Origin: an uncultured Lachnoclostridium sp. | GTDB taxonomy: Bacteria; Bacillota; Clostridia; Lachnospirales; Lachnospiraceae | DNA length: 64,000 nucleotides | Reading direction: 5' to 3' | Assembly (NCBI GenBank): GCA_944381625.1 | Contig: CALWLW010000002.1 | Span: 186,001-250,000 of the forward strand | Shown: in pieces, positions 1 through 64,000 of the stretch | How the letters are laid out: each line of letters opens with the position of its first letter | Position numbering within the stretch: the stretch's first letter is position 1 | Notes under the pieces: model-generated | Seen by the model: the letters and a program-made list of their open reading frames with translations, nothing else | Database searches by the model: none | What the model was told of the DNA's origin: nothing | Position numbers and translations under genes: made by a program

Positions 1-1
1 T

Positions 2-1153
2 GAGACGGTGTACGCGCAGATCGACGTGGAGCGCCTGATGGGAGAGCGCCGCAGGATTTCCACCTTCCATGTGAGCTGTGACGGAGACGGGTATATTTCC
101 ACCGCCTTCTCCATCCGCCCGGGTGAAGAGAAACTGGAACGCTTTGTGGACAAGGCTCCCTTTGTGCCGGGGAATCAGGCGGAGAGGGAGAAACGCTGCG
201 AAGAGATCCTTACCATCCAGACCATGGGGCTGAAAAAGCGCATGGAGCATACCAACTGCAAGAGCGCGGTCATCGGCATCTCCGGCGGGCTGGATTCCAC
301 GCTGGCGCTGCTTGTGACTGTGCGTGCGGTGGACCGTATGGGTCTGCCCAGGAACTGTATTACGGCGGTGACGATGCCCTGCTTCGGCACCACGGACCGG
401 ACTTATACCAATGCCTGTGAGCTGACCAGGAGGCTGGGAGCCAATCTCCTGGAGGTAGATATCAAGGAGGCGGTGAAGATCCATTTCCGGGATATCGGGC
501 AGGATATGGAAAAGCACGACGTGACCTATGAGAACGGCCAGGCCAGAGAGCGTACCCAGGTGCTGATGGATACGGCCAACCGGCTGGGCGGCATGGTGAT
601 CGGCACCGGGGATATGTCGGAGCTGGCGCTGGGATGGGCCACCTACAATGGGGATCATATGTCCATGTACGGTGTCAACGCGTCGGTGCCCAAGATGTTG
701 GTACGGCACCTGGTGCGGTATTATGCGGACACCTGCGGAGACGGGAAGCTTTCAGAGATTCTGCTGGATATCCTGGATACGCCGGTCAGCCCGGAGCTTC
801 TGCCGCCCAAGGACGGGGTGATCGCCCAGAAGACGGAGGATCTGGTGGGACCGTATGAGCTTCACGATTTCTTCCTGTATTACGTATTGCGCTTCGGCTT
901 CGCGCCGGACAAGATCTATTATCTGGCGCAGTCGGCGTTCAAAGGAGAGTATGAGAACCGGGTTATCCTGAAATGGCTCAATACCTTCTACCGGCGCTTC
1001 TTTGCACAGCAATTTAAGCGCTCCTGCCTGCCGGACGGTCCCAAGGTGGGAACGGTGGCCGTTTCTCCCAGAGGGGATCTGCGCATGCCCAGCGACGCGT
1101 CTGCGCGTCTCTGGCTGGATATGGCGGAAAAACTGATGGAAAAAGATGTATAA
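2..1153 (+). CDS. nadE: Glutamine-dependent NAD+ synthetase, 3' part
   Basis: Makes NAD+ from deamido-NAD+ with ATP and ammonia from glutamine. The frame is open to the left edge, so the N-terminal nitrilase-type glutaminase domain is mostly outside the window. What is visible is the tail of that domain and the complete synthetase domain: the PP-loop SGGLDSTLAL, the segment VIGTGDMSELALGWATYNGD, and the C-terminal FKRSCLPDGPKVG typical of the long two-domain form. A GTG at position 8 could be taken as a start, but the reading frame continues upstream and the family is about 630 residues, so this is a partial gene. It is followed by a hairpin with a T run. Confidence 0.93.
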   Translation, partial: ETVYAQIDVERLMGERRRISTFHVSCDGDGYISTAFSIRPGEEKLERFVDKAPFVPGNQAEREKRCEEILTIQTMGLKKRMEHTNCKSAVIGISGGLDSTLALLVTVRAVDRMGLPRNCITAVTMPCFGTTDRTYTNACELTRRLGANLLEVDIKEAVKIHFRDIGQDMEKHDVTYENGQARERTQVLMDTANRLGGMVIGTGDMSELALGWATYNGDHMSMYGVNASVPKMLVRHLVRYYADTCGDGKLSEILLDILDTPVSPELLPPKDGVIAQKTEDLVGPYELHDFFLYYVLRFGFAPDKIYYLAQSAFKGEYENRVILKWLNTFYRRFFAQQFKRSCLPDGPKVGTVAVSPRGDLRMPSDASARLWLDMAEKLMEKDV

Positions 1154-1195
1154 GAACTTCTAAAGCAGACCAGAATAAAATAAGGAATTAAAACA

Positions 1196-1242
1196 GGCCT
1201 CATTCATATATTATAGAAATAATTGAGAAATGAGGTCTTTTT
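1196..1242 (+). terminator. Hairpin with T run after nadE, touching the sleC start
   Basis: Arms 1196-1204 and 1229-1237 pair over 9 bp with one G-T pair, followed by five T (1238-1242) and then directly by the ATG of the next gene. It looks like the nadE terminator. The GAGG ribosome site of the downstream gene (1232-1235) lies in its 3' arm, so the hairpin would also mask that site in any read-through transcript. Confidence 0.6.
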
Positions 1243-2508
1243 ATGCCTGAGAATGAAGTTATGAACGAGCCTGGGCTGCCGGCTCAGACAGGCCGCCTGC
1301 AGGTGCGGCTGGTGGAAGAGAGCTCCCGCAGGCCGGTGGAGGGAGCCCAGGTCAGCATTACCTACGAAGGAGACCCGGAGAGCGCCGTGAGGCGCTATAC
1401 AACGAACATGTCCGGGATGACGGAACTGATCGAGCTTCCGGCCCCAAACCTGGAGTACAGCACGCAGTTTTCCGAGCCGCAGCCGTATGCGGAGTATACG
1501 GTCCAGGTTCAGGCGGCCGGGTATGAGGACGCGGAGGTGGCCGGGACGGAGATCCTGCCTGGCGTGACGGCGATTCAGGAGATCCGGATGCGCCCGCTGG
1601 CGGGAGGCGTCCTGTTCGACCGGATTGTCATAGGGCCGCATACCCTTTTCGGGGATTATCCTCCGAAGATCGCGGAGTCAGAGATCAAACCGGTGTCTGA
1701 GACGGGGGAGATCGTACTCAGCCGGGTGGTGATCCCGGAATATGTGATTGTACACGACGGGGTTCCCACGGATTCCAGCGCCCAGAATTACTGGGTGCGT
1801 TACCGGGACTATATTAAGAACGTGGCCTCCAGCGAGATTTACGCCACATGGACGGACGCCGCGGTGCGGGCCAATATTCTGGCCATTATGTCGTTTACTC
1901 TGAACCGGGTCTACACAGAATGGTACCGGAATAAGGGATATGATTTTACCATTACATCGTCCACGGCCTTTGACCAGAAATGGATCTACGGCAGGAATAT
2001 TTATCAGAATATCTCCAATGTGGTTGACGAACTGTTCGGGAACTATCTGTCCAGACCCAATGTGAAACAGCCGATCCTGACCCAGTACTGCGACGGGCGC
2101 AGAGTGACCTGTCCCAACTGGCTCAGCCAGTGGGGGTCCCAGAGCCTGGGGGAACAGGGGTACAGCACCATCGAGATTCTCCGGTACTATTATGGGGACA
2201 GTATGTATATCAATACGGCGGTGGAGATATCGGGAGTTCCGGCGTCCTGGCCGGGTTATGACCTGGGAGAAGGGGCAAGCGGGGCCAAGGTGCAGCAGAT
2301 GCAGGAACAGCTCAATACCATAGCGGGAGCCTATCCAGCGCTGCCGCGGATCTCGGCGGACGGAATCTACGGGCCGGCCACCCGCGCGGCCGTGGAGGAT
2401 TTTCAGTCCATATTCGGGCTGCCGGTGACAGGGATCGTGGACTACCGCACGTGGTACAAGATCTCGGAGATCTACGTGGGGGTTTCAAGAATCGCAGAAT
2501 TAAATTAA
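1243..2508 (+). CDS. sleC: SleC-like spore cortex-lytic enzyme
   Basis: Probable peptidoglycan hydrolase that degrades spore cortex during germination. The 421-residue product has an N-terminal beta-rich region (about 1-115, carboxypeptidase-regulatory-like), a central SpoIID-like region with YCDGRRVTCPNWLSQWGSQS and EILRYYYGD (about 280-325), and a C-terminal peptidoglycan-binding domain (about 345-405) with SADGIYGPATRAAVEDFQ. This architecture matches clostridial SleC proteins. No signal peptide is evident, as in SleC relatives made in the mother cell. The ATG sits 7 nt after GAGG. A CATATATT at about 1205-1212 could be a sporulation sigma -10, but this is weak. Function is inferred from architecture. 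Confidence 0.85.
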   Translation: MPENEVMNEPGLPAQTGRLQVRLVEESSRRPVEGAQVSITYEGDPESAVRRYTTNMSGMTELIELPAPNLEYSTQFSEPQPYAEYTVQVQAAGYEDAEVAGTEILPGVTAIQEIRMRPLAGGVLFDRIVIGPHTLFGDYPPKIAESEIKPVSETGEIVLSRVVIPEYVIVHDGVPTDSSAQNYWVRYRDYIKNVASSEIYATWTDAAVRANILAIMSFTLNRVYTEWYRNKGYDFTITSSTAFDQKWIYGRNIYQNISNVVDELFGNYLSRPNVKQPILTQYCDGRRVTCPNWLSQWGSQSLGEQGYSTIEILRYYYGDSMYINTAVEISGVPASWPGYDLGEGASGAKVQQMQEQLNTIAGAYPALPRISADGIYGPATRAAVEDFQSIFGLPVTGIVDYRTWYKISEIYVGVSRIAELN

Positions 2509-2516
2509 ATAACCTC

Positions 2517-2545
2517 TTTCCTTTTCTGGAAATATTGGGTATAAT
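2517..2545 (+). promoter_or_regulatory. Probable mreB promoter
   Basis: A perfect TATAAT at 2540-2545 lies about 95 bp upstream of mreB. The -35 candidate TTTCCT with 17-bp spacing is poor, so the call rests on the -10 box and on the position after the sleC-like gene. Confidence 0.5.
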
Positions 2546-2641
2546 GTAAGCTGTCAGAGCGCGCAAAGACGCGTGTTTAAGAGGATGAATGAAAACGCTG
2601 AATGGTTAAAATAGATGGAAAGAACGAAAGGAGAACGTATT

Positions 2642-3637
2642 ATGGCAGGAACCGATGTGGGAATTGACCTGGGAACAGCCAGCATTCTTGTGTATATCAA
2701 GGGTAAGGGCGTAGTGCTGAAAGAGCCCTCTGTCGTGGCATTTGACAGGGATACAAATAAAATCAAAGCAATTGGAGAAGAGGCGCGCCTGATGCTTGGG
2801 CGTACCCCGGGAAATATTGTGGCGGTACGTCCGCTGAGACAGGGAGTGATCTCCGATTATACGGTTACAGAGAAGATGCTGAAGTTTTTTATTCAGAAGG
2901 CGATCGGCAAGAAGACGTTCCGGAAACCGAAGATTGCAGTCTGTGTCCCCAGCGGTGTGACGGAAGTGGAGAAGAAGGCAGTGGAGGACGCCACGTACCA
3001 GGCGGGAGCCCGTGAAGTCTTCATCATTGAGGAGCCCATCGCCGCCGCTATCGGGGCCGGCATCGATATCTCCAGACCGTGTGGAAATATGATCGTGGAC
3101 ATCGGAGGCGGTACCACGGATATCGCCGTGATCTCTCTGGGCGGCACGGTGGTCAGCACGTCCATCAAGATCGCAGGGGATGATTTCGACGAAGCGATTG
3201 TCCGCTATATGCGTAAAAAACACAATCTTCTGATCGGTGAGAGAACCGCGGAGGATATTAAGATAAAAGTGGGAAGTTGCTACCCCAGGGCACAGGCAGA
3301 CAGTATCGACGTGCGGGGACGAAACCTTGTGACGGGTCTGCCCAAGACGGTGACGGTGACGTCTGAGGAGACAGAGGAGGCGCTGAAGGAGGCGACGGCC
3401 CAGATCGTGGAAGCGGTGCACAGTGTGCTGGAGCGCACGCCGCCGGAACTGACGGCGGATATCGCGGACCGTGGGATCGTGCTTACAGGAGGAGGCGCGC
3501 TTCTGCGCGGCCTGGAAGAACTTCTGGAGTCCAAGACAGGCATCAATACGATGACGGCGGAAGAGCCGATGCAGTGCGTGGCCATCGGGACAGGCAAATT
3601 TGTGGAGTTTCTTTCCGGCGGCCATCATGAGGAATAA
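2642..3637 (+). CDS. mreB: Rod shape-determining protein MreB/Mbl
   Basis: Actin-like ATPase that forms membrane-associated filaments and guides lateral cell-wall synthesis. The 331-residue product carries the phosphate-1 loop GIDLGTASILVYIKGKGVV, phosphate-2 DIGGGTTDIAVISLGG and the adenosine motif TGGGALLRGLEELL. An ATG at 2615 is in frame, but the ATG at 2642 has AAAGGAG about 8 nt upstream and starts directly at the conserved MAGTDVGIDLG, so it is preferred. The gene is separated from recD2 by a hairpin terminator and is not beside mreC or mreD here, so it could be the Mbl or MreBH paralogue. Confidence 0.92.
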   Translation: MAGTDVGIDLGTASILVYIKGKGVVLKEPSVVAFDRDTNKIKAIGEEARLMLGRTPGNIVAVRPLRQGVISDYTVTEKMLKFFIQKAIGKKTFRKPKIAVCVPSGVTEVEKKAVEDATYQAGAREVFIIEEPIAAAIGAGIDISRPCGNMIVDIGGGTTDIAVISLGGTVVSTSIKIAGDDFDEAIVRYMRKKHNLLIGERTAEDIKIKVGSCYPRAQADSIDVRGRNLVTGLPKTVTVTSEETEEALKEATAQIVEAVHSVLERTPPELTADIADRGIVLTGGGALLRGLEELLESKTGINTMTAEEPMQCVAIGTGKFVEFLSGGHHEE

Positions 3638-3684
3638 TCCGCAGAAACTGTGCGGAACGCGGCAGAAAGTGAAAAACATTGTGG

Positions 3685-3712
3685 GGACATGGCGGGAGAG
3701 CCATGTCCTTTT
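3685..3712 (+). terminator. Intrinsic terminator after mreB
   Basis: Perfect 9-bp stem GGACATGGC / GCCATGTCC with a 6-nt loop, followed by TTTT. It lies 13 bp before the recD2 start codon. Confidence 0.75.
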
Positions 3713-3724
3713 GGTTAAAACGGC

Positions 3725-5950
3725 ATGGAGATACGAAAAGGCTATGTGGAACACATTGTGTTCCGAAACGGGGAAAATGGATATACGGTATTTCAGCTTG
3801 TGACGGACGAGGAAGAACTGACCTGTGTGGGCACGTTCTCCGTACTGTCGGAGGGAGAGCTGGTACAGGTAGGCGGCGCCATGAAGGAACACCCGCTGTA
3901 CGGAGAGCAGATGCAGGTACAGGAATACAGCATTCTGGCTCCGGAGGATGAGACGGCCATGGAACGCTATCTGGGAAGCGGCGCCATCAAAGGCGTGGGA
4001 GCCGCGCTGGCGGCCAGGATTGTCCGGAGGTTCAAAGGAGATACTTTCCGGATCATTGAGGAGGAGCCGGAACGGCTGGCGGAGGTGAAAGGGATCAGTG
4101 AGCGCAAGGCCATGGAGATCGCGGAGCAGATGGAAGAGAAGAAGGAACTCCGCCAGGCCATGATGTTCCTGACCCAATACGGGATCTCCATGTCTCTGGC
4201 AGTGAAGATTTATAAGGAATACGGAGCGCGGACCTACCAGATCGTGCAGGAGAATCCGTACCGCCTGGCGGATGATATTGTGGGGATTGGCTTCCGCATT
4301 GCGGACGAGATTGCATCGCGTATCGGCATACATACCTCTTCGGATTACCGTATCCGGAGCGGACTGCTCTATACGCTGCAGCAGGCCGCGGGGGAGGGCC
4401 ATACCTGTCTGCCCAGGGAACTTCTCTTTTCCCAGGCGTCTGAGCTTTTGGGCGTTCCTGAGGATGCGCTGGAAGTGCAGATGATGAATCTCTGCATGGA
4501 CAGGAAACTGGTGATCCGGGAAGATGAAGGCCGCCAGATGGTGTTTTACAGCCAGTATTTTTATATGGAGCTGAATACGGCCAGGATGCTCCACGACCTG
4601 AACCTGGACAGTTCCATGGAGGATGAGCAGATCCGGGAGAAGCTCTCGCGGGTGGAGCGCGCCGCGGGGATCGAACTGGACGAGATGCAGCGGCGGGCGG
4701 TGGCCGAGGCGGTGAAGCACGGCCTGCTGATCCTGACCGGCGGCCCCGGAACAGGGAAAACCACCACGATCAACGCCATGATCCGGTATTTTGAGACGGA
4801 GGATATGGAGATTCTGCTGGCCGCGCCCACAGGCAGAGCGGCCAAACGGATGACGGAAGCCACCGGATATGAGGCCGTGACGATCCACCGGCTCCTGGAG
4901 CTGTCGGGAGCGCCCGGGGACGGGCAGGAGAAGGCTTCGTTCGAGAGAAATGAGGAGAATCCGCTGGAGGCGGATGTGATTATCATAGATGAGATGTCCA
5001 TGGTGGACATCTTCCTGATGCATTCACTTCTGCGCGCCGTGAGCGTGGGAACCAGGCTGATCCTGGTGGGCGATATCAATCAGCTTCCCAGTGTGGGACC
5101 GGGGTGCGTGCTGAAGGATATGATCCGCTCAGAGGTGTATCCGGTGGTGATGCTTCAAAAGATTTTCCGTCAGGCCAGTCAGAGCGATATCATCGTAAAC
5201 GCCCACAAGATCAACCGGGGGGAACCGGTGGTGCTGGACAATAAGAGCAGGGATTTCTTCTTTTTAAAAAGGCAGGACCCCAATATTATACTCAGAGTAG
5301 TGCTGGCGCTGGTTCAGGACAAGCTCCCGCCGTATGTTCACGCAAAACCATATGACATCCAGGTGCTGACGCCCATGCGAAAAGGGGCGCTGGGAGTGGA
5401 ACACCTGAACGAGATCCTGCAGAGATACTTAAACCCGCCTTCGCCGGAAAAGACGGAGAAGGAGTACGCCAAAGGCCTGCTGCGGGAAGGCGACAAGGTC
5501 ATGCAGATTAAGAACAATTACCAGATCGAGTGGCAGGCCAGGAACCGTTACGGGATCGCTGTGGATAAAGGCATGGGAGTTTTCAATGGGGATCTGGGCG
5601 TGATACAGAACATCGATCCGCTGGCGGAGACGATGGAAGTGCTGTTTGATGAATACCGCACCGTGACCTACGGCTTCGCCCAGCTGGAAGAACTGGAGCT
5701 GGCTTACGCGGTGACGATCCATAAATCCCAGGGGAGCGAATATCCGGCGGTGGTGATCCCGCTTCTCACCGGCCCCAGGATGCTGATGAACCGGAATCTT
5801 CTCTATACGGCAGTGACCAGGGCGCGTTCCTGTGTGACGCTGGTGGGGAGCGAGGAGACTTTCCGGATGATGATCGCCAATGGAAGCGAGCAGGCCCGCT
5901 ACAGCGGACTGCTGGGAAGAATACGGGAGGTAGAAAGTATTGAAGATTGA
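3725..5950 (+). CDS. recD2: RecD2-type SF1B DNA helicase
   Basis: 5'-3' DNA helicase of the RecD/TraA group, acting in repair and fork maintenance without RecBC. In the 741 residues: an N-terminal OB-like domain (MEIRKGYVEHIVFRNGENGYTV is the usual RecD2 start), tandem helix-hairpin-helix motifs (about 80-200), Walker A LTGGPGTGKTTT (about 340), Walker B IIIDEMSMVD, LVGDINQLPSVGPG, and a C-terminal helicase 2B part ending with VTIHKSQGSEYPAV and LLYTAVTRAR. Length and motifs fit full-length RecD2. No strong Shine-Dalgarno is visible before the ATG. The last 11 bp overlap comF, so the two are probably co-transcribed. Confidence 0.93.
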   Translation: MEIRKGYVEHIVFRNGENGYTVFQLVTDEEELTCVGTFSVLSEGELVQVGGAMKEHPLYGEQMQVQEYSILAPEDETAMERYLGSGAIKGVGAALAARIVRRFKGDTFRIIEEEPERLAEVKGISERKAMEIAEQMEEKKELRQAMMFLTQYGISMSLAVKIYKEYGARTYQIVQENPYRLADDIVGIGFRIADEIASRIGIHTSSDYRIRSGLLYTLQQAAGEGHTCLPRELLFSQASELLGVPEDALEVQMMNLCMDRKLVIREDEGRQMVFYSQYFYMELNTARMLHDLNLDSSMEDEQIREKLSRVERAAGIELDEMQRRAVAEAVKHGLLILTGGPGTGKTTTINAMIRYFETEDMEILLAAPTGRAAKRMTEATGYEAVTIHRLLELSGAPGDGQEKASFERNEENPLEADVIIIDEMSMVDIFLMHSLLRAVSVGTRLILVGDINQLPSVGPGCVLKDMIRSEVYPVVMLQKIFRQASQSDIIVNAHKINRGEPVVLDNKSRDFFFLKRQDPNIILRVVLALVQDKLPPYVHAKPYDIQVLTPMRKGALGVEHLNEILQRYLNPPSPEKTEKEYAKGLLREGDKVMQIKNNYQIEWQARNRYGIAVDKGMGVFNGDLGVIQNIDPLAETMEVLFDEYRTVTYGFAQLEELELAYAVTIHKSQGSEYPAVVIPLLTGPRMLMNRNLLYTAVTRARSCVTLVGSEETFRMMIANGSEQARYSGLLGRIREVESIED

Positions 5951-6647
5951 CCTGGCGGGACTGCTGTTCCCGCGAAGGTGCCCGGTCTGCCACGAGGCGG
6001 TGGAAGAACCGGGGGAACTGGCCTGCGGGATCTGCAGGCTGAAGCTTCCTTATATAAATGGCCCGGCCTGCAGGAAATGCGGCAAGCCGCTTCTTTCCGG
6101 AGAACGGGAATACTGCATGGACTGCAGAAACAGGCGGCATCATTTCCGGCAGGGGAAAGCGCCTTTTGTGTATGACAAGCTGATGCGGGAGTCCATCGCC
6201 CGGTTTAAATACGGCGGAAGGAAAGAGTATGCGGCTTTTTATGCGGAAGAGATCCTGCGAAGATGCTGGAAGGAGGCCGCGTACTGGAAACCGGAAGCGC
6301 TGGTTCCCATTCCGCTTCACCCTTCCCGGAAAAGAAAGCGCGGCTTTAACCAGGCACAGCTGGTGGCGGAGAGGCTGTCTCAAAAGACGGGGATTCCCGT
6401 GGACGCAGGACTTCTGCGCCGGGTGAAAAAGACCCGCGCCCAGAAAGAACTGAGCGGGAGAGACCGGGCGGCGAATCTTCGGGGAGCTTTTTCCATCAGG
6501 GATGAAAAGGTTCCATATAAAAAAATACTGCTGGTGGACGATATCTATACCACAGGAAGCACAATGGACGAGGCAGCCCGCATGCTTCTGGAACACGGGG
6601 CCGGTTCCGTATATTTTTTGTGTATTTGTGTTGGAAGCGGCACTTAA
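5940..6647 (+). CDS. comF: ComF family phosphoribosyltransferase-like protein
   Basis: Competence-type ComFC homologue, usually tied to DNA uptake and single-strand DNA handling. The N-terminus has four CxxC pairs (CPVC, CGIC, CRKC, CMDC) forming a double zinc ribbon; the C-terminus has the PRPP-binding motif ILLVDDIYTTGSTMDEA. The start is a TTG inside the recD2 end, preceded by GGAGG with good spacing; no in-frame ATG lies near. Length (235) is normal. Its role in this organism is unproven, since no other competence genes are in the window. Confidence 0.88.
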   Translation: MKIDLAGLLFPRRCPVCHEAVEEPGELACGICRLKLPYINGPACRKCGKPLLSGEREYCMDCRNRRHHFRQGKAPFVYDKLMRESIARFKYGGRKEYAAFYAEEILRRCWKEAAYWKPEALVPIPLHPSRKRKRGFNQAQLVAERLSQKTGIPVDAGLLRRVKKTRAQKELSGRDRAANLRGAFSIRDEKVPYKKILLVDDIYTTGSTMDEAARMLLEHGAGSVYFLCICVGSGT

Positions 6648-6651
6648 TTCC

Positions 6652-6776
6652 CGCGGGCAACGAGCCAAGCGGATATGCCTGCATATCCATTTGGCGACTG
6701 CCGCGAGGGCCTCATACCCCGATGCCTGTATTGCTGTAAATTTGACGTCCCGTATGCTTGCATCGGGGTATTTGGC
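6652..6776. repeat. Hairpin-rich intergenic element
   Basis: Stacked inverted repeats: GGATATG/CATATCC (6671-6677 / 6682-6688) flanked by pairing CCAA/TTGG, GC-rich outer arms, and a perfect 12-bp pair ATACCCCGATGC (6714-6725) with GCATCGGGGTAT (6760-6771). No T run follows. It resembles a small dispersed palindromic (REP or MITE-like) element, but copy number cannot be judged from one window. Confidence 0.5.
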
Positions 6777-6787
6777 TGTGTTATACT
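6758..6787 (+). promoter_or_regulatory. Probable promoter for the cdaA cluster
   Basis: TTGCAT (6758-6763), 18-bp spacer, extended -10 TGT-TATACT (-10 box 6782-6787). It lies 30 bp upstream of the first of four closely spaced genes ending with cdaR, and its -35 overlaps the right arm of the hairpin element. Confidence 0.6.
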
Positions 6788-6816
6788 AAGATGTATGTGA
6801 AATAAGGACAGCTGCT

Positions 6817-7245
6817 ATGGTAAATGAAGAAAAAGTGATTTTGATGACAAAAGCCTCTCTGTGCGAGACGAAGGAGGCGAAGAAAAAACTGAAGATTGCC
6901 GGGTATTTCCGGCATGATTATATCAGCCTTCAGCTCCTGTACGGCTGGTTCTTTGCAACGCTCAGCTTTGTTCTCTGCGGCGCGCTGTGGGCATTCTGCA
7001 ATATGGAATATTTGCTGGATAATATCCATAAGATGGACCTGAGGGAATTTGTGATAGTCTGGGTGCTGCTCTATGTCTGCGCCATTGCGGTGTATTCCTG
7101 CATCCTGTATGCGGTCTGTTCCCTGCGCTACCGGGCCGCCAGAAAGAGCGCGGCGTCTTTTAGCCGTCTGCTTCAGGGCATACAGGAGGTTTATGAGCAG
7201 GAAGAGAAAAATCCGGCATCGGGTAATTTGACGGAGGAAACATAG
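6817..7245 (+). CDS. Small membrane protein of unknown function
   Basis: Not recognised. The 142-residue product has a basic N-terminal cytoplasmic part (about 1-38), two transmembrane segments (about 42-65 and 77-102, FVIVWVLLYVCAIAVYSCIL), and a charged C-terminal tail. It is separated by one base from the next gene and heads the cluster that contains cdaA and cdaR, so a role linked to cyclic-di-AMP signalling or to membrane anchoring is possible but only inferred from position. Confidence 0.75.
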   Translation: MVNEEKVILMTKASLCETKEAKKKLKIAGYFRHDYISLQLLYGWFFATLSFVLCGALWAFCNMEYLLDNIHKMDLREFVIVWVLLYVCAIAVYSCILYAVCSLRYRAARKSAASFSRLLQGIQEVYEQEEKNPASGNLTEET

Positions 7246-7246
7246 A

Positions 7247-8197
7247 ATGACATCACTGTTAGAGTTAAAGCAACATTTAAAATTGTTTTATTCCAGATAT
7301 GATACGTATCTTATACCGGTTTTGAAATTTGCGTTTGCGCTGGCCACGTTTTTGACGGTGAACAGCCAGATTGGATTTATGGAAAAAGCGTCGGGACCGG
7401 CGGTATCTCTGCTGCTGGCGCTTCTCTGCGCTTTTCTGCCTGTGAACCTGATCGCAGTATTCGGGGCGCTGCTGATCTGTCTCCACGGATTTTCCCTGTC
7501 CATCGAAGTGTTCGCCATGGCCGCAGGACTTCTGTTTGTGATGTACGCCCTGTATTTCCGGGTTGCGCCGGGATACGGATATGTGCTGGTCATGACCCCG
7601 CTGGCGTTTTTCCTGAATATTCCCTATGCAGTTCCACTGATTATGGGGCTTCTGGGAGGTCCGGTCTGCGCTGTGCCGGTGGCATGTGGGACTGTTATCT
7701 ATTATCTTGTCGTATATATGAAGAACAACACGGCGATGCTGACGAATCCGGAATCGGAGGAAGTTGTATCCCGTCTTTCTTACTTTGTGGAAAATGTGCT
7801 GAATAACAAGACCATGCTGCTGACGATTCTGGTATTTGCGGTCACGGTGATGATCGTGTACACGATCCGGCGGATGAGCGTGGACTATGCGTGGTATCTG
7901 GCCATCGGCATCGGCGCGGTGGTGAATATTGTGCTGTTTTTGGCCGGTTCGCTGGTGATGGGAGTTCACATCGGTATTCTGCCGCTTGTGCTGGGAACTC
8001 TGGTCTCCCTGCTGATCGCTGTGATGGTGGAGTTTTTCGTGTTCAGCCTGGATTATTCCCGTACAGAATATACGCAGTTTGAGGACGATGAATATTATTA
8101 TTATGTAAAAGCGGTGCCCAAGATGTCCATAGCCATACCGGAAAAGAAAGTGAAGAAGATCAGTTCCGGCGGCAGGAATCAGAGGCGCAGACGTTAA
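7247..8197 (+). CDS. Multipass membrane protein of unknown function
   Basis: Not recognised. The 316-residue product has about eight hydrophobic segments between residues 20 and 272 and a short cytoplasmic tail with a run of acidic and Tyr residues (FEDDEYYYYVKAVPK) and a basic end. GGAGG lies about 10 nt before the ATG. It sits between the small membrane gene and cdaA with spacing that suggests one operon. It could be a transporter-like or accessory protein of the cyclic-di-AMP synthase complex; nothing in the sequence proves this. Confidence 0.75.
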   Translation: MTSLLELKQHLKLFYSRYDTYLIPVLKFAFALATFLTVNSQIGFMEKASGPAVSLLLALLCAFLPVNLIAVFGALLICLHGFSLSIEVFAMAAGLLFVMYALYFRVAPGYGYVLVMTPLAFFLNIPYAVPLIMGLLGGPVCAVPVACGTVIYYLVVYMKNNTAMLTNPESEEVVSRLSYFVENVLNNKTMLLTILVFAVTVMIVYTIRRMSVDYAWYLAIGIGAVVNIVLFLAGSLVMGVHIGILPLVLGTLVSLLIAVMVEFFVFSLDYSRTEYTQFEDDEYYYYVKAVPKMSIAIPEKKVKKISSGGRNQRRRR

Positions 8198-8234
8198 CCG
8201 CGGGAGAGATACCCGGGAAAGGAAGTGAAGCGCG

Positions 8235-9113
8235 GTGAATCTGGAAAAGCTGAACCAGTATCTGGATTTGAATACTTTAAATATTACCTGGACCGACGCG
8301 GCTGAGATTGTCATATTGTCTTTCATCATATACCAGGTCATGATCTGGATCAAATCCACACGGGCGTGGACGCTGCTGAAGGGCTTTGCCGTTGTGCTGG
8401 CGCTGCTGGCGGTGGCCGCTTTTTTCCATATGAATACGATTCTGTGGATCGCGGAGAACTTCTTCAGTCTGGGTATTACGGCGCTGATTATCGTGTTTCA
8501 GCCGGAGCTTCGGCGGGCTCTGGAACAGCTGGGGGAGAAGAACATTCTCACCACGATTGTGCCTTTTGACAATTCCAGGAAAACGGATGAGCGTATCACG
8601 GACCGTACCATTTCCGAATTGATAAAAGCCTGTTTTGAGATGGGCCGGGTCAGGACCGGGGCTTTGATTGTGATTGAGCAGTCTGTGAGCCTTCAGGAAT
8701 ACGACCGGACAGGGATCGGTCTGGATTCGGCGGTATCCAGCCAGCTGATTCTGAATATTTTTGAAAAAAATACGCCGCTGCACGATGGGGCGGTGATTCT
8801 GTCCGGCAACCGGATACGCTCAGCTACCTGTTATCTTCCTCTGTCAGACAACAGGAATCTGAGCAAGGAACTGGGGACCAGGCATCGGGCCGCGGTGGGA
8901 GTCAGCGAGGTCAGCGATTCTCTCACGATTGTGGTGTCCGAGGAGACGGGCGCCGTGTCGGTGGCCAGGAACGGACGGCTGATCCGGAATCTGAACCAGG
9001 ATCAGTTAAGAGAGCAGCTCAAGATGCTCCAGGCAAAATCGGAAGAGAAAAAACGGAAAAAGCTCAGGCTGTGGAAAGGACGTGGCGGACATGAAGACAA
9101 AGCTGTTCAATAA
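8235..9113 (+). CDS. cdaA: Diadenylate cyclase CdaA
   Basis: Membrane diadenylate cyclase that condenses two ATP to cyclic-di-AMP, an essential regulator of potassium uptake and turgor in Firmicutes. Three N-terminal transmembrane segments (about 20-95) precede the DAC domain, which contains the catalytic DGAVILSGN and the RHRAAVGVSE motif. The start is GTG, with GGAAAGGAAG upstream. The final 23 bp overlap cdaR. Length (292) is usual for CdaA. A glmM gene, which often follows cdaA-cdaR, is absent directly downstream. Confidence 0.95.
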   Translation: MNLEKLNQYLDLNTLNITWTDAAEIVILSFIIYQVMIWIKSTRAWTLLKGFAVVLALLAVAAFFHMNTILWIAENFFSLGITALIIVFQPELRRALEQLGEKNILTTIVPFDNSRKTDERITDRTISELIKACFEMGRVRTGALIVIEQSVSLQEYDRTGIGLDSAVSSQLILNIFEKNTPLHDGAVILSGNRIRSATCYLPLSDNRNLSKELGTRHRAAVGVSEVSDSLTIVVSEETGAVSVARNGRLIRNLNQDQLREQLKMLQAKSEEKKRKKLRLWKGRGGHEDKAVQ

Positions 9114-10347
9114 CCTGCTGCTGAAGCTGCTTTCCGTGGCGGCCGCCATGGTTTTGTGGCTGGTGGTGGTGAATATTGACGAGCCTGTTCAGAGCAGGGC
9201 TTTCAGTAATATTAAAGTGGAAATCGTCAATGCGGATGTACTGTCGGATCAGGGACAGATGTACCGGATTGTGGAGGGGACCGACACGGTGGATCTGACC
9301 GTGTATGCCCGGAAGACCGAGCTGGGCAAGCTGAGGGCCTCTGATTTCAAGGCGACGGCGGACGTACAGAAAGATCTGCATTATAACAGCATGGTAAGTA
9401 TCAACGTGGAATACACGGGAGAAGGTTCCGTCACCCGTATTGAACAGAGCCGGTCCAACGTGCTGGTCACCATAGAAGAAGCGGTGACGGAGCAGTTTAA
9501 AGTGACGGTGAACACGGGAGATTCCAGGCCCAGCAGCGGTCTGGAGGTGGGAAGCCTCATACCGGAGCAGACGGTGGTGGAGATCACAGGACCCAAATCC
9601 ATCGTGGATCAGATCCGGGAAGTGGTTGCGGAGATCAATATATCCGGAATTACCGGGACGGCCCAGCGCACCTGTACGCTGAAACTCATCGACGGAAACG
9701 GGGATGAGATGGACGATACTTATCTGGATTATGCGGAAAAGGATCAGCCGTTCCAGGTAACGGTGACGACGCTGAATACCAAAGAAGTGGGCATCAGCTT
9801 CGACATCAGCCAGGCGGCGCCGGAGGGTTATGGACTGTCTGCCATTTCCTACACGCCCCAGACAGTGACAATTGCAGGGGAGCAGTCGGCGATCCGTTCC
9901 ATCCTGAATCTGGATATTCCGGCGGAAGCGCTGAATCCGGAAGGACAGACCGGAAGCGTGGAGCAGACGGTGGATATCAGCCAGTATCTTCCGGAGGGGA
10001 TACGTATCCCCAATGAAAACGACCGGGAGATCGTGGTGCGGATGGAAATCGTGCCCTATGAAAGCATAAGCTATACCTTTGCCCCGGGACAGATTCATTT
10101 TGCCAATATCCGGGAGGGACTGGAACTGGATGCGGAGGACAGCGAGGGCGTGACCATCCAGGTGAGCGGCCTGCCCGCAGACCTTACGGCTCTGACCCAG
10201 GACAGCATCCAGTTGTCGGCGGATCTGGCAGAGTGCACCAGAACGGGAACTTACACCGTGCCCGTGACGGTTGCGGTGCCGGAAGGCTACCTGTGTCAGG
10301 ACAGTCCCGAGATTACGGTGAGCCTGGTGAGGGCGGAAGAAGAATAG
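9091..10347 (+). CDS. cdaR: YbbR-domain protein CdaR
   Basis: Regulator of CdaA at the membrane. One N-terminal transmembrane helix (about 10-27, LLSVAAAMVLWLVVVN) is followed by extracytoplasmic YbbR repeats, recognisable by recurrent segments such as VEITGPKSIVDQI and VTIAGEQSAIRSI. A GTG at 9082 is possible, but the ATG at 9091 has GAAAGGA ten bases upstream and is preferred. Overlap with cdaA indicates translational coupling. About 418 residues, normal for clostridial members. Confidence 0.92.
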   Translation: MKTKLFNNLLLKLLSVAAAMVLWLVVVNIDEPVQSRAFSNIKVEIVNADVLSDQGQMYRIVEGTDTVDLTVYARKTELGKLRASDFKATADVQKDLHYNSMVSINVEYTGEGSVTRIEQSRSNVLVTIEEAVTEQFKVTVNTGDSRPSSGLEVGSLIPEQTVVEITGPKSIVDQIREVVAEINISGITGTAQRTCTLKLIDGNGDEMDDTYLDYAEKDQPFQVTVTTLNTKEVGISFDISQAAPEGYGLSAISYTPQTVTIAGEQSAIRSILNLDIPAEALNPEGQTGSVEQTVDISQYLPEGIRIPNENDREIVVRMEIVPYESISYTFAPGQIHFANIREGLELDAEDSEGVTIQVSGLPADLTALTQDSIQLSADLAECTRTGTYTVPVTVAVPEGYLCQDSPEITVSLVRAEEE

Positions 10348-10429
10348 AGTGACAGGAAGCGGGGTTCTGCTGCTTTTGGCGGCAAAGCCCTGTCTTTCGC
10401 TTGTATAGAAATGTGTGTAAGGAGAACGC

Positions 10430-13045
10430 ATGGATAAGAGGATGGAAAGGCAGAAAAAATATCTGCTGGTTTGGACGCTTTGCTGCCTGCTGGTGACGAT
10501 GGCCGGGATTGCGTATCCGGTGACACAGGCCAGATCCCAGGGACTGGAAGGAGCCAACCAGGCGAACCTGGTCAGCAGGACGGAGGAACTGACGGCGGGG
10601 AGAGTGCTGGAATTTTCTGTGGAACCGCCCACGGACACGGCGGGACAGATCGGATTTTTCTTTTCGTCGGGAGGCCATACGTTTGCGGACGGGTATGTAC
10701 GGATCATGGCGTATGACGGGGAAACGCTCATCGGCGGACAGGATTATCCGCTGGAAGGTATGGAAGAGACAGAATTCCTGTCGGTGGACCTGGACAGCTC
10801 CCCGGAAATACTGCGCGTATATATCACTTCGGACGCCCGGGGGGCAGGACCGTCCTTATGGTTCAATGAAAATACGGCGACGCCGGGAGAATCCTGGCTG
10901 GACGGAGCCAGGCAGGAGAAGAGTCTGGTATATAATCTGACTTATACGGTGCAGATACATCGGATCTGGCAGCCGCTGGCGATAGGAATTCTCCTGGCGC
11001 TGGGCGGCCTTGGCGTCTATGCCGCAGGCGGTTTTGTATTCCAAAGGAAGGAAAATGAACAGAAAAAACAGAAGGGCGCCGGTGGGCGGAGGCTGACCAG
11101 GCCGGGTCGGAGACAGGCCGCGGGGCTTGTCTGCATGGTGCTGCTGGGCGCGCTGCTTTTCTATTATCTGTATGATACCCGGATTCGGATTGCCCAGAAT
11201 ACCACGGAGCAGGTGACGGTTCTGGCGGCGGACGGCGAACTGATTCCGGTGACCGAAACGACGGCGCGGATCAGCCAGGAGGTGAAGCCGGGGCAGGATC
11301 AGCTGACCGGGCTGGGCGTACGGTTTTTCCTGGAGGACGGGGTGGTCCTGGACGGCGGGAGTATGCATGCGTCAGTGACGGACCTGACGCTGGGACAAGT
11401 ATTGTGCGAGACGGATATCCAGGCGTCCCAGTTTATCTCAGGAGAATATGTGGGGCTTCTGTTTGAAAATTCCCAGACGGGAGCGGCGGATCATGAGTAC
11501 CGCATCGACCTGTCTTTCTCAGAGGAGCTTTGGGACAGCGGCCTGCAGCTTATGAGCAGTGAAGACGGAATCTGCGTGAGGGCGTATCTGTATTTCAATA
11601 TTTTCCTCAAACGGTTTTTCTTCTTTATGTTCCTGGGTGTGGAGGCGTTCCTGTGCGTGTTCTGGTATCTGGCGTTTGTGAAAAAGGCGCGTCTGGAGAC
11701 CGTATTCCTGATTACCGTCCTGTTTTTCGGACTGATATACAATGTGATGCTGACGCCGTATATGGTTCCCGACGAGGAGAAGCATATTGATATGGCTTAC
11801 CGCTACAGCAACGATCTGTTGGGCTATGAGTCCCTGGGGGATACGGTCTGCCTGAAGCGCGCGGACGATGCGGAGCTGGAATTTACGTCGTCGCCTTCGT
11901 TCCGCAACTATTACAATATCTATTACGGAATGTTTTCCGGCGTGTCCGATGCCGCGATGGTGGATGCGGAGGTAAACAGCAATATTGAGGGAAGCGTTCT
12001 TCTGTACCTGCCCGCTGTGGCGGGAATGTCGCTGGCGCGCGTCCTGGGCTGGGGAACCGTGCCCATGCTTCTGCTGGCGCGTTACCTGAACCTGCTGGTG
12101 TTCGCCCTGCTGGCCTGGGCGGGGATGAAAAAGCTCCCCTTTGGGAAACTGACGTTGTTTTTGCTGGCTGTCCTGCCGGTGAACCTGCAGCAGTGCACTT
12201 CCTTCTCCCATGACGCCATGGTTCACGGGATTGTGTTCTTCTACAGCTGCCTGTGTATCCAGGCCATCTTCTCAGAAGAAAAGATGACGGGACAGCAGAT
12301 CCTTCTGATGGAGCTGTCCGCCCTGTTCCTGGTGTATTGCAAGAGCGGAAGCTATTTTCCGCTGGCTCTTCTGCCGGTACTGATCCCCGCCGTGCGTTAT
12401 CGGGGGAAGAGGGAGAAGGTCATGGCGCTTGCGGCGCTTCTGGGAATTCCGGCTGTCGGGTTTCTGATGAAGAATCTGAATACGGTGACGGGAATTGTGA
12501 CGACAACGGCGGCCACCAGCGTGGTGGAGACGGGAGGCGGCGCGGAATATCTGACCGGCTATACGCTGGGATATTTTCTGAAGGACCCGCTGGAACTGAT
12601 CTATATGATTGCCAACACAGTATTTGACAAGATCGGTTTCTATCTGGAATCTTTGGTGGGCTACCAGCTGGGATGGGTGGAGATTGAGACCTCCATGCTG
12701 ATCGTCCTGCTGTTCTGGTTCCTGCTGTTCCTGTCCACCTGCGATACGGCGGGGACGGTATCCAGGCTGCGTGCCGGACAGCGGGCCTTTATGCTCCTGC
12801 TCTGCGCGGGAAGTACGGGACTGATCCTGCTTGGGATGCTGCTGCAGTGGACGCCCATGGGACACGTGTCCATCGAAGGCGTGCAGGGCCGGTATTTCCT
12901 GCCCTTTATGCCGGTGCTGCTGACCGCGTGCCGGAACGGAGCAGTGCAGCTGAAGCGCAGACTTGACCGGGAGATCGTGTCGGCGGCCGTGGCGGGACAG
13001 CTTCTGACGCTTATGTATATGATTAAACAGGTGACGATGGTGTGA
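10430..13045 (+). CDS. DUF2142 family membrane protein
   Basis: Large polytopic protein (871 residues) with an N-terminal transmembrane helix, an extracytoplasmic beta-rich region, a second helix near 180-200, another external domain, and about ten transmembrane helices from residue 385 to the end. YMVPDEEKHIDMAYRY after a hydrophobic stretch is the DUF2142 signature (a PDE...H motif as in GT-C glycosyltransferases). DUF2142 genes commonly sit in surface polysaccharide clusters. Here it leads a run of three GT2 genes with start and stop codons overlapping, so it is probably part of an envelope glycan pathway. AAGGAG precedes the ATG. Confidence 0.82.
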   Translation: MDKRMERQKKYLLVWTLCCLLVTMAGIAYPVTQARSQGLEGANQANLVSRTEELTAGRVLEFSVEPPTDTAGQIGFFFSSGGHTFADGYVRIMAYDGETLIGGQDYPLEGMEETEFLSVDLDSSPEILRVYITSDARGAGPSLWFNENTATPGESWLDGARQEKSLVYNLTYTVQIHRIWQPLAIGILLALGGLGVYAAGGFVFQRKENEQKKQKGAGGRRLTRPGRRQAAGLVCMVLLGALLFYYLYDTRIRIAQNTTEQVTVLAADGELIPVTETTARISQEVKPGQDQLTGLGVRFFLEDGVVLDGGSMHASVTDLTLGQVLCETDIQASQFISGEYVGLLFENSQTGAADHEYRIDLSFSEELWDSGLQLMSSEDGICVRAYLYFNIFLKRFFFFMFLGVEAFLCVFWYLAFVKKARLETVFLITVLFFGLIYNVMLTPYMVPDEEKHIDMAYRYSNDLLGYESLGDTVCLKRADDAELEFTSSPSFRNYYNIYYGMFSGVSDAAMVDAEVNSNIEGSVLLYLPAVAGMSLARVLGWGTVPMLLLARYLNLLVFALLAWAGMKKLPFGKLTLFLLAVLPVNLQQCTSFSHDAMVHGIVFFYSCLCIQAIFSEEKMTGQQILLMELSALFLVYCKSGSYFPLALLPVLIPAVRYRGKREKVMALAALLGIPAVGFLMKNLNTVTGIVTTTAATSVVETGGGAEYLTGYTLGYFLKDPLELIYMIANTVFDKIGFYLESLVGYQLGWVEIETSMLIVLLFWFLLFLSTCDTAGTVSRLRAGQRAFMLLLCAGSTGLILLGMLLQWTPMGHVSIEGVQGRYFLPFMPVLLTACRNGAVQLKRRLDREIVSAAVAGQLLTLMYMIKQVTMV

Positions 13046-14070
13046 TGGAGAGAGCAATGTACAGCGTGGTGATCCCCGTCTATCAGGCGGCGGACGCCCT
13101 GGAACGATGCGTGTCGTCCTGGCTGTGCCAGACGGTGGGCGATCTGGAAATCATCCTGGTGGACGATGGTTCCACAGATGGAAGCGGACGTATATGCGAC
13201 GAACTGGCGGCCAGGGACGGGCGGATCTTGGTGGTGCATCAGGAAAATGCCGGCGTATCCGCGGCCAGGAATACGGGAATCCGCGCCGCGTCGGGAGAAT
13301 TTCTGATTTTCACGGACAGCGACGACTATGTGGAGCCCTGCTGTCTGGAAAAGATGGCTGCGGCGCAGAGGGAGGCGGACAGCGATCTGGTGTTGTGCGG
13401 GTTCCACCATATTTATGACGGCGCGGATATTCCCAAAAGTCCGGAGGTATCCGGGACCTGGGAGATGAACACTTTTGCGGAGCCGTTTCTGGACCTGTAT
13501 GAGAAAAGCTATCTGAATATGCCCTGGAACAAGCTGTTCCGCAGAGAATGGCTGGAGGAATTTGACACGGGTTTAAGCCTGGGGGAAGATCTGCTGTTCA
13601 ATCTGGCGTATCTGAGAAAATGCCGGAAGGTTACGGTTCTTCCGGAAACCCTGTGCTTTTATATTCAGGAGGAACAAAAGACGACGCTTTCTTCCCGCAG
13701 GCGGAAGGACCGGCTGGAGCTGGCAAAGCTGGTGTGCCGGGAGACGGAGCGCTTTTGTGAAGAGCAGTGGGGATCCCAGCCGGACAGCCGGATCTTCACC
13801 CGGTATATGAACGAGATCCTGGATGAATGCGAAAAACTGCCGGCGGACAGACAGATGCGGCTGGGAGAAAAACTGGAATATATCCGTATGTGCGCGCGCG
13901 ATCCCTGGGTGAGCGCCAGGGGAAGCCAGGCGCGGCTGAAACTGGCCGATTACCGTATCCTGTGGTTTTTCCTCAGACGGGATATGCCGCGCATGGTATA
14001 TGTTCTGTGCGTACTCCGCCGGTGGGCGGTGGCGCTTGTACATGAAATGCGCAGGAGGAGACAAAGATGA
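13045..14070 (+). CDS. GT2 family glycosyltransferase (first of three)
   Basis: GT-A fold glycosyltransferase: YSVVIPVYQAADALERCV at the N-terminus, ILVDDGSTDGSG, GVSAARNTGIRAASG and the metal-binding FTDSDDYVEP. The C-terminal part is helical and basic. The ATG overlaps the TGA of the DUF2142 gene (TGATG); a GTG three bases upstream is an alternative. Sugar donor and acceptor cannot be read from the sequence. It is followed by two paralogues, which suggests stepwise assembly of one glycan. Confidence 0.88.
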   Translation: MERAMYSVVIPVYQAADALERCVSSWLCQTVGDLEIILVDDGSTDGSGRICDELAARDGRILVVHQENAGVSAARNTGIRAASGEFLIFTDSDDYVEPCCLEKMAAAQREADSDLVLCGFHHIYDGADIPKSPEVSGTWEMNTFAEPFLDLYEKSYLNMPWNKLFRREWLEEFDTGLSLGEDLLFNLAYLRKCRKVTVLPETLCFYIQEEQKTTLSSRRRKDRLELAKLVCRETERFCEEQWGSQPDSRIFTRYMNEILDECEKLPADRQMRLGEKLEYIRMCARDPWVSARGSQARLKLADYRILWFFLRRDMPRMVYVLCVLRRWAVALVHEMRRRRQR

Positions 14071-15044
14071 GACCTTTAATCAGCGTGATCGTGCCGGTGT
14101 ACCGGGTGGAAGCATTCCTGCCCCGGTGCGTGGAGAGCCTGCTGGCGCAGACCTATGAGAATCTGGAGATTATCCTGGTGGACGACGGATCCCCGGACGG
14201 CTGCCCACAGATCTGTGAGGATTACGCCGCCAGGGACGGACGGGTCCGGGTGATTCACCAGGAAAACAGGGGGCTGTCGGGAGCCCGCAACGCGGGGATC
14301 GGGATCGCGGCCGGAGAATATCTGGCGTTTGTGGATTCTGACGATTATGTGACGGAGGATTTTATAGAGGCGCTGTATACGGTGGCGGAGGAGACAAGCT
14401 GTCCCATTGTCCAGTGCCGTTTTGCCTATGTGCAGGGGGAGGCTCTCCATGCGCCTGAGAACCGGGTCTGGAAAATATACCGGGGAGACAGCCTGATGTC
14501 CTGTCTCTACGGTGCGGAAGAGGAAGCCACCTGCTTTGTGGTAGCCTGGAACAAACTGTACCGCAGGGATCTGTTTGGTGAGATCCGGTATCCGGAGGGG
14601 CGGGTCCATGAGGATGAGGCCACCACGTACCGTCTGTTCCATGAAGGGAAGAAACTGGCTTTTCTGGATCGGGCGCTCTATGGATATTATACGGAAAACA
14701 GCGGGAGCATCACCGCCGTATTTTCCCCGAAACGATTGGACTGGCTGACCGCACATGAGGAGCGGATCGCGTTTTTCCGGGAACATGGTTATGAGAAAAT
14801 GCTTCCCCAGGCGTACCGGAAGCTCTGCGACGCATGCATCACCTTTTACTTCCGCTGTACGGATGAGGTGGAGGACGCGGAGCAGATGCGAAGAGAACTG
14901 AGAAAGCGCCTGAGGGAGTATACGGGGGCGGGAGCCGGCGAGATTGCAAAGCTGCCGTGGAGGACACGGGCCGGCTACCGGCTGTTTGGACTGTCTCCCC
15001 GGATTTACCGCAGAATTTTGAGTAAGATGCAGGAGTCGGCATGA
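14067..15044 (+). CDS. GT2 family glycosyltransferase (second of three)
   Basis: Paralogue of its neighbours with ISVIVPVYRVEAFLPRCV, ILVDDGSPDGCPQIC, GLSGARNAGIGIAAGEYLAF and VDSDDYV. GGAGG lies upstream of the ATG, which overlaps the preceding stop by four bases. The middle region (WNKLYRRDLFGEIRYPEGRVHEDEATTYRLF) is typical of WcaA/EpsJ-like enzymes. 325 residues; soluble, probably membrane-associated. Substrate unknown. Confidence 0.9.
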   Translation: MRPLISVIVPVYRVEAFLPRCVESLLAQTYENLEIILVDDGSPDGCPQICEDYAARDGRVRVIHQENRGLSGARNAGIGIAAGEYLAFVDSDDYVTEDFIEALYTVAEETSCPIVQCRFAYVQGEALHAPENRVWKIYRGDSLMSCLYGAEEEATCFVVAWNKLYRRDLFGEIRYPEGRVHEDEATTYRLFHEGKKLAFLDRALYGYYTENSGSITAVFSPKRLDWLTAHEERIAFFREHGYEKMLPQAYRKLCDACITFYFRCTDEVEDAEQMRRELRKRLREYTGAGAGEIAKLPWRTRAGYRLFGLSPRIYRRILSKMQESA

Positions 15045-16099
15045 AAGAAAAAATCAGTGTGATTGTGCCGGTGTACGGCGTGGAAAAAGTATTGGGCCGC
15101 TGCGTGGAGAGCATCCTGGCGCAGACCTATGAGAACCTGGAGATCATCCTGGTGGACGACGGTTCGCCGGATGCGTGCCCGGCGCTCTGCGACGGCTATG
15201 CCGAAAAATATCCCCATATCCGCTGCGTCCATAAAAAGAATGGAGGGCTTACCTCGGCCTGGAAGGAAGGGGTGCGACATGCGGAAGGGACGCTGCTGGG
15301 CTTCGTGGACAGCGACGACTGGATCGACCCGGATATGTATGAGCGGCTGGAAAAGGCGCTGACAAAGGCGGATGCGGACATGGCCATGGCGGGGCTGGTG
15401 TTTGACTATGCGGATCCGGGATATCCTCCGCGCCGGGAGACGAACCGGATGGAGAAAGAATTTTACGACAGGGAGGGGCTTATACGCCTTTTTCCGGTTC
15501 TGCTGAACGACGGCAGTTTCATCGGAAGGACGGTTCAGCCGTCCCGGGTGACGAAGCTTTTCCGCCGGGAGCTGGTGGAGCGCAATCTGGAGCTGTGGGA
15601 TGACCGCGTGACGGTGGGAGAGGATCTTCAGATGGTCTTCGCTGCGGTGCTGGATGCACAAAAAGTCTGCGCCGTGCCGGATTTTTATCCTTATCATTAT
15701 TGGTATAATATGTCCTCCATGACCGGAGGGCATGACCCGGATTATTTACAGAAAATCAAACTGTTAAGAGAGCGGATGGAAACGATCTCAGACAAAAAAC
15801 ATGTGTTTGATTTCCGGCCCCAGATCCGCAATGATTTTCTGAGCCTGGCAGTGATGGCGGTGAAGAATGAGATCTGGCGGAACCGCAGAGATCCCTTTAA
15901 GAAGGTGCTGATGAATGTACGATCCATGTGCGGGGACGAGTCGGTGCAGGAGGCGCTGAAGAACCATACCATGGACCGGATCGGCCTGTCGGTAAAGCTT
16001 TATATTTTTATGATGAAGCGCCGTATGGCGCTGGGATGCTATGTGACGACCAAAGTGTTTTTTACTTTTTATTATCGAATATTTTCTCATTTGGAGTAA
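15041..16099 (+). CDS. GT2 family glycosyltransferase (third of three)
   Basis: Third GT2 paralogue (352 residues): ISVIVPVYGVEKVLGRCV, ILVDDGSPDACPALCDGYA, GLTSAWKEGVRHAEG and FVDSDDWIDP. It differs from the other two in the acceptor half (region 125-260), so a different linkage is likely. Overlaps the preceding gene by four bases. The DNA of 14100-14190 and 15070-15170 is nearly the same, so the two genes probably arose by tandem duplication. Confidence 0.9.
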   Translation: MKEKISVIVPVYGVEKVLGRCVESILAQTYENLEIILVDDGSPDACPALCDGYAEKYPHIRCVHKKNGGLTSAWKEGVRHAEGTLLGFVDSDDWIDPDMYERLEKALTKADADMAMAGLVFDYADPGYPPRRETNRMEKEFYDREGLIRLFPVLLNDGSFIGRTVQPSRVTKLFRRELVERNLELWDDRVTVGEDLQMVFAAVLDAQKVCAVPDFYPYHYWYNMSSMTGGHDPDYLQKIKLLRERMETISDKKHVFDFRPQIRNDFLSLAVMAVKNEIWRNRRDPFKKVLMNVRSMCGDESVQEALKNHTMDRIGLSVKLYIFMMKRRMALGCYVTTKVFFTFYYRIFSHLE

Positions 16100-16115
16100 C
16101 GGAGGAAGAGCAAGC

Positions 16116-16955
16116 ATGGAGCGTAAGCTGATATTTTTGGATATTGACGGAACGCTGCTGGTTCCGGGAGAGACGATCCGGCAGACAGTGCTGGAAGGGC
16201 TGCGGAAAGCGAGAAACAGAGGTCATCAGATCTTTGTCTGTACCGGACGGTCGGTGTCGGTGCTGCCCAGGGAGCTGGATGATTTACAGATGGACGGTAT
16301 CATTGCCAGCGCGGGCAGCGATATCTGGATCCATGGACAGAACGTTTACCGGGGAGCCCTGACTGTGGAGCAGATCCATAAGGCCTGCGGGATATTGGAA
16401 GGATACGGAGCCGTATATGTACTGGAGGGCTATGACCATATGTACGTGTCCAAGTCCGGGACGAAAGTGCTGCTGGATCAGGCTCCGCCCAAAGATATGA
16501 ACCCGGAGCTGGCCCGCTGGCGGCAGTTTATTCAGAAAAAGAAAAACGTGCGCAATTTTTCCGACTGGAACCCGGAGAACACGCCCATACCCAAAGTGAC
16601 GTTCATGATGTGGGGGAAAGAGCGGGTGGAGTCCTTGGAGGAAGATGTGAAACAGGATTTCTATATGGCGCTTTTCCAGACCGAATCCGGCAATTTTTTC
16701 AACGGGGAACTGATCTCTCTGAAGGACAATAAAGGCACGGCAATCCGAAAGACCGCGGATATCCTGCATGAAGACCTGAAAAATACGGTGGCGTTCGGGG
16801 ACAGCATGAACGACTACCAGATGATCCAGGAGGCCGCCGTGGGAATCGCCATGGGGAACGCGGACGAAAAGCTGAAAAAAATTGCCAGCCGGATCTGTGA
16901 ATCTGTGGAAGAGGACGGCGTGATCCGGGAACTGGAAAGAATGGGGATTATTTAA
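16116..16955 (+). CDS. HAD superfamily (Cof-type) phosphatase
   Basis: HAD hydrolase with motif I FLDIDGTLLVPGE, motif II VCTGRS, a C2B-type cap (about 85-180), the conserved Lys in LKDNKGTAIRKTADIL and motif IV AFGDSMNDYQMIQEA. Members dephosphorylate sugar phosphates, PLP or FMN; the substrate here is unknown. It ends the GT2 operon by position (17 bp after the last glycosyltransferase, with CGGAGG before the ATG), so a sugar-phosphate role is plausible. Confidence 0.88.
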   Translation: MERKLIFLDIDGTLLVPGETIRQTVLEGLRKARNRGHQIFVCTGRSVSVLPRELDDLQMDGIIASAGSDIWIHGQNVYRGALTVEQIHKACGILEGYGAVYVLEGYDHMYVSKSGTKVLLDQAPPKDMNPELARWRQFIQKKKNVRNFSDWNPENTPIPKVTFMMWGKERVESLEEDVKQDFYMALFQTESGNFFNGELISLKDNKGTAIRKTADILHEDLKNTVAFGDSMNDYQMIQEAAVGIAMGNADEKLKKIASRICESVEEDGVIRELERMGII

Positions 16956-16956
16956 G

Positions 16957-16996
16957 TGTCTGCGGGAATCTCTCAAGGGAGATATACCCGCAGACA
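16957..16996. terminator. Shared terminator between convergent genes
   Basis: Perfect 10-bp arms TGTCTGCGGG (16957-16966) and CCCGCAGACA (16987-16996) with an additional inner ATCTC/GAGAT pairing. It serves the end of the HAD gene on the plus strand, while the right part encodes the last residues of the opposing CotH-like gene. Confidence 0.65.
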
Positions 16997-18391
16997 TTCG
17001 TTTACCATTTCCGGGGCTTTCAGGAGATTGCTTTTGAAATTTTCAATCAAGAGTCCGCGGTCATCCAGAGTGATGTAATCTTCTTCCGTGAGCGGGTCGC
17101 TGTAGACGGAATACTGAAGATAGGTGGGGAAGGCTTCAGACTGAAAATCATAAGTAACTTCATCCAGCATTCTGGCCTCTTCCCTTGCGAATACGCCTTC
17201 TATGGATTCCATATAAAAGGCGGCCGCTTCCATTTCATAGACGATATCCCGGAACTGCTGCCGCCACCTGGGATTTTCCATCAGGCTGTGGAGCAGGTTG
17301 TAATTGTCATTGGTCTGAAGCAGATTCTGGAACGTATCGGCCACAAGCTCGGGAGGCGAGCCGATCCAGTCCAGATCAAAAAGGAAAAAGCGCCATCGTC
17401 CGTCCTGATAGGGGAGGCTGTTGTTCTGACACCGCCAGACCATCAGATTGTTGTCGCTCCAGTCCCCGTTGGCAAGCAGCAGATTGACCGCGCAGTAGCG
17501 CAGGTACTGTTCCACGTCCATCTGCCGCTCAATGGCGGCGATGATAGAGGGGTCATTGACGTCGGAGTTCTGTACAAAGGAGACGAAATTCAGGTATTCC
17601 TCCAGCACCTCCGGATGGGTCTGTTCGCCGGTTTTTTCTCCTTCGAAGACAGAGACCAGCTCGATCTGGCCGGGGTCTGCGATATTGTATAGTTCTGCAA
17701 TCGCAAGGTCATTCTTGGCGGGCATCAGGAAGTAGGCGCCCTGGTAAACTCCGTTGATATAAAAGGCCGCAGGCGTGGTGGGAGACGCGTCCACAATACC
17801 GGCTTTCCGGGCAAGCTCATATCCGACGCTGTTGTGAATGCCGGTGGAGTCCGCGTCCAGCCGGACCGCATGCAGGATGAAGGAACTGTATTTATCAATG
17901 GGCTGGGAGCGTCCGTCCACCGTGGTCCGTCCGCCCCAGAGGTTATAGGTGAAGACGGGAAATGACTTGTCGTATTCTTTGCGGGCAATGATACGGAAGG
18001 ATTTTCTGGGAGCCGTCCGTGACGCGGCTCCGCTGACCCGGATACCGGCGTTCTGGCGGATCAGAGGTGTTCCGTCCTGGTCGTAGACGAAAAGCCGGAT
18101 CTCCCGTTCACTTTCTGCGCCGCGCTGCATGTACTGGCTGGATATAATGCCGGTTTCTTCTCCATAGAGGCTTTCTTCCTCCGCGACGACAGAGACGACA
18201 AGATTGGAGAAACTGCGGCTGCCGAAGATGAATGCCTCATACGGATCGTCCGGAACTGCGGACAGAGCGGCGGAGGCCGCAGTCTGAGCGGTGTATTTGC
18301 AGGGGGTATGGAAGAACAGAAATGAAAGGGCAAAGGGGACGGTCAGAGCCAAATACTTATGCCAGTATTTACGGCGCATATAATTTCGCAT
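16973..18391 (-). CDS. cotH: CotH kinase family protein
   Basis: CotH-type atypical protein kinase. An N-terminal hydrophobic segment (about 12-28, signal or anchor) is followed by the CotH domain with RVSGAASRTAPRKSFRI (ATP-contacting RxSG..SR...KS), NSVGYELARKAGI, NGVYQGAYFLM and the late FFLFDLDWIGS. In Bacillus CotH phosphorylates spore-coat proteins; related secreted proteins occur in Clostridia with surface roles. The exported N-terminus favours a surface role over a coat role. AAGGAG is 12 nt upstream of the ATG. Convergent to the glycan operon. Confidence 0.85.
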   Translation of the reverse strand: MRNYMRRKYWHKYLALTVPFALSFLFFHTPCKYTAQTAASAALSAVPDDPYEAFIFGSRSFSNLVVSVVAEEESLYGEETGIISSQYMQRGAESEREIRLFVYDQDGTPLIRQNAGIRVSGAASRTAPRKSFRIIARKEYDKSFPVFTYNLWGGRTTVDGRSQPIDKYSSFILHAVRLDADSTGIHNSVGYELARKAGIVDASPTTPAAFYINGVYQGAYFLMPAKNDLAIAELYNIADPGQIELVSVFEGEKTGEQTHPEVLEEYLNFVSFVQNSDVNDPSIIAAIERQMDVEQYLRYCAVNLLLANGDWSDNNLMVWRCQNNSLPYQDGRWRFFLFDLDWIGSPPELVADTFQNLLQTNDNYNLLHSLMENPRWRQQFRDIVYEMEAAAFYMESIEGVFAREEARMLDEVTYDFQSEAFPTYLQYSVYSDPLTEEDYITLDDRGLLIENFKSNLLKAPEMVNECLRVYLP

Positions 18392-18502
18392 GTGATTTCA
18401 AATCTCCTTCCCGGCCTCCGCGCAGGGGTAAAACGTGGCATGGAAAAACGTCTGTGCGCCTGTGCGGAAAAATCCAGTCTTTTATCCTTGGCGGGACTGT
18501 GT

Positions 18503-18508
18503 TAGAAT
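18503..18508 (+). promoter_or_regulatory. Extended -10 promoter upstream of the DUF6020 gene
   Basis: TGT-TAGAAT, an extended -10, 93 bp before the start codon of the gene at 18601. No good -35 is seen. Confidence 0.4.
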
Positions 18509-18561
18509 ATAGAGATAAATTTTAAACAAAACATGAATTTTGGATAAATTTGGATTAATTA

Positions 18562-18584
18562 TGACAAATCAGAAACATTTGTCA
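18562..18584. promoter_or_regulatory. Inverted repeat, possible operator
   Basis: TGACAAAT, 7-bp spacer, ATTTGTCA: a perfect 8-bp inverted repeat between the promoter and the start codon of the DUF6020 gene. Size and symmetry suit a dimeric repressor. Confidence 0.45.
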
Positions 18585-18600
18585 CAGACGGGAGAGAACT

Positions 18601-20511
18601 ATGAGCGGCATATGGAAAACATTGAAAACCAGGGCAAGAAAGGATAAAAACTGGATCTATGCGGCGTTTACCTGCTTTTCCCTGATGGTCGTGCTGAACA
18701 CAGATCTGAGCGCCATCAGCGCGGAGGCGGCATCCGGCGGTTTCTGGAACCTGCTGGCGGGGAATATAAAAAAGCTGGAGTACCTGCTGCCGGTATTTAC
18801 CTATCGGGACGCGGTATTTGCCTTTTTCATCTTTTTCTTTTTTCAAAAGGCAAGGGAGGACTGGGACGGGAAGATTTCCCGATGGTCGTACCGTGTCCCG
18901 GCGACCCTCACCGCGTTTTTCCTGGTATTTGGATACAGTTTCCGCTATACAAATTCCTGGGATCTGATTTTCATGGATACCTTCCATGTGATGGTTTCGG
19001 TGCTGCTGATGATGGGATTCTATTTCCTGTTTGCAAGGATTTATCTGTTATTCCTGCATTGGATCTGCCGGACGGCGTCCCAGAGGGGCGTGAGCGCGCG
19101 TCCGTCTAGGCTTACGGAATGGATTTTTGAGAAGCACGCGTTTGCCGGCGCTTTTCTTGTGATCCTGCTGTTCTGGGCGCCTTATATTATCGCGAAATTT
19201 CCGGGAGCAGCCATGCCGGAGACGCTGGCTGAGATGCGGCAGTTCTACTGGAATGACATCAATAATTACTATCCCCCCCTGCATACGGTGGTCATGAGCC
19301 TGATCATGCAGTTTGGAAATCTGCTGCATTCGTACACCCTGGGATTTTTCCTGAACCTGGTCCTGCAGCTGGGTCTGCTTCTGTTGGCGTTTTCTTATGG
19401 ATTTGTTTTGATGAAGCGGTGGAGGACACCTTATGCGGTTCGCTATGCGTCTCTGGCCATCATCTGTATTGTGCAGTTTTTCCCCATGGAGTCCACCATT
19501 GTGGAGAAGGATGTGCCGTATACGGCCTGCGTGATCTTTGTGGTGCTGCTGCTCTATGAGCTGGTGCGGACCATGCGGGAGCAGGAGGACTATTCCTGGA
19601 AAAAAGCAGCCGGCATGGTGCTGGCCTGCATGGGAGCGGCCTGCTTCCGGAACGAAGGTTTTTACCTGATCCTGGCGTCCGGCGTGGGTATGGCGGTATA
19701 CGCGTACCGGCTGCTGTGGAAGGAACAGCGCCAGAAATGCATCCGGATTCTGGCGGCGGTGCTGCTTCCGTTATTGATGTTCACGGGATATCAGAAGATC
19801 CTGCTGCCCGCCTGCGGCGTGGAGGACAACGGTCCCAAGGAGGCGCTGTCCATTCCCTTCCAGCAGACGGCGCGCTATGTACGGGATTACGGGGAGGAAG
19901 TGACGGAGGAAGAAGCGGAGATTATAAGCCGGGTGCTGGATTATGAGAATCTGGCGGAGCTGTATGACCCGATTACTTCTGATCCGGTGAAATATACCTA
20001 CCATGCGGAGACTACGGGGGAGCTGATGGATTATTTCGGCGTCTGGTTCCGCCAGCTTTTGAAGCATCCGGCCAACGCGGTGGAGGCGACGATGAACAAC
20101 GCCTATGGATGGTTTTATCAGGAGGGCTACGCGCATAACTATATGATGACGCCGACCATAGAAGGCCAGGACATCCGCTGGGAGATTGTCCAGCCGGAGA
20201 AACTGGCTGGCGTGCGCCAGGTGATGGAGCGGGCGGCCAAATTCCTGTCCCGTCTTCCCATCGTGAACTGGTTCGAGAACGCGGGCTTCGTATCCTGGAT
20301 GACCATACTGGCAGCGGCGGTGTGGATCGGCGCCGGGAAGAAGAAATACCTGCTGGCGGTATCCCCGCTGCTGGTGGCTCTGCTGGTGTGCGTGGCCTCC
20401 CCCACCTTCAATTATCAGGTGCGTTACATTATGCCGGTGATGTTCTGCATCCCCTATCTGCTGCCTATGGTGCTGCAGAGTCTGACGGAAAAAGAGGAGC
20501 GGGAGCGTTAA
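18601..20511 (+). CDS. DUF6020-like polytopic membrane protein
   Basis: 636 residues with about 12 to 13 transmembrane helices. Shared features with the protein at 29144: an HP-like external motif after a short loop (YYPPLHTVVM here, AHHPLLHTGIL there), VEKDVPYTACVIFVV versus TKDTLFAGIF, and CFRNEGFYLIL versus LFRNNGFHTVIL. These mark a GT-C-like envelope family (DUF6020). Probably adds a lipid-linked sugar to a surface glycan; substrate unknown. GGGAGAG precedes the ATG. The last bases are shared with a partial duplication at 22228 (see the deacetylase remnant). Confidence 0.78.
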   Translation: MSGIWKTLKTRARKDKNWIYAAFTCFSLMVVLNTDLSAISAEAASGGFWNLLAGNIKKLEYLLPVFTYRDAVFAFFIFFFFQKAREDWDGKISRWSYRVPATLTAFFLVFGYSFRYTNSWDLIFMDTFHVMVSVLLMMGFYFLFARIYLLFLHWICRTASQRGVSARPSRLTEWIFEKHAFAGAFLVILLFWAPYIIAKFPGAAMPETLAEMRQFYWNDINNYYPPLHTVVMSLIMQFGNLLHSYTLGFFLNLVLQLGLLLLAFSYGFVLMKRWRTPYAVRYASLAIICIVQFFPMESTIVEKDVPYTACVIFVVLLLYELVRTMREQEDYSWKKAAGMVLACMGAACFRNEGFYLILASGVGMAVYAYRLLWKEQRQKCIRILAAVLLPLLMFTGYQKILLPACGVEDNGPKEALSIPFQQTARYVRDYGEEVTEEEAEIISRVLDYENLAELYDPITSDPVKYTYHAETTGELMDYFGVWFRQLLKHPANAVEATMNNAYGWFYQEGYAHNYMMTPTIEGQDIRWEIVQPEKLAGVRQVMERAAKFLSRLPIVNWFENAGFVSWMTILAAAVWIGAGKKKYLLAVSPLLVALLVCVASPTFNYQVRYIMPVMFCIPYLLPMVLQSLTEKEERER

Positions 20512-20656
20512 GACCCGCTCCAGCGCGTCTTTGGTATAGGCGGCACTGTTGCGCATCAGGATGATGGAGCCGTTTTCCAGATCATGTCCCGCGGCGGAGA
20601 TCACCTTCACATCCTCCGGGTATCATTCCACCCATCCATCGGCCATGAAGAAGCCG
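20512..20656 (-). pseudogene. Decayed 3' fragment of a polysaccharide deacetylase
   Basis: On the minus strand this matches the 3' half of the intact deacetylase at 22238-23011, with two internal deletions. The first joins two copies of GACCCGCTCC (present at 22242-22251 and 22355-22364 in the intact gene); the second joins two CCCAGAT sites (22419-22425 and 22689-22695). Translated pieces read AAGHDLENGSIILMRNSAAYTKDALERV, split from the parent order. It abuts the stop codon of the DUF6020 gene, whose tail is also partly repeated at 22228. A relic of a local duplication. Confidence 0.8.
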
Positions 20657-20747
20657 GGGCTTGTGTACGGAAAAAACCTTGAGTATAATAATATTGTAAT
20701 CAGGATTCGGCAGCAAAAAAGAAATGAAAAAAATTTCAGATGTTCTA

Positions 20748-20762
20748 TATAATGTATACAAT
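20748..20762 (+). promoter_or_regulatory. Promoter and possible autoregulatory site of the MNT-HEPN pair
   Basis: Perfect TATAAT (20748-20753) overlaps the palindrome TGTATACA (20754-20761), about 20 bp before the first gene of the pair. Overlap of a -10 with a palindrome is common in autoregulated toxin-antitoxin operons. Confidence 0.45.
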
Positions 20763-20779
20763 GTAATTAGGGAGAGTAG

Positions 20780-21130
20780 GTGGGTATAGTGTCATATGCA
20801 TTAAATGATCTGATGGAATCATATATTACAGAACTGAAAAAAATATATGGTGCATATTTGCGCAAGGTAATTTTATATGGTTCTTATGCCAGGGGAGATT
20901 TCAGCGCGGACTCGGATATAGATATTATGATACTCCTGGGATTGGATGATTTGGAAATAAAAGCGTATGGTCAGAAACTTTCCTATATGACGTATGACTT
21001 TAACCTGGAGCATGATACAGACATAAAACCGATAGCAAAAAGTGAAGCTCATTTTCAAAAATGGAGAATAAACTATCCGTTTTATGCAAATGTTCAGAAG
21101 GAGGGGGTTGTCTTATATGGAGCAGCGTAA
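20780..21130 (+). CDS. MNT-type nucleotidyltransferase (antitoxin)
   Basis: 116-residue minimal nucleotidyltransferase with the signature VILYGSYARGDFSADSDIDIMI (GSx10DxD), the catalytic core of pol-beta-like enzymes. In MNT-HEPN modules this protein inactivates the HEPN RNase by modifying it with AMP. The start is GTG with AGGGAG five bases upstream; a second GTG lies nine bases later. The gene overlaps the HEPN gene by 14 bp. AT-rich compared with its neighbours, which suggests horizontal gain. Confidence 0.85.
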   Translation: MGIVSYALNDLMESYITELKKIYGAYLRKVILYGSYARGDFSADSDIDIMILLGLDDLEIKAYGQKLSYMTYDFNLEHDTDIKPIAKSEAHFQKWRINYPFYANVQKEGVVLYGAA

Positions 21131-21548
21131 TGACGACTACGGAACTTTACATGACCTGGCACTGCATCGGCTGCGGACTGCAAAAAGCGATCTGAATTCC
21201 GCGCGCATTTTGCTGGAGGCAGAGGAATATAGAGGCGCAAATAATCGAGCTTATTATGCCATTTTTCATGCAATAAACGCAGTACATGCTTTGAATGGAA
21301 AAGCATACAAAAGGCATAAAGATGCAATTGCCAATTTTAATAAGGGGTATGTGAAAACAGAAGTGTTTCCAAGAGAAATTGGGAGGAAAATCAGCGAAGC
21401 AGAAGAAATCCGACATGCCAGCGATTATGATGATTTTTACCTGGTTAACCGGGAAGAATCAGAAAGACAAGTTACAGTGGCGGAAGAGTTCATTAAATTG
21501 GTTGAAGTATATTGTAAAAATGCAAATAGCAGTCAGAAAGATGAGTAG
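21117..21548 (+). CDS. HEPN domain protein (toxin)
   Basis: About 143 residues, helical. Carries NNRAYYAIFHAINAVHAL: the RX6H arrangement of HEPN RNases (R and H of RAYYAIFH). The C-terminal EIRHASDYDDFYLVNREES is typical of HEPN proteins paired with MNT. Although the frame is open from 21084, the ATG at 21117 has AAGGAGGGGG at correct distance and gives the family N-terminus. Predicted RNA-cutting toxin or abortive-infection effector, held off by the upstream nucleotidyltransferase. The two form one translationally coupled module. Confidence 0.85.
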   Translation: MEQRNDDYGTLHDLALHRLRTAKSDLNSARILLEAEEYRGANNRAYYAIFHAINAVHALNGKAYKRHKDAIANFNKGYVKTEVFPREIGRKISEAEEIRHASDYDDFYLVNREESERQVTVAEEFIKLVEVYCKNANSSQKDE

Positions 21549-21767
21549 CGAATGAGGAAGCTGAACTGTGAGGCGCAGAATCAAGGCGTTGGCATTTCAA
21601 GATTCAGATCGGTTCAGAGACTTGCAGTTCTGCTTTTTGCGCCCCGGAAGTAATCGTCCTGTTTTAATGATAGTATAAGGCAAAATAAAACGTTTGCGGA
21701 GAGTCTTTCACATTTTCAACAAGAGAATGTATGATAACGGAAGGATACAGAAGGGACGTTGCCCAAA

Positions 21768-21899
21768 CGAGTCAGATACCACAGCGGCCTGATGGATATG
21801 AACACATTGAATGCCGGGTCGGGCTTTGACGAACTGTCGGAAACCTATGTAATCTATAGCACCCGTGATGATGTACTGGGATATAGTCTCCCGATTTAA
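21768..21899 (+). pseudogene. C-terminal remnant of a PD-(D/E)XK nuclease-family transposase (Rpn type)
   Basis: A 44-codon stretch reading RVRYHSGLMDMNTLNAG, then ELSETYVIYSTRDDVLGYSLPI and stop. This resembles the conserved middle of Rpn/PD-(D/E)XK transposases (RYYxSxxDxxxLxxGxxYxxLxxxYVIFI). An in-frame stop lies about 30 bp upstream and the nuclease core is missing, so it is a fragment. Between 21549 and 21767 I see no gene. Confidence 0.65.
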
Positions 21900-22093
21900 T
21901 CGTCCGAAAAACGTACAATGTCGTTGGGCGTGCAGTCTATAATTTTACATAATTTTTCCATAGTCAGAAGCGTAATATTCTTGTTCTTTCTCAGGGAGTT
22001 CAGCGTCTTGTTGTCAATGCCGTGCTGAAGCAGATAATATTGAGAAATCTGTCTGCGCTTCATGGTATCCCAAAGGGGACTGTAATCGATCAA
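21896..22093 (-). CDS. Small Cro/C1-type HTH regulator
   Basis: 65 residues: MIDYSPLWDTMKRRQISQYYLLQ, turn, KTLNSLRKNKNITLLTMEKLCKIIDCTPNDIV, a complete XRE helix-turn-helix of the small YozG-like group. The start is TTG with GGAGGG six bases upstream. Its stop codon overlaps the stop of the transposase remnant on the other strand. Target unknown; an isolated regulator in an accessory stretch. Confidence 0.82.
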   Translation of the reverse strand: MIDYSPLWDTMKRRQISQYYLLQHGIDNKTLNSLRKNKNITLLTMEKLCKIIDCTPNDIVRFSDD

Positions 22094-22227
22094 GAAGAGC
22101 CCTCCTTCTCTGTATGATGGTTAAATTATAAAAGGGCTATTCAAAATTCAATATTGTGGATATAGTCACAATATGATGTCATATGATCAGGGGGATTTTA
22201 TGGCAGACGAGAGGGACCGTGAAGAGG

Positions 22228-22255
22228 AATGGGAGCGTTAAGACCCGCTCCCATT
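22228..22255. terminator. Hairpin at the deacetylase 3' end
   Basis: Perfect 10-bp arms AATGGGAGCG and CGCTCCCATT with an 8-nt loop that contains the deacetylase stop codon. The left half is similar to the last bases of the DUF6020 gene at 20496-20511, so it marks the ancestral junction of two convergent genes. No clear T run. Confidence 0.5.
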
Positions 22256-23011
22256 GATAAACTGGCGCCCCTCATGATCCATCTCATAATTTTCTTTATA
22301 AATCAACTCTGAGATCGGGACAATCTCGTAGCCCTTTTCCGTAAGTCCGGTGATGACCCGCTCCAGCGCGTCTTTGGTATAGGTGGCGCCGTTGTGCATC
22401 AGGATGATGGAGCCGTTGCCCAGATGGGGATGCTCCACCACTTTGGAGACAATGGCGTCTGCGCCGTAGTCCTTCCAGTCCAGACTGTCCACATCCCATT
22501 GTATCACATGATATCCCAGGCTGTTTGCGGCCTCTATGAGCGTATCGTTATAGTCGCCGTAGGGCGGGCGGAACAGCATCATATCTTTCCCGGTCAGTTC
22601 CTTTACCTTTTCGTGTACTTCCTGAATCTCTTTCTTGCAGTCTTCGGTGCTGAGCTGTGACATCTGTTTGTGGTTTTCGCTGTGGTTTCCCAGATCATGT
22701 CCCGCGGCGGAGATTGCCTTCACGTCCTCCGGGTATGATTCCACCCACCCGCCGGTCATGAAAAAAGTTGTTTTCACATTGTACTTCTCCAGGATGGAGA
22801 GCAGATCGGCGGTGTCTTCATTCCCCCACGCCGCGTCAAAACTCAGGGAAACCTTCGGCTTTTCCGTCTGGACGCAGTAGATGGGGAGCTTGCGGCTCTG
22901 TACCAGGGCGGAGGCCGGAACCGTGTCCTCTCCAAAGAAAACAGCGCCCACCAGGACAACTGCGAGACACAGGGCCAGGATTCCCGTTTTCTGTAGAAAT
23001 GTCTGCTTCAT
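22238..23011 (-). CDS. Polysaccharide deacetylase (PdaB/NodB-like)
   Basis: Exported NodB-fold deacetylase that removes acetyl groups from peptidoglycan or chitin-like glycans. An N-terminal signal or anchor segment (about 9-27, ILALCLAVVLVGAVFFG) is followed by motif 1 SFDAAWG (Asp), motif 2 LGNHSENH (His, His), motif 3 RPPYGDYN, motif 4 WDVDSLDW and motif 5 ILMHNGATY. SFDAAWGNEDT is typical of the sporulation-linked PdaB branch, so a spore-wall role is likely. GGAG lies six bases before the ATG. A broken duplicate of its 3' half lies at 20512. Confidence 0.9.
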   Translation of the reverse strand: MKQTFLQKTGILALCLAVVLVGAVFFGEDTVPASALVQSRKLPIYCVQTEKPKVSLSFDAAWGNEDTADLLSILEKYNVKTTFFMTGGWVESYPEDVKAISAAGHDLGNHSENHKQMSQLSTEDCKKEIQEVHEKVKELTGKDMMLFRPPYGDYNDTLIEAANSLGYHVIQWDVDSLDWKDYGADAIVSKVVEHPHLGNGSIILMHNGATYTKDALERVITGLTEKGYEIVPISELIYKENYEMDHEGRQFINGSGS

Positions 23012-23157
23012 ATATGCTCCGCAGGAAATTTCTTGTTTCTATGTGTATGCGGCGGGGACGGAAAACATGCGTGCCTGCGCAGAACATCAAATTGTAGACA
23101 ATCCCGGGATCGGATGCCGCGTCTTCTTTCCCAGGAACGGATTCCATTTGATTCTGA

Positions 23158-23186
23158 TTGCTAAAAATACTGATTTCGTCTATACT
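23158..23186 (+). promoter_or_regulatory. Sigma-A type promoter
   Basis: TTGCTA, 17-bp spacer, TATACT, about 58 bp before the start of the AAA/PD-(D/E)XK gene. Confidence 0.6.
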
Positions 23187-23243
23187 TTAAAGTGATCTGA
23201 GAGCAAGAAGATATGAATCAGCCTGTAAAAGAGGTAAGTGATC

Positions 23244-24956
23244 ATGACGCAAAAAAAATTACTTCCAATAGGAATAGAGAATTTTGCAAAGCTGCGTACA
23301 GGAAACTTTTACTATATTGATAAAACTGGCCTGATCAGTGAATTACTGCATAATTGGGCGCAGGTGACGCTGCTTGTACGTCCCCGCCGTTTTGGAAAGT
23401 CTTTAAATATGAATATGCTGAAAACGTTCTTTGAGACAGGATGTGATCCGGAACTTTTTAAAGGATTGAAAATCTGGGAAGAACAGGAACTGTGTGAGAG
23501 GTACATGGGGCGTTCGCCGGTGGTTTCACTCACATTGAAAGGCGTGGACGGCCCGAATTATGAAACAGCCAGGGGGATGCTCTGCTCAGAAATAAGAGAT
23601 GAGGCGGCAAGGTTCTCCTTTCTGGAAACGAGTGAGAAACTGGATGCGAAAGATAAGGAAGATTACCGCTGTCTTTTATGGGGAGAAGCCGCAGAAAGAC
23701 GTTCCTATATGCTGACGGATGAAAGCCTGTATGGGAGCCTGAAGACGCTGACCAGACTGCTGGCAAAGCATTATGAGAAGGAAGTAATCCTGCTCATTGA
23801 CGAATATGATGTGCCATTGGATAAGGCATATCAGAACGATTATTATGACGAAATGACAAGCCTGATCAGGAATGTGTTTTCCCAGGCCTTGAAAACTAAC
23901 GACTATCTTCAATTTGCCGTGCTGACGGGCTGTTTGCGTATTTCCAAAGAGAGTATTTTTACCGACCTGAACAACCTCCGCGTGCTGACCGTCATGGACC
24001 GGCAGTTTGATGAATATTTCGGATTTACCGATCAGGAAGTACGGGACATGCTGGCCTATTATGACCAGGGGGATGCTTACGACACAGTAAAAGAATGGTA
24101 CGACGGCTATCGGTTTGGAAATGTACATGTATACTGCCCCTGGGATGTGGTGAATTATTGTTCAGACCTCCGGGCGGATCCTAATAACTGGCCGAAGGAT
24201 TACTGGTCAAATACCAGCGGAAACAGTATTGTGAGGCAACTGCTTCAAAAGGCGACAGCCTCCACGAAAAAAGAACTGGAAAGCCTGATTGCAGGGGAAG
24301 GAATCTCAAAGAGCATACGTTCAGAACTGACATACCGGGATCTGGACGGTACGGTGGAAAATATCTGGAGCGTCCTTTTGATGACCGGATATCTGACGTT
24401 GAAAAAACCGGCGGAGAGAAAGCTGGTGGAACTGGTCATTCCGAATCAGGAAATCCGGGAAATTTTTGTCTCGCAGATCCACGAATGGTTTGAAGAACAG
24501 ACCGCTCAGGATCAGGAAAAATTGCGAAGATTCTGTAATGCGCTTCAGGAAGGCGACTTTCAGACTGTGGAAAATCTCTTTAACGAATATCTTCGCAGGA
24601 CCATCAGCATCCGTGATACAGGAGCGCGAAAGGAGAAGAAAGAAAATTTTTATCATGGGATCTTTCTGGGACTGTTGGGTTACACAGAGGAGTGGTCTGT
24701 TTCGTCCAATGCGGAAGCGGGCGAGGGATACTGCGATATACGGATAGAGGATGAAAAACACAGGATCGGTATAATCATTGAAATGAAGTACGCCCAGGAC
24801 GGGGATCTGGAGAAAGCATGCCGGACAGCGGTAAAACAGATCGAGGACAGAAACTATACAGATACGTTTCTGGACGATGGAATGGAGAAGATCCGGAAAT
24901 ATGGAATTGCCTGCTATAAAAAACGTTGTAAAGTCATGCTTGACGAGGCGGAATAA
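23244..24956 (+). CDS. AAA-ATPase-like / PD-(D/E)XK nuclease superfamily protein
   Basis: 570 residues. The N-terminal AAA-ATPase-like domain (PF09820 type) shows IGIENFAKLRTGNFYYIDKT, the P-loop-like RPRRFGKSLNMNML and VILLIDEYDVPLDKAY. The C-terminal PD-(D/E)XK_9-type domain has GYCDIRIEDE (Asp) and IIIEMKYA (ExK). A very common family in gut Clostridia and Bacteroidetes, often multicopy, with no proven function; a defence or selfish role has been suggested. The ATG at 23244 is favoured by AGAGG; a GTG lies six bases upstream. Own promoter. Confidence 0.88.
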   Translation: MTQKKLLPIGIENFAKLRTGNFYYIDKTGLISELLHNWAQVTLLVRPRRFGKSLNMNMLKTFFETGCDPELFKGLKIWEEQELCERYMGRSPVVSLTLKGVDGPNYETARGMLCSEIRDEAARFSFLETSEKLDAKDKEDYRCLLWGEAAERRSYMLTDESLYGSLKTLTRLLAKHYEKEVILLIDEYDVPLDKAYQNDYYDEMTSLIRNVFSQALKTNDYLQFAVLTGCLRISKESIFTDLNNLRVLTVMDRQFDEYFGFTDQEVRDMLAYYDQGDAYDTVKEWYDGYRFGNVHVYCPWDVVNYCSDLRADPNNWPKDYWSNTSGNSIVRQLLQKATASTKKELESLIAGEGISKSIRSELTYRDLDGTVENIWSVLLMTGYLTLKKPAERKLVELVIPNQEIREIFVSQIHEWFEEQTAQDQEKLRRFCNALQEGDFQTVENLFNEYLRRTISIRDTGARKEKKENFYHGIFLGLLGYTEEWSVSSNAEAGEGYCDIRIEDEKHRIGIIIEMKYAQDGDLEKACRTAVKQIEDRNYTDTFLDDGMEKIRKYGIACYKKRCKVMLDEAE

Positions 24957-24986
24957 CCGCAGACAATCACAGACAGGAGTATGGAG

Positions 24987-25955
24987 ATGAAAGAGAAAAA
25001 GCATAAGAAAAAGAAGCTGCATCCGTTCCTCAAAGGTTTTATAGGATGCATGATCATACTTGCGGTACTGTTCGGCGGGGCAGGGTTCCTGGTGAGCGTG
25101 GTACTGTACGGGAGGATGAATTATAGCGAGATTGAGGGCTTGTCTAAGGAGCCGTTTAAAGAAGACGGGGTAAAGAACATCCTCCTGATCGGCAATGATT
25201 CCAGAACGGAGGATGAAAGCGGGCGTTCCGACGCCATGATCCTGATCTCCATCAGCAGCAGGACACATTCTGTCCATATGACTTCCATTTTGCGGGACAT
25301 CTATGTGGATATACCCGGACACGACGGGAACCGGCTGAACGCGGCTTATGCCTACGGAGGGCCGGAACTTCTGCTGGAGACGCTGGAGGAAAATTTTGAC
25401 GTGGAAGTGAACCGCTATATGCTGGTGAATTTCCAGGCGTTTGCCAACCTGATCGACGCGGTGGGCGGCGTGGATCTGGATGTGACGAATGAGGAAGTGC
25501 AGTATATCAACGGTTACCTTGTGGAGTACAATCAGTTAGAAAACAGGCCGGAAGGCACGGATTATCTGGATACCTCCCTCAGCGGAAATATTCATCTGAA
25601 CGGACCTCAGGCGCTGGCGTACTGCCGCAACCGCTATATTGGTTCTGATTTTGCCAGGACAGAAAGACAGCGGAAAGTATTGTCGGCGGCCATGAAAAAG
25701 CTGCCTTTGTCCCTGGCGGCAAACGGCGGCGAGCTGATAGACGGAGTGATGTCCAACATCACCACAAACCTGACCAGGTCAGAATTAAACGGGCTGGTGC
25801 TGCAGGCGCCCGCCATGCTGACCTATGATGTGGTTCAGGGAAGCATCCCACTGGAAGGGACGTATTCCAACGCTACCATTAGAGGAATGGCTGTACTGGA
25901 AGTGGATTTTGAGGCGAACAATGAGTATATCCGGACGGAGATCTACGGCGATTGA
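24987..25955 (+). CDS. LytR-CpsA-Psr (LCP) family protein
   Basis: Transfers lipid-linked glycopolymers (teichoic acid, capsule) onto peptidoglycan at the outer membrane face. A Lys-rich cytoplasmic start, one transmembrane helix (about 17-42), then the LCP domain with LLIGNDSRTEDESGRSDAMI, SILRDIYVDIPGH, YAYGGPELLLETLEENF, GGVDLDVT, and CRNRYIGSDFARTERQRKV. An ATG at 24981 exists but lies one base after AGGAG; the ATG at 24987 has seven-base spacing and is preferred. Consistent with the glycosyltransferases and TagD-like gene in the window. Confidence 0.92.
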   Translation: MKEKKHKKKKLHPFLKGFIGCMIILAVLFGGAGFLVSVVLYGRMNYSEIEGLSKEPFKEDGVKNILLIGNDSRTEDESGRSDAMILISISSRTHSVHMTSILRDIYVDIPGHDGNRLNAAYAYGGPELLLETLEENFDVEVNRYMLVNFQAFANLIDAVGGVDLDVTNEEVQYINGYLVEYNQLENRPEGTDYLDTSLSGNIHLNGPQALAYCRNRYIGSDFARTERQRKVLSAAMKKLPLSLAANGGELIDGVMSNITTNLTRSELNGLVLQAPAMLTYDVVQGSIPLEGTYSNATIRGMAVLEVDFEANNEYIRTEIYGD

Positions 25956-25991
25956 CGCCCGGTAGTTCAGTGGAGAGGAGAATAGTGCGAT

Positions 25992-26351
25992 ATGAAATAC
26001 GTCAGGCAGTTCCTGATCATACTTTTGGTAACCTTTCTGGGAGAGATCTGCCGGTATCTGCTGCCGCTTCCGGTTCCGGCATCCATCTACGGCCTTCTGC
26101 TTCTGCTGGCCGGGCTTCTGACCGGGGTGGTAAAGCTGGAGCAGGTAAAGGATGTCTCCCGGTTCTTGATTGAGATTATGCCGCTGATGTTCATCCCGGC
26201 GTCGGTGGGACTTCTGGAGTCCTGGGGGGCGCTGAGCGGTATTTTTGCCAAGGTTCTGGTGATTACAGCGGTGTCTACGGTTCTGGTCATGGGAGTCAGC
26301 GGCCTTGTGACCCAGTGGATCATCCGGGCGGAGAGGAGGAAAGGGAAATGA
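25992..26351 (+). CDS. lrgA: CidA/LrgA family holin-like protein
   Basis: 119 residues with four transmembrane helices and the conserved PVPASIYGLLLL and MPLMFIPASVGLL. LrgA/CidA proteins form holin-like pores affecting murein hydrolase activity and overflow metabolism. The next gene, overlapping by four bases, encodes LrgB, which is the expected partner. GGAGAGGAG is upstream of the ATG. Confidence 0.9.
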   Translation: MKYVRQFLIILLVTFLGEICRYLLPLPVPASIYGLLLLLAGLLTGVVKLEQVKDVSRFLIEIMPLMFIPASVGLLESWGALSGIFAKVLVITAVSTVLVMGVSGLVTQWIIRAERRKGK

Positions 26352-27040
26352 AAGAGATGCTGTGCGAGTCGGTGTTTTTCGGCGTGATGGTGAGCATACT
26401 CATGTATGAACTGGGAATCTTTTTAAAAAAGAAATTCCGCCTGGCCCTGTTCAACCCTCTTCTGGTCTCGGTGATCGCGGTGATGGGCGTGCTGCTGGTT
26501 TTTCAGGTGGATTATGATGCTTACTATGAAGGCGCCCAGTACCTGAGTTACCTGTTGACTCCGGCTACAGTCTGCCTGGCGGTACCGCTGTATGAGCAGA
26601 TCGGGCTTTTGAAGAAACATTCCAGAGCTATCGCGGGAGGAATCCTGTCGGGAGTCCTGACCAGCCTGGTCAGCATCCTGGCCATGTCGGCGGCGTTCGG
26701 ACTGTCCCATGAAGAATATGTGACGCTGCTGCCCAAATCCATTACCACGGCCATCGGCATGGGGATCTCGGAAGAACTTGGCGGTATGGTCACCATCACA
26801 GTTGCGGTGATCGTCATTACCGGCGTTTTGGGAAACATGATCGCGGAGACGGTGTGCCGTCTGTTTCGGATTGAGGAGCCGGTGGCCAGGGGGATCGCCA
26901 TAGGATCGGCGGCCCATGCCATCGGTACGGCAAAGGCTATGGAGCTGGGCGAAGTGGAAGGAGCGATGAGCAGTTTGTCCATCGCGGTGGCCGGCCTGGT
27001 GACTGTGGCGGCCGCGTCGCTCTTTGCAGGTTTTCTTTGA
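26348..27040 (+). CDS. lrgB: LrgB family protein
   Basis: 230 residues with several transmembrane helices and hallmarks LPKSITTAIGMGISEELGG and GIAIGSAAHAIGTAKAMELGE. Partner of LrgA; together linked to control of autolysis and export of small metabolites. The frame is open from 26315, but the ATG at 26348 follows GGAGAGGAGGAAAGGG and overlaps the lrgA stop, so this start is chosen. Confidence 0.92.
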   Translation: MKEMLCESVFFGVMVSILMYELGIFLKKKFRLALFNPLLVSVIAVMGVLLVFQVDYDAYYEGAQYLSYLLTPATVCLAVPLYEQIGLLKKHSRAIAGGILSGVLTSLVSILAMSAAFGLSHEEYVTLLPKSITTAIGMGISEELGGMVTITVAVIVITGVLGNMIAETVCRLFRIEEPVARGIAIGSAAHAIGTAKAMELGEVEGAMSSLSIAVAGLVTVAAASLFAGFL

Positions 27041-27096
27041 AAAGCGCAGCCATTCAGCCATATATCTGAATATTTACTAAAAACCCTTTTCCTGTA

Positions 27097-27125
27097 TTGA
27101 AAACTTTTCGCAAACTTCATATACT
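27097..27125 (+). promoter_or_regulatory. Sigma-A type promoter of yitT-like gene
   Basis: TTGAAA, 17-bp spacer, TATACT, 47 bp before the start codon of the YitT family gene. Confidence 0.65.
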
Positions 27126-27171
27126 GGTAATGAAGGGATTGTCTGAATCTGAAAGATAAAGGGTGGAACAA

Positions 27172-28032
27172 ATGAAGTTTACATGGAAAGAGGACGGAAA
27201 GCGTATTATTATCATCATTTTAGCTTCCGCCATATCCGCGCTGAATATCAAGACTTTTGTGCGGACCGGCGGGCTGTATCCGGGAGGGGTGACGGGGCTG
27301 ACGCTGCTGCTCCAGCGGACATGTGAACTGTTCTTCCATTTTGAGATCCCCTATACGCTGGTGGCGGTACTGCTGAACGCTGTTCCGCTTTATATCGGCT
27401 ACCGGTTCCTGGGGAAGAAATTTACGCTGTATTCCTGTCTGTCGATTATGGTGACCAGCGTGCTGACCGATATCCTGCCGTCTATTGTGATTACCTCCGA
27501 CATCCTGCTGATCTGTATTTTCGGAGGCATTATCAACGGCGCGGTCATCAGCATGTGCCTCCACCAGAACGCCACCACAGGGGGGACGGATCTCATTTCC
27601 ATCTACTTTTCCAGAAAAAAGGGCGTGGATACCTGGAATATGATCCTGGGCTTCAATATGGTGATCCTGCTGGCGGCAGGCTTCCTGTTCGGCTGGGATA
27701 AGGCGCTTTACTCCATTATTTTCCAGTTTGCCTCCACACAGGTGCTGCATATGCTGTACAAGAGATTCCAACAGAACACCCTGTTTATCGTGACGGATCA
27801 TCCCCAGGAGGTCTATCTGCAGATTTATACCCTTACAAACCATGGGGCGACGATCATACAGGGAGAAGGCTCCTATGTACATATGAAACACAAAATCCTG
27901 TATTCCGTGGTTTCCAGCGAAGAACTGAAACCAGTGCTGAAAGCAGTCAAGGAAGCAGACCCCAATTCGTTTGTGAACGTGATCCGTACAGAGCGGGTGG
28001 CCGGCCTTTTTTACCAGAAACCCAACGAATAA
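27172..28032 (+). CDS. YitT family membrane protein
   Basis: 286 residues: five to six transmembrane helices (YitT_membrane region, with RTGGLYPGGVTGLTLLLQR and HQNATTGGTDLISIYFSRK) and a C-terminal DUF2179 domain (LFIVTDHPQEVYLQIYTLTNHGATIIQGEGSY). A widespread Firmicutes family of uncertain transport function. A GTG at 27163 is in frame, but the ATG at 27172 has AAAGGGTGG about six bases upstream. Confidence 0.88.
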   Translation: MKFTWKEDGKRIIIIILASAISALNIKTFVRTGGLYPGGVTGLTLLLQRTCELFFHFEIPYTLVAVLLNAVPLYIGYRFLGKKFTLYSCLSIMVTSVLTDILPSIVITSDILLICIFGGIINGAVISMCLHQNATTGGTDLISIYFSRKKGVDTWNMILGFNMVILLAAGFLFGWDKALYSIIFQFASTQVLHMLYKRFQQNTLFIVTDHPQEVYLQIYTLTNHGATIIQGEGSYVHMKHKILYSVVSSEELKPVLKAVKEADPNSFVNVIRTERVAGLFYQKPNE

Positions 28033-28034
28033 GC

Positions 28035-28173
28035 TTGGAAAAACTGTGCAGACATGATATAATGAGCGCATCGCGCGAATTATATCATAGCGCATACCGG
28101 TTTCTGCGTTTACCGCAGAAATCCGGGCGCATCCGCCGGAGGCAGCATGTCTGCGGTGCAGACATGCTATAAT
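28035..28173 (+). promoter_or_regulatory. Two near-identical promoters flanking a hairpin-rich insert
   Basis: Promoter 1: TTGGAA (28035-28040), 17-bp spacer, TATAAT (28058-28063) with extended TG. Promoter 2: extended TGC-TATAAT (28168-28173). Both -10 regions sit in the shared string GTGCAGACATG-N-TATAATGA. Between them are three inverted repeats: ATGATATAAT/ATTATATCAT, TTCTGCG/CGCAGAA, and GCATGTCTGC/GCAGACATGC. The layout suggests a short element inserted with duplication of promoter DNA, or a structured leader before the glycosyltransferase gene. Confidence 0.5.
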
Positions 28174-28206
28174 GAAACAACTATGTATTTAAAGGGAGAA
28201 AAAGAC

Positions 28207-29169
28207 TTGGATAAAATAGCAGTATTGATCCCATGCTATAATGAAGAAAAAACCGTGGCGAAGGTGGTGCGGGACTTCAAGGAAGTACTGCCGGAAGCGG
28301 TGATCTATGTATATGACAACAATTCTTCAGACCGGACGGCAAAGCTGGCGAAGGAAGCCGGCGCGGTGGTCCGGCATGAATATCTGCAGGGGAAGGGAAA
28401 TGTGATCCGCAGGATGTTCCGGGAGATCGACGCGGAGGTCTACCTGATGACGGACGGGGACGACACCTATCCCGCAGAGTTTGCCCGGGAGATGGCGGAT
28501 AAGGTCTTAAAGCGCCAGGCGGACATGGTGGTGGGAGACCGTCTTTCCTCCACATATTTTACGGAGAACAAGCGTCCGTTCCACAATTTCGGGAATACCC
28601 TGGTGCGCAGTACGATCAACCGGCTGTTCCATACGGAGATCAAGGATATCATGACCGGATACCGGGCGTTCAGTTATCAGTTTGTAAAGACGTTCCCGGT
28701 ACTGTCCAAAGGCTTTGAGATCGAGACGGAGATGACGATCCATGCGGCGGACAAGAATATGCAGGTGGAAAATGTGGTGATCGAGTACCGGGACCGTCCC
28801 GAGGGCAGCGAGTCCAAGCTGAACACCTATTCCGACGGGGCGAAGGTGCTCATGAGCATTGTGAAACTGTACCGCAACTATAAGCCCATGAACTTTTTCG
28901 GCGTGCTGGCGCTTCTTCTGGCGGCGGCCAGCGTCGTTTTCTTCATTCCTGTTTTGGTGGAATACCTGGAGACCGGGCTGGTGCCCAAATTCCCCACGCT
29001 GATCGTCTGCGGCTTTGCGCTGATCGCGGCGCTGCAGTCGGTGTTCGCGGGACTGATCCTGTCGGCGGGGGCACAGAGGAACCGTCAGGAGTTTGAGATG
29101 AATCTGATCCGGGCCAGAATGCAGTATAAGGAGCTTTTGAAAGATGAAGGACAGGTTTCCGGCGATTGA
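28207..29169 (+). CDS. GT2 family glycosyltransferase with C-terminal membrane segments
   Basis: Dolichol-phosphate-mannose-synthase-like enzyme: KIAVLIPCYNEEKTVAKVV, VYVYDNNSSDRTAKLAKEAGA, GKGNVIRRMF, MTDGDDTYPAE and DIMTGYRAFS, then two C-terminal transmembrane helices (about 240-300). Such enzymes charge polyprenyl phosphate with a sugar for GT-C transferases, and the next gene (overlapping 26 bp) encodes a DUF6020 membrane protein of that sort. The frame is open from 28147; the TTG at 28207 with AAGGGAG nine bases upstream gives the right N-terminus. Confidence 0.9.
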   Translation: MDKIAVLIPCYNEEKTVAKVVRDFKEVLPEAVIYVYDNNSSDRTAKLAKEAGAVVRHEYLQGKGNVIRRMFREIDAEVYLMTDGDDTYPAEFAREMADKVLKRQADMVVGDRLSSTYFTENKRPFHNFGNTLVRSTINRLFHTEIKDIMTGYRAFSYQFVKTFPVLSKGFEIETEMTIHAADKNMQVENVVIEYRDRPEGSESKLNTYSDGAKVLMSIVKLYRNYKPMNFFGVLALLLAAASVVFFIPVLVEYLETGLVPKFPTLIVCGFALIAALQSVFAGLILSAGAQRNRQEFEMNLIRARMQYKELLKDEGQVSGD

Positions 29170-30814
29170 AAAGTTAAAACAGATCCGGCTGTGGATCTTT
29201 GCACTGGGAGGCGGCATATTATTTGCCGCCTTCGACCGTTGTGGATATATGCTGAAGCATTACGGGACCATCTGGGCGGTCTCGGAGAATCCGTGGCACC
29301 GTACCGTGTGGATGCGGATCCTGTGCCGTGTCCCCGCGTATACGCTGGCTGTCCTTCTGCTGTTCCTGCTGGTAATGCAGCTGGAGGAACGCCGGGGGCG
29401 GGCGGCGCGGCGCTGGGAACGGCTGTGGGGATGGAAATACTGGTTTTTCCTCATGTGGGCAGTGTATTTTGCCAGTTTTCTCCCGGCTTTTCTGGGCGGT
29501 TATCCGGGGCTTTTTGCGGCGGACGCGCCGAATCAGGTGGGCTGGACGTTCTCCGGATGGCTGACAGCGCACCATCCCCTCCTGCATACAGGGATTCTGT
29601 GCGGAATCTTTTCCGCGGTGCGTTCCCTGGGTGGGAGCGACAATCTGGCGGCGGCTGTCTATACGGTTCTGCAGATGGCGGCGCTGTCGTGGATCTTTGC
29701 GTGGATCAGCCGTTTCCTGAAAAAAGAGCATGCTCCGGTGTGGCTCCAGGCGGGCGCCGTTTTCTTTCTCTGCGTTTTCCCTTTTCACGGGATGATGGCG
29801 ATCTATACGACGAAGGATACGCTGTTCGCGGGAATTTTTGCGTTAAGCGCCATGGAGCTGTGGAAGATGTGCGTGCGGCCGGAGGAATATTTCGGAAGCC
29901 CGCGCCGGATGCTGGGCGGGGCAGTCTGTTTTATCCTGCTTTTGCTGTTTCGGAATAACGGATTCCACACGGTGATCCTGTGCGCCCCGTTTCTCCTGAT
30001 CTATCTGCGCAGATACTGGAAGCGGCTGGGGATCCTGCTGATCGGGGTGACGCTGGCGTATCTGGCGTACAACGGGCCGTTTTTGAAGCTGGTGGGCGCG
30101 GAGCCGGGAAATTCCAGAGAAACCCTGAGCGTGGTCATGCAGACGCTGGGGCGTACCTATGTGGCGGCAGGTGATATCCGGCCGGAGGAGATGGATGTGA
30201 TCCGGCCGGTGATGGATGAGGAGACCCTGTCCCTGTATACGCCGGACTTGTCCGATTCCATAAAAAATTATTTTGATACGGAAGCGTTTCGGGAAAATGC
30301 CGGAGAATTTTTAAACGCCTGGGCACGGATTGGGCTGAGAAACACAAAAATCTATGTGGACGCTTTCCTGAACACCACCTATGCGTTCTGGTACCCGGCG
30401 GCGGAAAATGAGTACCTGGAATTTGTCTGCTTTGATATCCAGGAGGGAGACCCTAATTATCCCCATGTGCATATGGAACCGGTATGCGGCCTGTTCCACC
30501 GGTATTACACGGCCATCGGAACAGACGCGTCGTTCCGGCAGATTCCGGTGGTGCGGGAGCTTCTGTCCATGGGCTTTTATGTATGGCTGATGGCATTCGC
30601 AGCGTTGTATGCCCTTTATAAAAGAGAGTACCGCCGTCTTTTATGGATGCTTCCGTTCTGGACCTATATGGGAACGAACCTTCTGGGGCCGGCGGCGCTT
30701 TTGCGGTATGCGTACCCGGTGATGCTGGCAGCGCCGCTGCTGCTGTTCTGGATGACAGGGACAGCAGCAGCGGACACAGACAGGAATCAGCCGTTACATC
30801 CGCAGTCATCGTAA
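29144..30814 (+). CDS. DUF6020-like polytopic membrane protein
   Basis: 556 residues, about 12 transmembrane helices; paralogue of the protein at 18601. YPGLFAADAPNQVG, AHHPLLHTGIL, YTTKDTLFAGIFALSAMELW and RNNGFHTVIL are landmarks. Probably a GT-C-like transferase using the lipid-linked sugar made by the upstream GT2, with which it overlaps by 26 bp. AAGGAG lies nine bases upstream of the ATG. The 3' end overlaps the small opposing Cys-rich gene by 28 bp. Substrate unknown. Confidence 0.8.
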   Translation: MKDRFPAIEKLKQIRLWIFALGGGILFAAFDRCGYMLKHYGTIWAVSENPWHRTVWMRILCRVPAYTLAVLLLFLLVMQLEERRGRAARRWERLWGWKYWFFLMWAVYFASFLPAFLGGYPGLFAADAPNQVGWTFSGWLTAHHPLLHTGILCGIFSAVRSLGGSDNLAAAVYTVLQMAALSWIFAWISRFLKKEHAPVWLQAGAVFFLCVFPFHGMMAIYTTKDTLFAGIFALSAMELWKMCVRPEEYFGSPRRMLGGAVCFILLLLFRNNGFHTVILCAPFLLIYLRRYWKRLGILLIGVTLAYLAYNGPFLKLVGAEPGNSRETLSVVMQTLGRTYVAAGDIRPEEMDVIRPVMDEETLSLYTPDLSDSIKNYFDTEAFRENAGEFLNAWARIGLRNTKIYVDAFLNTTYAFWYPAAENEYLEFVCFDIQEGDPNYPHVHMEPVCGLFHRYYTAIGTDASFRQIPVVRELLSMGFYVWLMAFAALYALYKREYRRLLWMLPFWTYMGTNLLGPAALLRYAYPVMLAAPLLLFWMTGTAAADTDRNQPLHPQSS

Positions 30815-31026
30815 GGAGGACGGGGCGGACGGGGCGGAGGCGGCGGCACGGAGCGGGAGGATTCGCATCCGCAGCCTCCATCGTTCCTTCTGTCCTCACG
30901 GTTCGATCCGCCTCTGCTGGATCCAGAACCGCATCCGCACCCGCTTCTGCCGGAATGGCCGCATCCGCAGCCGTTATTCTGGCCGCAGCAGCATAAGAGA
31001 AGTAAAATCCAGATACAACTGTTCAT
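30787..31026 (-). CDS. Small Cys/Gly-rich membrane-anchored protein
   Basis: 79 residues: one short hydrophobic N-terminal segment with Cys run (MNSCIWILLLLCCCG), then a Gly/Ser/Cys-rich stretch (CGCGHSGRSGCGCGSGS) and a proline tract before a final DDCGCNG. It has an excellent AAAGGAG eight bases before the ATG, which argues that it is a real gene despite the low complexity. Function unknown; metal binding or a surface or spore-associated role are guesses. It is divergent from glnA. Confidence 0.65.
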   Translation of the reverse strand: MNSCIWILLLLCCCGQNNGCGCGHSGRSGCGCGSGSSRGGSNREDRRNDGGCGCESSRSVPPPPPRPPRPPYDDCGCNG

Positions 31027-31071
31027 AGTTTCAACTCCTTTCAGTTATAGACTATGCAGGAGACTCTTTTC

Positions 31072-31100
31072 TTGACAAAGAGAAATTCAGTTGTTATATT
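31072..31100 (+). promoter_or_regulatory. glnA promoter
   Basis: TTGACA, exact 17-bp spacer, TATATT, 77 bp before the glnA start. Transcription would start just ahead of the leader terminator. Confidence 0.8.
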
Positions 31101-31112
31101 GAATGCAGAAAC

Positions 31113-31146
31113 AAGGGCGTTTTTCGGGGAGAATGACGCCCTTTTT
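31113..31146 (+). terminator. Leader terminator (attenuator) of glnA
   Basis: AAGGGCGT (31113-31120) pairs with ACGCCCTT (31136-31143) and ends in a T run (31142-31146), located between the promoter and the glnA ribosome site. A terminator here means glnA expression must depend on read-through; the gene after glnA encodes an ANTAR protein, a family that works by antitermination. Confidence 0.7.
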
Positions 31147-31176
31147 CCATATCGCCATAAAGCGGAGGAGAGAAAG

Positions 31177-32508
31177 ATGAGTAAATATACAAAAAAAGAT
31201 ATTTTGGAACTGGTGGAAGAAGAGGATGTGGAATTTATCCGGCTGCAGTTTACGGATCTGTTTGGAGGGATGAAAAATCTTGCCATCACAGCCAGCCATC
31301 TAAAAAAAGCGCTGGATAACCAGGTGATCTTTGACGGGTCTTCCATCAACGGATTCGTGGATGTGGAAGAGAGTGACCTGTATCTCTGCCCGGACTATAA
31401 CACGCTGGCGCTGTTCCCCTGGAGACCTCAGCAGGGAAGGGTGGCCCGCCTGATCTGCGACGTGTACCGCCCGGACGGCTCCTGCTATGAAGGCGACCCA
31501 AGATACATCCTGAAGAAAGTGGTTTCGGAAGCGGCCGGAATGGGATACACCTTCCAGGTGGGGCCGGAGTGCGAATTTTTCCTCTATCATCTGGACGACA
31601 ACGGCCTGCCCACCAATATCACCCATGAACAGGCCGGATATTTTGACATGAGCCCCCTGGATTTCGGGGAGAATGCCAGGAGGGATATTGTGCTGTCCCT
31701 GGAAGAGATGGGATTTGAGGTGGAAGCGTCCCATCATGAAAATGCGCCGGCCCAGCATGAGATCGATTTTAAATATGACGACGCGCTGGCCACCGCCGAC
31801 AATATCATGACCTTCAAGCTGGCGGTGAAGACCATCGCCAAACGCCACGGGCTCCACGCCACGTTCATGCCCAAGCCCCGGAACGGGGAGGACGGCTCCG
31901 GCATGCACATCAACATGTCGCTGGACAAAGACGGGCGGAACGCGTTCTACAGCGCGGACGATCCCCTGCATCTGAGCCGGGAAGCGTACTGGTTCCTGGG
32001 CGGCCTGCTGAAACATATCAAGGGCATGACGCTGATCTTAAACCCCATTGTGAATTCCTATAAACGTCTGGTGCCCGGCTATGAGGCCCCGGCTTATATC
32101 GCCTGGTCGGCGAAGAACAGGACGCCCCTGGTGCGCATCCCGGCGACCAAGGGCGAAGCGGTGAGGATTGAGCTGCGTTCCCCGGACCCGGCCTGCAATC
32201 CTTATTTGGCCCTTGCCGTGTGCCTGGCGGCTGGCCTGGACGGCATCCGCAATCAGATTGAACCGCCCAGGAGACAGGATATGAACATGCACCAGCTTGA
32301 CCCGGAGGAACTGAAGAAGATGGGCATCGAATGCCTTCCCAGAAACCTGATGGATGCGGTGTATGAGTTTGAGAAAGATCCTCTAATGAAAGAGGTGCTG
32401 GGAGAAGAGGTGTGCAGAAAATACGTGGAGGCGAAGCTCCAGGAGTGGGAGGATTATAACGCGCAGATTTCGGAATGGGAGCTGGATAATTATCTGCTGA
32501 GATACTGA
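31177..32508 (+). CDS. glnA: Glutamine synthetase, type I
   Basis: Makes glutamine from glutamate, ammonia and ATP. 443 residues: N-terminal LQFTDLFGGMKNLAI and FDGSSINGFVDVEESDLYL, catalytic GPECEFFLY, NSYKRLVPGYEAP, the ATP-site segment PKPRNGEDGSGMHINMSL and RIPATKGEAVRIELRSPDP. This is the GSI-alpha form found in Firmicutes. Start at 31177 (GGAGGAGAG upstream) although the frame is open earlier. A strong promoter and leader terminator precede it, and an ANTAR regulator follows. Confidence 0.95.
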   Translation: MSKYTKKDILELVEEEDVEFIRLQFTDLFGGMKNLAITASHLKKALDNQVIFDGSSINGFVDVEESDLYLCPDYNTLALFPWRPQQGRVARLICDVYRPDGSCYEGDPRYILKKVVSEAAGMGYTFQVGPECEFFLYHLDDNGLPTNITHEQAGYFDMSPLDFGENARRDIVLSLEEMGFEVEASHHENAPAQHEIDFKYDDALATADNIMTFKLAVKTIAKRHGLHATFMPKPRNGEDGSGMHINMSLDKDGRNAFYSADDPLHLSREAYWFLGGLLKHIKGMTLILNPIVNSYKRLVPGYEAPAYIAWSAKNRTPLVRIPATKGEAVRIELRSPDPACNPYLALAVCLAAGLDGIRNQIEPPRRQDMNMHQLDPEELKKMGIECLPRNLMDAVYEFEKDPLMKEVLGEEVCRKYVEAKLQEWEDYNAQISEWELDNYLLRY

Positions 32509-32549
32509 TACTCTTTTGACACTGCAGTTAGACAGAGGGAGTAATGTGT

Positions 32550-33098
32550 ATGATCAGTATGATAGTGGTGTTTCCCAAGCTGGAGGACGCCAAGAGCATC
32601 CGCAACCTGCTCGTCCGGCACGGATATGACGTGGCCGCGGTATGCACACAGGGAGCCCAGGTGCTGAACTACGCTGATATGATAAACGGCGGAATCATCA
32701 TCAGCGGCTATAAATACCCGGATATGTATTATTTCGACCTGAAAAACGCCCTGCCGCCGGACTATGATATGCTGCTGCTGGCCTCCCCCCGGGTCTGCGG
32801 GGAGTGCGACGACCAGGACATTATACGGGTATCCATGCCCCTGAAGGTGCAGGATCTGATGAGCACGCTGGAGATGATGTGCGCCAGCCAGGAGCGGAAG
32901 CGGAAAAAGAGGAAAGGCAGGCCCAGGCAGAGGTCGGAGGAGGAACAGAAAGTTCTCATGGAAGCCAAGGAAGTCCTGATGGAGCGGAACCACATGACGG
33001 AAGACGAGGCCCACCGGTACATCCAAAAATGCAGTATGGACAGCGGAAACTCTCTGATGGAGACGGCCCAGATGGTACTGAGTATGGTAAAAATCTGA
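32550..33098 (+). CDS. ANTAR-domain RNA-binding antiterminator
   Basis: 182 residues: an N-terminal receiver-like domain (about 1-100, lacking a clear phosphoacceptor Asp pocket), a basic linker (RKRKKRKGRPRQR) and a C-terminal ANTAR helix bundle (LMERNHMTEDEAHRYIQKCSMDSGNSLMETAQMVLSM). ANTAR proteins bind paired hexaloop RNA hairpins and prevent termination; in Clostridia they often accompany nitrogen genes. An ATG six bases upstream is too close to the GAGGGAG site, so 32550 is chosen. Likely acts on the glnA leader terminator. Confidence 0.88.
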   Translation: MISMIVVFPKLEDAKSIRNLLVRHGYDVAAVCTQGAQVLNYADMINGGIIISGYKYPDMYYFDLKNALPPDYDMLLLASPRVCGECDDQDIIRVSMPLKVQDLMSTLEMMCASQERKRKKRKGRPRQRSEEEQKVLMEAKEVLMERNHMTEDEAHRYIQKCSMDSGNSLMETAQMVLSMVKI

Positions 33099-33164
33099 CG
33101 CATGCCTTGTGTGGGTGAAAAATTTTTGGTATAGTGTGGAAAGAAGGGGCGAGGAGGACGAGAT

Positions 33165-34016
33165 ATGAGATTTACAAAGATGCATGGAGCGGGAAACGAT
33201 TATGTCTATGTGGACTGTACCCGCAGGGCGCTGAAAGACCCCGAAGGGATTGCCCGCCTGGTCAGCGACCGCCATTTTGGCGTCGGGTCGGACGGCCTGA
33301 TCCTGATCTGCCCTTCTGAGCAGGCGGATTTCTGTATGGAGATGTACAACGCGGACGGCTCCAGAGGGGAGATGTGCGGCAACGGCATCCGCTGCGTGGC
33401 GAAGTTTGTGTACGATTACGGGCTGACGGACAAAGAGGAGATCTCCGTGGAGACCCTGGCGGGAATTAAGTACCTGAAGCTGACCGTGGAGCAGGGAAAG
33501 GTGTCCAAAGTGCGGGTGAATATGGGCGCGCCCATCCTGGAGCCGGAGAAAATTCCGGTTATCGCGCAGGGAAAGACTGTGGTGGGAGAGCCTGTGGAAG
33601 CCTGCGGAAAGGTATGGAAGATGACCTGCGTCTCTATGGGGAACCCCCACGCGGTGGTCTTTATTGACACGCCGGTGAAAGAGTTCCCGCTGGAGCAGTA
33701 CGGCCCTTCTTTTGAAAGGCATGAGAGATTCCCCAGGAGGGTCAATACGGAATTTGTCCGGGTGCTGGACCGCAGTACCCTGGAAATGCGCGTGTGGGAG
33801 CGGGGCAGCGGGGAGACGCTGGCCTGCGGTACAGGAGCCTGCGCCACGGCGGTGGCGGCTGTGCTGAACGGATATTGTGAGAGAAAGGTACTGGTGCACC
33901 TTCTGGGCGGCGATCTGGAGATTGAGTGGAACGAAGAGGACGGATGCGTGTATATGACCGGTCCCGCGGCGACTGTGTTTGAAGGAGAGATCACCCTGCC
34001 GGAAGGGCTGGAGTGA
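33165..34016 (+). CDS. dapF: Diaminopimelate epimerase
   Basis: Converts LL- to meso-diaminopimelate for lysine and peptidoglycan. 283 residues with N-terminal [17 protein letters not shown], the first catalytic Cys in [14 protein letters not shown], and the second in [19 protein letters not shown] precedes the ATG. Complete and of normal length. Confidence 0.96.
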
Positions 34017-34026
34017 CAGGACCGAT

Positions 34027-36078
34027 ATGGCAAGATTCTGGGATGGATGTAGAAAAAGCATATATGTCGTGCTGTTCGCAGTGGTAATCCCGCTGAGCGC
34101 CTATATATTTTACGGCGCGCTGGATACCCTGGACGGCGCGGCGGCGCTTCAGGGACTCCTGCATGGAAAGATGGTTCCCGCAGTTTTGCTGGGAACGTCT
34201 TTTCTGCTGGGGCTTTTTTTGCTGGGAGTCTTTCGGAGGCTGATCCCGGAGATAGAGAAACGCGCCCGCTGGGCGGTCCCGGCCCTCATAGCCCTCATGG
34301 CCCTGCTTCAGATACTGACGGTACTTTTGATTCGTACCTCCCTGCGGTACGACCATCTGAAGATCTTCGATACGGCGGCGGCGCTTCTGGAGCAGGACAC
34401 GGTCGCGGATACGCATTTCCGCTCGTATTTCATGAAATACCCCAACAACCTGCCCATGTGCCTGTTTACGTATTTCTGGCTCAGACTGGCGCAGCTTCTG
34501 CATATTCCCCGGGATTTCTGGATGGAATACGTGAAGCTGATCAATATCGTGTTCATGAACCTGGGGATGTGGTGCGGATACCGTATCCTGTGCAGGCACC
34601 GTTCCCGGGGCGCGGGCATCCGGTACCTGCTTTTGCTGCTGGTGAATCCGCTCTGGTATCTGCTGGGGGAGATGTACTACACCTCCACCCTTTCGCTGGC
34701 ATTCTCCATGGGTGCCATATGGGTCTTCGACTGCGCGGGACGGACACGGAGCCGCCGGAAAAAATACCTGCTGTATTTCCTGACGGGAATCTTTCTGGCG
34801 GCAGGCTATGAGATCCGGGCCACCGTGATTATTACGGCGGCGGCTCTTCTGGTCTATGCGGCGCTGCAGGTCAAGAACCTGGGGGATCTGAAGAAGACGG
34901 GAGCCGTGCTGGCGGTGCTTCTGGGCGCTGTGCTGGCGCTGGGGATATACGGGAAGGCGGAGGAACGCTATGCAGGCTTCGATCCTTCCGAGACCGGCTA
35001 TCCCACAGTGCACTGGATCATGATGAGTTTCCAGGGGGATGGCCAGTACAACAGCGCCGACGATGCGTACACCGGCTCTTTCTCCACGAAGGAGGAGCGG
35101 ACGGAGGCGGACGTCCAGCGTCTGCGGGAACGGATCGGACAGATGGGGCCGGGAGGTCTTCTGACGCTGTTCCGCAACAAATTGAGGGTGGCCTTCTCGG
35201 ACGGTACGGACGATTACGCTTCCCTGTTTCTGACCATGAGGGAGACTTCTCCGGTGCAAAAATATATGAACGGGAGTCGCAGCGACTATCTGGCATTCTA
35301 TCTGCACGGATATCATGGCCTGCTGTGCGGCCTGGTACTGCTGGCTTTCCTCTTTCGGGCTTTTGGCAGAAAGCGGTGCTTCCTGGACGTGGTCAGCCTG
35401 AACCTGTGCGGGGCGTATCTGTTTTACCTGATCTGGGAAGTGGACGATGCCTACAGTATCCCTTTCATGCTTCTGTTTTTGATGATGGAAGCCGTGGGGA
35501 TGGAACTTTTGGAGGACGGATTTGCCAGAATCCAGGAAAAAGCCCGGACAGTCCGGTTCGCGCCGGCGGCCGCGGCAGGCGGACTCGCAGTGGCTTTCGC
35601 CGGCGTCGCGGCGACTGTGGGCAGGAACGGTACACCGGTGAGGGAATACGCAGTGCTGCAGGATCAGGAGACCAGCAGGGACCTGTTATTGCAGACGGAC
35701 TTTTCCCAGACCTTCCGCACGGGAAAGCCGTTTGACCACGTGGATCTGTGGGTGGCCAACTGGGACGGCGCGGCCAACGATTCGGTGTACGAACTGAGGA
35801 TTCTGAAGGAGGACGGTACGGTGGCGGCAAGGGCGGAGATTATAGGCGCGCAGGCTCCCTGCATCAACGCTTATACGGTGTCCTTTGACCGGGTGGTTCC
35901 GGAGGCCGAACAGACCTATACGCTGGAGATCCGCCTGACGAATCCGGACTGCGCCATTAAGACCGATTTCCTGTACTACGGCACGGGGGTCTGGGACATG
36001 TACGGGGACGGGGCGCTCTACGCGCCGGAGGAGATCCCCAATGTGGATCTGGCGTTCGCTGTTTATGAGCAAAAATAA
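34027..36078 (+). CDS. Large polytopic membrane protein, possible GT-C glycosyltransferase
   Basis: 683 residues with about eleven transmembrane helices over residues 10-550, then an extracytoplasmic beta-rich domain (about 560-683) containing FDHVDLWVANWDGAANDSVYELRIL. An external acidic site after helix 3 (RYDHLKIFDTAAALLEQD...HFRSYFMKYPNNLPMC) resembles GT39-like enzymes. Not assigned to a known substrate. The frame is open from 33979, but the ATG at 34027 starts outside dapF. The TagD-like gene downstream suggests a teichoic-acid-like or glycerol-phosphate polymer pathway. Confidence 0.72.
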   Translation: MARFWDGCRKSIYVVLFAVVIPLSAYIFYGALDTLDGAAALQGLLHGKMVPAVLLGTSFLLGLFLLGVFRRLIPEIEKRARWAVPALIALMALLQILTVLLIRTSLRYDHLKIFDTAAALLEQDTVADTHFRSYFMKYPNNLPMCLFTYFWLRLAQLLHIPRDFWMEYVKLINIVFMNLGMWCGYRILCRHRSRGAGIRYLLLLLVNPLWYLLGEMYYTSTLSLAFSMGAIWVFDCAGRTRSRRKKYLLYFLTGIFLAAGYEIRATVIITAAALLVYAALQVKNLGDLKKTGAVLAVLLGAVLALGIYGKAEERYAGFDPSETGYPTVHWIMMSFQGDGQYNSADDAYTGSFSTKEERTEADVQRLRERIGQMGPGGLLTLFRNKLRVAFSDGTDDYASLFLTMRETSPVQKYMNGSRSDYLAFYLHGYHGLLCGLVLLAFLFRAFGRKRCFLDVVSLNLCGAYLFYLIWEVDDAYSIPFMLLFLMMEAVGMELLEDGFARIQEKARTVRFAPAAAAGGLAVAFAGVAATVGRNGTPVREYAVLQDQETSRDLLLQTDFSQTFRTGKPFDHVDLWVANWDGAANDSVYELRILKEDGTVAARAEIIGAQAPCINAYTVSFDRVVPEAEQTYTLEIRLTNPDCAIKTDFLYYGTGVWDMYGDGALYAPEEIPNVDLAFAVYEQK

Positions 36079-36093
36079 AAAGGGGATAGATGG

Positions 36094-36489
36094 ATGAGAA
36101 GAGTAATTACCTACGGTACGTTTGATTTACTCCATTACGGGCATATTAACCTGCTGCGCAGGGCCAGAGCCCAGGGGGACTATCTGATTGTGGCTCTGTC
36201 CACAGACGAATTCAACTGGAAAGAAAAACAGAAGCGCTGTTATTTCTCCTATGAGGAGAGAAAGATGCTGCTGGAGGCCATCCGCTATGTGGATCTGGTG
36301 ATTCCGGAGACCTGCTGGGAGCAGAAGCGGACGGATATCCATGACTATCATGTGGACACTTTCGTCATGGGCGACGACTGGGAAGGAAAGTTCGATTTCC
36401 TGGAAGAAGAGGGGGCAGAGGTGATCTATCTTCCCCGGACGCCGGAGATCAGTTCCTCACAGATCAAAAGAGATTTGAAAAAACCGTAA
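36094..36489 (+). CDS. tagD: Glycerol-3-phosphate cytidylyltransferase (TagD/TarD-like)
   Basis: 131 residues: GTFDLLHYGHINLLRRA holds the HxGH nucleotide-binding motif; FVMGDDWEGKFDFL is diagnostic for glycerol-3-phosphate cytidylyltransferases; the C-terminal RTPEISSSQIKRDL replaces the usual RTxGISTT. Product CDP-glycerol feeds glycerol-phosphate polymers (teichoic acids or glycan decorations). AAGGGGA lies upstream of the ATG. Confidence 0.9.
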   Translation: MRRVITYGTFDLLHYGHINLLRRARAQGDYLIVALSTDEFNWKEKQKRCYFSYEERKMLLEAIRYVDLVIPETCWEQKRTDIHDYHVDTFVMGDDWEGKFDFLEEEGAEVIYLPRTPEISSSQIKRDLKKP

Positions 36490-36498
36490 ATTTTAAAG

Positions 36499-36527
36499 TT
36501 GCATTTGAAAACCGAATGTGATAAGAT
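36499..36527 (+). promoter_or_regulatory. Promoter of the T-box/aspS-gatCAB operon
   Basis: TTGCAT, 17-bp spacer, TAAGAT, just after the cytidylyltransferase gene and directly before the T-box leader. Confidence 0.6.
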
Positions 36528-36534
36528 ACAGCAC

Positions 36535-36830
36535 AAAAGAAAAGGCGGAGAACAGGACTCTTGCCTGCAGAGGCCGACAGGAATATGGCGTCACCGACTG
36601 AGAGCGCCGTTGGGAAGAGCAGGTAAAGGGAACGCCTGGGAGCCGGCTGGCTGAAAGAAGAGTAGGTCAGTCCGCAGGCATGCGTTATGTGCACAAGAGT
36701 GGAACCGAAGGAACTTCGCACCCTATGCGGGCGGCGAAAGGATCTGCGGTTCAAGGCGGGTGGTACCGCGGGAGATGAAAGATTTGTCCCGTCCCGGAAT
36801 GTAATAATTCCGGGACGGGGTTTTTGTTTT
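36535..36830 (+). ncRNA. T-box riboswitch
   Basis: The T-box core GCGGGTGGTACCGCGGG lies at 36756-36772, followed by a 13-bp terminator stem (36788-36800 / 36807-36819) and a T run. Upstream are GAAGAGTA (about 36657), AAGAGTGGAACCG and the long stem-I region. The leader senses uncharged tRNA and lets transcription continue. The downstream genes make aspartyl- and asparaginyl-tRNA, so tRNA-Asn or tRNA-Asp is expected. AAC at 36631-36633, flanked by AGGC (36543-36546) and GCCT (36634-36637) that can pair, is a candidate specifier, but this is not certain. Confidence 0.9.
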
Positions 36831-36897
36831 ATGGAAAAGTTTTACGGAAATTCCTATGAAACAAAAATCTGTCCCGGAAAAAACAGGAGGAATGGAT

Positions 36898-38229
36898 ATG
36901 GAATTTATGACAGGCGTAAAACAGCCGGAGACTCTGGAACTGGAAGAACTGTATGCAGAGGAGATGGAAGGAAAGCGCGTCCGGGTAAACGGAGCGGTAC
37001 ACACCATCCGTGATATGGGCGAGGTGGCGTTTGTGATCCTGCGCAAACGGGACGGACTTCTGCAGTGCGTCTATGAGGAAGGAAAAGCAGGCTTTGACCT
37101 GAAGGATCTGAAAGAAGGCGCGGCGGTGGAGGCGGAAGGCCTTCTGGAAAAGGAAGAGCGCGCTCCGGGCGGAGTGGAACTTCGTCTGTCCGGTCTGAAG
37201 ATTTTCTCACTGCCCGCCGCTCCCATGCCGCTGCCCATCGCCAAATGGAAGCTGAACACATCCCTGGAGGCGAAGCTGAACATGCGCTCCGTTTCTCTGC
37301 GGAATGTGCGTGAGCGGGCGAAATTCAAGCTTCAGGAAGGAATCGTACGGGGCTTTCGGGATTTCCTCTACAGCCAGGGCTTCACGGAGATCCACACGCC
37401 CAAGATCGGAGCCAAGAGCGCGGAGGGCGGTTCCAACATGTTCAAGCTGGACTATTTCCACCGTCCGGCGGTGCTGCAGCAGTCGCCCCAGCTTTACAAA
37501 CAGATGATGGTGGGAGTATTTGACCGGGTGTTTGAGACCGGGCCGGTGTTCCGGGCGGAGAAGCACAACACCAAACGCCACCTGAACGAATACACGTCCC
37601 TGGACCTGGAGATGGGATATATTGACAGCTTTGAAGATATCATGGCCATGGAGACCGGCTTTTTGCAGTACACCATGGCGCTTCTGGAAAAGGAATATGC
37701 GAAAGAGCTGCGCATACTGAACATTACGCTTCCCAGGACGGATCAGATCCCTGTGGTGCGCTTTGACCGGGCGAAGGAGCTGGCGTCGGAAAAATACGGT
37801 CGGAAGATCCGCAACCCCTTCGATCTGGAGCCGGAAGAGGAGAGCCTGATCGGGAAGTATTTCCAGGAGGAATACGGCGCGGACTTTGTGTTTGTCACCC
37901 ACTATCCCTCCAAAAAGCGGCCGTTCTACGCCATGGACGACCCGGAGGACAGCCGCTATACCCTGAGCTTCGACCTGCTGTACCACGGGCTGGAGATCAC
38001 CACCGGCGGCCAGCGTATCCATGATTACCGGATGCTGGCAGACAAGATTGCGGCCAGAGGGATGACGGAGGAAGGGCTGGAACAGTATCTGGATACCTTC
38101 CGTTACGGGATGCCGCCCCACGGCGGCCTGGGCATCGGCCTGGAGCGCCTGACCATGAAACTGGTCGGAGAGGACAACGTGCGTGAGACCACGCTTTATC
38201 CCAGAGATTTGAGCAGGCTGGAGCCGTAA
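36898..38229 (+). CDS. aspS: Aspartyl-tRNA synthetase, archaeal-type non-discriminating (AspS2)
   Basis: 443 residues, much shorter than bacterial AspRS (about 590), without the GAD insertion. OB-fold anticodon domain (about 20-110, VNGAVHTIRDMGEVAFVILRKRDG), class II motif 2 FRAEKHNTKRHLNEYTSLDLEM and motif 3 GGLGIGLERLTMKLVG. This type charges both tRNA-Asp and tRNA-Asn with Asp; GatCAB, encoded next, converts Asp-tRNA-Asn to Asn-tRNA-Asn. Start set at 36898, seven bases after AGGAGG; two upstream ATGs are less well placed. Confidence 0.92.
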   Translation: MEFMTGVKQPETLELEELYAEEMEGKRVRVNGAVHTIRDMGEVAFVILRKRDGLLQCVYEEGKAGFDLKDLKEGAAVEAEGLLEKEERAPGGVELRLSGLKIFSLPAAPMPLPIAKWKLNTSLEAKLNMRSVSLRNVRERAKFKLQEGIVRGFRDFLYSQGFTEIHTPKIGAKSAEGGSNMFKLDYFHRPAVLQQSPQLYKQMMVGVFDRVFETGPVFRAEKHNTKRHLNEYTSLDLEMGYIDSFEDIMAMETGFLQYTMALLEKEYAKELRILNITLPRTDQIPVVRFDRAKELASEKYGRKIRNPFDLEPEEESLIGKYFQEEYGADFVFVTHYPSKKRPFYAMDDPEDSRYTLSFDLLYHGLEITTGGQRIHDYRMLADKIAARGMTEEGLEQYLDTFRYGMPPHGGLGIGLERLTMKLVGEDNVRETTLYPRDLSRLEP

Positions 38230-38257
38230 GGCGCGAAGAGCCGGAAAGGATGGAAAG

Positions 38258-38551
38258 ATGGCGAATATGATTTCTGACGAGACGATGGAATATGTGGGAA
38301 TCCTGGCGAAGCTGGAGCTTTCCCAGGAGGAGCGGGAACAGGCGAAGAAGGATATGGAACAGATGCTGGACTACATCGACATGCTGAATACCCTGGATAC
38401 GGACGGGGTGGAGCCCATGTCCCATGTGTTCCCCATCCACAACGTGTTCCGTGAGGATACGGTGGAAAACACCGACGAGCACGAGAAGATGCTGGCCAAC
38501 GCGCCGTCGGCCAAGGACGGGGCGTTCAAGGTGCCGAAGACGGTAGAGTAG
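38258..38551 (+). CDS. gatC: Asp/Glu-tRNA amidotransferase subunit C
   Basis: 97 residues with the GatC pattern ISDETMEYVGILAKLELSQEEREQAKKDMEQML, MLNTLDTDGVEPMSHV and the C-terminal VFREDTVEN. Stabilises the GatA-GatB interface. AAAGGATGGAAAG before the ATG; part of the aspS-gatC-gatA-gatB operon. Confidence 0.93.
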   Translation: MANMISDETMEYVGILAKLELSQEEREQAKKDMEQMLDYIDMLNTLDTDGVEPMSHVFPIHNVFREDTVENTDEHEKMLANAPSAKDGAFKVPKTVE

Positions 38552-38564
38552 GAGGGCGTGAAAA

Positions 38565-40034
38565 GTGAGTTTGATGAGTTTGACAGCCCTGGAGCTGGGA
38601 AAGAAGATCCGGGAAAGGGAGACCAGCGCTGTGGAAGCGGCGCGGGAAGCCCTGGATCAGATAAAGAAAGTGGATAAGACCCTGAACTGTTTCGTGACGG
38701 TGGATGAAGAGCAGGCGCTGCACCGGGCGGAAGAGGTGCAGAAAAAGATCGAGGCGGGAGAACTGACCGGCCCGCTGGCCGGCGTTCCGGCGGCGGTGAA
38801 GGACAATCTGTGTACGGAAGGCCTGCGGACCACCTGCAGCTCCAGAATGCTGGAGCATTTTGTACCCTCCTATACGGCGGAAGCGGTCAGGAACCTGGAA
38901 AATGCCGGCGCAGTGGTTATAGGAAAAAGCAATATGGATGAGTTTGCCATGGGCAGCACCACGGAGACTTCATATTTCGGCCCCACCAGGAACCCGTGGA
39001 ATCCGGAGCATGTGCCGGGCGGGTCTTCGGGCGGAAGCTGCGCGGCGGTGGCGGCGGAGGAATGTTCTTTCGCCCTGGGATCGGACACAGGCGGTTCCAT
39101 CCGCCAGCCCAGCGCTTTCTGCGGCGTAACCGGACTGAAGCCCACCTATGGGACGGTGTCCCGTTACGGACTGATCGCCTACGGCTCTTCCCTGGATCAG
39201 ATCGGACCCATCGGGAAAGACGCCGCCGACTGCGCCGCCGTACTGGAGGCCATCGCCTCTTACGACCGCAAGGACAGCACCTCCATGAAGCGGGATTCCT
39301 ATGATTTCCTTTCCGCCCTGGACGGCAGTGCGGAAGGGCTCCGTATCGGTATTCCCAGAGATTATTTCGGGGACGGCCTGAACGGAGAAGTAAAGGAACG
39401 CATCCTGGAAGCGGCGAAGGCCCTGGAGAGTAAAGGGGCCGTGCTGGAAGAATTTGACCTGAGTCTGGTGGAATACGCGATTCCCGCGTATTATGTGATC
39501 GCGTCGGCGGAGGCGAGTTCCAACCTGGCCAGGTTCGACGGAGTAAAATACGGCTACCGTACCCGGGAATATGAAGGACTGCACAACATGTATAAAAAAT
39601 CCAGGAGCGAAGGTTTCGGTCCGGAGGTAAAGCGCCGGATCATGCTGGGCTCTTTCGTGCTCAGCTCTGGTTACTATGACGCGTACTATCTGAAGGCCCT
39701 GAAGACCAAGGCGCTGATCAAACGGGCGTTTGACCGGGCATTTGAAAAATATGATATGATCCTGGGACCGGCGGCACCCACCACGGCTCCGAAGCTGGGC
39801 GAGTCGCTGGGCGATCCGCTGAGCATGTACCTGGGAGATATTTATACGGTATCGGTGAACCTGGCGGGACTTCCGGGCATTACCGTACCCTGCGGCACGG
39901 ACGGCAGAGGACTGCCCATCGGCATGCAGCTGATCGGCGACTGCTTCCAGGAGAGGAAGATTCTCCGCGCTGCCCATGCCTATGAACAGACCAGAGCATA
40001 CAGCCGCTGTCCCATGGCGGCAAAGCAGGCATAG
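38565..40034 (+). CDS. gatA: Asp/Glu-tRNA amidotransferase subunit A
   Basis: Glutaminase subunit. 489 residues; amidase signature with catalytic Lys in GVPAAVKDNLC, first Ser in PGGSSGGSCAAVAAEE and second Ser in GSDTGGSIRQP. Start GTG at 38565 with GGAGGG eight bases upstream; ATG at 38574 is an alternative. Acts with GatB and GatC in tRNA-dependent amidation. Confidence 0.95.
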   Translation: MSLMSLTALELGKKIRERETSAVEAAREALDQIKKVDKTLNCFVTVDEEQALHRAEEVQKKIEAGELTGPLAGVPAAVKDNLCTEGLRTTCSSRMLEHFVPSYTAEAVRNLENAGAVVIGKSNMDEFAMGSTTETSYFGPTRNPWNPEHVPGGSSGGSCAAVAAEECSFALGSDTGGSIRQPSAFCGVTGLKPTYGTVSRYGLIAYGSSLDQIGPIGKDAADCAAVLEAIASYDRKDSTSMKRDSYDFLSALDGSAEGLRIGIPRDYFGDGLNGEVKERILEAAKALESKGAVLEEFDLSLVEYAIPAYYVIASAEASSNLARFDGVKYGYRTREYEGLHNMYKKSRSEGFGPEVKRRIMLGSFVLSSGYYDAYYLKALKTKALIKRAFDRAFEKYDMILGPAAPTTAPKLGESLGDPLSMYLGDIYTVSVNLAGLPGITVPCGTDGRGLPIGMQLIGDCFQERKILRAAHAYEQTRAYSRCPMAAKQA

Positions 40035-40049
40035 AAAGGAGAGAGGAAG

Positions 40050-41480
40050 ATGAGCAAACAGTATGAGACCGTGATCGGCCTGGAGGTCCATGTGGAGCTG
40101 GCGACCAGGACCAAGATCTTCTGCTCCTGCAGTACGGAATTCGGCGGAGCGCCGAACACCCATACCTGTCCCGTATGTACGGGGATGCCCGGTTCTCTGC
40201 CTGTGCTGAACCGTCAGGTGGTGGAATACGCGGCGGCGGTGGGGCTGGCCACCAACTGTACCATCAACCAGTACTGCAAGTTTGACCGGAAGAATTATTT
40301 TTACCCGGACAATCCACAGAACTACCAGATATCCCAGCTTTACGAGCCCATCTGCCGGAACGGATATGTGGAGATCGACACCCCGTCCGGGCCGAAGAAG
40401 ATCGGAATCCATGAGATCCACATGGAGGAGGACGCAGGAAAACTGATTCATGACGAATGGGAAGACTGCTCGCTGGTGGATTTCAACCGGAGCGGCGTGC
40501 CCCTCATCGAGATCGTGTCGGAACCGGATATGAGAAATGCCGATGAGGTGATCGCATACCTGGATAAACTGCGTCTGATCATCCAGTATCTGGGAGCGTC
40601 CGACTGCAAGCTGCAGGAGGGCTCCATGCGGGCGGATGTGAACCTTTCCGTGCGGGAGGCCGGCTCCAGTAAGCTGGGAACCCGTACAGAGATGAAGAAC
40701 CTGAATTCTTTCAAGGCCATTGCCAGAGCCATCGAAGGCGAGCGGGAGCGTCAGATCGAACTGCTGGAGATGGGGAAGGCGGTGGTTCAGGAAACCAGAA
40801 GATGGGATGACAACAAAGAAGCCTCCCATGCCATGCGCTCCAAGGAAGATGCGCAGGATTACCGTTATTTTCCGGAACCGGATCTGCCCCCTGTGGTGAT
40901 CAGCGATGAGTGGCTTCAGGAGATCAGGGCCAGACAGCCGGAGCTGAGAAGCGAGAAGCTGATCCGTTATAAAAAGGAATTCGATATTCCCGATTACGAC
41001 GCTCAGATCATCACAGGCTCCAAGAAGCTGGCGGATCTTTTTGAAGCGACGACGGCCATATGCAAAAAGCCGAAGAAAGTGTCCAACTGGCTGATGGTGG
41101 AGACCATGCATCTGATGAAAGAGCATGGGATGGAGCCGGAGGATCTGCGGTTCTCACCGGAAAACCTGGCCGCCCTGATCGACCTGACCGATGCGGGGAC
41201 GATCAACAGTTCGGTGGCGAAGGACGTCTTTGAGAAGGTGTTCCTGGAGAATGTTGATCCGGAGCGGTATGTGGATGAACACGGGCTGAAAATGGTGAGC
41301 AACGAAGGAGAACTGCGTTCCGTGATCGAACAGGTGATGGCGGCCAACCCGCAGTCGGTGGAGGACTACCGCAGCGGAAAAGAAAAAGCCATGGGCTTTT
41401 TGGTGGGGCAGACCATGCGAGCCATGAAGGGCAAGGCAAATCCGGCCATGGTGAATCAGATTTTGAAAGAACTTCTGTAG
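40050..41480 (+). CDS. gatB: Asp/Glu-tRNA amidotransferase subunit B
   Basis: 476 residues: ETVIGLEVHVELATRTKIFC, zinc-site cysteines (CSC, CPVC), EEDAGKLIHD, RSGVPLIEIVSEPDM and the C-terminal YqeY-like helical domain (GFLVGQTMRAMKGKANPAMVNQILKELL). Kinase/amidotransferase subunit. AAAGGAGAG precedes the ATG. Last gene of the T-box operon, followed by an AT-rich hairpin. Confidence 0.95.
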   Translation: MSKQYETVIGLEVHVELATRTKIFCSCSTEFGGAPNTHTCPVCTGMPGSLPVLNRQVVEYAAAVGLATNCTINQYCKFDRKNYFYPDNPQNYQISQLYEPICRNGYVEIDTPSGPKKIGIHEIHMEEDAGKLIHDEWEDCSLVDFNRSGVPLIEIVSEPDMRNADEVIAYLDKLRLIIQYLGASDCKLQEGSMRADVNLSVREAGSSKLGTRTEMKNLNSFKAIARAIEGERERQIELLEMGKAVVQETRRWDDNKEASHAMRSKEDAQDYRYFPEPDLPPVVISDEWLQEIRARQPELRSEKLIRYKKEFDIPDYDAQIITGSKKLADLFEATTAICKKPKKVSNWLMVETMHLMKEHGMEPEDLRFSPENLAALIDLTDAGTINSSVAKDVFEKVFLENVDPERYVDEHGLKMVSNEGELRSVIEQVMAANPQSVEDYRSGKEKAMGFLVGQTMRAMKGKANPAMVNQILKELL

Positions 41481-41491
41481 ATTCGTGAAGG

Positions 41492-41524
41492 AATCATAAA
41501 TTTTTCCATTCCGAATTTATGATT
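41492..41524 (+). terminator. Hairpin after gatB
   Basis: Perfect 11-bp arms AATCATAAATT and AATTTATGATT with an 11-nt loop, followed by ATTTTACGTTTTT. Probable end of the aspS-gatCAB transcript. Confidence 0.65.
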
Positions 41525-41563
41525 ATTTTACGTTTTTCCCATATTTTGTACACATTTATCCGG

Positions 41564-41815
41564 TATAGTAAAGACCATAGAAATTCCACCGGGGTTTCTC
41601 ATTTACGAACCGGAGAGGGAAAGAGATGGGAGGCTTCGGGAATCTTAAAATGGGGGCGGTTGTCTGCCGGCGCGCAAGCGGGGACCGCACCTCGACTAAC
41701 AACAATGGCGCAAGGCGGCGGTGAAAGCCGCATGCCGAACGCTTTTACATACAATTCCTGAAAACCTGGAGGGTGTCCTGAAGGCCTGAAACGGCCGGAT
41801 GGATACCCTCAGTCT
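41564..41815 (+). ncRNA. Gene-free, hairpin-rich region; candidate structured RNA
   Basis: Between gatB and the DUF3783 gene lie about 360 bp with no credible gene. A -10-like TATAGT (41564-41569) starts it. Visible pairings are GCGGT/ACCGC around 41657-41691, GGCGG/GCCGC near 41714-41730, and a strong terminal hairpin GAGGGTGTCC/GGATACCCTC with an inner GGCC/GGCC (41771-41808). GC-rich unpaired stretches lie between. I do not recognise a known riboswitch: T-box, ydaO, GEMM, cobalamin and lysine signatures are absent. Could be an sRNA or a leader of the following genes. Confidence 0.4.
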
Positions 41816-41886
41816 GCATATAGATTCCTGTTTACTCATCGCGGGGGAACGTGCTATACTGTTGCCACCAAGAGACAGGAGAAAAA

Positions 41887-42312
41887 ATGATGCGTACAAT
41901 GAATCATACACAGCCCCGGATGCTCTATGTGATGCCGGAGCGGAAAAAGGAAAAGCAGATCGTGGATCTGTGCAGGGATCTGGGCATTCTGCCCAGGGAA
42001 ATAAAAGAAGGAGAAGAAAGCCGGGCGGTGGGCGTCCTGGCGGGAACCATCCCTCCGGAGCTGGAGCCGAAACCGGAAAAGCAGGCACCGGGCGGGTACC
42101 GCCTGCCGGAGCTTCTGGTGTTCTGCGGGCTGGAGGACGGCCTGCTGGACCGTTTCCTGGCTGAGTACAGGCAGAGGAAGATCGAACCCACAGGACTGAA
42201 GGCGGTGATGACGCCGCATAATCTGTTCTGGCCGGTATATGAACTGGCGGAGGAACTAAGGCAGGAGCAGGCGGCCATGCAGATGGCGCGGCGGAGCAGG
42301 GAGGGACAGTAA
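41887..42312 (+). CDS. DUF3783 domain protein
   Basis: 141 residues. C-terminal half carries the DUF3783 pattern [24 protein letters not shown] and [25 protein letters not shown]. Function of the family is unknown; it is widespread in Clostridia. AGGAG six bases before the first ATG of an ATGATG pair. Two bases separate it from the amidase gene, so they may be co-transcribed. Confidence 0.82.
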
Positions 42313-42314
42313 GG

Positions 42315-43271
42315 ATGAGAAAAGGAATCATCGTAGGACTTCTCTGCCTGAGCGCCGCCCTGTGGGGCTGCGGTGCGGCCTCCTCGGAGAACATGGCGGT
42401 GACCGTGCAGGAGGTGGAGATGGAAAAGGTGGAGGATGCGCCGGAACCGGAAGAGACGGCGGACATCGAACCGGAGCAGCAAGCAGAAACAGAGGCGGCA
42501 GACACCGAACCGGAGCAGCAAGCGGAAACAGAGGCGGAGGAGCCTGCGCCGCAGGACCCCCAGGACCCGGAGCAGGAAGACCCGGAACGGGAGGCATCAG
42601 CTCCGGAGCAGGAGGACTCGGAGAGTGAAGCCGGCAATGGATACCTGGTAGCCATCGACGCGGGACATCAGAGCAAGGGCAATTCGGAGCAGGAACCGGT
42701 GGGACCGGGAGCGACAGAGACGAAGGCGAAGGTGACCGGCGGGACGACGGGCGTGTCCACCGGGCTGAAAGAGTATGAACTCAATCTCCAGGTGGCGCAG
42801 AAGCTGGAGGAGATTCTCCTGGAAAGGGGTTATGAGGTACTGATGGTGCGTACCTCCCACGACGTGGACATGAGCAATAGCGAACGCGCGGCGGCGGCCA
42901 ATGAAGCGGGAGCGGACGCGTTTATCCGTATCCACGCCAATGGTTCGGAGGACAGCAGCGTGCACGGCGCCATGACCATCTGCCAGACCTCGTCCAATCC
43001 CTACAACGGGAGCCTTTATGAACAGAGCCGGGCGCTGTCGGACGCAGTACTGGACTGTTTTACAGCCAGCACCGGGGCCCGGAAGCAGTCTGTGTGGGAG
43101 ACGGATACCATGAGCGGGATCAACTGGGCGTCGGTTCCGGTGACGATTATTGAGATGGGCTACATGACCAACGCGGAAGAAGACCAGAGGATGGCGTCGG
43201 AGGACTACCAGGATCTGATGGCGGAAGGGATTGCCGACGGGATCGATGAGTATTTTTCCATGGAAGAGTGA
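42315..43271 (+). CDS. N-acetylmuramoyl-L-alanine amidase (Amidase_3) lipoprotein
   Basis: Peptidoglycan amidase. Signal peptide ending in ALWGCG (lipobox-like, Cys at about 19), then an acidic Glu/Pro/Gln-rich linker (about 30-110) with a duplicated 13-residue unit, then the catalytic domain with VAIDAGHQ (Zn His), [24 protein letters not shown] (Glu), FIRIHANGS (Zn His) and [15 protein letters not shown] (catalytic Glu). 318 residues. Probably anchored on the membrane and acting on the wall; similar in fold to CwlD, which would imply a sporulation role, but the lipoprotein linker is different. Confidence 0.9.
42462..42539 (+). repeat. Two tandem 39-bp units in the amidase linker
   Basis: Units 42462-42500 and 42501-42539 encode [13 protein letters not shown] and [13 protein letters not shown]. 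The near identity suggests recent slippage and linker length variation between strains. Confidence 0.85.
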
Positions 43272-43279
43272 TAAGGGCA

Positions 43280-43317
43280 AAGAAGACCGGGAGGCATGTC
43301 TGCCTCCCGGTCTTCTT
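43280..43317 (+). terminator. Strong hairpin after the amidase gene
   Basis: Perfect 17-bp arms beginning AAGAAGACCGGGAGGCA with loop TGTC, 8 bp after the stop codon. A- and T-rich flanks on both sides allow termination in either direction, so it may also bound the opposing csp transcript. Confidence 0.8.
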
Positions 43318-43418
43318 CCATTCTCGCATTCTTGCATAATTCTCAAGATAAAAAACATATGAAGCGTTGATGCTTAATCTATTTTTACATAAGAATTTGT
43401 TGAAATGTCCAAATCAGA

Positions 43419-43619
43419 TTAGAGCTTGGTCACGTTGGTAGCCTGCGGTCCCTTTGCGCCGTTTACGACTTCGTATTCAACAGCCTGCCCTTCTTCCAGG
43501 GACTTGAAGCCTTCCATATTCAGCCCGGAATAGTGAACGAATACATCGTTGCCGTCTTCGTCGGAGATAAATCCGTAGCCTTTCTGGTTGTTGAACCACT
43601 TAACTGTACCTCTGTTCAT
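43419..43619 (-). CDS. csp: Cold-shock protein (CspA family)
   Basis: 66-residue single cold-shock domain RNA chaperone with RNP1 [11 protein letters not shown] and RNP2 [15 protein letters not shown] lies upstream of the ATG. Leader of about 40 nt; promoter at 43665-43693. Confidence 0.95.
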
Positions 43620-43664
43620 TGTGGTACCTCCTTAAAATAAATGCATGCCTTGCGGCACATCCTA

Positions 43665-43693
43665 AGACTACCATAGTTTACCGGGAGTGTCAA
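43665..43693 (-). promoter_or_regulatory. csp promoter
   Basis: On the minus strand TTGACA (43688-43693), 17-bp spacer, TAGTCT (43665-43670). Confidence 0.6.
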
Positions 43694-43759
43694 ATGAAAT
43701 CGGCTGGCATGAATCCGGGAAAAAGGACATAGACTGGATAATAATACAGGAGGATGCGC

Positions 43760-44479
43760 ATGTTGAAAAAGGTTCTTTTTGTCAATCTGATGATTCTGCT
43801 GGTCTTTGCCGGCGCATCATACTGGATGGAAGTGGGGCATGGACTGCGGCAGACGGCGGCGGAAATCAGCCCGGAAGCGCAGGAAGAGCATGCGGAGGAA
43901 ACCGAAGCGGATGAAGGCGAGGGGGAAGAGCAGGAGAAACAGGCGGACAATGGAGGCGATACGGACGGGCAGGAAGGGCAGGATGATTACATACGCTGGG
44001 TGGATTTCCTGGTGTCAGAATTTGCCATGTCTGAGGCTTACGAGTATGACAGGGATACATATGGAACCGACGCCCATATCGGCTGGATCGATCTTCTGGC
44101 CTGGACGGCGGCCCATACGGGAGGATCTTTTGACGACGACCGGGAAGTAATGAACCTGTTTACGGAGCTGGAGGAAGAGATCGGACGGGGAAAGGCTCTG
44201 GAAAAGCTGACGGCGGACCTTAAGTATTTTCCCTATTATAAGGAAGCATATACGGCTGTTCTGGGGGGCATGGTAGGAGAATTCGAGATAGAGGAAGCAA
44301 AAGAAGACGGGGACGGTAAAAAGGAATGGGTGAAAAAATACGGCCTGAAGGCGTTCCATCCCATTGCAAAAGGATTCCCATACAGCGACTATGACGATTT
44401 CGGGGTCTCCAGGTCTTACGGGTATGAGCGGAGCCATCTGGGGCATGATATGATGGGACAGACGGGTACGCCGATCTGA
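43760..44479 (+). pseudogene. M23 metallopeptidase gene truncated by prophage integration
   Basis: 239 residues remain: an N-terminal transmembrane segment, an acidic linker, a conserved middle (DYIRWVDFLVSEFAMSEAYEYDRDTYGTDAHIGWIDLLAWTAAHTGG...LKYFPYYKEAYTAVLGGMVGEFEI) and the beginning of the LytM/M23 domain, KAFHPIAKGFPYSDYDDFGVSRSYGY-RSHLGHDMMGQTGTPI. The zinc pair HLGHD (Hx3D) is present, but the frame stops after GTPI, losing the HxH motif and about 130 residues expected in the family. The serine recombinase stop codon lies only 19 bp further, so the cut is the attL junction. Start at 43760, eight bases after AGGAGG. Confidence 0.88.
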
Positions 44480-44497
44480 ATAAAAACGAGAACGGGA
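44460..44497. other. Left attachment site (attL) region
   Basis: Host M23 reading ends at CCGATC and phage sequence begins before the recombinase stop codon. The recombination core should lie within GGTACGCCGATC; large serine recombinases cross over at a 2-bp core, so no long duplication is expected. The other half site is beyond the window. Confidence 0.7.
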
Positions 44498-46033
44498 TTA
44501 AAAAACAATTTTCAAAGTGCCATCATCAAAAACACATTCTTTTACCATCTTTTTGATGGCCTCATTCTTTTCCCTGTAGCTTAAAAATTCAAAGTGATCC
44601 AGAAACTGGCAGATTTCTCCGTAAACCTGATCAACGGCATTTGCACGATTCTTCAGCGCCAGCTCCTGGCGGCGCGCTTCCTGTATCCGGGAGTCAAGGG
44701 CACGGATCTCTTCGTCCAGACGGTCGATCTGGCGCAGAATGTATTTTGATGATGCCTGGCCATCCGCTTCCTCCAAAACGTTCATCAAATTTTCGATTTT
44801 TCCGTTCAGCTCCTTCTGCCTGCGCGACGCCGCAGTAAAATCAAAGGCAGAATATTCCTGTATGTCTTTTAATTCGATCAGCCCCTTGTGGATACGCATA
44901 TCTTTCAGGCGGGTCATAAAGAGATCATCTACACGATCCATATTGATGTGGTGGGTGTCACAGTACGCAGATCCCTGGCGATCCCGAACTGCACAGAGAT
45001 AAAAGCGGTATTGTACTCCCTTTTTGTTATAGATCTTTGTGATGACCCGGCTTCCGCATTTGCAGCGCAGAACACCTTTCAGAAGGCCGCACTCGTATTT
45101 GGAGGTCCGTACCTGTTTGTTGACGCCCATACGGCGCTGTACAGCCACCCAATTGACCCCGGTGATCACATAGTCGTGTGCGCCGATTGCAATCGTGTAC
45201 GGGGCGGCTGTGCCCGCTTTGCGGCCATATCCAATCAGACCATGCTGACTATCAAATAACAGATCTGCATTGTCTGGAAGTCCGTATGATTTTTCCCGGA
45301 AATAGGCCAGCGCCTCCGGACTGTTTTGACAGTATACCGGATTGCTCAAGATAAAATAGAGCTGGCTGGTGCTTAGGTATTTACCACGCTCGGTTTGGAT
45401 GCCATGATCGCGGCAGTACCGTTCCAAGCCGGTGATAGACATACCGGACAAATAAAGATCAAAAAGCTGTTTGACTTGTCCGATCTTCGCTTCATCCACC
45501 TCCAGAAAAGAATGCTCTTTTCCGCCGACAGAACGCCGCACGGATCTCATTCCGGCAGGGCAGCGTCCTCCGGTCCAGAAGCCACTACGAGCCATCTCCA
45601 ACATGGAATCAGACACACGCTCAGAAGTATTCTCTCGTTCCAACTGAGCGAAGGCCGCGAGGATGTACATGACGGTTCTGCCAATAGGCGTAGAGGTATC
45701 AAAGCTCTCTTTGACGCTCACAAAAGAGACGCCATGCTCCTGGAACACGGAGAAAGTATTTGAAAAATCCTGGACATTGCGGCTGATCCGGTCCAGCTTA
45801 TAGACCATGACCACATCAAGGAGCCCGCTCCGGACGTCCTGCATCAGCCGCTGGTATCCGGGCCGCTGGGTATTTTTTCCGGAAAAACCTTCATCCTTGT
45901 CATAGACAAAATATTCAAGAGGCTGACCGCGGTAAATGATCTCAGCATATTCCTTGCAGAGCTTCACCTGAGTTACCACAGACTCGCTGTTGTCTCTGTA
46001 TACAGATTTACGGGGATAAATACCAATTCTCAC
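44498..46033 (-). CDS. int: Large serine recombinase (integrase)
   Basis: 511 residues: resolvase catalytic domain (MRIGIYPRKSVYRDNSESVVTQV with Ser near 16, VVMVYKLDRISRN, FAQLERENTSERV), recombinase domain (about 160-300), zinc ribbon (CGLLKGVLRCKCGSRV...YLCAVRDR) and a coiled-coil (about 380-470). Integrates the phage between attP and attB. The GTG start has AAAGGAGG six bases upstream. It lies next to its attL site. The palindrome at 46055-46074 is 22 bp upstream of the start codon. Confidence 0.95.
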   Translation of the reverse strand: MRIGIYPRKSVYRDNSESVVTQVKLCKEYAEIIYRGQPLEYFVYDKDEGFSGKNTQRPGYQRLMQDVRSGLLDVVMVYKLDRISRNVQDFSNTFSVFQEHGVSFVSVKESFDTSTPIGRTVMYILAAFAQLERENTSERVSDSMLEMARSGFWTGGRCPAGMRSVRRSVGGKEHSFLEVDEAKIGQVKQLFDLYLSGMSITGLERYCRDHGIQTERGKYLSTSQLYFILSNPVYCQNSPEALAYFREKSYGLPDNADLLFDSQHGLIGYGRKAGTAAPYTIAIGAHDYVITGVNWVAVQRRMGVNKQVRTSKYECGLLKGVLRCKCGSRVITKIYNKKGVQYRFYLCAVRDRQGSAYCDTHHINMDRVDDLFMTRLKDMRIHKGLIELKDIQEYSAFDFTAASRRQKELNGKIENLMNVLEEADGQASSKYILRQIDRLDEEIRALDSRIQEARRQELALKNRANAVDQVYGEICQFLDHFEFLSYREKNEAIKKMVKECVFDDGTLKIVF

Positions 46034-46054
46034 GAACGGCCTCCTTTCTTCCGG

Positions 46055-46074
46055 TTCTTGCGCCGGCGCAAGAA
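46055..46074. repeat. Palindrome copy 1, upstream of int
   Basis: TTCTTGCGCCGGCGCAAGAA, a perfect 20-bp palindrome whose 14-bp core (46058-46071) recurs at 52206, 56975 and 62899. It lies 24 bp (core) before the integrase start codon. Confidence 0.9.
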
Positions 46075-46103
46075 ATTGTCGTTGGACAATGCACTATTGT
46101 ATT

Positions 46104-46409
46104 TTATTTACAAACTAAGGTTAAAATGCAAGCGAAATGGATTCGGCCAGAGGGAGCAGTTTGTGATGCGGCCCGAACCGATACTGAGACTATAGTTTTT
46201 TGAAAAATAGGGAGCTTGTTTTGAGGAACAAATCCTAGATCAATCCGATTAGCGTAGACTTGATAGGTCGAATAGCCCTTGTAATCTGCCGGGAAGATTC
46301 GGATCTGAATGTCGCGATCAAAAGGCCGCTCTCCTTTATATAATTTTTCAAGCAGTTTTTGGCGGCAACAACGTGTAACGCCGATGCACTGGATGTGATA
46401 GGTATGCAT
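46104..46409 (-). CDS. Phage protein, possibly HIRAN-like
   Basis: 101 residues. HTYHIQCIGVTRCCRQKLLEKL, RDIQIRIFPADYKGYSTYQVYAN and LGFVPQNKLPIF roughly match the order of a HIRAN domain (substrate groove and GYVP-like segment), but the match is weak. It sits between the integrase and the ImmA-like gene in the lysogeny cluster. GAGGA lies about ten bases before the ATG. Function unknown. Confidence 0.6.
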   Translation of the reverse strand: MHTYHIQCIGVTRCCRQKLLEKLYKGERPFDRDIQIRIFPADYKGYSTYQVYANRIDLGFVPQNKLPIFQKTIVSVSVRAASQTAPSGRIHFACILTLVCK

Positions 46410-46498
46410 AAATTCATATCCTCAATTGATGGCATAAATTATAAAACCGACTATTGGGAAAGGTAATGTTTCAGTTTCCGTACAGATCGGTATAGTAT

Positions 46499-46972
46499 TT
46501 AAAATTTCTCCACCACCGCAAACCTCGGTTCAAAGATCACGATGTAGTTGTCTACCTCCACACCTGTTCCGTACTTCTGCCGGTAAAGTTCCAGCGCCTC
46601 TTTCAGGTATTCCTCAGTTACGCCCAGATATTCGGCCATCTCCGTGAGGCTCTGACATCGATGTTGGTATGCACGGATGATCCCCTGTAGCCCGATCAGA
46701 CGGTTATAACCATGAAGCCTGGCATGCATTTCCTGCTTTCGGTTTTCTGGCTGACTCTGATCCAAGATGTTTCCGGTCGTGGTGTAGTGATGGCCAAGCT
46801 CTTCGGCCAAGACACATGTCCTTTCTGCCTGTGTATCGATATCTTTATTCAAAGCGATGGTTCCGTCGCAGTAAAGTCCTTTCAGGCGACCCCCCAGATC
46901 GTAAGGAATGATCACTATCTTTTCATCATGAGCATTTTGCTCCAGTATTTCACAAAGCGTCACTGGAATCAC
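46499..46972 (-). CDS. immA: ImmA/IrrE family metallopeptidase
   Basis: 157 residues with the zinc motif LAEELGHHYTT and an N-terminal region typical of phage and ICE anti-repressor proteases that cut the CI-like repressor on induction. Overlaps the repressor gene by four bases, the classical arrangement. The usual HExxH reads EELGHH here, a common variant in this family. Confidence 0.88.
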   Translation of the reverse strand: MIPVTLCEILEQNAHDEKIVIIPYDLGGRLKGLYCDGTIALNKDIDTQAERTCVLAEELGHHYTTTGNILDQSQPENRKQEMHARLHGYNRLIGLQGIIRAYQHRCQSLTEMAEYLGVTEEYLKEALELYRQKYGTGVEVDNYIVIFEPRFAVVEKF

Positions 46973-47298
46973 TCCCCCTTTTGACGGTTGCTTTTTACAA
47001 AGGCGGCAAACTCTTTGATCTTTTTAAGTTCTTCCTCTGTATATTCGTCGCCATCAAAGTGGGCGGCAAGAGCAGAAGGCTCATAATTTTGATTGGATAC
47101 TATTTCTTCTAACTCATCTGCGCTGATGCCCAAGGCAGAGCATATTTTACATACATTAACGTATCCCGCTTTTTCTGCGCCACGTTCCAAAATGGCTTTT
47201 ACAGTAGAGTAGGGAAGTCCTGAAATTTTCACAACGTCAGAAACCTTCATTTCTTTTTCTTCCATTATTTTCCTGAGTATTTCGGCCCTTTGATCCAT
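46969..47298 (-). CDS. CI-like HTH repressor
   Basis: 109 residues: XRE helix-turn-helix (MKVSDVVKISGLPYSTVKAILERGAEKAGYVNVCKICSAL) and a short acidic C-terminal tail (EYTEEELKKIKEFAAFVKSN), the ImmR-like form lacking a peptidase domain. AAGGAGG precedes the ATG. Divergent from the Cro-like gene; the shared region has three similar sites. Probably holds lysogeny until ImmA cleaves it. Confidence 0.9.
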   Translation of the reverse strand: MDQRAEILRKIMEEKEMKVSDVVKISGLPYSTVKAILERGAEKAGYVNVCKICSALGISADELEEIVSNQNYEPSALAAHFDGDEYTEEELKKIKEFAAFVKSNRQKGE

Positions 47299-47354
47299 AG
47301 AAAGTACCTCCTTGATTTGATATTACAGTATTGCACAACGAATGTAAATATAAA

Positions 47355-47436
47355 ATTGCAAAATTCTGCAAAAAAATTGTTGACAATTACGCAATCATGC
47401 AATATATTAATACTAGAAATTGCGAAATTGCGCAAT
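47355..47436. promoter_or_regulatory. Divergent operator region with three 18-bp sites and the rightward promoter
   Basis: Sites at 47355-47372, 47386-47403 and 47419-47436 fit ATTGC-N8-GCAAT (third site ATTGCG...CGCAAT, perfect in the arms; the first ends GCAAA and the second begins ATTAC). The middle site fills the spacer of a textbook promoter: TTGACA (47380-47385), 17 bp, TATATT (47403-47408), which drives the Cro-like gene. Repressor at this site would block RNA polymerase directly. Confidence 0.75.
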
Positions 47437-47452
47437 AGAAAGGAGAGTAAAG

Positions 47453-47680
47453 TTGAAACTGAATCTTAATAATTTAGAAGCAGAGATGAAACGAAAAAAT
47501 ATATCCAGAAGTGATATCGCAAATCTATTGAATCTGTCTTACAGAACGATACATTCACGATTTAACGGAGAATCAGATTGGGGATATAGCGAATGCGTAA
47601 AAGTACGGAATACATATTTTCCTGATATGACACTGGATTATTTGTTTCATACGGACGAGGAGGTGGAGAAAGAGAACTAG
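47453..47680 (+). CDS. Cro-like HTH protein
   Basis: 75 residues: KLNLNNLEAEMKRKNISRSDIANLLNLSYRTIHSRFNGESDWGYSECVKVRNTYFPDMTLDYLF, a Cro/CI-type helix-turn-helix. The TTG start has AAAGGAGAG well placed; the frame is open further upstream but those codons lie in the operator. Expected to repress the leftward lysogeny genes. It heads the rightward early transcript. Confidence 0.85.
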   Translation: MKLNLNNLEAEMKRKNISRSDIANLLNLSYRTIHSRFNGESDWGYSECVKVRNTYFPDMTLDYLFHTDEEVEKEN

Positions 47681-47944
47681 GGGAAAGGGAGTGATGAGGG
47701 TAAGAGAATATATAAAGTGGCGATTACAAAAAGCAGCTAGAGTTTCTATATCGGACGTCTTAATCAAAAAGACTGCATGAGGTTCCGTCTCATACAGCTC
47801 TTTGCCAAATTTGTTTACCCTATGTATTTTGCAGGTTTTCACCACGCTCGACGGAACCAAACGCTTCTATCAAATACCCTGTCACTTTGGCAGTTTTGGA
47901 TCTGCCACAGCCTAATTGCTGACAGGTTACAAGGAGAACTTAAC
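47681..47944. other. Gap without a convincing gene
   Basis: A 28-codon frame at 47694-47780 (MRVREYIKWRLQKAARV...) has a ribosome site too close to its ATG. The remainder has no supported gene; frames here lack ribosome sites. Confidence 0.5.
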
Positions 47945-48130
47945 ATGGTGAGCGTAGATATGGACTACGCAACGCCCTATTTTTACCGTGATAGAGAACA
48001 CGATTACGCCATGTCAGTAATCTGCCTTCCCCAGTTTACCGTGCCTTGGTGCCACGATGGGCGTCCTTATATTAAGGGAGCAGGCAAAGTCAAAAGTTTG
48101 GTCAAAAAACCAGCTCCTTCCCCCGCCTAA
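47945..48130 (+). CDS. Small phage protein, unknown
   Basis: 61 residues (MVSVDMDYATPYFYRDREHDYAM...VPWCHDGRPYIKGAGKV). The frame is open from 47777, but only the ATG at 47945 has a good site (AAGGAG, eight bases). Not recognised. No transmembrane segment. Confidence 0.5.
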   Translation: MVSVDMDYATPYFYRDREHDYAMSVICLPQFTVPWCHDGRPYIKGAGKVKSLVKKPAPSPA

Positions 48131-48210
48131 ATGGCATGAAAAAATTTTACCATTTTATGAAAAATATTACAAGAAAAATGTCGTTTCATTAAAAAGAGCA
48201 CTGGGAAGGA

Positions 48211-48267
48211 AGACGACGGCGGTTTAAAAGACACCGACATAGAACCAGGAAGGAGGTGGAGTAGATG
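48211..48267 (+). repeat. 57-bp direct repeat, copy A
   Basis: Begins AGACGACGGCGGTTTAAAAG and ends with the ribosome site and ATG of the gene at 48265. Matches 48709-48765 at 52 of 57 positions without gaps. A shorter partial copy precedes 48560. Confidence 0.85.
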
Positions 48268-48342
48268 CGCGCATCGACAATAATTATAACAGAACTGGCT
48301 TTGATATTTGGGGTTTTACTTGCAATAGCAAGTAAATTATAG
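48265..48342 (+). CDS. 25-residue hydrophobic peptide
   Basis: MRASTIIITELALIFGVLLA followed by IASKL and stop: one membrane helix. AGGAGGTGGAG just upstream, within the repeated start region. Possibly a small membrane peptide; unknown function. Confidence 0.45.
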   Translation: MRASTIIITELALIFGVLLAIASKL

Positions 48343-48373
48343 ATTTATCACAGAGAACATAAGGAGGAAATAG

Positions 48374-48559
48374 GTGAAGAGGCGCGGCTATGAGGTGTTT
48401 GAGAGGGAACTCTATCTGAAAACAGGAGGAAGTATAGCAGTCAACGTCAGGCATGATGTTTTGAGTCTGAAGATTGAGAAGATTTCCGCAGTTACAGAAG
48501 ATTTTCTAAATAAATTAACGGAAATATTGGAAGAAGACACCGTGGAGGAGGTGGAGTAG
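48374..48559 (+). CDS. Small phage protein, unknown
   Basis: 61 residues, GTG start with AAGGAGG six bases upstream. Sequence RRGYEVFERELYLKTGGSIAVNVRHDVLSLKIEKI then an acidic helical end. Soluble, not recognised. Its stop is directly followed by the ATG of the next small gene. Confidence 0.6.
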   Translation: MKRRGYEVFERELYLKTGGSIAVNVRHDVLSLKIEKISAVTEDFLNKLTEILEEDTVEEVE

Positions 48560-48658
48560 ATGCAGCAGTCAAAAGCGGGATATATTTTACAGTCAATAGC
48601 ATTGCTGATAAACTCGATTACTTTATGCATTTTAGTATGGACTCAATTCCTTGGATGA
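48560..48658 (+). CDS. 32-residue hydrophobic peptide
   Basis: MQQSKAGYILQSIALLINSI then TLCILVWTQFLG, one membrane helix. GGAGGAGGTGGAG upstream lies inside the end of the preceding gene. Similar in style to the 25-residue peptide at 48265. Unknown. Confidence 0.5.
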   Translation: MQQSKAGYILQSIALLINSITLCILVWTQFLG

Positions 48659-48708
48659 TAATCGGGAGAGCCGCAATAAAAGAAAAATTTTGTAAGAAAA
48701 GGAAAGGG

Positions 48709-48765
48709 AGACGACGGCGGTTTAAAAGGCACTGGCATGGAACCAGGAAGGAGGTGGAGCAGATG
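48709..48765 (+). repeat. 57-bp direct repeat, copy B
   Basis: Second copy of the translation-start segment seen at 48211-48267; ends with the ATG of the gene at 48763. Confidence 0.85.
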
Positions 48766-49008
48766 AAGAGAAGAAAAAATATTACTGTTGAAAAAGCCAC
48801 AGAAAAAGAACTCCTTCGCTGGCATATGGAGCAAATGGCGAAGGAGTCCAACGGTATGACATCTAGCGAATGTGCTTCAGCTATGGCAGAGTTGTATAGC
48901 TCATTTCAAAATAGTCACACCTTCAGAATTTTGGCCTTTACGATATTCTTTCAATTCACTGTAAACATTTTTGTACTTTTCATAAAGCTGTTCAGGAGTA
49001 AGGTCTGA
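48763..49008 (+). CDS. Small phage protein, C-terminal half overlapped by an opposite gene
   Basis: 81 residues. The first half (MKRRKNITVEKATEKELLRW, then HMEQMAKESNGMTSSECASA) looks like a normal soluble protein; the second half (hydrophobic, FRILAFTIFFQFTVNIFVLF) is antisense to the gene at 48901-49062 and may be read only because no stop occurs. AGGAGGTGGAG lies upstream. The original 3' end may have been lost by recombination. Confidence 0.5.
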   Translation: MKRRKNITVEKATEKELLRWHMEQMAKESNGMTSSECASAMAELYSSFQNSHTFRILAFTIFFQFTVNIFVLFIKLFRSKV

Positions 49009-49062
49009 AAGATTTTGTTTACTGAGATACAGAATAGTAAGGTCGTGTATTACTTCGTTCAA
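48901..49062 (-). CDS. Small minus-strand phage protein
   Basis: 53 residues, TTG start with AAGGAGG nine bases upstream. MNEVIHDLTILYLSKQNLSD, then LTPEQLYEKYKNVYSELKEY and RKGQNSEGVTILK: amphipathic helices with balanced charge, as in real small phage proteins. It runs against the surrounding rightward genes and overlaps the 3' end of the gene at 48763 by 108 bp. Confidence 0.6.
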   Translation of the reverse strand: MNEVIHDLTILYLSKQNLSDLTPEQLYEKYKNVYSELKEYRKGQNSEGVTILK

Positions 49063-49303
49063 ATAAGTATTTCCTCCTTTTTGTCGTACTCGGCTGCTGC
49101 AACAGCCTGTATTCAGATTATAAGATGAAGAGAGAAGGAAAGCAATGGGAGCGCAAGAAGAAAGAATCTACTGCGAGATCCTGCAAGAAGCATAGGGGGA
49201 AGTGATATGAAAGGCGCCGATATGGAGCCGAGAAGCTGACGTTGCATTAGGACAAACCATATTTACATAACATGTACAAAGACAAGAAGGGGAGGGGAGA
49301 ACC
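49063..49303. other. Gap with only tiny reading frames
   Basis: Contains a 26-codon basic frame (49125-49205) and a degenerate echo of the 57-bp repeat near 49206-49240 (AAAGGCGCCGATATGGAGCC). No gene can be supported. Confidence 0.5.
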
Positions 49304-49468
49304 ATGTCGAAACGGATTAAGCCGGAGGACTACACCTGTACCGTAGAATTTACTCCAGGATGGGAAAAAAGATTCACCCAGGCGTTTGTGGATCTGTATT
49401 ATCAGCGCCTGGAGCGAGGGGCTGAAAGCCTGGTGAATAGAGACTCAAACAAGAAAGCATCCGCATAG
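49304..49468 (+). CDS. Small phage protein, unknown
   Basis: 54 residues (MSKRIKPEDYTCTVEFTPGW, then EKRFTQAFVDLYYQRLERGA and a polar end) with a strong GGGGAGGGGAG just upstream. Not recognised; soluble. Confidence 0.65.
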   Translation: MSKRIKPEDYTCTVEFTPGWEKRFTQAFVDLYYQRLERGAESLVNRDSNKKASA

Positions 49469-49490
49469 CGCGTGGGAATGGAGGGTAAGT

Positions 49491-49643
49491 ATGAGCGAAG
49501 AGTTGAAAAAGGATATCGAGAAATGCATTGAGCGCATGAAGGAAGAGGGCTATAGCGGCGCACGAGGCGCAGCGTTTGCAAAAGGGTACCTTCACGGATG
49601 GACGGAACTCGAAGAACTGCTTGGGATTATAGCAGGAGAGTGA
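49491..49643 (+). CDS. Small phage protein, unknown
   Basis: 50 residues (MSEELKKDIEKCIERMKEEG, then YSGARGAAFAKGYLHGWTEL), GGAGGG upstream. Helical, acidic. Followed by the tRNA-like elements. Confidence 0.65.
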   Translation: MSEELKKDIEKCIERMKEEGYSGARGAAFAKGYLHGWTELEELLGIIAGE

Positions 49644-49712
49644 GACGCCAGTAAGCGTAGGTCAGAAAACGAGGGCGGGGCGACTGCATAGGGCGCCCCA
49701 CATAAAAACTAT

Positions 49713-49794
49713 GGAGCGGGAGGCCCGACGGCGGGCACAGTAAGGTCCTTATAAAGCACTCGTTGACATACCGGTTCGACTCCGGCTCGCTCCA
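49713..49794 (+). tRNA. tRNA-like element 1, degenerate
   Basis: Acceptor arms GGAGCGG (49713-49719) and TCGCTCC (49787-49793) pair over 7 bp with one G-T pair; T arm CCGG-TTCGACT-CCGG is good. The D arm (GCCC/GGGC) lacks the usual A14, and the anticodon arm cannot be drawn with a 7-nt loop: the middle reads GTAAG-GTC-CTTAT, a stem with a 3-nt loop. Length 82 nt. Not a normal decoding tRNA. Confidence 0.5.
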
Positions 49795-49865
49795 CTGGGG
49801 ATCGACACTTCCCAAAGAAAAAACTGAATATGGAAAAGCCCTCGCCTCTGTCTCGGCGAGGGTGA

Positions 49866-49940
49866 GGGTCCGTAGCTCAGATGGCAGAGCCTGCCGGCAG
49901 ATGGCCGGCCCGGACGCAGGTTCGATTCCTGCCGGACCCA
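49866..49940 (+). tRNA. tRNA-like element 2, abnormal anticodon loop
   Basis: Perfect 7-bp acceptor (GGGTCCG / CGGACCC), 4-bp D stem with an 8-nt loop holding GG, perfect 5-bp T stem and TTCGATT loop. The anticodon stem GCCGG/CCGGC closes loop CAGATGG, which lacks the universal T at position 33 and has two bases instead of one after the D stem. If GAT is the anticodon it would read Ile codons, but function in translation is doubtful. Confidence 0.65.
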
Positions 49941-49969
49941 TTCTCGCGAGAAGAAAGTGAAAATTGAAT

Positions 49970-50209
49970 ATGGCAAAAAAGATGATAGTAGAAACCAGCG
50001 AGGGAGTGGTAAAGGAGTATGACCTCGATCAGGTATCCGGGATCGGCTTCCGGACGGGAGAAGACCTGGCTTATCGGAACGAGGAGCTGATCGATGATCA
50101 TATGTACCTGGTCGTATATCCGCACGACAACAGAAGGACGGATATCTACGACACATACTGTACGTCGATTGAATTTGCAGAAGGCAAGGAGGAGAAAAAT
50201 GGGATTTAA
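49970..50209 (+). CDS. Phage protein, unknown
   Basis: 79 residues (AKKMIVETSEGVVKEYDLDQ, VSGIGFRTGEDLAYRNEELI), acidic, likely beta-rich. The ATG at 49970 is chosen over a TTG six bases upstream. Overlaps the next gene by 11 bp. Not recognised. Confidence 0.65.
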   Translation: MAKKMIVETSEGVVKEYDLDQVSGIGFRTGEDLAYRNEELIDDHMYLVVYPHDNRRTDIYDTYCTSIEFAEGKEEKNGI

Positions 50210-50504
50210 GTGGCAGAAAATTAATGATGGACATGCCCTGTTAATGGGTCCGGAGGCGGGAGAAGTGGCGGCCGTGGTTGTTTTGGAACCGGGAGATCCG
50301 GATCTGGAAGACAGCAGATGGTGCGTCATGAGCTCCGATTACAGATCCCTGAACTTTGTCGAGAGCAACGCTTCTTTGCCGCTGGAGAAGATCCAGCGAC
50401 AGACAATTATCCGGCTCGGGCAGGAACTGGAGAAACGGAAAAGCGATCTTGAAGAGGCGATATCAAGCATTTTATCCATAGTGCTCATGGAGGAAGGGGT
50501 ATGA
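50199..50504 (+). CDS. Phage protein, unknown
   Basis: 101 residues from the ATG with AAGGAGGAG upstream (MGFKWQKINDGHALLMGPEA ... C-terminal helix SLPLEKIQRQTIIRLGQELE). Its last four bases overlap the transglycosylase start. Not recognised. Confidence 0.65.
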   Translation: MGFKWQKINDGHALLMGPEAGEVAAVVVLEPGDPDLEDSRWCVMSSDYRSLNFVESNASLPLEKIQRQTIIRLGQELEKRKSDLEEAISSILSIVLMEEGV

Positions 50505-50998
50505 GGAAGATGAGCTATGCAGTGGCGGCGATGGCAGTGCTGCTGATTGCCATGGTTTATGGCTCCCTCTTCCTGACAGCCGCCGGCGGCAGGGACCGGG
50601 AGGGATGGATCGACTACATAGAGAAAATATGCGAGGAGCGGAAGATCTGCCCGGAGTTGGTAGAGGCACTGATTGAGGCCGAAAGCTCCTGGGATCCGTA
50701 TGCCACAAATGGGACATGCATCGGGCTTATGCAAATAGATCAGGTTTACCACCGGCAGCGCATGCAGAAGCTGGGAGTGACGGATCTGACAGATCCGTAT
50801 GAAAACATCCTGGTCGGCGCCGACTTCTTGGAGGAGCTTTTCTGGGAATACGAAGATCCGGCGGCGGTGCTGATGTATTATAACGCCGGCCGCTCTGACC
50901 GGTACGGCCTCGGAGCATGGCAAGACGGAAGCCTGAGCGAGTATGCAGAGCGGATCCTGGAACGGTCCGCGGAACTGGAGCGCGCCCATGGGAAATGA
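50501..50998 (+). CDS. Lytic transglycosylase-like protein (SLT domain)
   Basis: 165 residues: N-terminal membrane segment (about 7-26), then a goose-lysozyme/SLT fold with catalytic Glu in ALIEAESSWDPYATNGTCIGLMQI and PAAVLMYYNAGRSDRYG. Cuts glycan strands; in this early position it may help DNA entry or conjugation-like transfer rather than lysis. Overlaps neighbours on both sides. Confidence 0.85.
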   Translation: MRKMSYAVAAMAVLLIAMVYGSLFLTAAGGRDREGWIDYIEKICEERKICPELVEALIEAESSWDPYATNGTCIGLMQIDQVYHRQRMQKLGVTDLTDPYENILVGADFLEELFWEYEDPAAVLMYYNAGRSDRYGLGAWQDGSLSEYAERILERSAELERAHGK

Positions 50999-51245
50999 GA
51001 CTGAAGAGAAAACCCTGACGACAGATCTGTCAGAAGCCAGGAAGAACGCCTGGAGTTTTCCCGGCCTTACCCCTCCACCCGGAGCAAAGGAGATTGGGCG
51101 GGAGAAACGAGGGGCGGACGAGGTGATTTACTATTCGGACGGAAAAGGGAATTACTGGTTTAACACAAAGAGCCAGATCGCGCTGGAAAAAGAACTGAGG
51201 TCTGCAGAAAAGCGAAGAAAAAGAAGAGCATTCAGTGGGCGCTGA
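50988..51245 (+). CDS. Phage protein, unknown
   Basis: 85 residues from ATG 50988 (MGNETEEKTLTTDLSEARKN ... basic C-terminus RSAEKRRKRRAFSGR). A middle VIYYSDGKGNYWFNT looks like a small beta domain. Its stop codon lies in the loop region of a strong terminator. Not recognised. Confidence 0.65.
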   Translation: MGNETEEKTLTTDLSEARKNAWSFPGLTPPPGAKEIGREKRGADEVIYYSDGKGNYWFNTKSQIALEKELRSAEKRRKRRAFSGR

Positions 51246-51255
51246 ATGCTCTTCT
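51222..51255 (+). terminator. Strong terminator closing the early operon
   Basis: Perfect 14-bp arms AGAAGAGCATTCAG (51222-51235) and CTGAATGCTCTTCT (51242-51255), loop 6 nt, spanning the stop codon at 51243-51245. No long T run. Confidence 0.65.
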
Positions 51256-51325
51256 GGGACAAGCCCGCATATCAAAAATGTATGTAATTATCATACCATA
51301 GCGGGCCCCAAAAAGCAAGAGAATC

Positions 51326-51346
51326 AGGGGATTTTGCTCCCCTTTT
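51326..51346 (+). terminator. Second terminator-like hairpin
   Basis: AGGGG (51326-51330) with CCCCT (51339-51343) followed by TTT; between the early genes and the Rep gene. The 140-bp gap holds only this and a GCCCGC/GCGGGC pairing. Confidence 0.55.
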
Positions 51347-51386
51347 GAACTTGATTTAGCAATTAAACTTGGAAGGACATGAGCTT

Positions 51387-52232
51387 ATGCACATCAAGAA
51401 TGTATGGAGATACAAAGGGGTCATGGAGGTGGAGCGGGTCAACTCCGGCCGGTATGGGAAGAAAGGGAGCCCGGCCCCCAGGAGATTACCAACACCGGAG
51501 GAGGTGGCTCGGACGAATGAAAAGAACTGTATCAAAAAACTGCGACGGAAGATCCAGGCAAACTTTGATCCGGGGGATCTGTTTTTGACCTTGACCTACA
51601 AAAAGGAGATAAGGCCGGACGCCAAGGAAGCCCGCCGGATCCTGAAAAATTATTTGGAGCGCCTGCGGCGGAAATGGAAGAAGGCCGGGGCGCCCCTGAA
51701 GTACATCATCGTGACGGAGTATGAGAACAAATCCATCCACCACCACCTGATCCTCAACGACCTCCCGGACGGATCCGGGGCAAAGGCGGCAAACCAGTGC
51801 TGGAAGGGTAACGGCGGAACGCATACGGAGTATCTCTATGAGGACGGCCACTACGAAGATCTGGCCGCGTATCTGGTAAAAGAAACGAAAAAAACCTTCC
51901 GGAAACCGGGAAGCCCATCGAAAGCCCGGTATTCCTGCAGCCGGAACCTAATAGATCCAAAGCCTAAAACGACCATTTTAAAGAGCGACCGCTGGCCGGA
52001 GGACCCAAGGGTACCGAAAGGATACTACCTGGACAAGCAGAGCCTGGTCAACGGAGTCAATAAAATGGGCTACAGGTATCAATATTACCGCCTGGTGAGC
52101 CTGAAGCCGAAAAACCATGCTCACAAAGTAAAGACAAAGGCGAGAACGGATACCGGAAACCGGGAGCAGGAAAGAAAAAGAAAGCGGAGCGTAGCAAAAC
52201 CGGATTTGCGCCGGCGCAAGAAAAAGAGGTGA
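51387..52232 (+). CDS. HUH-type replication initiator (REP_ORF2-G2P-like)
   Basis: 281 residues. Motif I FLTLTYKKE, motif II IHHHLILND (HUH) and motif III with Tyr in DLAAYLVKETKKT define a rolling-circle-type nicking enzyme. A basic C-terminal tail (RKRKRS...RRRKKKR). Start at 51387, nine bases after GGAAGGA. Such Rep proteins are known from small phages and from clostridial prophages; here it may start phage replication. The palindrome copy 2 lies inside the last codons. Confidence 0.82.
   Translation: MHIKNVWRYKGVMEVERVNSGRYGKKGSPAPRRLPTPEEVARTNEKNCIKKLRRKIQANFDPGDLFLTLTYKKEIRPDAKEARRILKNYLERLRRKWKKAGAPLKYIIVTEYENKSIHHHLILNDLPDGSGAKAANQCWKGNGGTHTEYLYEDGHYEDLAAYLVKETKKTFRKPGSPSKARYSCSRNLIDPKPKTTILKSDRWPEDPRVPKGYYLDKQSLVNGVNKMGYRYQYYRLVSLKPKNHAHKVKTKARTDTGNREQERKRKRSVAKPDLRRRKKKR
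52206..52219. repeat. Palindrome copy 2, end of rep
   Basis: TTGCGCCGGCGCAA, within the rep 3' end (encoding LRRRK) and 17 bp before the start of the RNase H-like gene. Confidence 0.9.
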
Positions 52233-52236
52233 TGAG

Positions 52237-52674
52237 ATGGTAAACATGTACCTGGAAACCGCGACGCGGGGCATCCGGCGGGGAACCGGTTGGTACGGAT
52301 ACGTCCTGGAGTGCTTTGACAGCAAAGGGAATGTACATACGGTCCAGGAATTCCGGAAAGAGGAGAACGTAACCCCGAACCAGCTGATCATGCTGTGTTT
52401 CTGTGCGGCTCTGAACCGGATGCGGAAGGCGAGCGAGATCATGGTATACACCGACCAGCTCTACCTCCGGGGAAACTATACCTCGCACCTGCCCATGTGG
52501 CAGGGAAATGGCTGGAAGACCGCAAGAGGGGAGACCATTGCGAACGTGGAACTCTGGAAGCGCGTCGCGGAACTGACCCGATGGCACCAGATCTGCTTTG
52601 CCAGGGACTATCAGCACAGCTACAAAAATTGGATGACGGCGGAACTGCAGAAACGCAGCAGCCGGACCGCCTGA
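52237..52674 (+). CDS. RNase H-like protein
   Basis: 145 residues. WYGYVLECFDSKGNVH, EIMVYTDQLYLRGN (the TD of the second acidic motif) and MWQGNGWKTARGETIANVELWKRV (WxxNGWK...NxELWxR) follow the RNase HI pattern. Likely removes RNA from hybrids in phage replication, though not every acidic residue can be assigned. Four bases after rep. Confidence 0.72.
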   Translation: MVNMYLETATRGIRRGTGWYGYVLECFDSKGNVHTVQEFRKEENVTPNQLIMLCFCAALNRMRKASEIMVYTDQLYLRGNYTSHLPMWQGNGWKTARGETIANVELWKRVAELTRWHQICFARDYQHSYKNWMTAELQKRSSRTA

Positions 52675-52686
52675 AAGGAGAATCAT

Positions 52687-53208
52687 ATGTTGTTTAAAAA
52701 ATTCGGAGAATTTGACTCCTGCGAAGAACTGAACCGCGCGGCGGCCGCCCAGCTGGCAGAAGGGGACACAGCGGCGATCCTTGCGCTGGCGCAGGAAAAC
52801 GGGCTCGAGAAAGAGGACGCGGAAGACTACATAGACGGCATCGTACCGAAGCTTGCCACACCGCTGATGGCGGCGTTGGGAAAGCTGGATGCGGAAAAGA
52901 AAGATCTGGGAATCGACGGTGTCCTGGACGACTGGACGACCTGCATCGTGGAGCTGTGCCGAGGAGACGAAGAGATGGCCAGGGCCGTCCGCAAGAAAGG
53001 GAAAAGCCTCTGCGGATGCATGTCGAAGATCCTGAGGTTTGCCTTTGAGAACAAAAGACAGGTAAGCCCCAAGCTCGTAAACGCCACAAAGGTCACTCAA
53101 AATGGCAAGGAGGTACCCATGCAGGGGCCAGTCTATCTGGGAGTGCCCTCCCAGACGGAGGCAAAGCGGATCGTGCGGGAATATTACCTTGGAGGTGATG
53201 CTAAGTGA
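52687..53208 (+). CDS. PcfK-like / AcrIIA9-family protein
   Basis: 173 residues: KKFGEFDSCEELNRAAAAQL, EDAEDYIDGIVPKLATPLMA, RKKGKSLCGCMSKILRFAFE, then LGVPSQTEAKRIVREYYLG. This is the PcfK-like family, members of which were identified as type II-A anti-CRISPRs (AcrIIA9). It stands with PcfJ two genes downstream, as in conjugative elements. Inhibitor activity is inferred from family only. AAGGAG precedes the ATG. Confidence 0.78.
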   Translation: MLFKKFGEFDSCEELNRAAAAQLAEGDTAAILALAQENGLEKEDAEDYIDGIVPKLATPLMAALGKLDAEKKDLGIDGVLDDWTTCIVELCRGDEEMARAVRKKGKSLCGCMSKILRFAFENKRQVSPKLVNATKVTQNGKEVPMQGPVYLGVPSQTEAKRIVREYYLGGDAK

Positions 53209-53801
53209 TGGCGTTTAAGGGGCTCACAAAGGATCTGGTGGCGTCCCTGGGGATCGGACACAAGAGGCTGGAACTGGGAGTCACCTATCGGGAAACTGGC
53301 TGTAAGACAGCCCGCAAGGGCTGGCACTGCACAGAAAATCCCTTTGAGTGCCTGGGATTTTTTCCTCTGGGCCATGGGAACAGGCATTTTCGGGTAGAGG
53401 CCGGGGGTATGATCGACGAGGACGGCGGATGCCAGATCGCCTGCACGGAGATCATACTGGTAGAGGAACTGGATCATAAAAAGCTGGCAGGCTATGGCAT
53501 GATGTACATGGTACAACATCCTCTCCGGAAAGACTGGGAGCAGGACAGGCAGCATCTGAGGGTGGCAGAAGGCGAGGCGGCCGCGGAGCAGGCCGGGGAC
53601 ATTGCGATTGCCAGAGGGCCGTATCCAAGGGTCAGAGGCCCGGAAGGAGCGATCCTCGGCCTGATCCTGGAACCGGAACCGGGTCAGATCGAGGCGGCGA
53701 AGCTGTTTGTCGTATCCGGGGAGCAGGCAAAGATCTGGTGGACCGTGGACGAGGAAAGGAATATACAGGAGGCGGAAAGAAATGAAGAGAAAGCTGGTTG
53801 A
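53208..53801 (+). CDS. DUF7666-like protein
   Basis: 197 residues: KGLTKDLVASLGIGHKRLEL, CKTARKGWHCTENPFECLGF (the GFHxC..P.. type motif), then RHFRVEAGG and TEIILVEEL. Common beside phage terminase or PcfJ genes; function unknown. Either GTG 53205 or ATG 53208 can start; GGAGGTG is upstream. Overlaps the PcfJ gene by 20 bp. Confidence 0.7.
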   Translation: MAFKGLTKDLVASLGIGHKRLELGVTYRETGCKTARKGWHCTENPFECLGFFPLGHGNRHFRVEAGGMIDEDGGCQIACTEIILVEELDHKKLAGYGMMYMVQHPLRKDWEQDRQHLRVAEGEAAAEQAGDIAIARGPYPRVRGPEGAILGLILEPEPGQIEAAKLFVVSGEQAKIWWTVDEERNIQEAERNEEKAG

Positions 53802-55905
53802 AAGAACGGAGCCGAAGGCGCCGGTCGTAGAACTGGAGCATCAGGTTATCACCGTGCAGGAAGTGGAAGGCATCCTGATCCTGAATATATTCGCCAGAGG
53901 GATCCTGAGGGCCAGATATGCTATGAATACGGAGAATTATGAGTATGAAGCCCTTGAAAACGGGATCTGGAAACAGAAAAAATTTGAATTTTTATGGACA
54001 GAGAGAAGAAGCTCTTACTGGGGATGCATGAGGGAAAAGGATGCGCTGTTTGACACCGCGCGGGACAAGGATCTTATCGTAGAGATGATAAAGGACAAAT
54101 ACTGGAACTCAGACGCCATCGGCCTGATCGAGCACCGGGAATGGGAATACAACGCGAATACGCGGGAGGCGAAAGAAATGAGACGTCTCGGCCGCGTCCG
54201 GGAAACTATGGATAAGATACCGCCGCTTCCGGAAGATCTCCGAGACTGGATCCTGGATCGGACAGGGCGGCCTGGATATCTGTTTTTCGACCAGGAGGAG
54301 AAAGAATGGGCATGCACCTCCTGCAAGGGCAGAACGCCGGAAAAAGAACTGCGCCGGGAAGACGGCGGGAAAGCCAGGCATGGTGATACAGCAGCCTGCC
54401 CGCACTGCGGCCGGAAAGCCTCCGTCGTGCGGCGGACAACGCGGAAAAGAATGCCGCTGAATTTTTGCCTGATCCAGCCGGTAGACGAGGAAATGGGAGT
54501 CGCCAGGCACTTTGATGCAGAAGTGATTTGGGGAGCAGGCGGAGAAGGCGTGGCGATCTCCGAGGCAATAAGGGTACTGCTGTATAAACCGAAAAGTAAA
54601 AAATATCAAAAATGGAACTGCGACATTTATTACAACCAATACACCAGGGACATGTCCTGGGGCACAGTAAAAAATTCGGGAAAAGAGTATTTTGACAACC
54701 GCGGGAACTCCGCAAACAGAAGGACGTACCATGCATACTTGTATGACGGAGGCATCCAGGAGGCCCTGAAAGATACAGCCTATGAGGGGTGGACGAGAAT
54801 TTTTAAACAGATGGCGGCAGAAAACAGACACCAAGTACATTACAGCGCTCTGATGGCTTGCGGAGAAACGAAGATGCCAGCGCTGATAGAACTGCTGTAT
54901 AAGGGGAGGTTTTACCGGCTTCTGAAAGAAGAGGCGGAAAAAATAGGCATCATGTTTGGAGGATACAACGGGGTGCTGAGGATTAAAGGAAACAGCATCG
55001 AAGAGGTATTTAAGATCCGTGATCGCCAGAAGATCAACCGGATCCGTGACATGGACGGTGGGAGCAATGCCGTGCTCTGGATGCAATGGTCAGACACCAC
55101 CGGGCAGAAGATCGGTCAGGAAACGCTGGAATGGCTGGGGAAAGAAGGGATTGTCCCGGAAGATATAAAAGGCATAGGGCCATACGTGGGCATCCAGCAG
55201 ATACGGAATTACCTGATCCGCCAGCAGGCTGAGAGCTATCCAGGGCTTAAAATAAAAGCCGTGCTCTCGCAATGGATAGATTACCTGGGAATGGCTAAAA
55301 AGCTGGGGAAGCATATGGATGACGCGATGGTGTACCGGCCGCGGGAGCTGAGACGCCGGCATGATGAGGCCGTGATGGAGCTGGAAGCGCGGAAGGCGGA
55401 AATCACAGCGAACGAATACGCAGAACGCTTCCCAGGCGTGGAGGATGTTATGGCAGAGATCCGGGAGAAATACGAATACACCTCAGACCAGTATATCATC
55501 ATCGTCCCGCGCCGCTGTATGGACATCGTGCTGGAAGGCCGGATGCTCCATCACTGCGCTGGGGCTTGCGACCGGTACTTTGACCGGATCCGCCAGAGGG
55601 AGACCTATATCTGCTTCCTGCGCCGGGCGGAAGAACCGGAGAAACCGTATTATACCATCGAGGTAGAGCCGGGCGGAACGATCCGCCAGCACCGGGGCGA
55701 GTACGATGAGGAACCGGGGATCGAAAAAATCCGGCCTTTCTTGCGGGAGTGGCAGAAGGTAATAAAAAAACGGCTCACGGAGCAGGATCATCACTATGCG
55801 AAAATCAGCGCCGTAAAGCGTGAGGAAAACATCCGAGAGCTGGAAGCGAAAAACAATACCAGAGTCCTGAAGGGGCTCATGGAAGACTTTATGGAGGCGA
55901 TATAA
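53782..55905 (+). CDS. pcfJ: PcfJ-domain protein
   Basis: 707 residues. A zinc ribbon (WACTSCKGRTPEK ... CPHCGRKASVV, about 180-225) and a C-terminal PcfJ domain (IIIVPRRCMDIVLEGRMLHH, YFDRIRQRETYICFLRRAEE, GGTIRQHRGEYDEEPG; about 575-680). PcfJ is known from conjugative plasmid pCF10 but its biochemical role is unclear; in phages it is found with PcfK and replication genes. AGGAGG lies upstream of ATG 53782, although the frame is open earlier. Confidence 0.85.
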   Translation: MKRKLVERTEPKAPVVELEHQVITVQEVEGILILNIFARGILRARYAMNTENYEYEALENGIWKQKKFEFLWTERRSSYWGCMREKDALFDTARDKDLIVEMIKDKYWNSDAIGLIEHREWEYNANTREAKEMRRLGRVRETMDKIPPLPEDLRDWILDRTGRPGYLFFDQEEKEWACTSCKGRTPEKELRREDGGKARHGDTAACPHCGRKASVVRRTTRKRMPLNFCLIQPVDEEMGVARHFDAEVIWGAGGEGVAISEAIRVLLYKPKSKKYQKWNCDIYYNQYTRDMSWGTVKNSGKEYFDNRGNSANRRTYHAYLYDGGIQEALKDTAYEGWTRIFKQMAAENRHQVHYSALMACGETKMPALIELLYKGRFYRLLKEEAEKIGIMFGGYNGVLRIKGNSIEEVFKIRDRQKINRIRDMDGGSNAVLWMQWSDTTGQKIGQETLEWLGKEGIVPEDIKGIGPYVGIQQIRNYLIRQQAESYPGLKIKAVLSQWIDYLGMAKKLGKHMDDAMVYRPRELRRRHDEAVMELEARKAEITANEYAERFPGVEDVMAEIREKYEYTSDQYIIIVPRRCMDIVLEGRMLHHCAGACDRYFDRIRQRETYICFLRRAEEPEKPYYTIEVEPGGTIRQHRGEYDEEPGIEKIRPFLREWQKVIKKRLTEQDHHYAKISAVKREENIRELEAKNNTRVLKGLMEDFMEAI

Positions 55906-57516
55906 ATGGCAGAGGAAATGGTAAAAGTGGGTACATACAGGTATTTTAAAGCAGCGATGGACCAGGAAGTCCGGAACGTGACACAGGGATTTGTCCGGAT
56001 GGGATATCTCCTTAAAGTGGCCAGGGACACGGATATCCTGGCAGAGTCGGGTTATAAGACCGTCGCAGAATTTGCCGCCGCAGAGTACGGGATGAACGAG
56101 ACCTATGTGTCCCGTTTTATCGGGATCAATGACAGGTACGCTGAAGGCGGGTATTCCGACCGCCTGCAGGAGAAATACCAGGGCTACGGGATGTCACTCC
56201 TGGCAGAAATGCTGACGCTGCCGGAGAGCATCGCGGATGCCGTCCCGCAGGGGATCACCCGGAAAGAGATCAGGGAGATCAAGAAAGAGTATGAGGCAGA
56301 GCAGAAGATCACACCCATGGAGGTATTGATGGAAGGCCAGCCGGAAGGTGCGGAGGACCTGGGAGTACCAGCCCTGGCCATGCGGAAGTATTTTTACGAG
56401 CACCGGGAGAAGTTCGCGGAGCTGGCACCGGTGATCGCCAGGGAAGAATATTCCGACAGCTCCGTGGAGCGGCTGATGGATGTCCTGGCCCCCTCCGGGG
56501 TAGCAGTGCTGATGGCCAGGGTACCGGGCATAGGCCGGCTGATGGTCAGCATTCGGGGCAAGGATCAGGACGTGGAGGTGCAAAACGTCCGGAGCCTGGA
56601 AAAAGAAAGCTGTACCTGGGTAGAGCTTTTATACGGCCTGAAGCTGATCTGCAAAGGAGCAGATCTGTCAGAACCGGAGCGTGCTTGGGAGCAGATCTAT
56701 GGAGAGACATACAGAGCAGAAGAGCCGCAGAAACCGGATCAGAATGCAGGAAAACCGGAACGGGAGCAGGCAAAACCGGATCAGGACGAGAAAGAACAGA
56801 ATGAAGCCACCCGGGAGCAGGAGGCAGAAAGGAAAGAAGATGACAAAGGAGAAGAGCTTGCAGACGGTCCTGAAGGAGCTGGAGCAGAATCGCATAAGGA
56901 AACATCAGAAGGAGAAAGAGTGCCTGAAAAAACCGCAGAGGAGCCGGCGGAAGAGGAAGCCGAGAAACCGGGAAATGCGCCGGCGCAAGAATCAGCGGGA
57001 GACGAAGTAAATACTGAGTCAAACTCCGATCAGAAAACTCTGTACGACCAGTGCAAAGAGTGCCGCTTCCACTATCCGGAGAGCCCGGCAAAAGAGCTGG
57101 CGTACGGAGCCGTATGCGATGACTGCGATGACGCAGAGCATTTCCAGCCAATCCCGGAAGATCTGTCCAGGGAGGAGAAGGAAAACGCGGAGCAGGCATC
57201 AGAGGAGCCGAAGGAAGAGAAATCCGGGGAGCAGGCGACGGAAGAACCGGAGACGCAGATCCCCGGCCAGGACAGCATCATGAACCACCCGGAATATCTT
57301 CCGGAAGGCATGGATCCGGAGCCGACGCAGGCGGCCGTGGACGGTGAACCGGTACATGCCCAGGTAGAGCCGACGGAAGAACAGGTAAAAGAAGAGGCCC
57401 TTGCGCACCTGAGTATGATCCAGGGAAACATCGGAATTGAGAATTACCGAAAGGCCAGGGAGCAGGGAGAGCATCTGCTGGATGTCCTGAAATGCCTGGA
57501 AGGATACAGGCCATGA
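55906..57516 (+). CDS. DUF3102/ParB-like phage protein with acidic linker
   Basis: 536 residues. The N-terminal half (FVRMGYLLKVARDTDILAES, TVAEFAAAEYGMNETYVSRF, GYSDRLQEKYQGYGMSLLAE) has helix-turn-helix character as in DUF3102/ParB-like proteins. Residues 270-390 are a Glu/Lys/Gln-rich disordered linker; a CxxC...CxxC zinc motif follows (DQCKECRFHY ... VCDDCDDAEHF), then another acidic stretch and a C-terminal helix. Function unknown; DNA partition or replication is possible. Contains palindrome copy 3. Confidence 0.65.
   Translation: MAEEMVKVGTYRYFKAAMDQEVRNVTQGFVRMGYLLKVARDTDILAESGYKTVAEFAAAEYGMNETYVSRFIGINDRYAEGGYSDRLQEKYQGYGMSLLAEMLTLPESIADAVPQGITRKEIREIKKEYEAEQKITPMEVLMEGQPEGAEDLGVPALAMRKYFYEHREKFAELAPVIAREEYSDSSVERLMDVLAPSGVAVLMARVPGIGRLMVSIRGKDQDVEVQNVRSLEKESCTWVELLYGLKLICKGADLSEPERAWEQIYGETYRAEEPQKPDQNAGKPEREQAKPDQDEKEQNEATREQEAERKEDDKGEELADGPEGAGAESHKETSEGERVPEKTAEEPAEEEAEKPGNAPAQESAGDEVNTESNSDQKTLYDQCKECRFHYPESPAKELAYGAVCDDCDDAEHFQPIPEDLSREEKENAEQASEEPKEEKSGEQATEEPETQIPGQDSIMNHPEYLPEGMDPEPTQAAVDGEPVHAQVEPTEEQVKEEALAHLSMIQGNIGIENYRKAREQGEHLLDVLKCLEGYRP
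56975..56988. repeat. Palindrome copy 3, inside the DUF3102-like gene
   Basis: ATGCGCCGGCGCAA, one mismatch from the 14-bp core; encodes APAQ in the acidic linker. Confidence 0.8.
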
Positions 57517-58133
57517 GCGGACTGTTGTATCCGAAGCAGAAGGGAAAGAAGCGGCGGCGGAAACATCCGCCGTCGATCATCCATCAGGAGCCTGGGACGT
57601 GCTGGATGTGCATAGAGCTTGGGACATACACAGGTAGGCACAGATACCTAGAGGAGCATCATATCTTCCCAGGCACCTGGGGCCGGAAGATCTCAGAGGA
57701 GAATGGCTTTAAGGTTATGCTCTGCCCAGCCCACCACCGGGAAGAGCCAGAGGCCGTACACAATAATGCGGACAATATGCAGATGCTCCAGAGAGCGGCT
57801 CAGGCGGAATATGAAAAGACACATACCAGGGAGCAGTGGATGGATCTGATGAGCCGAAATTATTTAACAGAAGAAGGTGAAGGGAATGCCGAAGAGGAGA
57901 ACGATCAGCGAGGAGCAGGTGAGGGAGCGCAGAAAGGCGGGGATGAATGCAGAGGAGATCGCAGCGGACCTGAAATGCAGCATATCCCAAGTAAAGAAGA
58001 TCATGGCGGAAGGGGACTACATATACCGGGGATTTTATTCTTCCGCCCTGTATCGGAGGCCGATCCTGCAAGCGCAGATAGACAAATTGAGGGAATCTAC
58101 ACCGATAGGGCAAGTGATCTGGATCGAGGATGA
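57513..58133 (+). CDS. HNH-type nuclease-like protein with overlapping tail
   Basis: 206 residues; the first 120 form a zinc/HNH-like unit (CWMCIELGTYTGRHRYLEEHHIFPG ... LCPAHHREEPEAVHNN). Beyond about residue 125 (EEGEGNAEEENDQRGAG...) the frame runs 250 bp out of phase through the next gene and has low-complexity, unlikely sequence, so the original stop was probably lost by a frameshift. ATG overlaps the previous stop. Confidence 0.65.
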   Translation: MSGLLYPKQKGKKRRRKHPPSIIHQEPGTCWMCIELGTYTGRHRYLEEHHIFPGTWGRKISEENGFKVMLCPAHHREEPEAVHNNADNMQMLQRAAQAEYEKTHTREQWMDLMSRNYLTEEGEGNAEEENDQRGAGEGAQKGGDECRGDRSGPEMQHIPSKEDHGGRGLHIPGILFFRPVSEADPASADRQIEGIYTDRASDLDRG

Positions 58134-58278
58134 TGATCCGCTGTGGGCGAAAGAAAATAGAAAGAAAAAAATCAGGGTAGCAGAGAAATACCGGCATTTT
58201 TGCTTGCTGACAGACGGAAGGAAGAGGGTAACGAAGACATGGGTAGAAATGATACTGGAGCAGAGAGAAATAAAATAG
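57886..58278 (+). CDS. HTH-like phage protein
   Basis: 130 residues: RRTISEEQVRERRKAGMNAE, EIAADLKCSISQVKKIMAEG is a resolvase-type or sigma-like HTH, followed by an unknown domain with VIWIEDDDPLWAKENRKKKI. Might be a transcription regulator. The ATG follows GAAGGTGAAGGG. Overlaps neighbours on both sides. Confidence 0.65.
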   Translation: MPKRRTISEEQVRERRKAGMNAEEIAADLKCSISQVKKIMAEGDYIYRGFYSSALYRRPILQAQIDKLRESTPIGQVIWIEDDDPLWAKENRKKKIRVAEKYRHFCLLTDGRKRVTKTWVEMILEQREIK

Positions 58279-58619
58279 AATCGTGGTTATTAAAAACAGG
58301 CATCACACGGCAGATAATCGAAGCGATGCAAATGCCTCCTGAAAAGGCTGCAGAGGTTGCGGCGTACCAGGAAGCGATAGCACAAATGTATGCAATAAGC
58401 GGAGACGCAGAAAAAATCATAGGAATCATAGTAAAAGACATTGAACGTATTCCACACCGGACAACGATATTGGAATATGTCGTTCGCGACATTGCGGCGG
58501 GAGCAGACTACTCAGAATGCAGAAAGATAGAAAACATCTTTAGAATGCTTGCCACTGCCAAAGTCCGGAAGCTGATAATGGCGGCAGCGCCAGAGAAAAT
58601 GGGAGATATGCAAAAATGA
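58239..58619 (+). CDS. Phage protein, unknown, helical
   Basis: 126 residues, all-helical (ESWLLKTGITRQIIEAMQMP, EKIIGIIVKDIERIPHRTTI, KIENIFRMLATAKVRKLIMA). The ATG at 58239 lies in the end of the previous gene; a start further upstream cannot be excluded. Not recognised. Confidence 0.55.
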   Translation: MGRNDTGAERNKIESWLLKTGITRQIIEAMQMPPEKAAEVAAYQEAIAQMYAISGDAEKIIGIIVKDIERIPHRTTILEYVVRDIAAGADYSECRKIENIFRMLATAKVRKLIMAAAPEKMGDMQK

Positions 58620-58840
58620 AAGTTAAAATACAGCCAAGAAGCCAAACAGAGAGAGGCGGCTATCTGATGATGCCGCTGAGAAAAAATGTTCCGGAAGGGA
58701 AAGAAGGATGGAAACTGACAAGATGCCAGGAGTGCGGAGAGGAATGCTGGGATCGGCCGCTCCCGGAAGGAATAACGGAAAAGATGGTTGACGGAAGGCT
58801 GTGCACGATGTGTGTGATCAGAAAGGTGCTGAATACCTGA
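58616..58840 (+). CDS. Small zinc-binding phage protein
   Basis: 74 residues with CQECGEECWDRPLP and CTMCVIRKVL, two CxxC pairs for zinc. Start and stop overlap neighbours. Function unknown. Confidence 0.65.
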   Translation: MKVKIQPRSQTERGGYLMMPLRKNVPEGKEGWKLTRCQECGEECWDRPLPEGITEKMVDGRLCTMCVIRKVLNT

Positions 58841-59187
58841 TGAGAAGAAAATTATCAAAAGCAGAGCGGGAGCAGGTGTTAAAAAAATGTGATGGCCACT
58901 GCGCGTATTGCGGATGCTCCCTGGAGCATGAGCACATGCAGGTGGATCACGTGATTCCTTTGCGCAAAGGAGGAGCAGACGAGCTGGAAAATATGCTTCC
59001 GGCATGCAAAAGCTGTAACTGGTACAAGTCCACCATGACGGTAGATCAGTTCCGAGCTTACCTGGAGCAGATCCCGGCAAGGCTTATGAGAGACAGCATC
59101 CCATACCAGGTAGGGATGAGATTCGGGATCATAAAGCAGGGAGAGCCGCAGATAAAATTCTATTTTGAAAACCATAAGGAGGAATGA
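58840..59187 (+). CDS. HNH endonuclease
   Basis: 115 residues: CDGHCAYCGCSLEHEHMQVDHVIPLRKGG and NMLPACKSCNWYKSTMT, the complete HNH with flanking CxxC pairs. Placed before the terminase genes, as in many phages with cos or pac packaging that need an HNH, but 3.7 kb upstream. ATG overlaps the preceding TGA. Confidence 0.88.
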   Translation: MRRKLSKAEREQVLKKCDGHCAYCGCSLEHEHMQVDHVIPLRKGGADELENMLPACKSCNWYKSTMTVDQFRAYLEQIPARLMRDSIPYQVGMRFGIIKQGEPQIKFYFENHKEE

Positions 59188-59188
59188 C

Positions 59189-59572
59189 ATGTTAGAAAAG
59201 ATTCTGGAAGAGATAGAACAGAGAATAAGTCATTACAGAGAAAATGCCACAGCAGAATACGTTGATGTTTGCGCCGGACTGCGGGAAGCGGATGAAATCA
59301 TCCGCCAACACATGAATGATGAACTGAACAAAAACCTGGAAGAACTCAAGCAATACAGGGCCATCGGAACCGTGGACGAGTGCCGGGAAGCGGCAGAGCG
59401 GAGGAAAGCAAAGAGACCGGACTACGAGGGTGACGGAGAAGCAGATGGATATCCTGTATACGATACCTGGATATGCCCGCACTGCGGAGAACATTATGAG
59501 ATCGAATACGAAGAATACGCATGCTGCCCGAAGTGCGGGCAAGAAATAGACTGGAACGAAGTGAGTAATTAG
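59189..59572 (+). CDS. Phage protein with EKILEEIE head and zinc-ribbon tail
   Basis: 127 residues. N-terminal MLEKILEEIEQRISHYRENA and EIIRQHMNDELNKNLEEL, then a zinc ribbon CPHCGEHYEIEYEEYACCPKCG. The head is shared with the proteins at 59595 and 60332. AAGGAGG lies six bases upstream. Unknown. Confidence 0.65.
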   Translation: MLEKILEEIEQRISHYRENATAEYVDVCAGLREADEIIRQHMNDELNKNLEELKQYRAIGTVDECREAAERRKAKRPDYEGDGEADGYPVYDTWICPHCGEHYEIEYEEYACCPKCGQEIDWNEVSN

Positions 59573-59594
59573 TGAGGAAAGCAGGAGGCTCAAT

Positions 59595-59924
59595 ATGGTA
59601 GAAAAGATCTTAGAAGAAATACACGAAAAAAGCTTTTATGTGGACATGGAATTAGCGGTGAATTATGAGGATGTGGAGGAAATCGTCCGAAAGCGTATGA
59701 ATGACGGCTGGATCCCAGTGAGCGAACGGCTGCCGGAAGGGAATGCGATAAATCCTGTAACCTGCGATGCTTATGTATATCCTGTAACCGTGGATTTTGG
59801 TGGGGTTACTGATGTACGCTACTATTCGTTTTACAAGGGGCACTGGTATAATCAAAGTCCAAAAATAATGGACGATTTAGTAACTGCATGGCGTGAAAGG
59901 CCAGACCCGTACAGGAAAAAATGA
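59595..59924 (+). CDS. DUF551-type phage protein
   Basis: 109 residues: the same head (MVEKILEEIHEKSFYVDMEL, EIVRKRMNDG) fused to a DUF551 unit (WIPVSERLPEGNAINPVTCD ... VTAWRERPDPYRKK). Unknown function; frequent in phages. Confidence 0.72.
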   Translation: MVEKILEEIHEKSFYVDMELAVNYEDVEEIVRKRMNDGWIPVSERLPEGNAINPVTCDAYVYPVTVDFGGVTDVRYYSFYKGHWYNQSPKIMDDLVTAWRERPDPYRKK

Positions 59925-59944
59925 ATAGTTAGAGGAGGTTTTTA

Positions 59945-60268
59945 ATGCAAGTTTGGATCACGAAATATGCGTTATCGCAGGGAATTTTTAAATCAGATGT
60001 CGAGGATGAAGGGAAAGGAACAGTAAAAGAAGTAGCTTGCCCTTTTTCGCTTTACTATCACGGAGAAGGAAAGGAATGGCACCGAACAAAAGAATCTGCA
60101 ATCGCCAAGGCTGAAGAAATGCGCAGGGAGAAAATCGCCGACTTGAAAAAGCAGATTGAAAAATTGGAGGGGATGGAATTTGATGATGAGAAACCAAATC
60201 CCTCAAAAAAAGAAAAAGCTCACAAGAAGATATACTATGAAGATTTCGCGGGCGGGCGGTACATATAA
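59945..60268 (+). CDS. Phage protein, unknown
   Basis: 107 residues (MQVWITKYALSQGIFKSDVE, YYHGEGKEWHRTKESAIAKA then a coiled-coil). GAGGAGG upstream. Not recognised. Confidence 0.65.
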   Translation: MQVWITKYALSQGIFKSDVEDEGKGTVKEVACPFSLYYHGEGKEWHRTKESAIAKAEEMRREKIADLKKQIEKLEGMEFDDEKPNPSKKEKAHKKIYYEDFAGGRYI

Positions 60269-60331
60269 GAAAGAAAATTGAATGAATAGTTAGTGGAGGT
60301 AGGAATGACAGAGAAAGTGGAGGGTTGAAAG

Positions 60332-60988
60332 ATGGGATTCGAGAAGATTCTGGAAGAGATAGAAAAGGAATTTGATAGACGTATTGATACACAACTAAAA
60401 ATCATGGCTGGTTTGAGTGATGACGTGTATAGATACGGGTACGGGAAGAGCCTTGAGGCTTACCAACAAGGAAAGATTCTGGTTGAAGATATCATCCGCA
60501 AGCACATGAATGACGGCTGGATCCCGGTGGAGGAACGCTTGCCGGGAACTCAAAAAGAAGCTATTGAAAATATAAAAGAGTATATCCGTAAATGCAATTA
60601 TACCTGGTCAGTAAAAAGTATTTTTAACGAATATATAAAACATTTGAACGGGGCGTATGTATCCTATACTGCACGGGATGTTATTGAGAATTGCCATAGG
60701 TCGCTAGAAAAATTATCTGCCAAAGCTCTGGAAGAAATCCAGCAGTACCGTGAAGCCGGAACTATAGAAAAGTTCAGAAAAGCGAAAGACTATAAATGTC
60801 AACATGATAGTATGTTTATGATAGACATTGATTTTGCAAAGTATTTATTCTGCAAAAACATATTAGTTTTCAAATTATTTGATAATGGGGATGAACGTAT
60901 TGTTGCTGACCTTGATGATATGATTGAGCATTCTGCACGCGGTGGATTGTTTGGAGTCGAAAAAGATGATTTAGATGACATTATTTAA
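60332..60988 (+). CDS. Phage protein with EKILEEIE/DUF551-like head
   Basis: 218 residues. GFEKILEEIEKEFDRRIDTQ and EDIIRKHMNDGWIPVEERLP repeat the head of the 59595 protein, but the DUF551 unit breaks off after ERLPG and a different helical domain follows (AIENIKEYIRKCNYTWSVKS ... DLDDMIEHSARGGLFGVEKD). Suggests module exchange. Confidence 0.62.
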   Translation: MGFEKILEEIEKEFDRRIDTQLKIMAGLSDDVYRYGYGKSLEAYQQGKILVEDIIRKHMNDGWIPVEERLPGTQKEAIENIKEYIRKCNYTWSVKSIFNEYIKHLNGAYVSYTARDVIENCHRSLEKLSAKALEEIQQYREAGTIEKFRKAKDYKCQHDSMFMIDIDFAKYLFCKNILVFKLFDNGDERIVADLDDMIEHSARGGLFGVEKDDLDDII

Positions 60989-61036
60989 GATGGCTGGAGT
61001 ATGGGACTAACCTGGGAGTGGAAAGGAAAGCATGGA

Positions 61037-61504
61037 ATGAGTTTTTTTATATTTACTCTTTTGGACGAAGTGGAGAAGGAAATAAAAGAGGATGCAGACA
61101 AAAACGTATGGATCGAACACTGTATCAACATCAAAGAATTATGCGATTATACGGTTTCCTGCTCATACGGCGATATGGTCCTGATCATTTGCATGATAAA
61201 AGACTATCTGAGGACAATCGCCGAAAAAGAGGGCCCCACATGGGACTACTACAGGACGCGTTTTACAAAGATGGCGGATCGCCTATCTGCGCAAATTGAA
61301 TATGACTATGACGAGGCGATGAAGAGGTGTAAAAAGAAAATGGCCGCGAAGGAAAGCAACGATGATGTGGGTGAAGACGCCATGGTATTGGCCGTGAAGT
61401 ATAATGGAAAAACCAAGAAAAAAGGAAACAAACAAAATGCCGAAAGTGACGGCACCGGAGGCGAAGAAGAACAGGCCGAAGCTGAGACTCCGCCAGAAGA
61501 ATGA
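61037..61504 (+). CDS. Phage protein, unknown
   Basis: 155 residues from ATG 61037 (MSFFIFTLLDEVEKEIKEDA, YGDMVLIICMIKDYLRTIAE) with a charged low-complexity C-terminus (TKKKGNKQN ... EEEQAEAETPPEE). GGAAAGGAAAG upstream supports this start over an ATG at 61001. Confidence 0.58.
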   Translation: MSFFIFTLLDEVEKEIKEDADKNVWIEHCINIKELCDYTVSCSYGDMVLIICMIKDYLRTIAEKEGPTWDYYRTRFTKMADRLSAQIEYDYDEAMKRCKKKMAAKESNDDVGEDAMVLAVKYNGKTKKKGNKQNAESDGTGGEEEQAEAETPPEE

Positions 61505-61537
61505 AAGGGGGAAGAACATAAATTAAAGGAAAATGAA

Positions 61538-61825
61538 ATGACAGAAGATACACCCAAAACATTGCTTGAGAAGATTTTCAAGAAGATCAAGGATCCTGTT
61601 CTTCCGTGCGCAAACTGCCTATGCCATTATTGCACATGCAATGTCGAGGCACCGTGTGATCGAGTCAGCGAGGAGGAGGCGAGAGCGGCGACGCCATGCT
61701 TTGACTGCGACGAGTGTAAATGGTTTGCGGGAGAATCAATGTATCCATCTCGTCGCAAAGAGGATTGCGACAACTTTATCTTATCTGATTATGAGGCGAA
61801 GAGGAATAGATTAAAGATAGATTAA
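61538..61825 (+). CDS. Cys-rich phage protein
   Basis: 95 residues with CANCLCHYCTCNVEAPC and CFDCDECKW...CDNF: two metal-binding clusters. Acidic. AAAGGAAAA upstream of ATG. Unknown. Confidence 0.65.
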   Translation: MTEDTPKTLLEKIFKKIKDPVLPCANCLCHYCTCNVEAPCDRVSEEEARAATPCFDCDECKWFAGESMYPSRRKEDCDNFILSDYEAKRNRLKID

Positions 61826-61841
61826 GAGGAAGGGAAGAAAA

Positions 61842-62117
61842 ATGAAAAGAGATTCAGAAGGAAAGTATCGAATGAAAATCATACAGGAGAAGCATTACAA
61901 CAAAGCCGAACAGAAATTGCTCGACCAATATGTAGCAAACACACCTGAGACTTATAAAAATACCTATATAAACATGCAGAGAGGATACCTGAATTGCCTT
62001 ATGTATGCAATAGAATTATCCCGGCTTATAGAAGCGGTTAGAGAAGCATCATATTCAACGAATGATTTTGCTGTGGCGATGGGCGAATTGGGAAGCATTT
62101 TAAAGAAAATTCAGTAA
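61842..62117 (+). CDS. Phage protein, unknown, helical
   Basis: 91 residues (QEKHYNKAEQKLLDQYVANT, IELSRLIEAVREASYSTNDF). GAGGAAGGGAAG upstream. Not recognised. Confidence 0.65.
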   Translation: MKRDSEGKYRMKIIQEKHYNKAEQKLLDQYVANTPETYKNTYINMQRGYLNCLMYAIELSRLIEAVREASYSTNDFAVAMGELGSILKKIQ

Positions 62118-62199
62118 CACAAAAAGGCAGGAGGGCGGATATTGATGATTCCTATGCGGCCAGCATGCCGGACATAAAATAAACGAGGAGGGGACAGCA

Positions 62200-62784
62200 A
62201 TGGAGAAAAGACAGAAAGAGTGCTGCGGGAGGTGCCAGTACATCGTAGCCGGCGAAGTGCCGGGAGCTCCTGAATGGATGTGCAATAACGGCGAGAGTGA
62301 GAGATTTGAGAGCAGCGTGGATCGTGGGAGCAGGTGTGATCATTACGTACATAAGCCCACGGAGACGGAAATAAAAAAAGAATATCTGCAAAGCTATCGC
62401 ACTCATGTGCGCCGGATCCGTCGGATCGAGGCGGAGCTGGAAGAGATTCGGGCGATGCGCACCGCTATATCCGTCAACAATGACGGTATGCCGCATGGAT
62501 CAGCACAGACAGATCTGTCCTCCTACGCGGCACGGTTGGACGAGCTGGAGAGAGCTTTAATCCAGGAGAGATATCGGAGAGTGGTGGCCTATAAAGATAT
62601 CACTGATCAGATCAAAAAACTGAAAAGCGAGCATGAGCAGGATGTATTGTTTTATCGTTATATCAGAGGGATGGACTGGTGGGAAATAGCAGAAAAGATG
62701 GAGTATTCTGAGAGGCAAATCTTCCGTCTACATGGAAAAGGATTAAAAAATATAAAAATAAAAGATGTCAGTGAATGTCAGTAA
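62200..62784 (+). CDS. DUF1492 / sigma-like late transcription regulator
   Basis: 194 residues. An N-terminal Cys cluster (CCGRCQYIVAG...CDHYV) is fused to a DUF1492-type part: YLQSYRTHVRRIRRIEAELE, SVNNDGMPHGSAQTDLSSYA and a C-terminal HTH like sigma region 4 (YIRGMDWWEIAEKMEYSERQ, IFRLHGKGLKNI). Such proteins (ArpU/RinA-like) activate late phage genes and usually sit just before terS, as here. AGGAGGGG upstream. Confidence 0.82.
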   Translation: MEKRQKECCGRCQYIVAGEVPGAPEWMCNNGESERFESSVDRGSRCDHYVHKPTETEIKKEYLQSYRTHVRRIRRIEAELEEIRAMRTAISVNNDGMPHGSAQTDLSSYAARLDELERALIQERYRRVVAYKDITDQIKKLKSEHEQDVLFYRYIRGMDWWEIAEKMEYSERQIFRLHGKGLKNIKIKDVSECQ

Positions 62785-62898
62785 GATCTGTGGTAATATG
62801 GTATCATCGAGAAAAGGATAAAGACAAAGCAACAGGAAGGGAGAACCGTAAAAGGAGGATCTTCCTTTTTGCTTGCAGGGAGCAGGCCAAAGGAATAT

Positions 62899-62912
62899 TT
62901 GCGCCGGCGCAA
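62899..62912. repeat. Palindrome copy 4, upstream of terS
   Basis: TTGCGCCGGCGCAA, 14 bp before the terS start codon. Confidence 0.9.
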
Positions 62913-62926
62913 GCGGGGGTGGTTCG

Positions 62927-63826
62927 ATGGCCAGAGCACCCAATGAAAAAGCTCAGAAAGCCAAAGAAATGTTTTGCCAAGGGATGCGTCCTACGGAGAT
63001 AGCAAAGCATCTGGAGGTCCCGGAAGGAACGGTGCGACGCTGGAAGCATACGTATGGATGGGAACGCGAACGTTCAGAAAAGAATACCGAACGTTCGGAT
63101 AAAAATACCGAACGTTCGGAAAAGAAAAAACGATCTCAGGAAGAAGCTGTTGCGGGAGCAGTCGACCAAGTAATGGAAAATGATGGTTTGACTGATAAGC
63201 AGCGGCTTTTTTGCATCCTGTACGTGCGGAGCTTTAATGCCACAAAAGCATACCAAAAAGCGTATGGAGTTGATTATAATACAGCCGCCTCCATCGCATA
63301 CCGACTGCTGGAAAAAGATGGAGTAAAAAACGAAATTCAGCGGCTGAAAAAGAACCGGTTGAATCGGGAGATGATAGATGAACACGATATCTTCCAGAGG
63401 TACATGGACATCGCTTTTGCAGACATCACAGATTATGTGACATTTGGCCGGGAGCAGGTGCCAGTCATGGGCCCGTTTGGCCCAATCAGAGTAAAAGATA
63501 AAAATGGCAGGCAAGTTGAACTAAAAAAGGAAGTCAATGTTGTGAAATTCCGGGAAAGCGAAGACGTAGATGGAACTATCATTTCCGAAGTAAAGCAGGG
63601 GAAAGACGGAGCCAGTATAAAACTGGCAGATCGAATGAAGGCTTTGCAATGGCTGTCTGATCACATAGGGATTGCCACGGACGAACAGAAGGCGAGAATC
63701 GCTGTTCTGAAAGCAAAAGTGCAGGATTCCGAGATCGACGAGGCCGAAGACGACGGATTCCTGGACGCACTGAATGGGTCAGCAAAGGGTGACTGGTCAG
63801 ATGAAGACGAAACGGATAACGTTTAA
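62927..63826 (+). CDS. terS: Terminase small subunit
   Basis: 299 residues. N-terminal HTH (KAKEMFCQGMRPTEIAKHLE, VPEGTVRRWKHTYGW), a short repeat region (ERSEKNTERSDKNTERSEKK, about 48-67), then the terminase_2 core (LTDKQRLFCILYVRSFNATK, AYGVDYNTAASIAYRLLEKD). Recognises phage DNA for packaging. Start at 62927, since earlier codons contain the palindrome. The DNA of the repeat region holds three regularly spaced GAACGTTC sites. Confidence 0.9.
   Translation: MARAPNEKAQKAKEMFCQGMRPTEIAKHLEVPEGTVRRWKHTYGWERERSEKNTERSDKNTERSEKKKRSQEEAVAGAVDQVMENDGLTDKQRLFCILYVRSFNATKAYQKAYGVDYNTAASIAYRLLEKDGVKNEIQRLKKNRLNREMIDEHDIFQRYMDIAFADITDYVTFGREQVPVMGPFGPIRVKDKNGRQVELKKEVNVVKFRESEDVDGTIISEVKQGKDGASIKLADRMKALQWLSDHIGIATDEQKARIAVLKAKVQDSEIDEAEDDGFLDALNGSAKGDWSDEDETDNV
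63068..63117 (+). repeat. Three GAACGTTC palindromes at 21-bp spacing in terS
   Basis: At 63068-63075, 63089-63096 and 63110-63117. Spacing is exactly 21 bp (two helical turns), so all lie on one face of the DNA. They encode the ERSxKNT repeats of TerS. A candidate pac site or TerS-binding array. Confidence 0.8.
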
Positions 63827-64000
63827 ATTCAAGCCATTTTCAAAAAAGCAAAGGCAAGTATTGAATTGGTGGTGCCAGGACTCGCCGGTCAAAGATTATG
63901 ACGGCATCATTGCAGATGGAGCGATTCGATCTGGAAAGACCGTCAGCATGTCGTTATCCTTTGTGTTCTGGGCCATGAGCAGCTTCTCCGGCCAGAATTT
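63801..64000 (+). CDS. terL: Terminase large subunit, 5' part
   Basis: The first 66 codons are in the window: FKPFSKKQRQVLNWWCQDSP and Walker A IIADGAIRSGKTVSMSL of the packaging ATPase (Terminase_6/PBSX type). Overlaps terS by 26 bp; continues beyond the edge. Confidence 0.92.
   Translation, partial: MKTKRITFKFKPFSKKQRQVLNWWCQDSPVKDYDGIIADGAIRSGKTVSMSLSFVFWAMSSFSGQN

Follow-up and report, generated by a model that had tools for sequence, protein, structure and literature searches.

In the parts of the published accounts that we draw on, the closest described systems are ParB-parS and Noc-NBS, in which a palindromic site is bound two-fold symmetrically and helices alpha4, alpha6 and alpha8 contact DNA. 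A few residues switch the specificity of these proteins; at one base, ParB uses Arg173 to pair with G, and Noc a Gln to pair with A (PMC7383237). KorB of plasmid RK2 has a ParB-type domain, is served by several OB operators on a mobile element, and silences over long range (PMC11790492). In cluster A mycobacteriophages, one phage protein, the immunity repressor, has numerous dispersed sites called stoperators, whose motif diverges together with the repressor; stoperators are asymmetric and mostly share one orientation with respect to transcription (PMC6550527). Cluster O mycobacteriophages carry 34 dyad repeats of 17 bp, whose arms are invariant and which lie within genes as well as between them, mostly off promoters; these phages encode ParB-domain proteins (gp90) (PMC4351075).

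The window analyzed here is a 64,000-nucleotide stretch of DNA from a gut bacterium that includes prophage sequence (Table 1). An initial annotation had reported a recurring 14-bp palindrome, TTGCGCCGGCGCAA, in the prophage. A scan of the window returned the reported positions, exact at 46058, 52206, and 62899 and with one mismatch (ATGCGCCGGCGCAA) at 56975. The distances given from copies 1, 2, and 4 to the start codons of int, the RNase H-like gene, and terS were also borne out, and copy 1 is indeed a perfect 20-bp palindrome, TTCTTGCGCCGGCGCAAGAA.

Table 1. Coordinates of the palindromic sites and of the genes around them (positions in the window)
Feature	Position	Strand	Remarks
Large serine integrase	44498..46033	-	Downstream of copy 1; PF00239, PF07508, PF13408
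Site copy 1, GC type	46058..46071	.	24 nt upstream of serine integrase start
HUH-type replication initiator	51387..52232	+	Opens the early module conserved alongside g21
Site copy 2, GC type	52206..52219	.	3' end of HUH Rep gene; 17 nt upstream of RNase H-like gene
RNase H-like gene	52237..52674	+	Downstream of copy 2
PcfJ-like gene	53782..55905	+	Directly upstream of g21
g21, likely site-binding protein	55906..57516	+	phrog_15077 (unknown function); no Pfam match
g21 part coding for ParB/Noc-like DNA-binding domain, residues 20-138	55963..56319	+	Predicted fold
g21 codons 119-123 (R119...R123)	56260..56274	+	Residues tracking bases 6 and 5; covariation
Site copy 3, one mismatch	56975..56988	.	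Inside linker-coding part of g21
Site copy 4, GC type	62899..62912	.	14 nt upstream of terS
Terminase small subunit (terS)	62927..63826	+	Downstream of copy 4; PF03592

Scanning of the whole 3.43-Mb genome detected six exact copies of TTGCGCCGGCGCAA, all within the prophage (contig C2, 232058 to 272671) and none in the rest of the genome, in keeping with the restriction to the prophage that had been noted from the window. The reversed control pattern had no exact match genome-wide. Three of the six copies lie past the window end: copy 5 (67912 on the window scale) is 17 nt before a gene at 67943, copy 6 (83586) is inside a tyrosine recombinase gene, and copy 7 (86658) is 21 nt before an amidase gene. 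When up to two mismatches were allowed, the window contained five matches against 0.40 expected, and none of 100 shuffles reached five. At the same tolerance, the genome gave 22 matches for the palindrome and 27 for the reversed control, so only exact copies are specific.

Relatives of g21, the gene of the likely site-binding protein, were sought with alignments because scanning with one protein at a time had yielded 0 relatives for whole g21 and 1 for the HUH protein. A PcfJ-like relative was found near g21 in 125 of 135 loci and an HUH initiator in 105; the RNase H-like gene also neighbors g21. HTH genes are located at 46969-47680, apart from g21. Exact sites were present at 110 of 138 g21 loci and absent from the other 28, although this share may be inflated because the alignment used to find the loci (A1) was itself made from site-bearing ones, a bias that leaves the link between site type and residues unaffected. 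Conversely, records selected by the site pattern were inspected for g21 (the first 50 of 120 pattern loci, skipping L022, which is another stretch of a record already counted). No g21 was seen in 8 of the 14 records with two or more GC sites: one (G437) begins with an apparent g21 end holding a site, two are in unrelated surroundings, and five are without explanation. Among single-site records, 4 of 36 have g21, and the others are fragments, chance matches, or without explanation. A search of INPHARED gave one g21 match and a search of a plasmid collection none, and a literature search found no description of the g21 family or its site and likewise, in the texts searched, no occurrence of the three typed palindromes.

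Lachnospiraceae phages were found to carry four sister palindromes, TTGC[G/A][C/A]CG[G/T][C/T]GCAA, designated GC, AC, GA, and AA by bases 5 and 6. The remaining 12 TTGCnnCGnnGCAA combinations had no copy across 80 g21 loci. Compared with 210 palindromes of equal base composition, the GC type had 48 copies in 135 loci, and no other had more than one. Together with the shuffles and the prophage-only exact copies, this comparison led us to reject a chance origin of the copies. A single site type occupied 62 of 70 multi-site loci, versus 31.6 when types were shuffled. In a sample of the family, the palindrome occurred in 16 of 397 genomes and the reversed control in 3 of 397, so some single matches in this sample may be due to chance. 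Among the matches listed from an AA-type scan, at least 118 new loci included one g21 locus (L270, on the same contig as L248).

Site positions proved to be conserved in relatives, a check that the initial annotation had called for; at the serine integrase, RNase H, and portal genes, the orthologous position is kept with a different site type. From the in-gene copy 3, the same annotation had argued for an additional architectural role, which the sites may have; with a copy within g21 at 93 of 110 site-bearing g21 loci, the in-gene position is no side matter. In the DNA encoding the peptide at this site, the palindrome was exact in 97 of 114 cases and deviated at one or two positions in the remaining 17; the counterpart of copy 3 in a close relative (G014, L138/L159) is exact. 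This site is C-terminal to the modeled domains, in a linker-like stretch of g21. Many other copies lie between a stop codon and the following ribosome site. Start-associated sites, listed for loci below 57% GC (95 sites), immediately precede the ribosome site; the phages are mosaic, and the sites fall at their gene junctions. Position and promoter analyses used the 56 sites no more than 32 nt from the start; half-and-half, non-palindromic sites account for 2 of the 95 and 1 of the 56. The median distance to the upstream stop codon was 21 nt (52 of 56 had an upstream ORF), and promoter-like signals were 6.84 at these 56 sites versus 7.36 at 443 control starts (p 0.003). The dispersed sites are thus largely outside promoters, and they are type-pure per locus. 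In several contexts a terminator-like hairpin ahead of the site catches the eye, but a crude count gave it at 4 of 56 sites versus 3.4% of control starts, and we rejected it as a general feature.

The predicted fold of the N-terminal domain of g21 best matched the DNA-binding domains of Noc, ParB, Spo0J, and KorB, and it contains the helical DNA-binding domain typical of ParB and Noc. Neither the ParB CTPase domain (ParB_N) nor any other Pfam family was detected in g21 at E ≤ 0.01, no Foldseek match in the PDB reached E ≤ 0.001, and a sequence-profile search of the PDB returned no ParB relative. By these predictions, the phage protein g21 carries a ParB/Noc-like domain for DNA binding and lacks a recognizable ParB CTPase domain.

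We then compared site types with the residues of this domain. Whether residue 123 is Arg or not matched the identity of base 5 in 114 of 115 non-redundant protein-site sets. Used alone as a predictor, this column gave 1.5 leave-one-out errors, compared with 11 for the next best column. Val119 tracked base 6 in the Arg123 background, and other columns predicted base 6 as well as residue 119 did. When only sites outside the g21 ORF were counted, 110 agreed and 4 disagreed (61 loci). The closely related pair L176/L177 has Arg and Gln at 123 with GC and AC sites, and the pair L224/L238, 82% identical outside the helix (measured with columns 110-120 hidden), has Arg and Val at 119 with GC and GA sites. 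Loci found later in GTDB obeyed the residue 123 rule, by majority type, in 45 of 46 site-bearing cases, or in 44 of 45 without L376, whose contig had already been used, the miss (L404) being a tie; all 39 left after duplicate removal agreed. Two other elements of the same genome with GA sites encode proteins with Val119/Arg123, as predicted beforehand, and MT835488 (Arg119, Ala123) carries four AC sites. Exceptions were also observed: L219 has Gln123 yet GC sites, L254 has Lys123 with GA-like near sites, and three loci with Val119/Glu123 have AC sites, which contradicts a simple two-residue rule. On the tree, five changes were counted at base 5 and five at base 6; well-supported branches provided one and two independent pairs, respectively, concordant in nearly all random pairings but too few for the sign test to reach significance. 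For the tree and covariation, we kept only loci that have an exact site and a domain neither short nor identical to another, and set aside ten duplicate loci as well as three ties (L245, L248, and L404); an earlier residue-type comparison omitted eight duplicates.

These sequence comparisons argue that the palindrome is very probably a two-fold symmetric binding site of g21, each half-site being read by two residues of one helix. Residue 123 would set base 5, with Arg for G and Gln, Glu, Ala, Thr, and others for A. Residue 119 would help to set base 6, with Arg or Lys for C and Val for A, the latter only alongside Arg123. Most phages carry a site set of one type, usually with one site inside g21 and others at gene junctions or within other genes. 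As in ParB and Noc, Arg and Gln (here at 123) correspond to G and A in a palindromic site (PMC7383237); unlike in the ParB and Noc described there, g21 has no Pfam ParB_N match, its sites are phage-wide and in-gene, and its code resides in other residues, on a late helix that is probably alpha8 by position, a tentative equivalence. The initial proposal of a site for one phage regulator thus holds insofar as covariation points to one phage-encoded protein, most likely g21; a promoter operator is improbable, given signals weaker than those of controls. An unannotated phage protein family, represented in the window by a member of phrog_15077, thereby gains a probable target and recognition code, the sites of a genome are seen to change in concert with their presumed DNA reader, and the natural site-protein specificity classes can be used to test how such networks rewire.

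With nearly an even chance of being right, in our estimate, a ParB-derived phage protein without a CTPase clamp joins its dispersed, mostly non-promoter sites in a nucleoprotein network spanning the phage genome, which controls phage genes or DNA by means other than transcription initiation; on this reading, whole site sets have several times changed type along with one or two residues of the protein. For the effect of binding, we tentatively favor silencing at the level of elongation or locally. During activity of the early module, bound g21 would obstruct passing transcription or locally silence downstream genes (int, terS, lysis, and head genes); bound at the site in its own gene, it would limit its own expression. 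Such silencing may be likened to that at KorB operators or mycobacteriophage stoperators. Like KorB, g21 combines a ParB-type domain (predicted) with several sites on a mobile element; unlike KorB, described as a CTPase clamp working with KorA (PMC11790492), it has no ParB_N match. The g21-linked sites resemble stoperators, as far as these are described in the account cited, in being dispersed outside promoters, in having one presumed phage protein, and in co-diverging with it; they differ in being perfect palindromes rather than asymmetric oriented sites, and the covariation points to g21 in the early module, away from the HTH genes. The findings may also be relevant to the unexplained palindromic repeats that other phages carry, among them cluster O mycobacteriophages, whose repeats have another sequence and more copies, with no binder or code described in the sections of that report drawn on here (PMC4351075).

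An alternative on the unlikely side is that the sites are parS-like nucleation points at which g21 organizes, condenses, segregates, or marks phage DNA instead of regulating genes. The predicted ParB/Noc-like fold and the dispersal of sites with weak promoter signals are consistent with it, as is the phage record G456, which has two GC sites and in which no g21 was found. G456 encodes ParA beside a protein whose ParB_N match is weak and below the cut-off. The gene of that protein occupies the place expected for g21, between RNase H-like and HNH-like genes, and stretches of the protein resemble stretches of some g21-family proteins. However, no palindromic site was found near parAB of G456, g21 has neither ParB_N nor another Pfam domain, no ParA gene was noticed in the prophage of the window or beside g21 when the gene list was read by eye, and the prophage is integrated.

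In phage lambda, the origin iteron array is inside O, the gene of a DNA-binding protein, and the palindrome likewise lies inside the gene of its presumed binder. That g21 is a replication organizer, with the in-gene site as part of the origin and the other copies secondary, is nevertheless decidedly unlikely. The recurrence of the in-gene site in the linker-like stretch, more frequent than that of any other, and the grouping of g21 with the HUH initiator and the RNase H-like and PcfJ-like genes fit this idea, but g21 has one or two palindromes plus dispersed copies instead of an iteron array, the HUH protein is already a candidate initiator, and the idea gives no reason to expect dispersed copies in lysis, head, and integration genes.

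Several of the sites lie ahead of integrase, anti-repressor, and excisionase-like genes, as expected of a classical promoter operator of a prophage repressor; this is very improbable in view of the weaker promoter signals, the short distance to the upstream stop codon, and a covarying protein encoded in the early module and not beside the HTH genes at 46969-47680. The RNA hairpin for translational control that the initial annotation had raised is scarcely credible. The start-associated sites listed do lie directly upstream of the ribosome site, which need not mean translational control because this is often the sole free space after a stop codon, and the G-C to A-T change at positions 5/10 would also keep an RNA pair. 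The hairpin was rejected because the symmetric change at 6/9 (C-G to A-T) falls in the would-be loop, where with just two bases between them the partners are unable to pair as RNA; in-gene copies and a site type that follows residues of the DNA-binding domain also oppose it. As judged from sequence, the covariation is explained by DNA symmetry, not by an RNA hairpin. A mobile palindromic repeat, or a boundary of homology at which modules are exchanged, in either case with no dedicated binder, would suit sites at the junctions of mosaic phages but is just as hard to credit against a four-type code tied to one protein, type purity per locus, and different types at the same position.

The window covers G000:C2:186001-250000. 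Palindrome copies that the initial annotation placed ahead of the serine integrase, RNase H-like and terminase small subunit (terS) genes were borne out in position and in their distances of 24, 17 and 14 nt from the respective start codons; the copy with one mismatch also lies where it was placed (see table). The 3.43-Mb genome contained six exact copies, all inside 41 kb of contig C2 and none elsewhere in the genome; a reversed control pattern gave no exact match. Allowing up to two mismatches gave 22 matches versus 27 for the reversed control, so specificity is limited to exact copies. Within the genus, 7 of the 17 genomes had exact copies, as did 16 of the 397 genomes sampled from the family, the own genome counted in both (reversed control, 0/17 and 3/397). 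In relatives, the nearest being G014 of the same genus, sites recurred ahead of amidase genes, ahead of integrases, and within g21, the presumed site-binding phage protein gene. G014 together with the GTDB hits puts the host in the Lachnospiraceae.

The prophage codes for a serine integrase, HUH Rep, RNase H, PcfJ, terminase, contractile tail sheath, holin, and amidase. We read the two limits tabulated below as halves of one interrupted gene; its supposed N-terminal half had no Pfam match. A second integrase, near the right end, possibly belongs to another element at the same place. Beyond the window, tail-fibre-like g59, g60, and g65 show inverted similarity (g59 versus g60, 592 bp at 88%); the tyrosine recombinase gene g61, which contains site copy 6, lies between such genes, and the arrangement looks like a tail-fibre inversion cassette.

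Coordinates of sites and features in the own genome and in two further records
Feature	Record	Position	Window scale
Prophage limit, gene end	C2		44479
Palindrome copy 1, exact	C2		46058
tRNA-Ile (GAT), predicted, within prophage	C2		49866-49940
Palindrome copy 2, exact	C2		52206
g21 (+)	C2		55906-57516
Palindrome copy 3, one mismatch	C2		56975
Palindrome copy 4, exact	C2		62899
Tail-fibre-like region	C2	266500-272200	80500-86200
Tyrosine integrase	C2	273535-274437	87535-88437
Prophage limit, fragment with Peptidase_M23 match	C2	276258
Further element L256	G000:C8	1-20000
Further element L257	G000:C23	1-19000
ParA-ParB pair within related phage module	L443	10246-12910
ORF downstream of g21-like end	G437 (L450)	from 726

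We searched 80 IMG/VR loci, retrieved via the g21 domain, for 14-bp palindromes. The commonest were three sister sequences, named by bases 5 and 6 of the half-site: GC (TTGCGCCGGCGCAA; 45 copies, 28 loci), AC (TTGCACCGGTGCAA; 65 copies, 25 loci), and GA (TTGCGACGTCGCAA; 21 copies, 15 loci). The AA type had two copies, and the remaining 12 combinations at the variable positions had none in these loci. At least one typed site occurred in 65 of the 80 loci, 60 of them with a single type. With GTDB loci included, 62 of 70 multi-site loci were of pure type, versus 31.6 (maximum 41) after type shuffling, and across 138 loci half-and-half sites numbered 3 versus 229 palindromic ones.

Site type tracked family-profile columns 113 and 117, which in the window's g21 protein are R119 and R123. 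In 115 non-redundant sets, Arg123 accompanied 41/42 GC, 13/13 GA, and 0/60 AC sets, and Val119 accompanied 13/13 GA, 0/42 GC, and 3/60 AC sets. For base 5, residue 123 stood apart from every other column, with 1.5 prediction errors against 11 for the runner-up. For base 6, residue 119 did not stand out: it made 3 errors, and other columns made 2.5 to 3. Kinship restricts these statistics to five changes at each base; well-supported branches gave one independent pair for base 5 and two for base 6, and nearly all random pairings were concordant. The residue 123 rule held by majority type in 45 of 46 later GTDB loci, a count that includes L376, already used as G014. MT835488 agreed, as did L256 and L257 of the own genome (GA-type sites with Val119/Arg123 proteins) and, except for L254, near sites in loci lacking an exact one. 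Exceptions to the residue-type link were L219, L254, and the Val119/Glu123 loci; L102, L188, and L400 had single minority-type sites. What the analysis shows is the enrichment of the sites, their types and per-locus purity, the covariation with g21, the site positions, and the predicted fold of the protein; from these we infer that g21 binds the palindrome and that each residue touches a particular base.

GC, AC, and GA sites numbered 227 in 110 of 138 g21 loci. The g21 ORF, with 8% of the bases, held 102 of them (93 loci), often near residue 280. Ninety-nine of the 102 share one frame, encoding AP[AV]Q- or ATSQ-like peptides; 114 such peptides were encoded by the exact palindrome in 97 cases and by variants of one or two bases in 17, which argues that the DNA, not the peptide alone, is conserved. 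A ribosome site and start lay within 45 nt of 41 sites (random positions, 7%). Promoter-like signals were weaker at 56 start-associated sites than at 443 control starts, and the 52 of these sites that had an ORF upstream lay a median of 21 nt past its stop codon. The following genes (20 of 41 groups annotated) included tyrosine and serine integrases, endolysins, portal, minor head, tape measure, terS, anti-repressor, RNase H, and excisionase-like proteins. For serine integrase, RNase H, and portal, site position was constant and type differed between phages. Because many sites precede operon-internal genes within transcription units, or lie in g21 itself, we tentatively favor elongation-level silencing by putative g21 binding over ParB-like organization, which seems somewhat less probable, and over a role in replication, which seems less probable still.

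Near g21 (135 loci) we found PcfJ-like (125), g18 (108), HUH Rep (105), and RNase H (78) genes. Among the first 50 of 120 pattern loci, g21 was present in 6 of 14 multi-site and 4 of 36 single-site records. G437 opens with an apparent g21 end holding a site, followed by an ORF whose 528-aa product combines a ParB_N stretch with a DUF3850/ASCH domain at the C terminus. The other multi-site records without g21 were G459 and G446, with unrelated surroundings, and G439, G442, G443, G456, and G460. In G456, ParA and ParB (weak ParB_N match) lie between RNase H-like and HNH-like genes, and this ParB has C-terminal and middle stretches common to some g21-family proteins, suggesting that g21 and ParB replace each other.

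The 44.6-kb viral record G459 (L435, L436), where no g21 was found, carries ten TTGCGCCGGCGCAA copies, several between CCC and GG. What looks like a separate repeat system consists of TTGCAACGTTGCAA palindromes, 15 in three stretches of one 17.6-kb contig (IMG/VR 3300021413_000005; L269, L291, L335) and 8 and 9 in 3300049985 contigs (L286, L304); g21 was not found in these five loci. Some TTGCAACGTTGCAA copies lie two bases ahead of an ATG.
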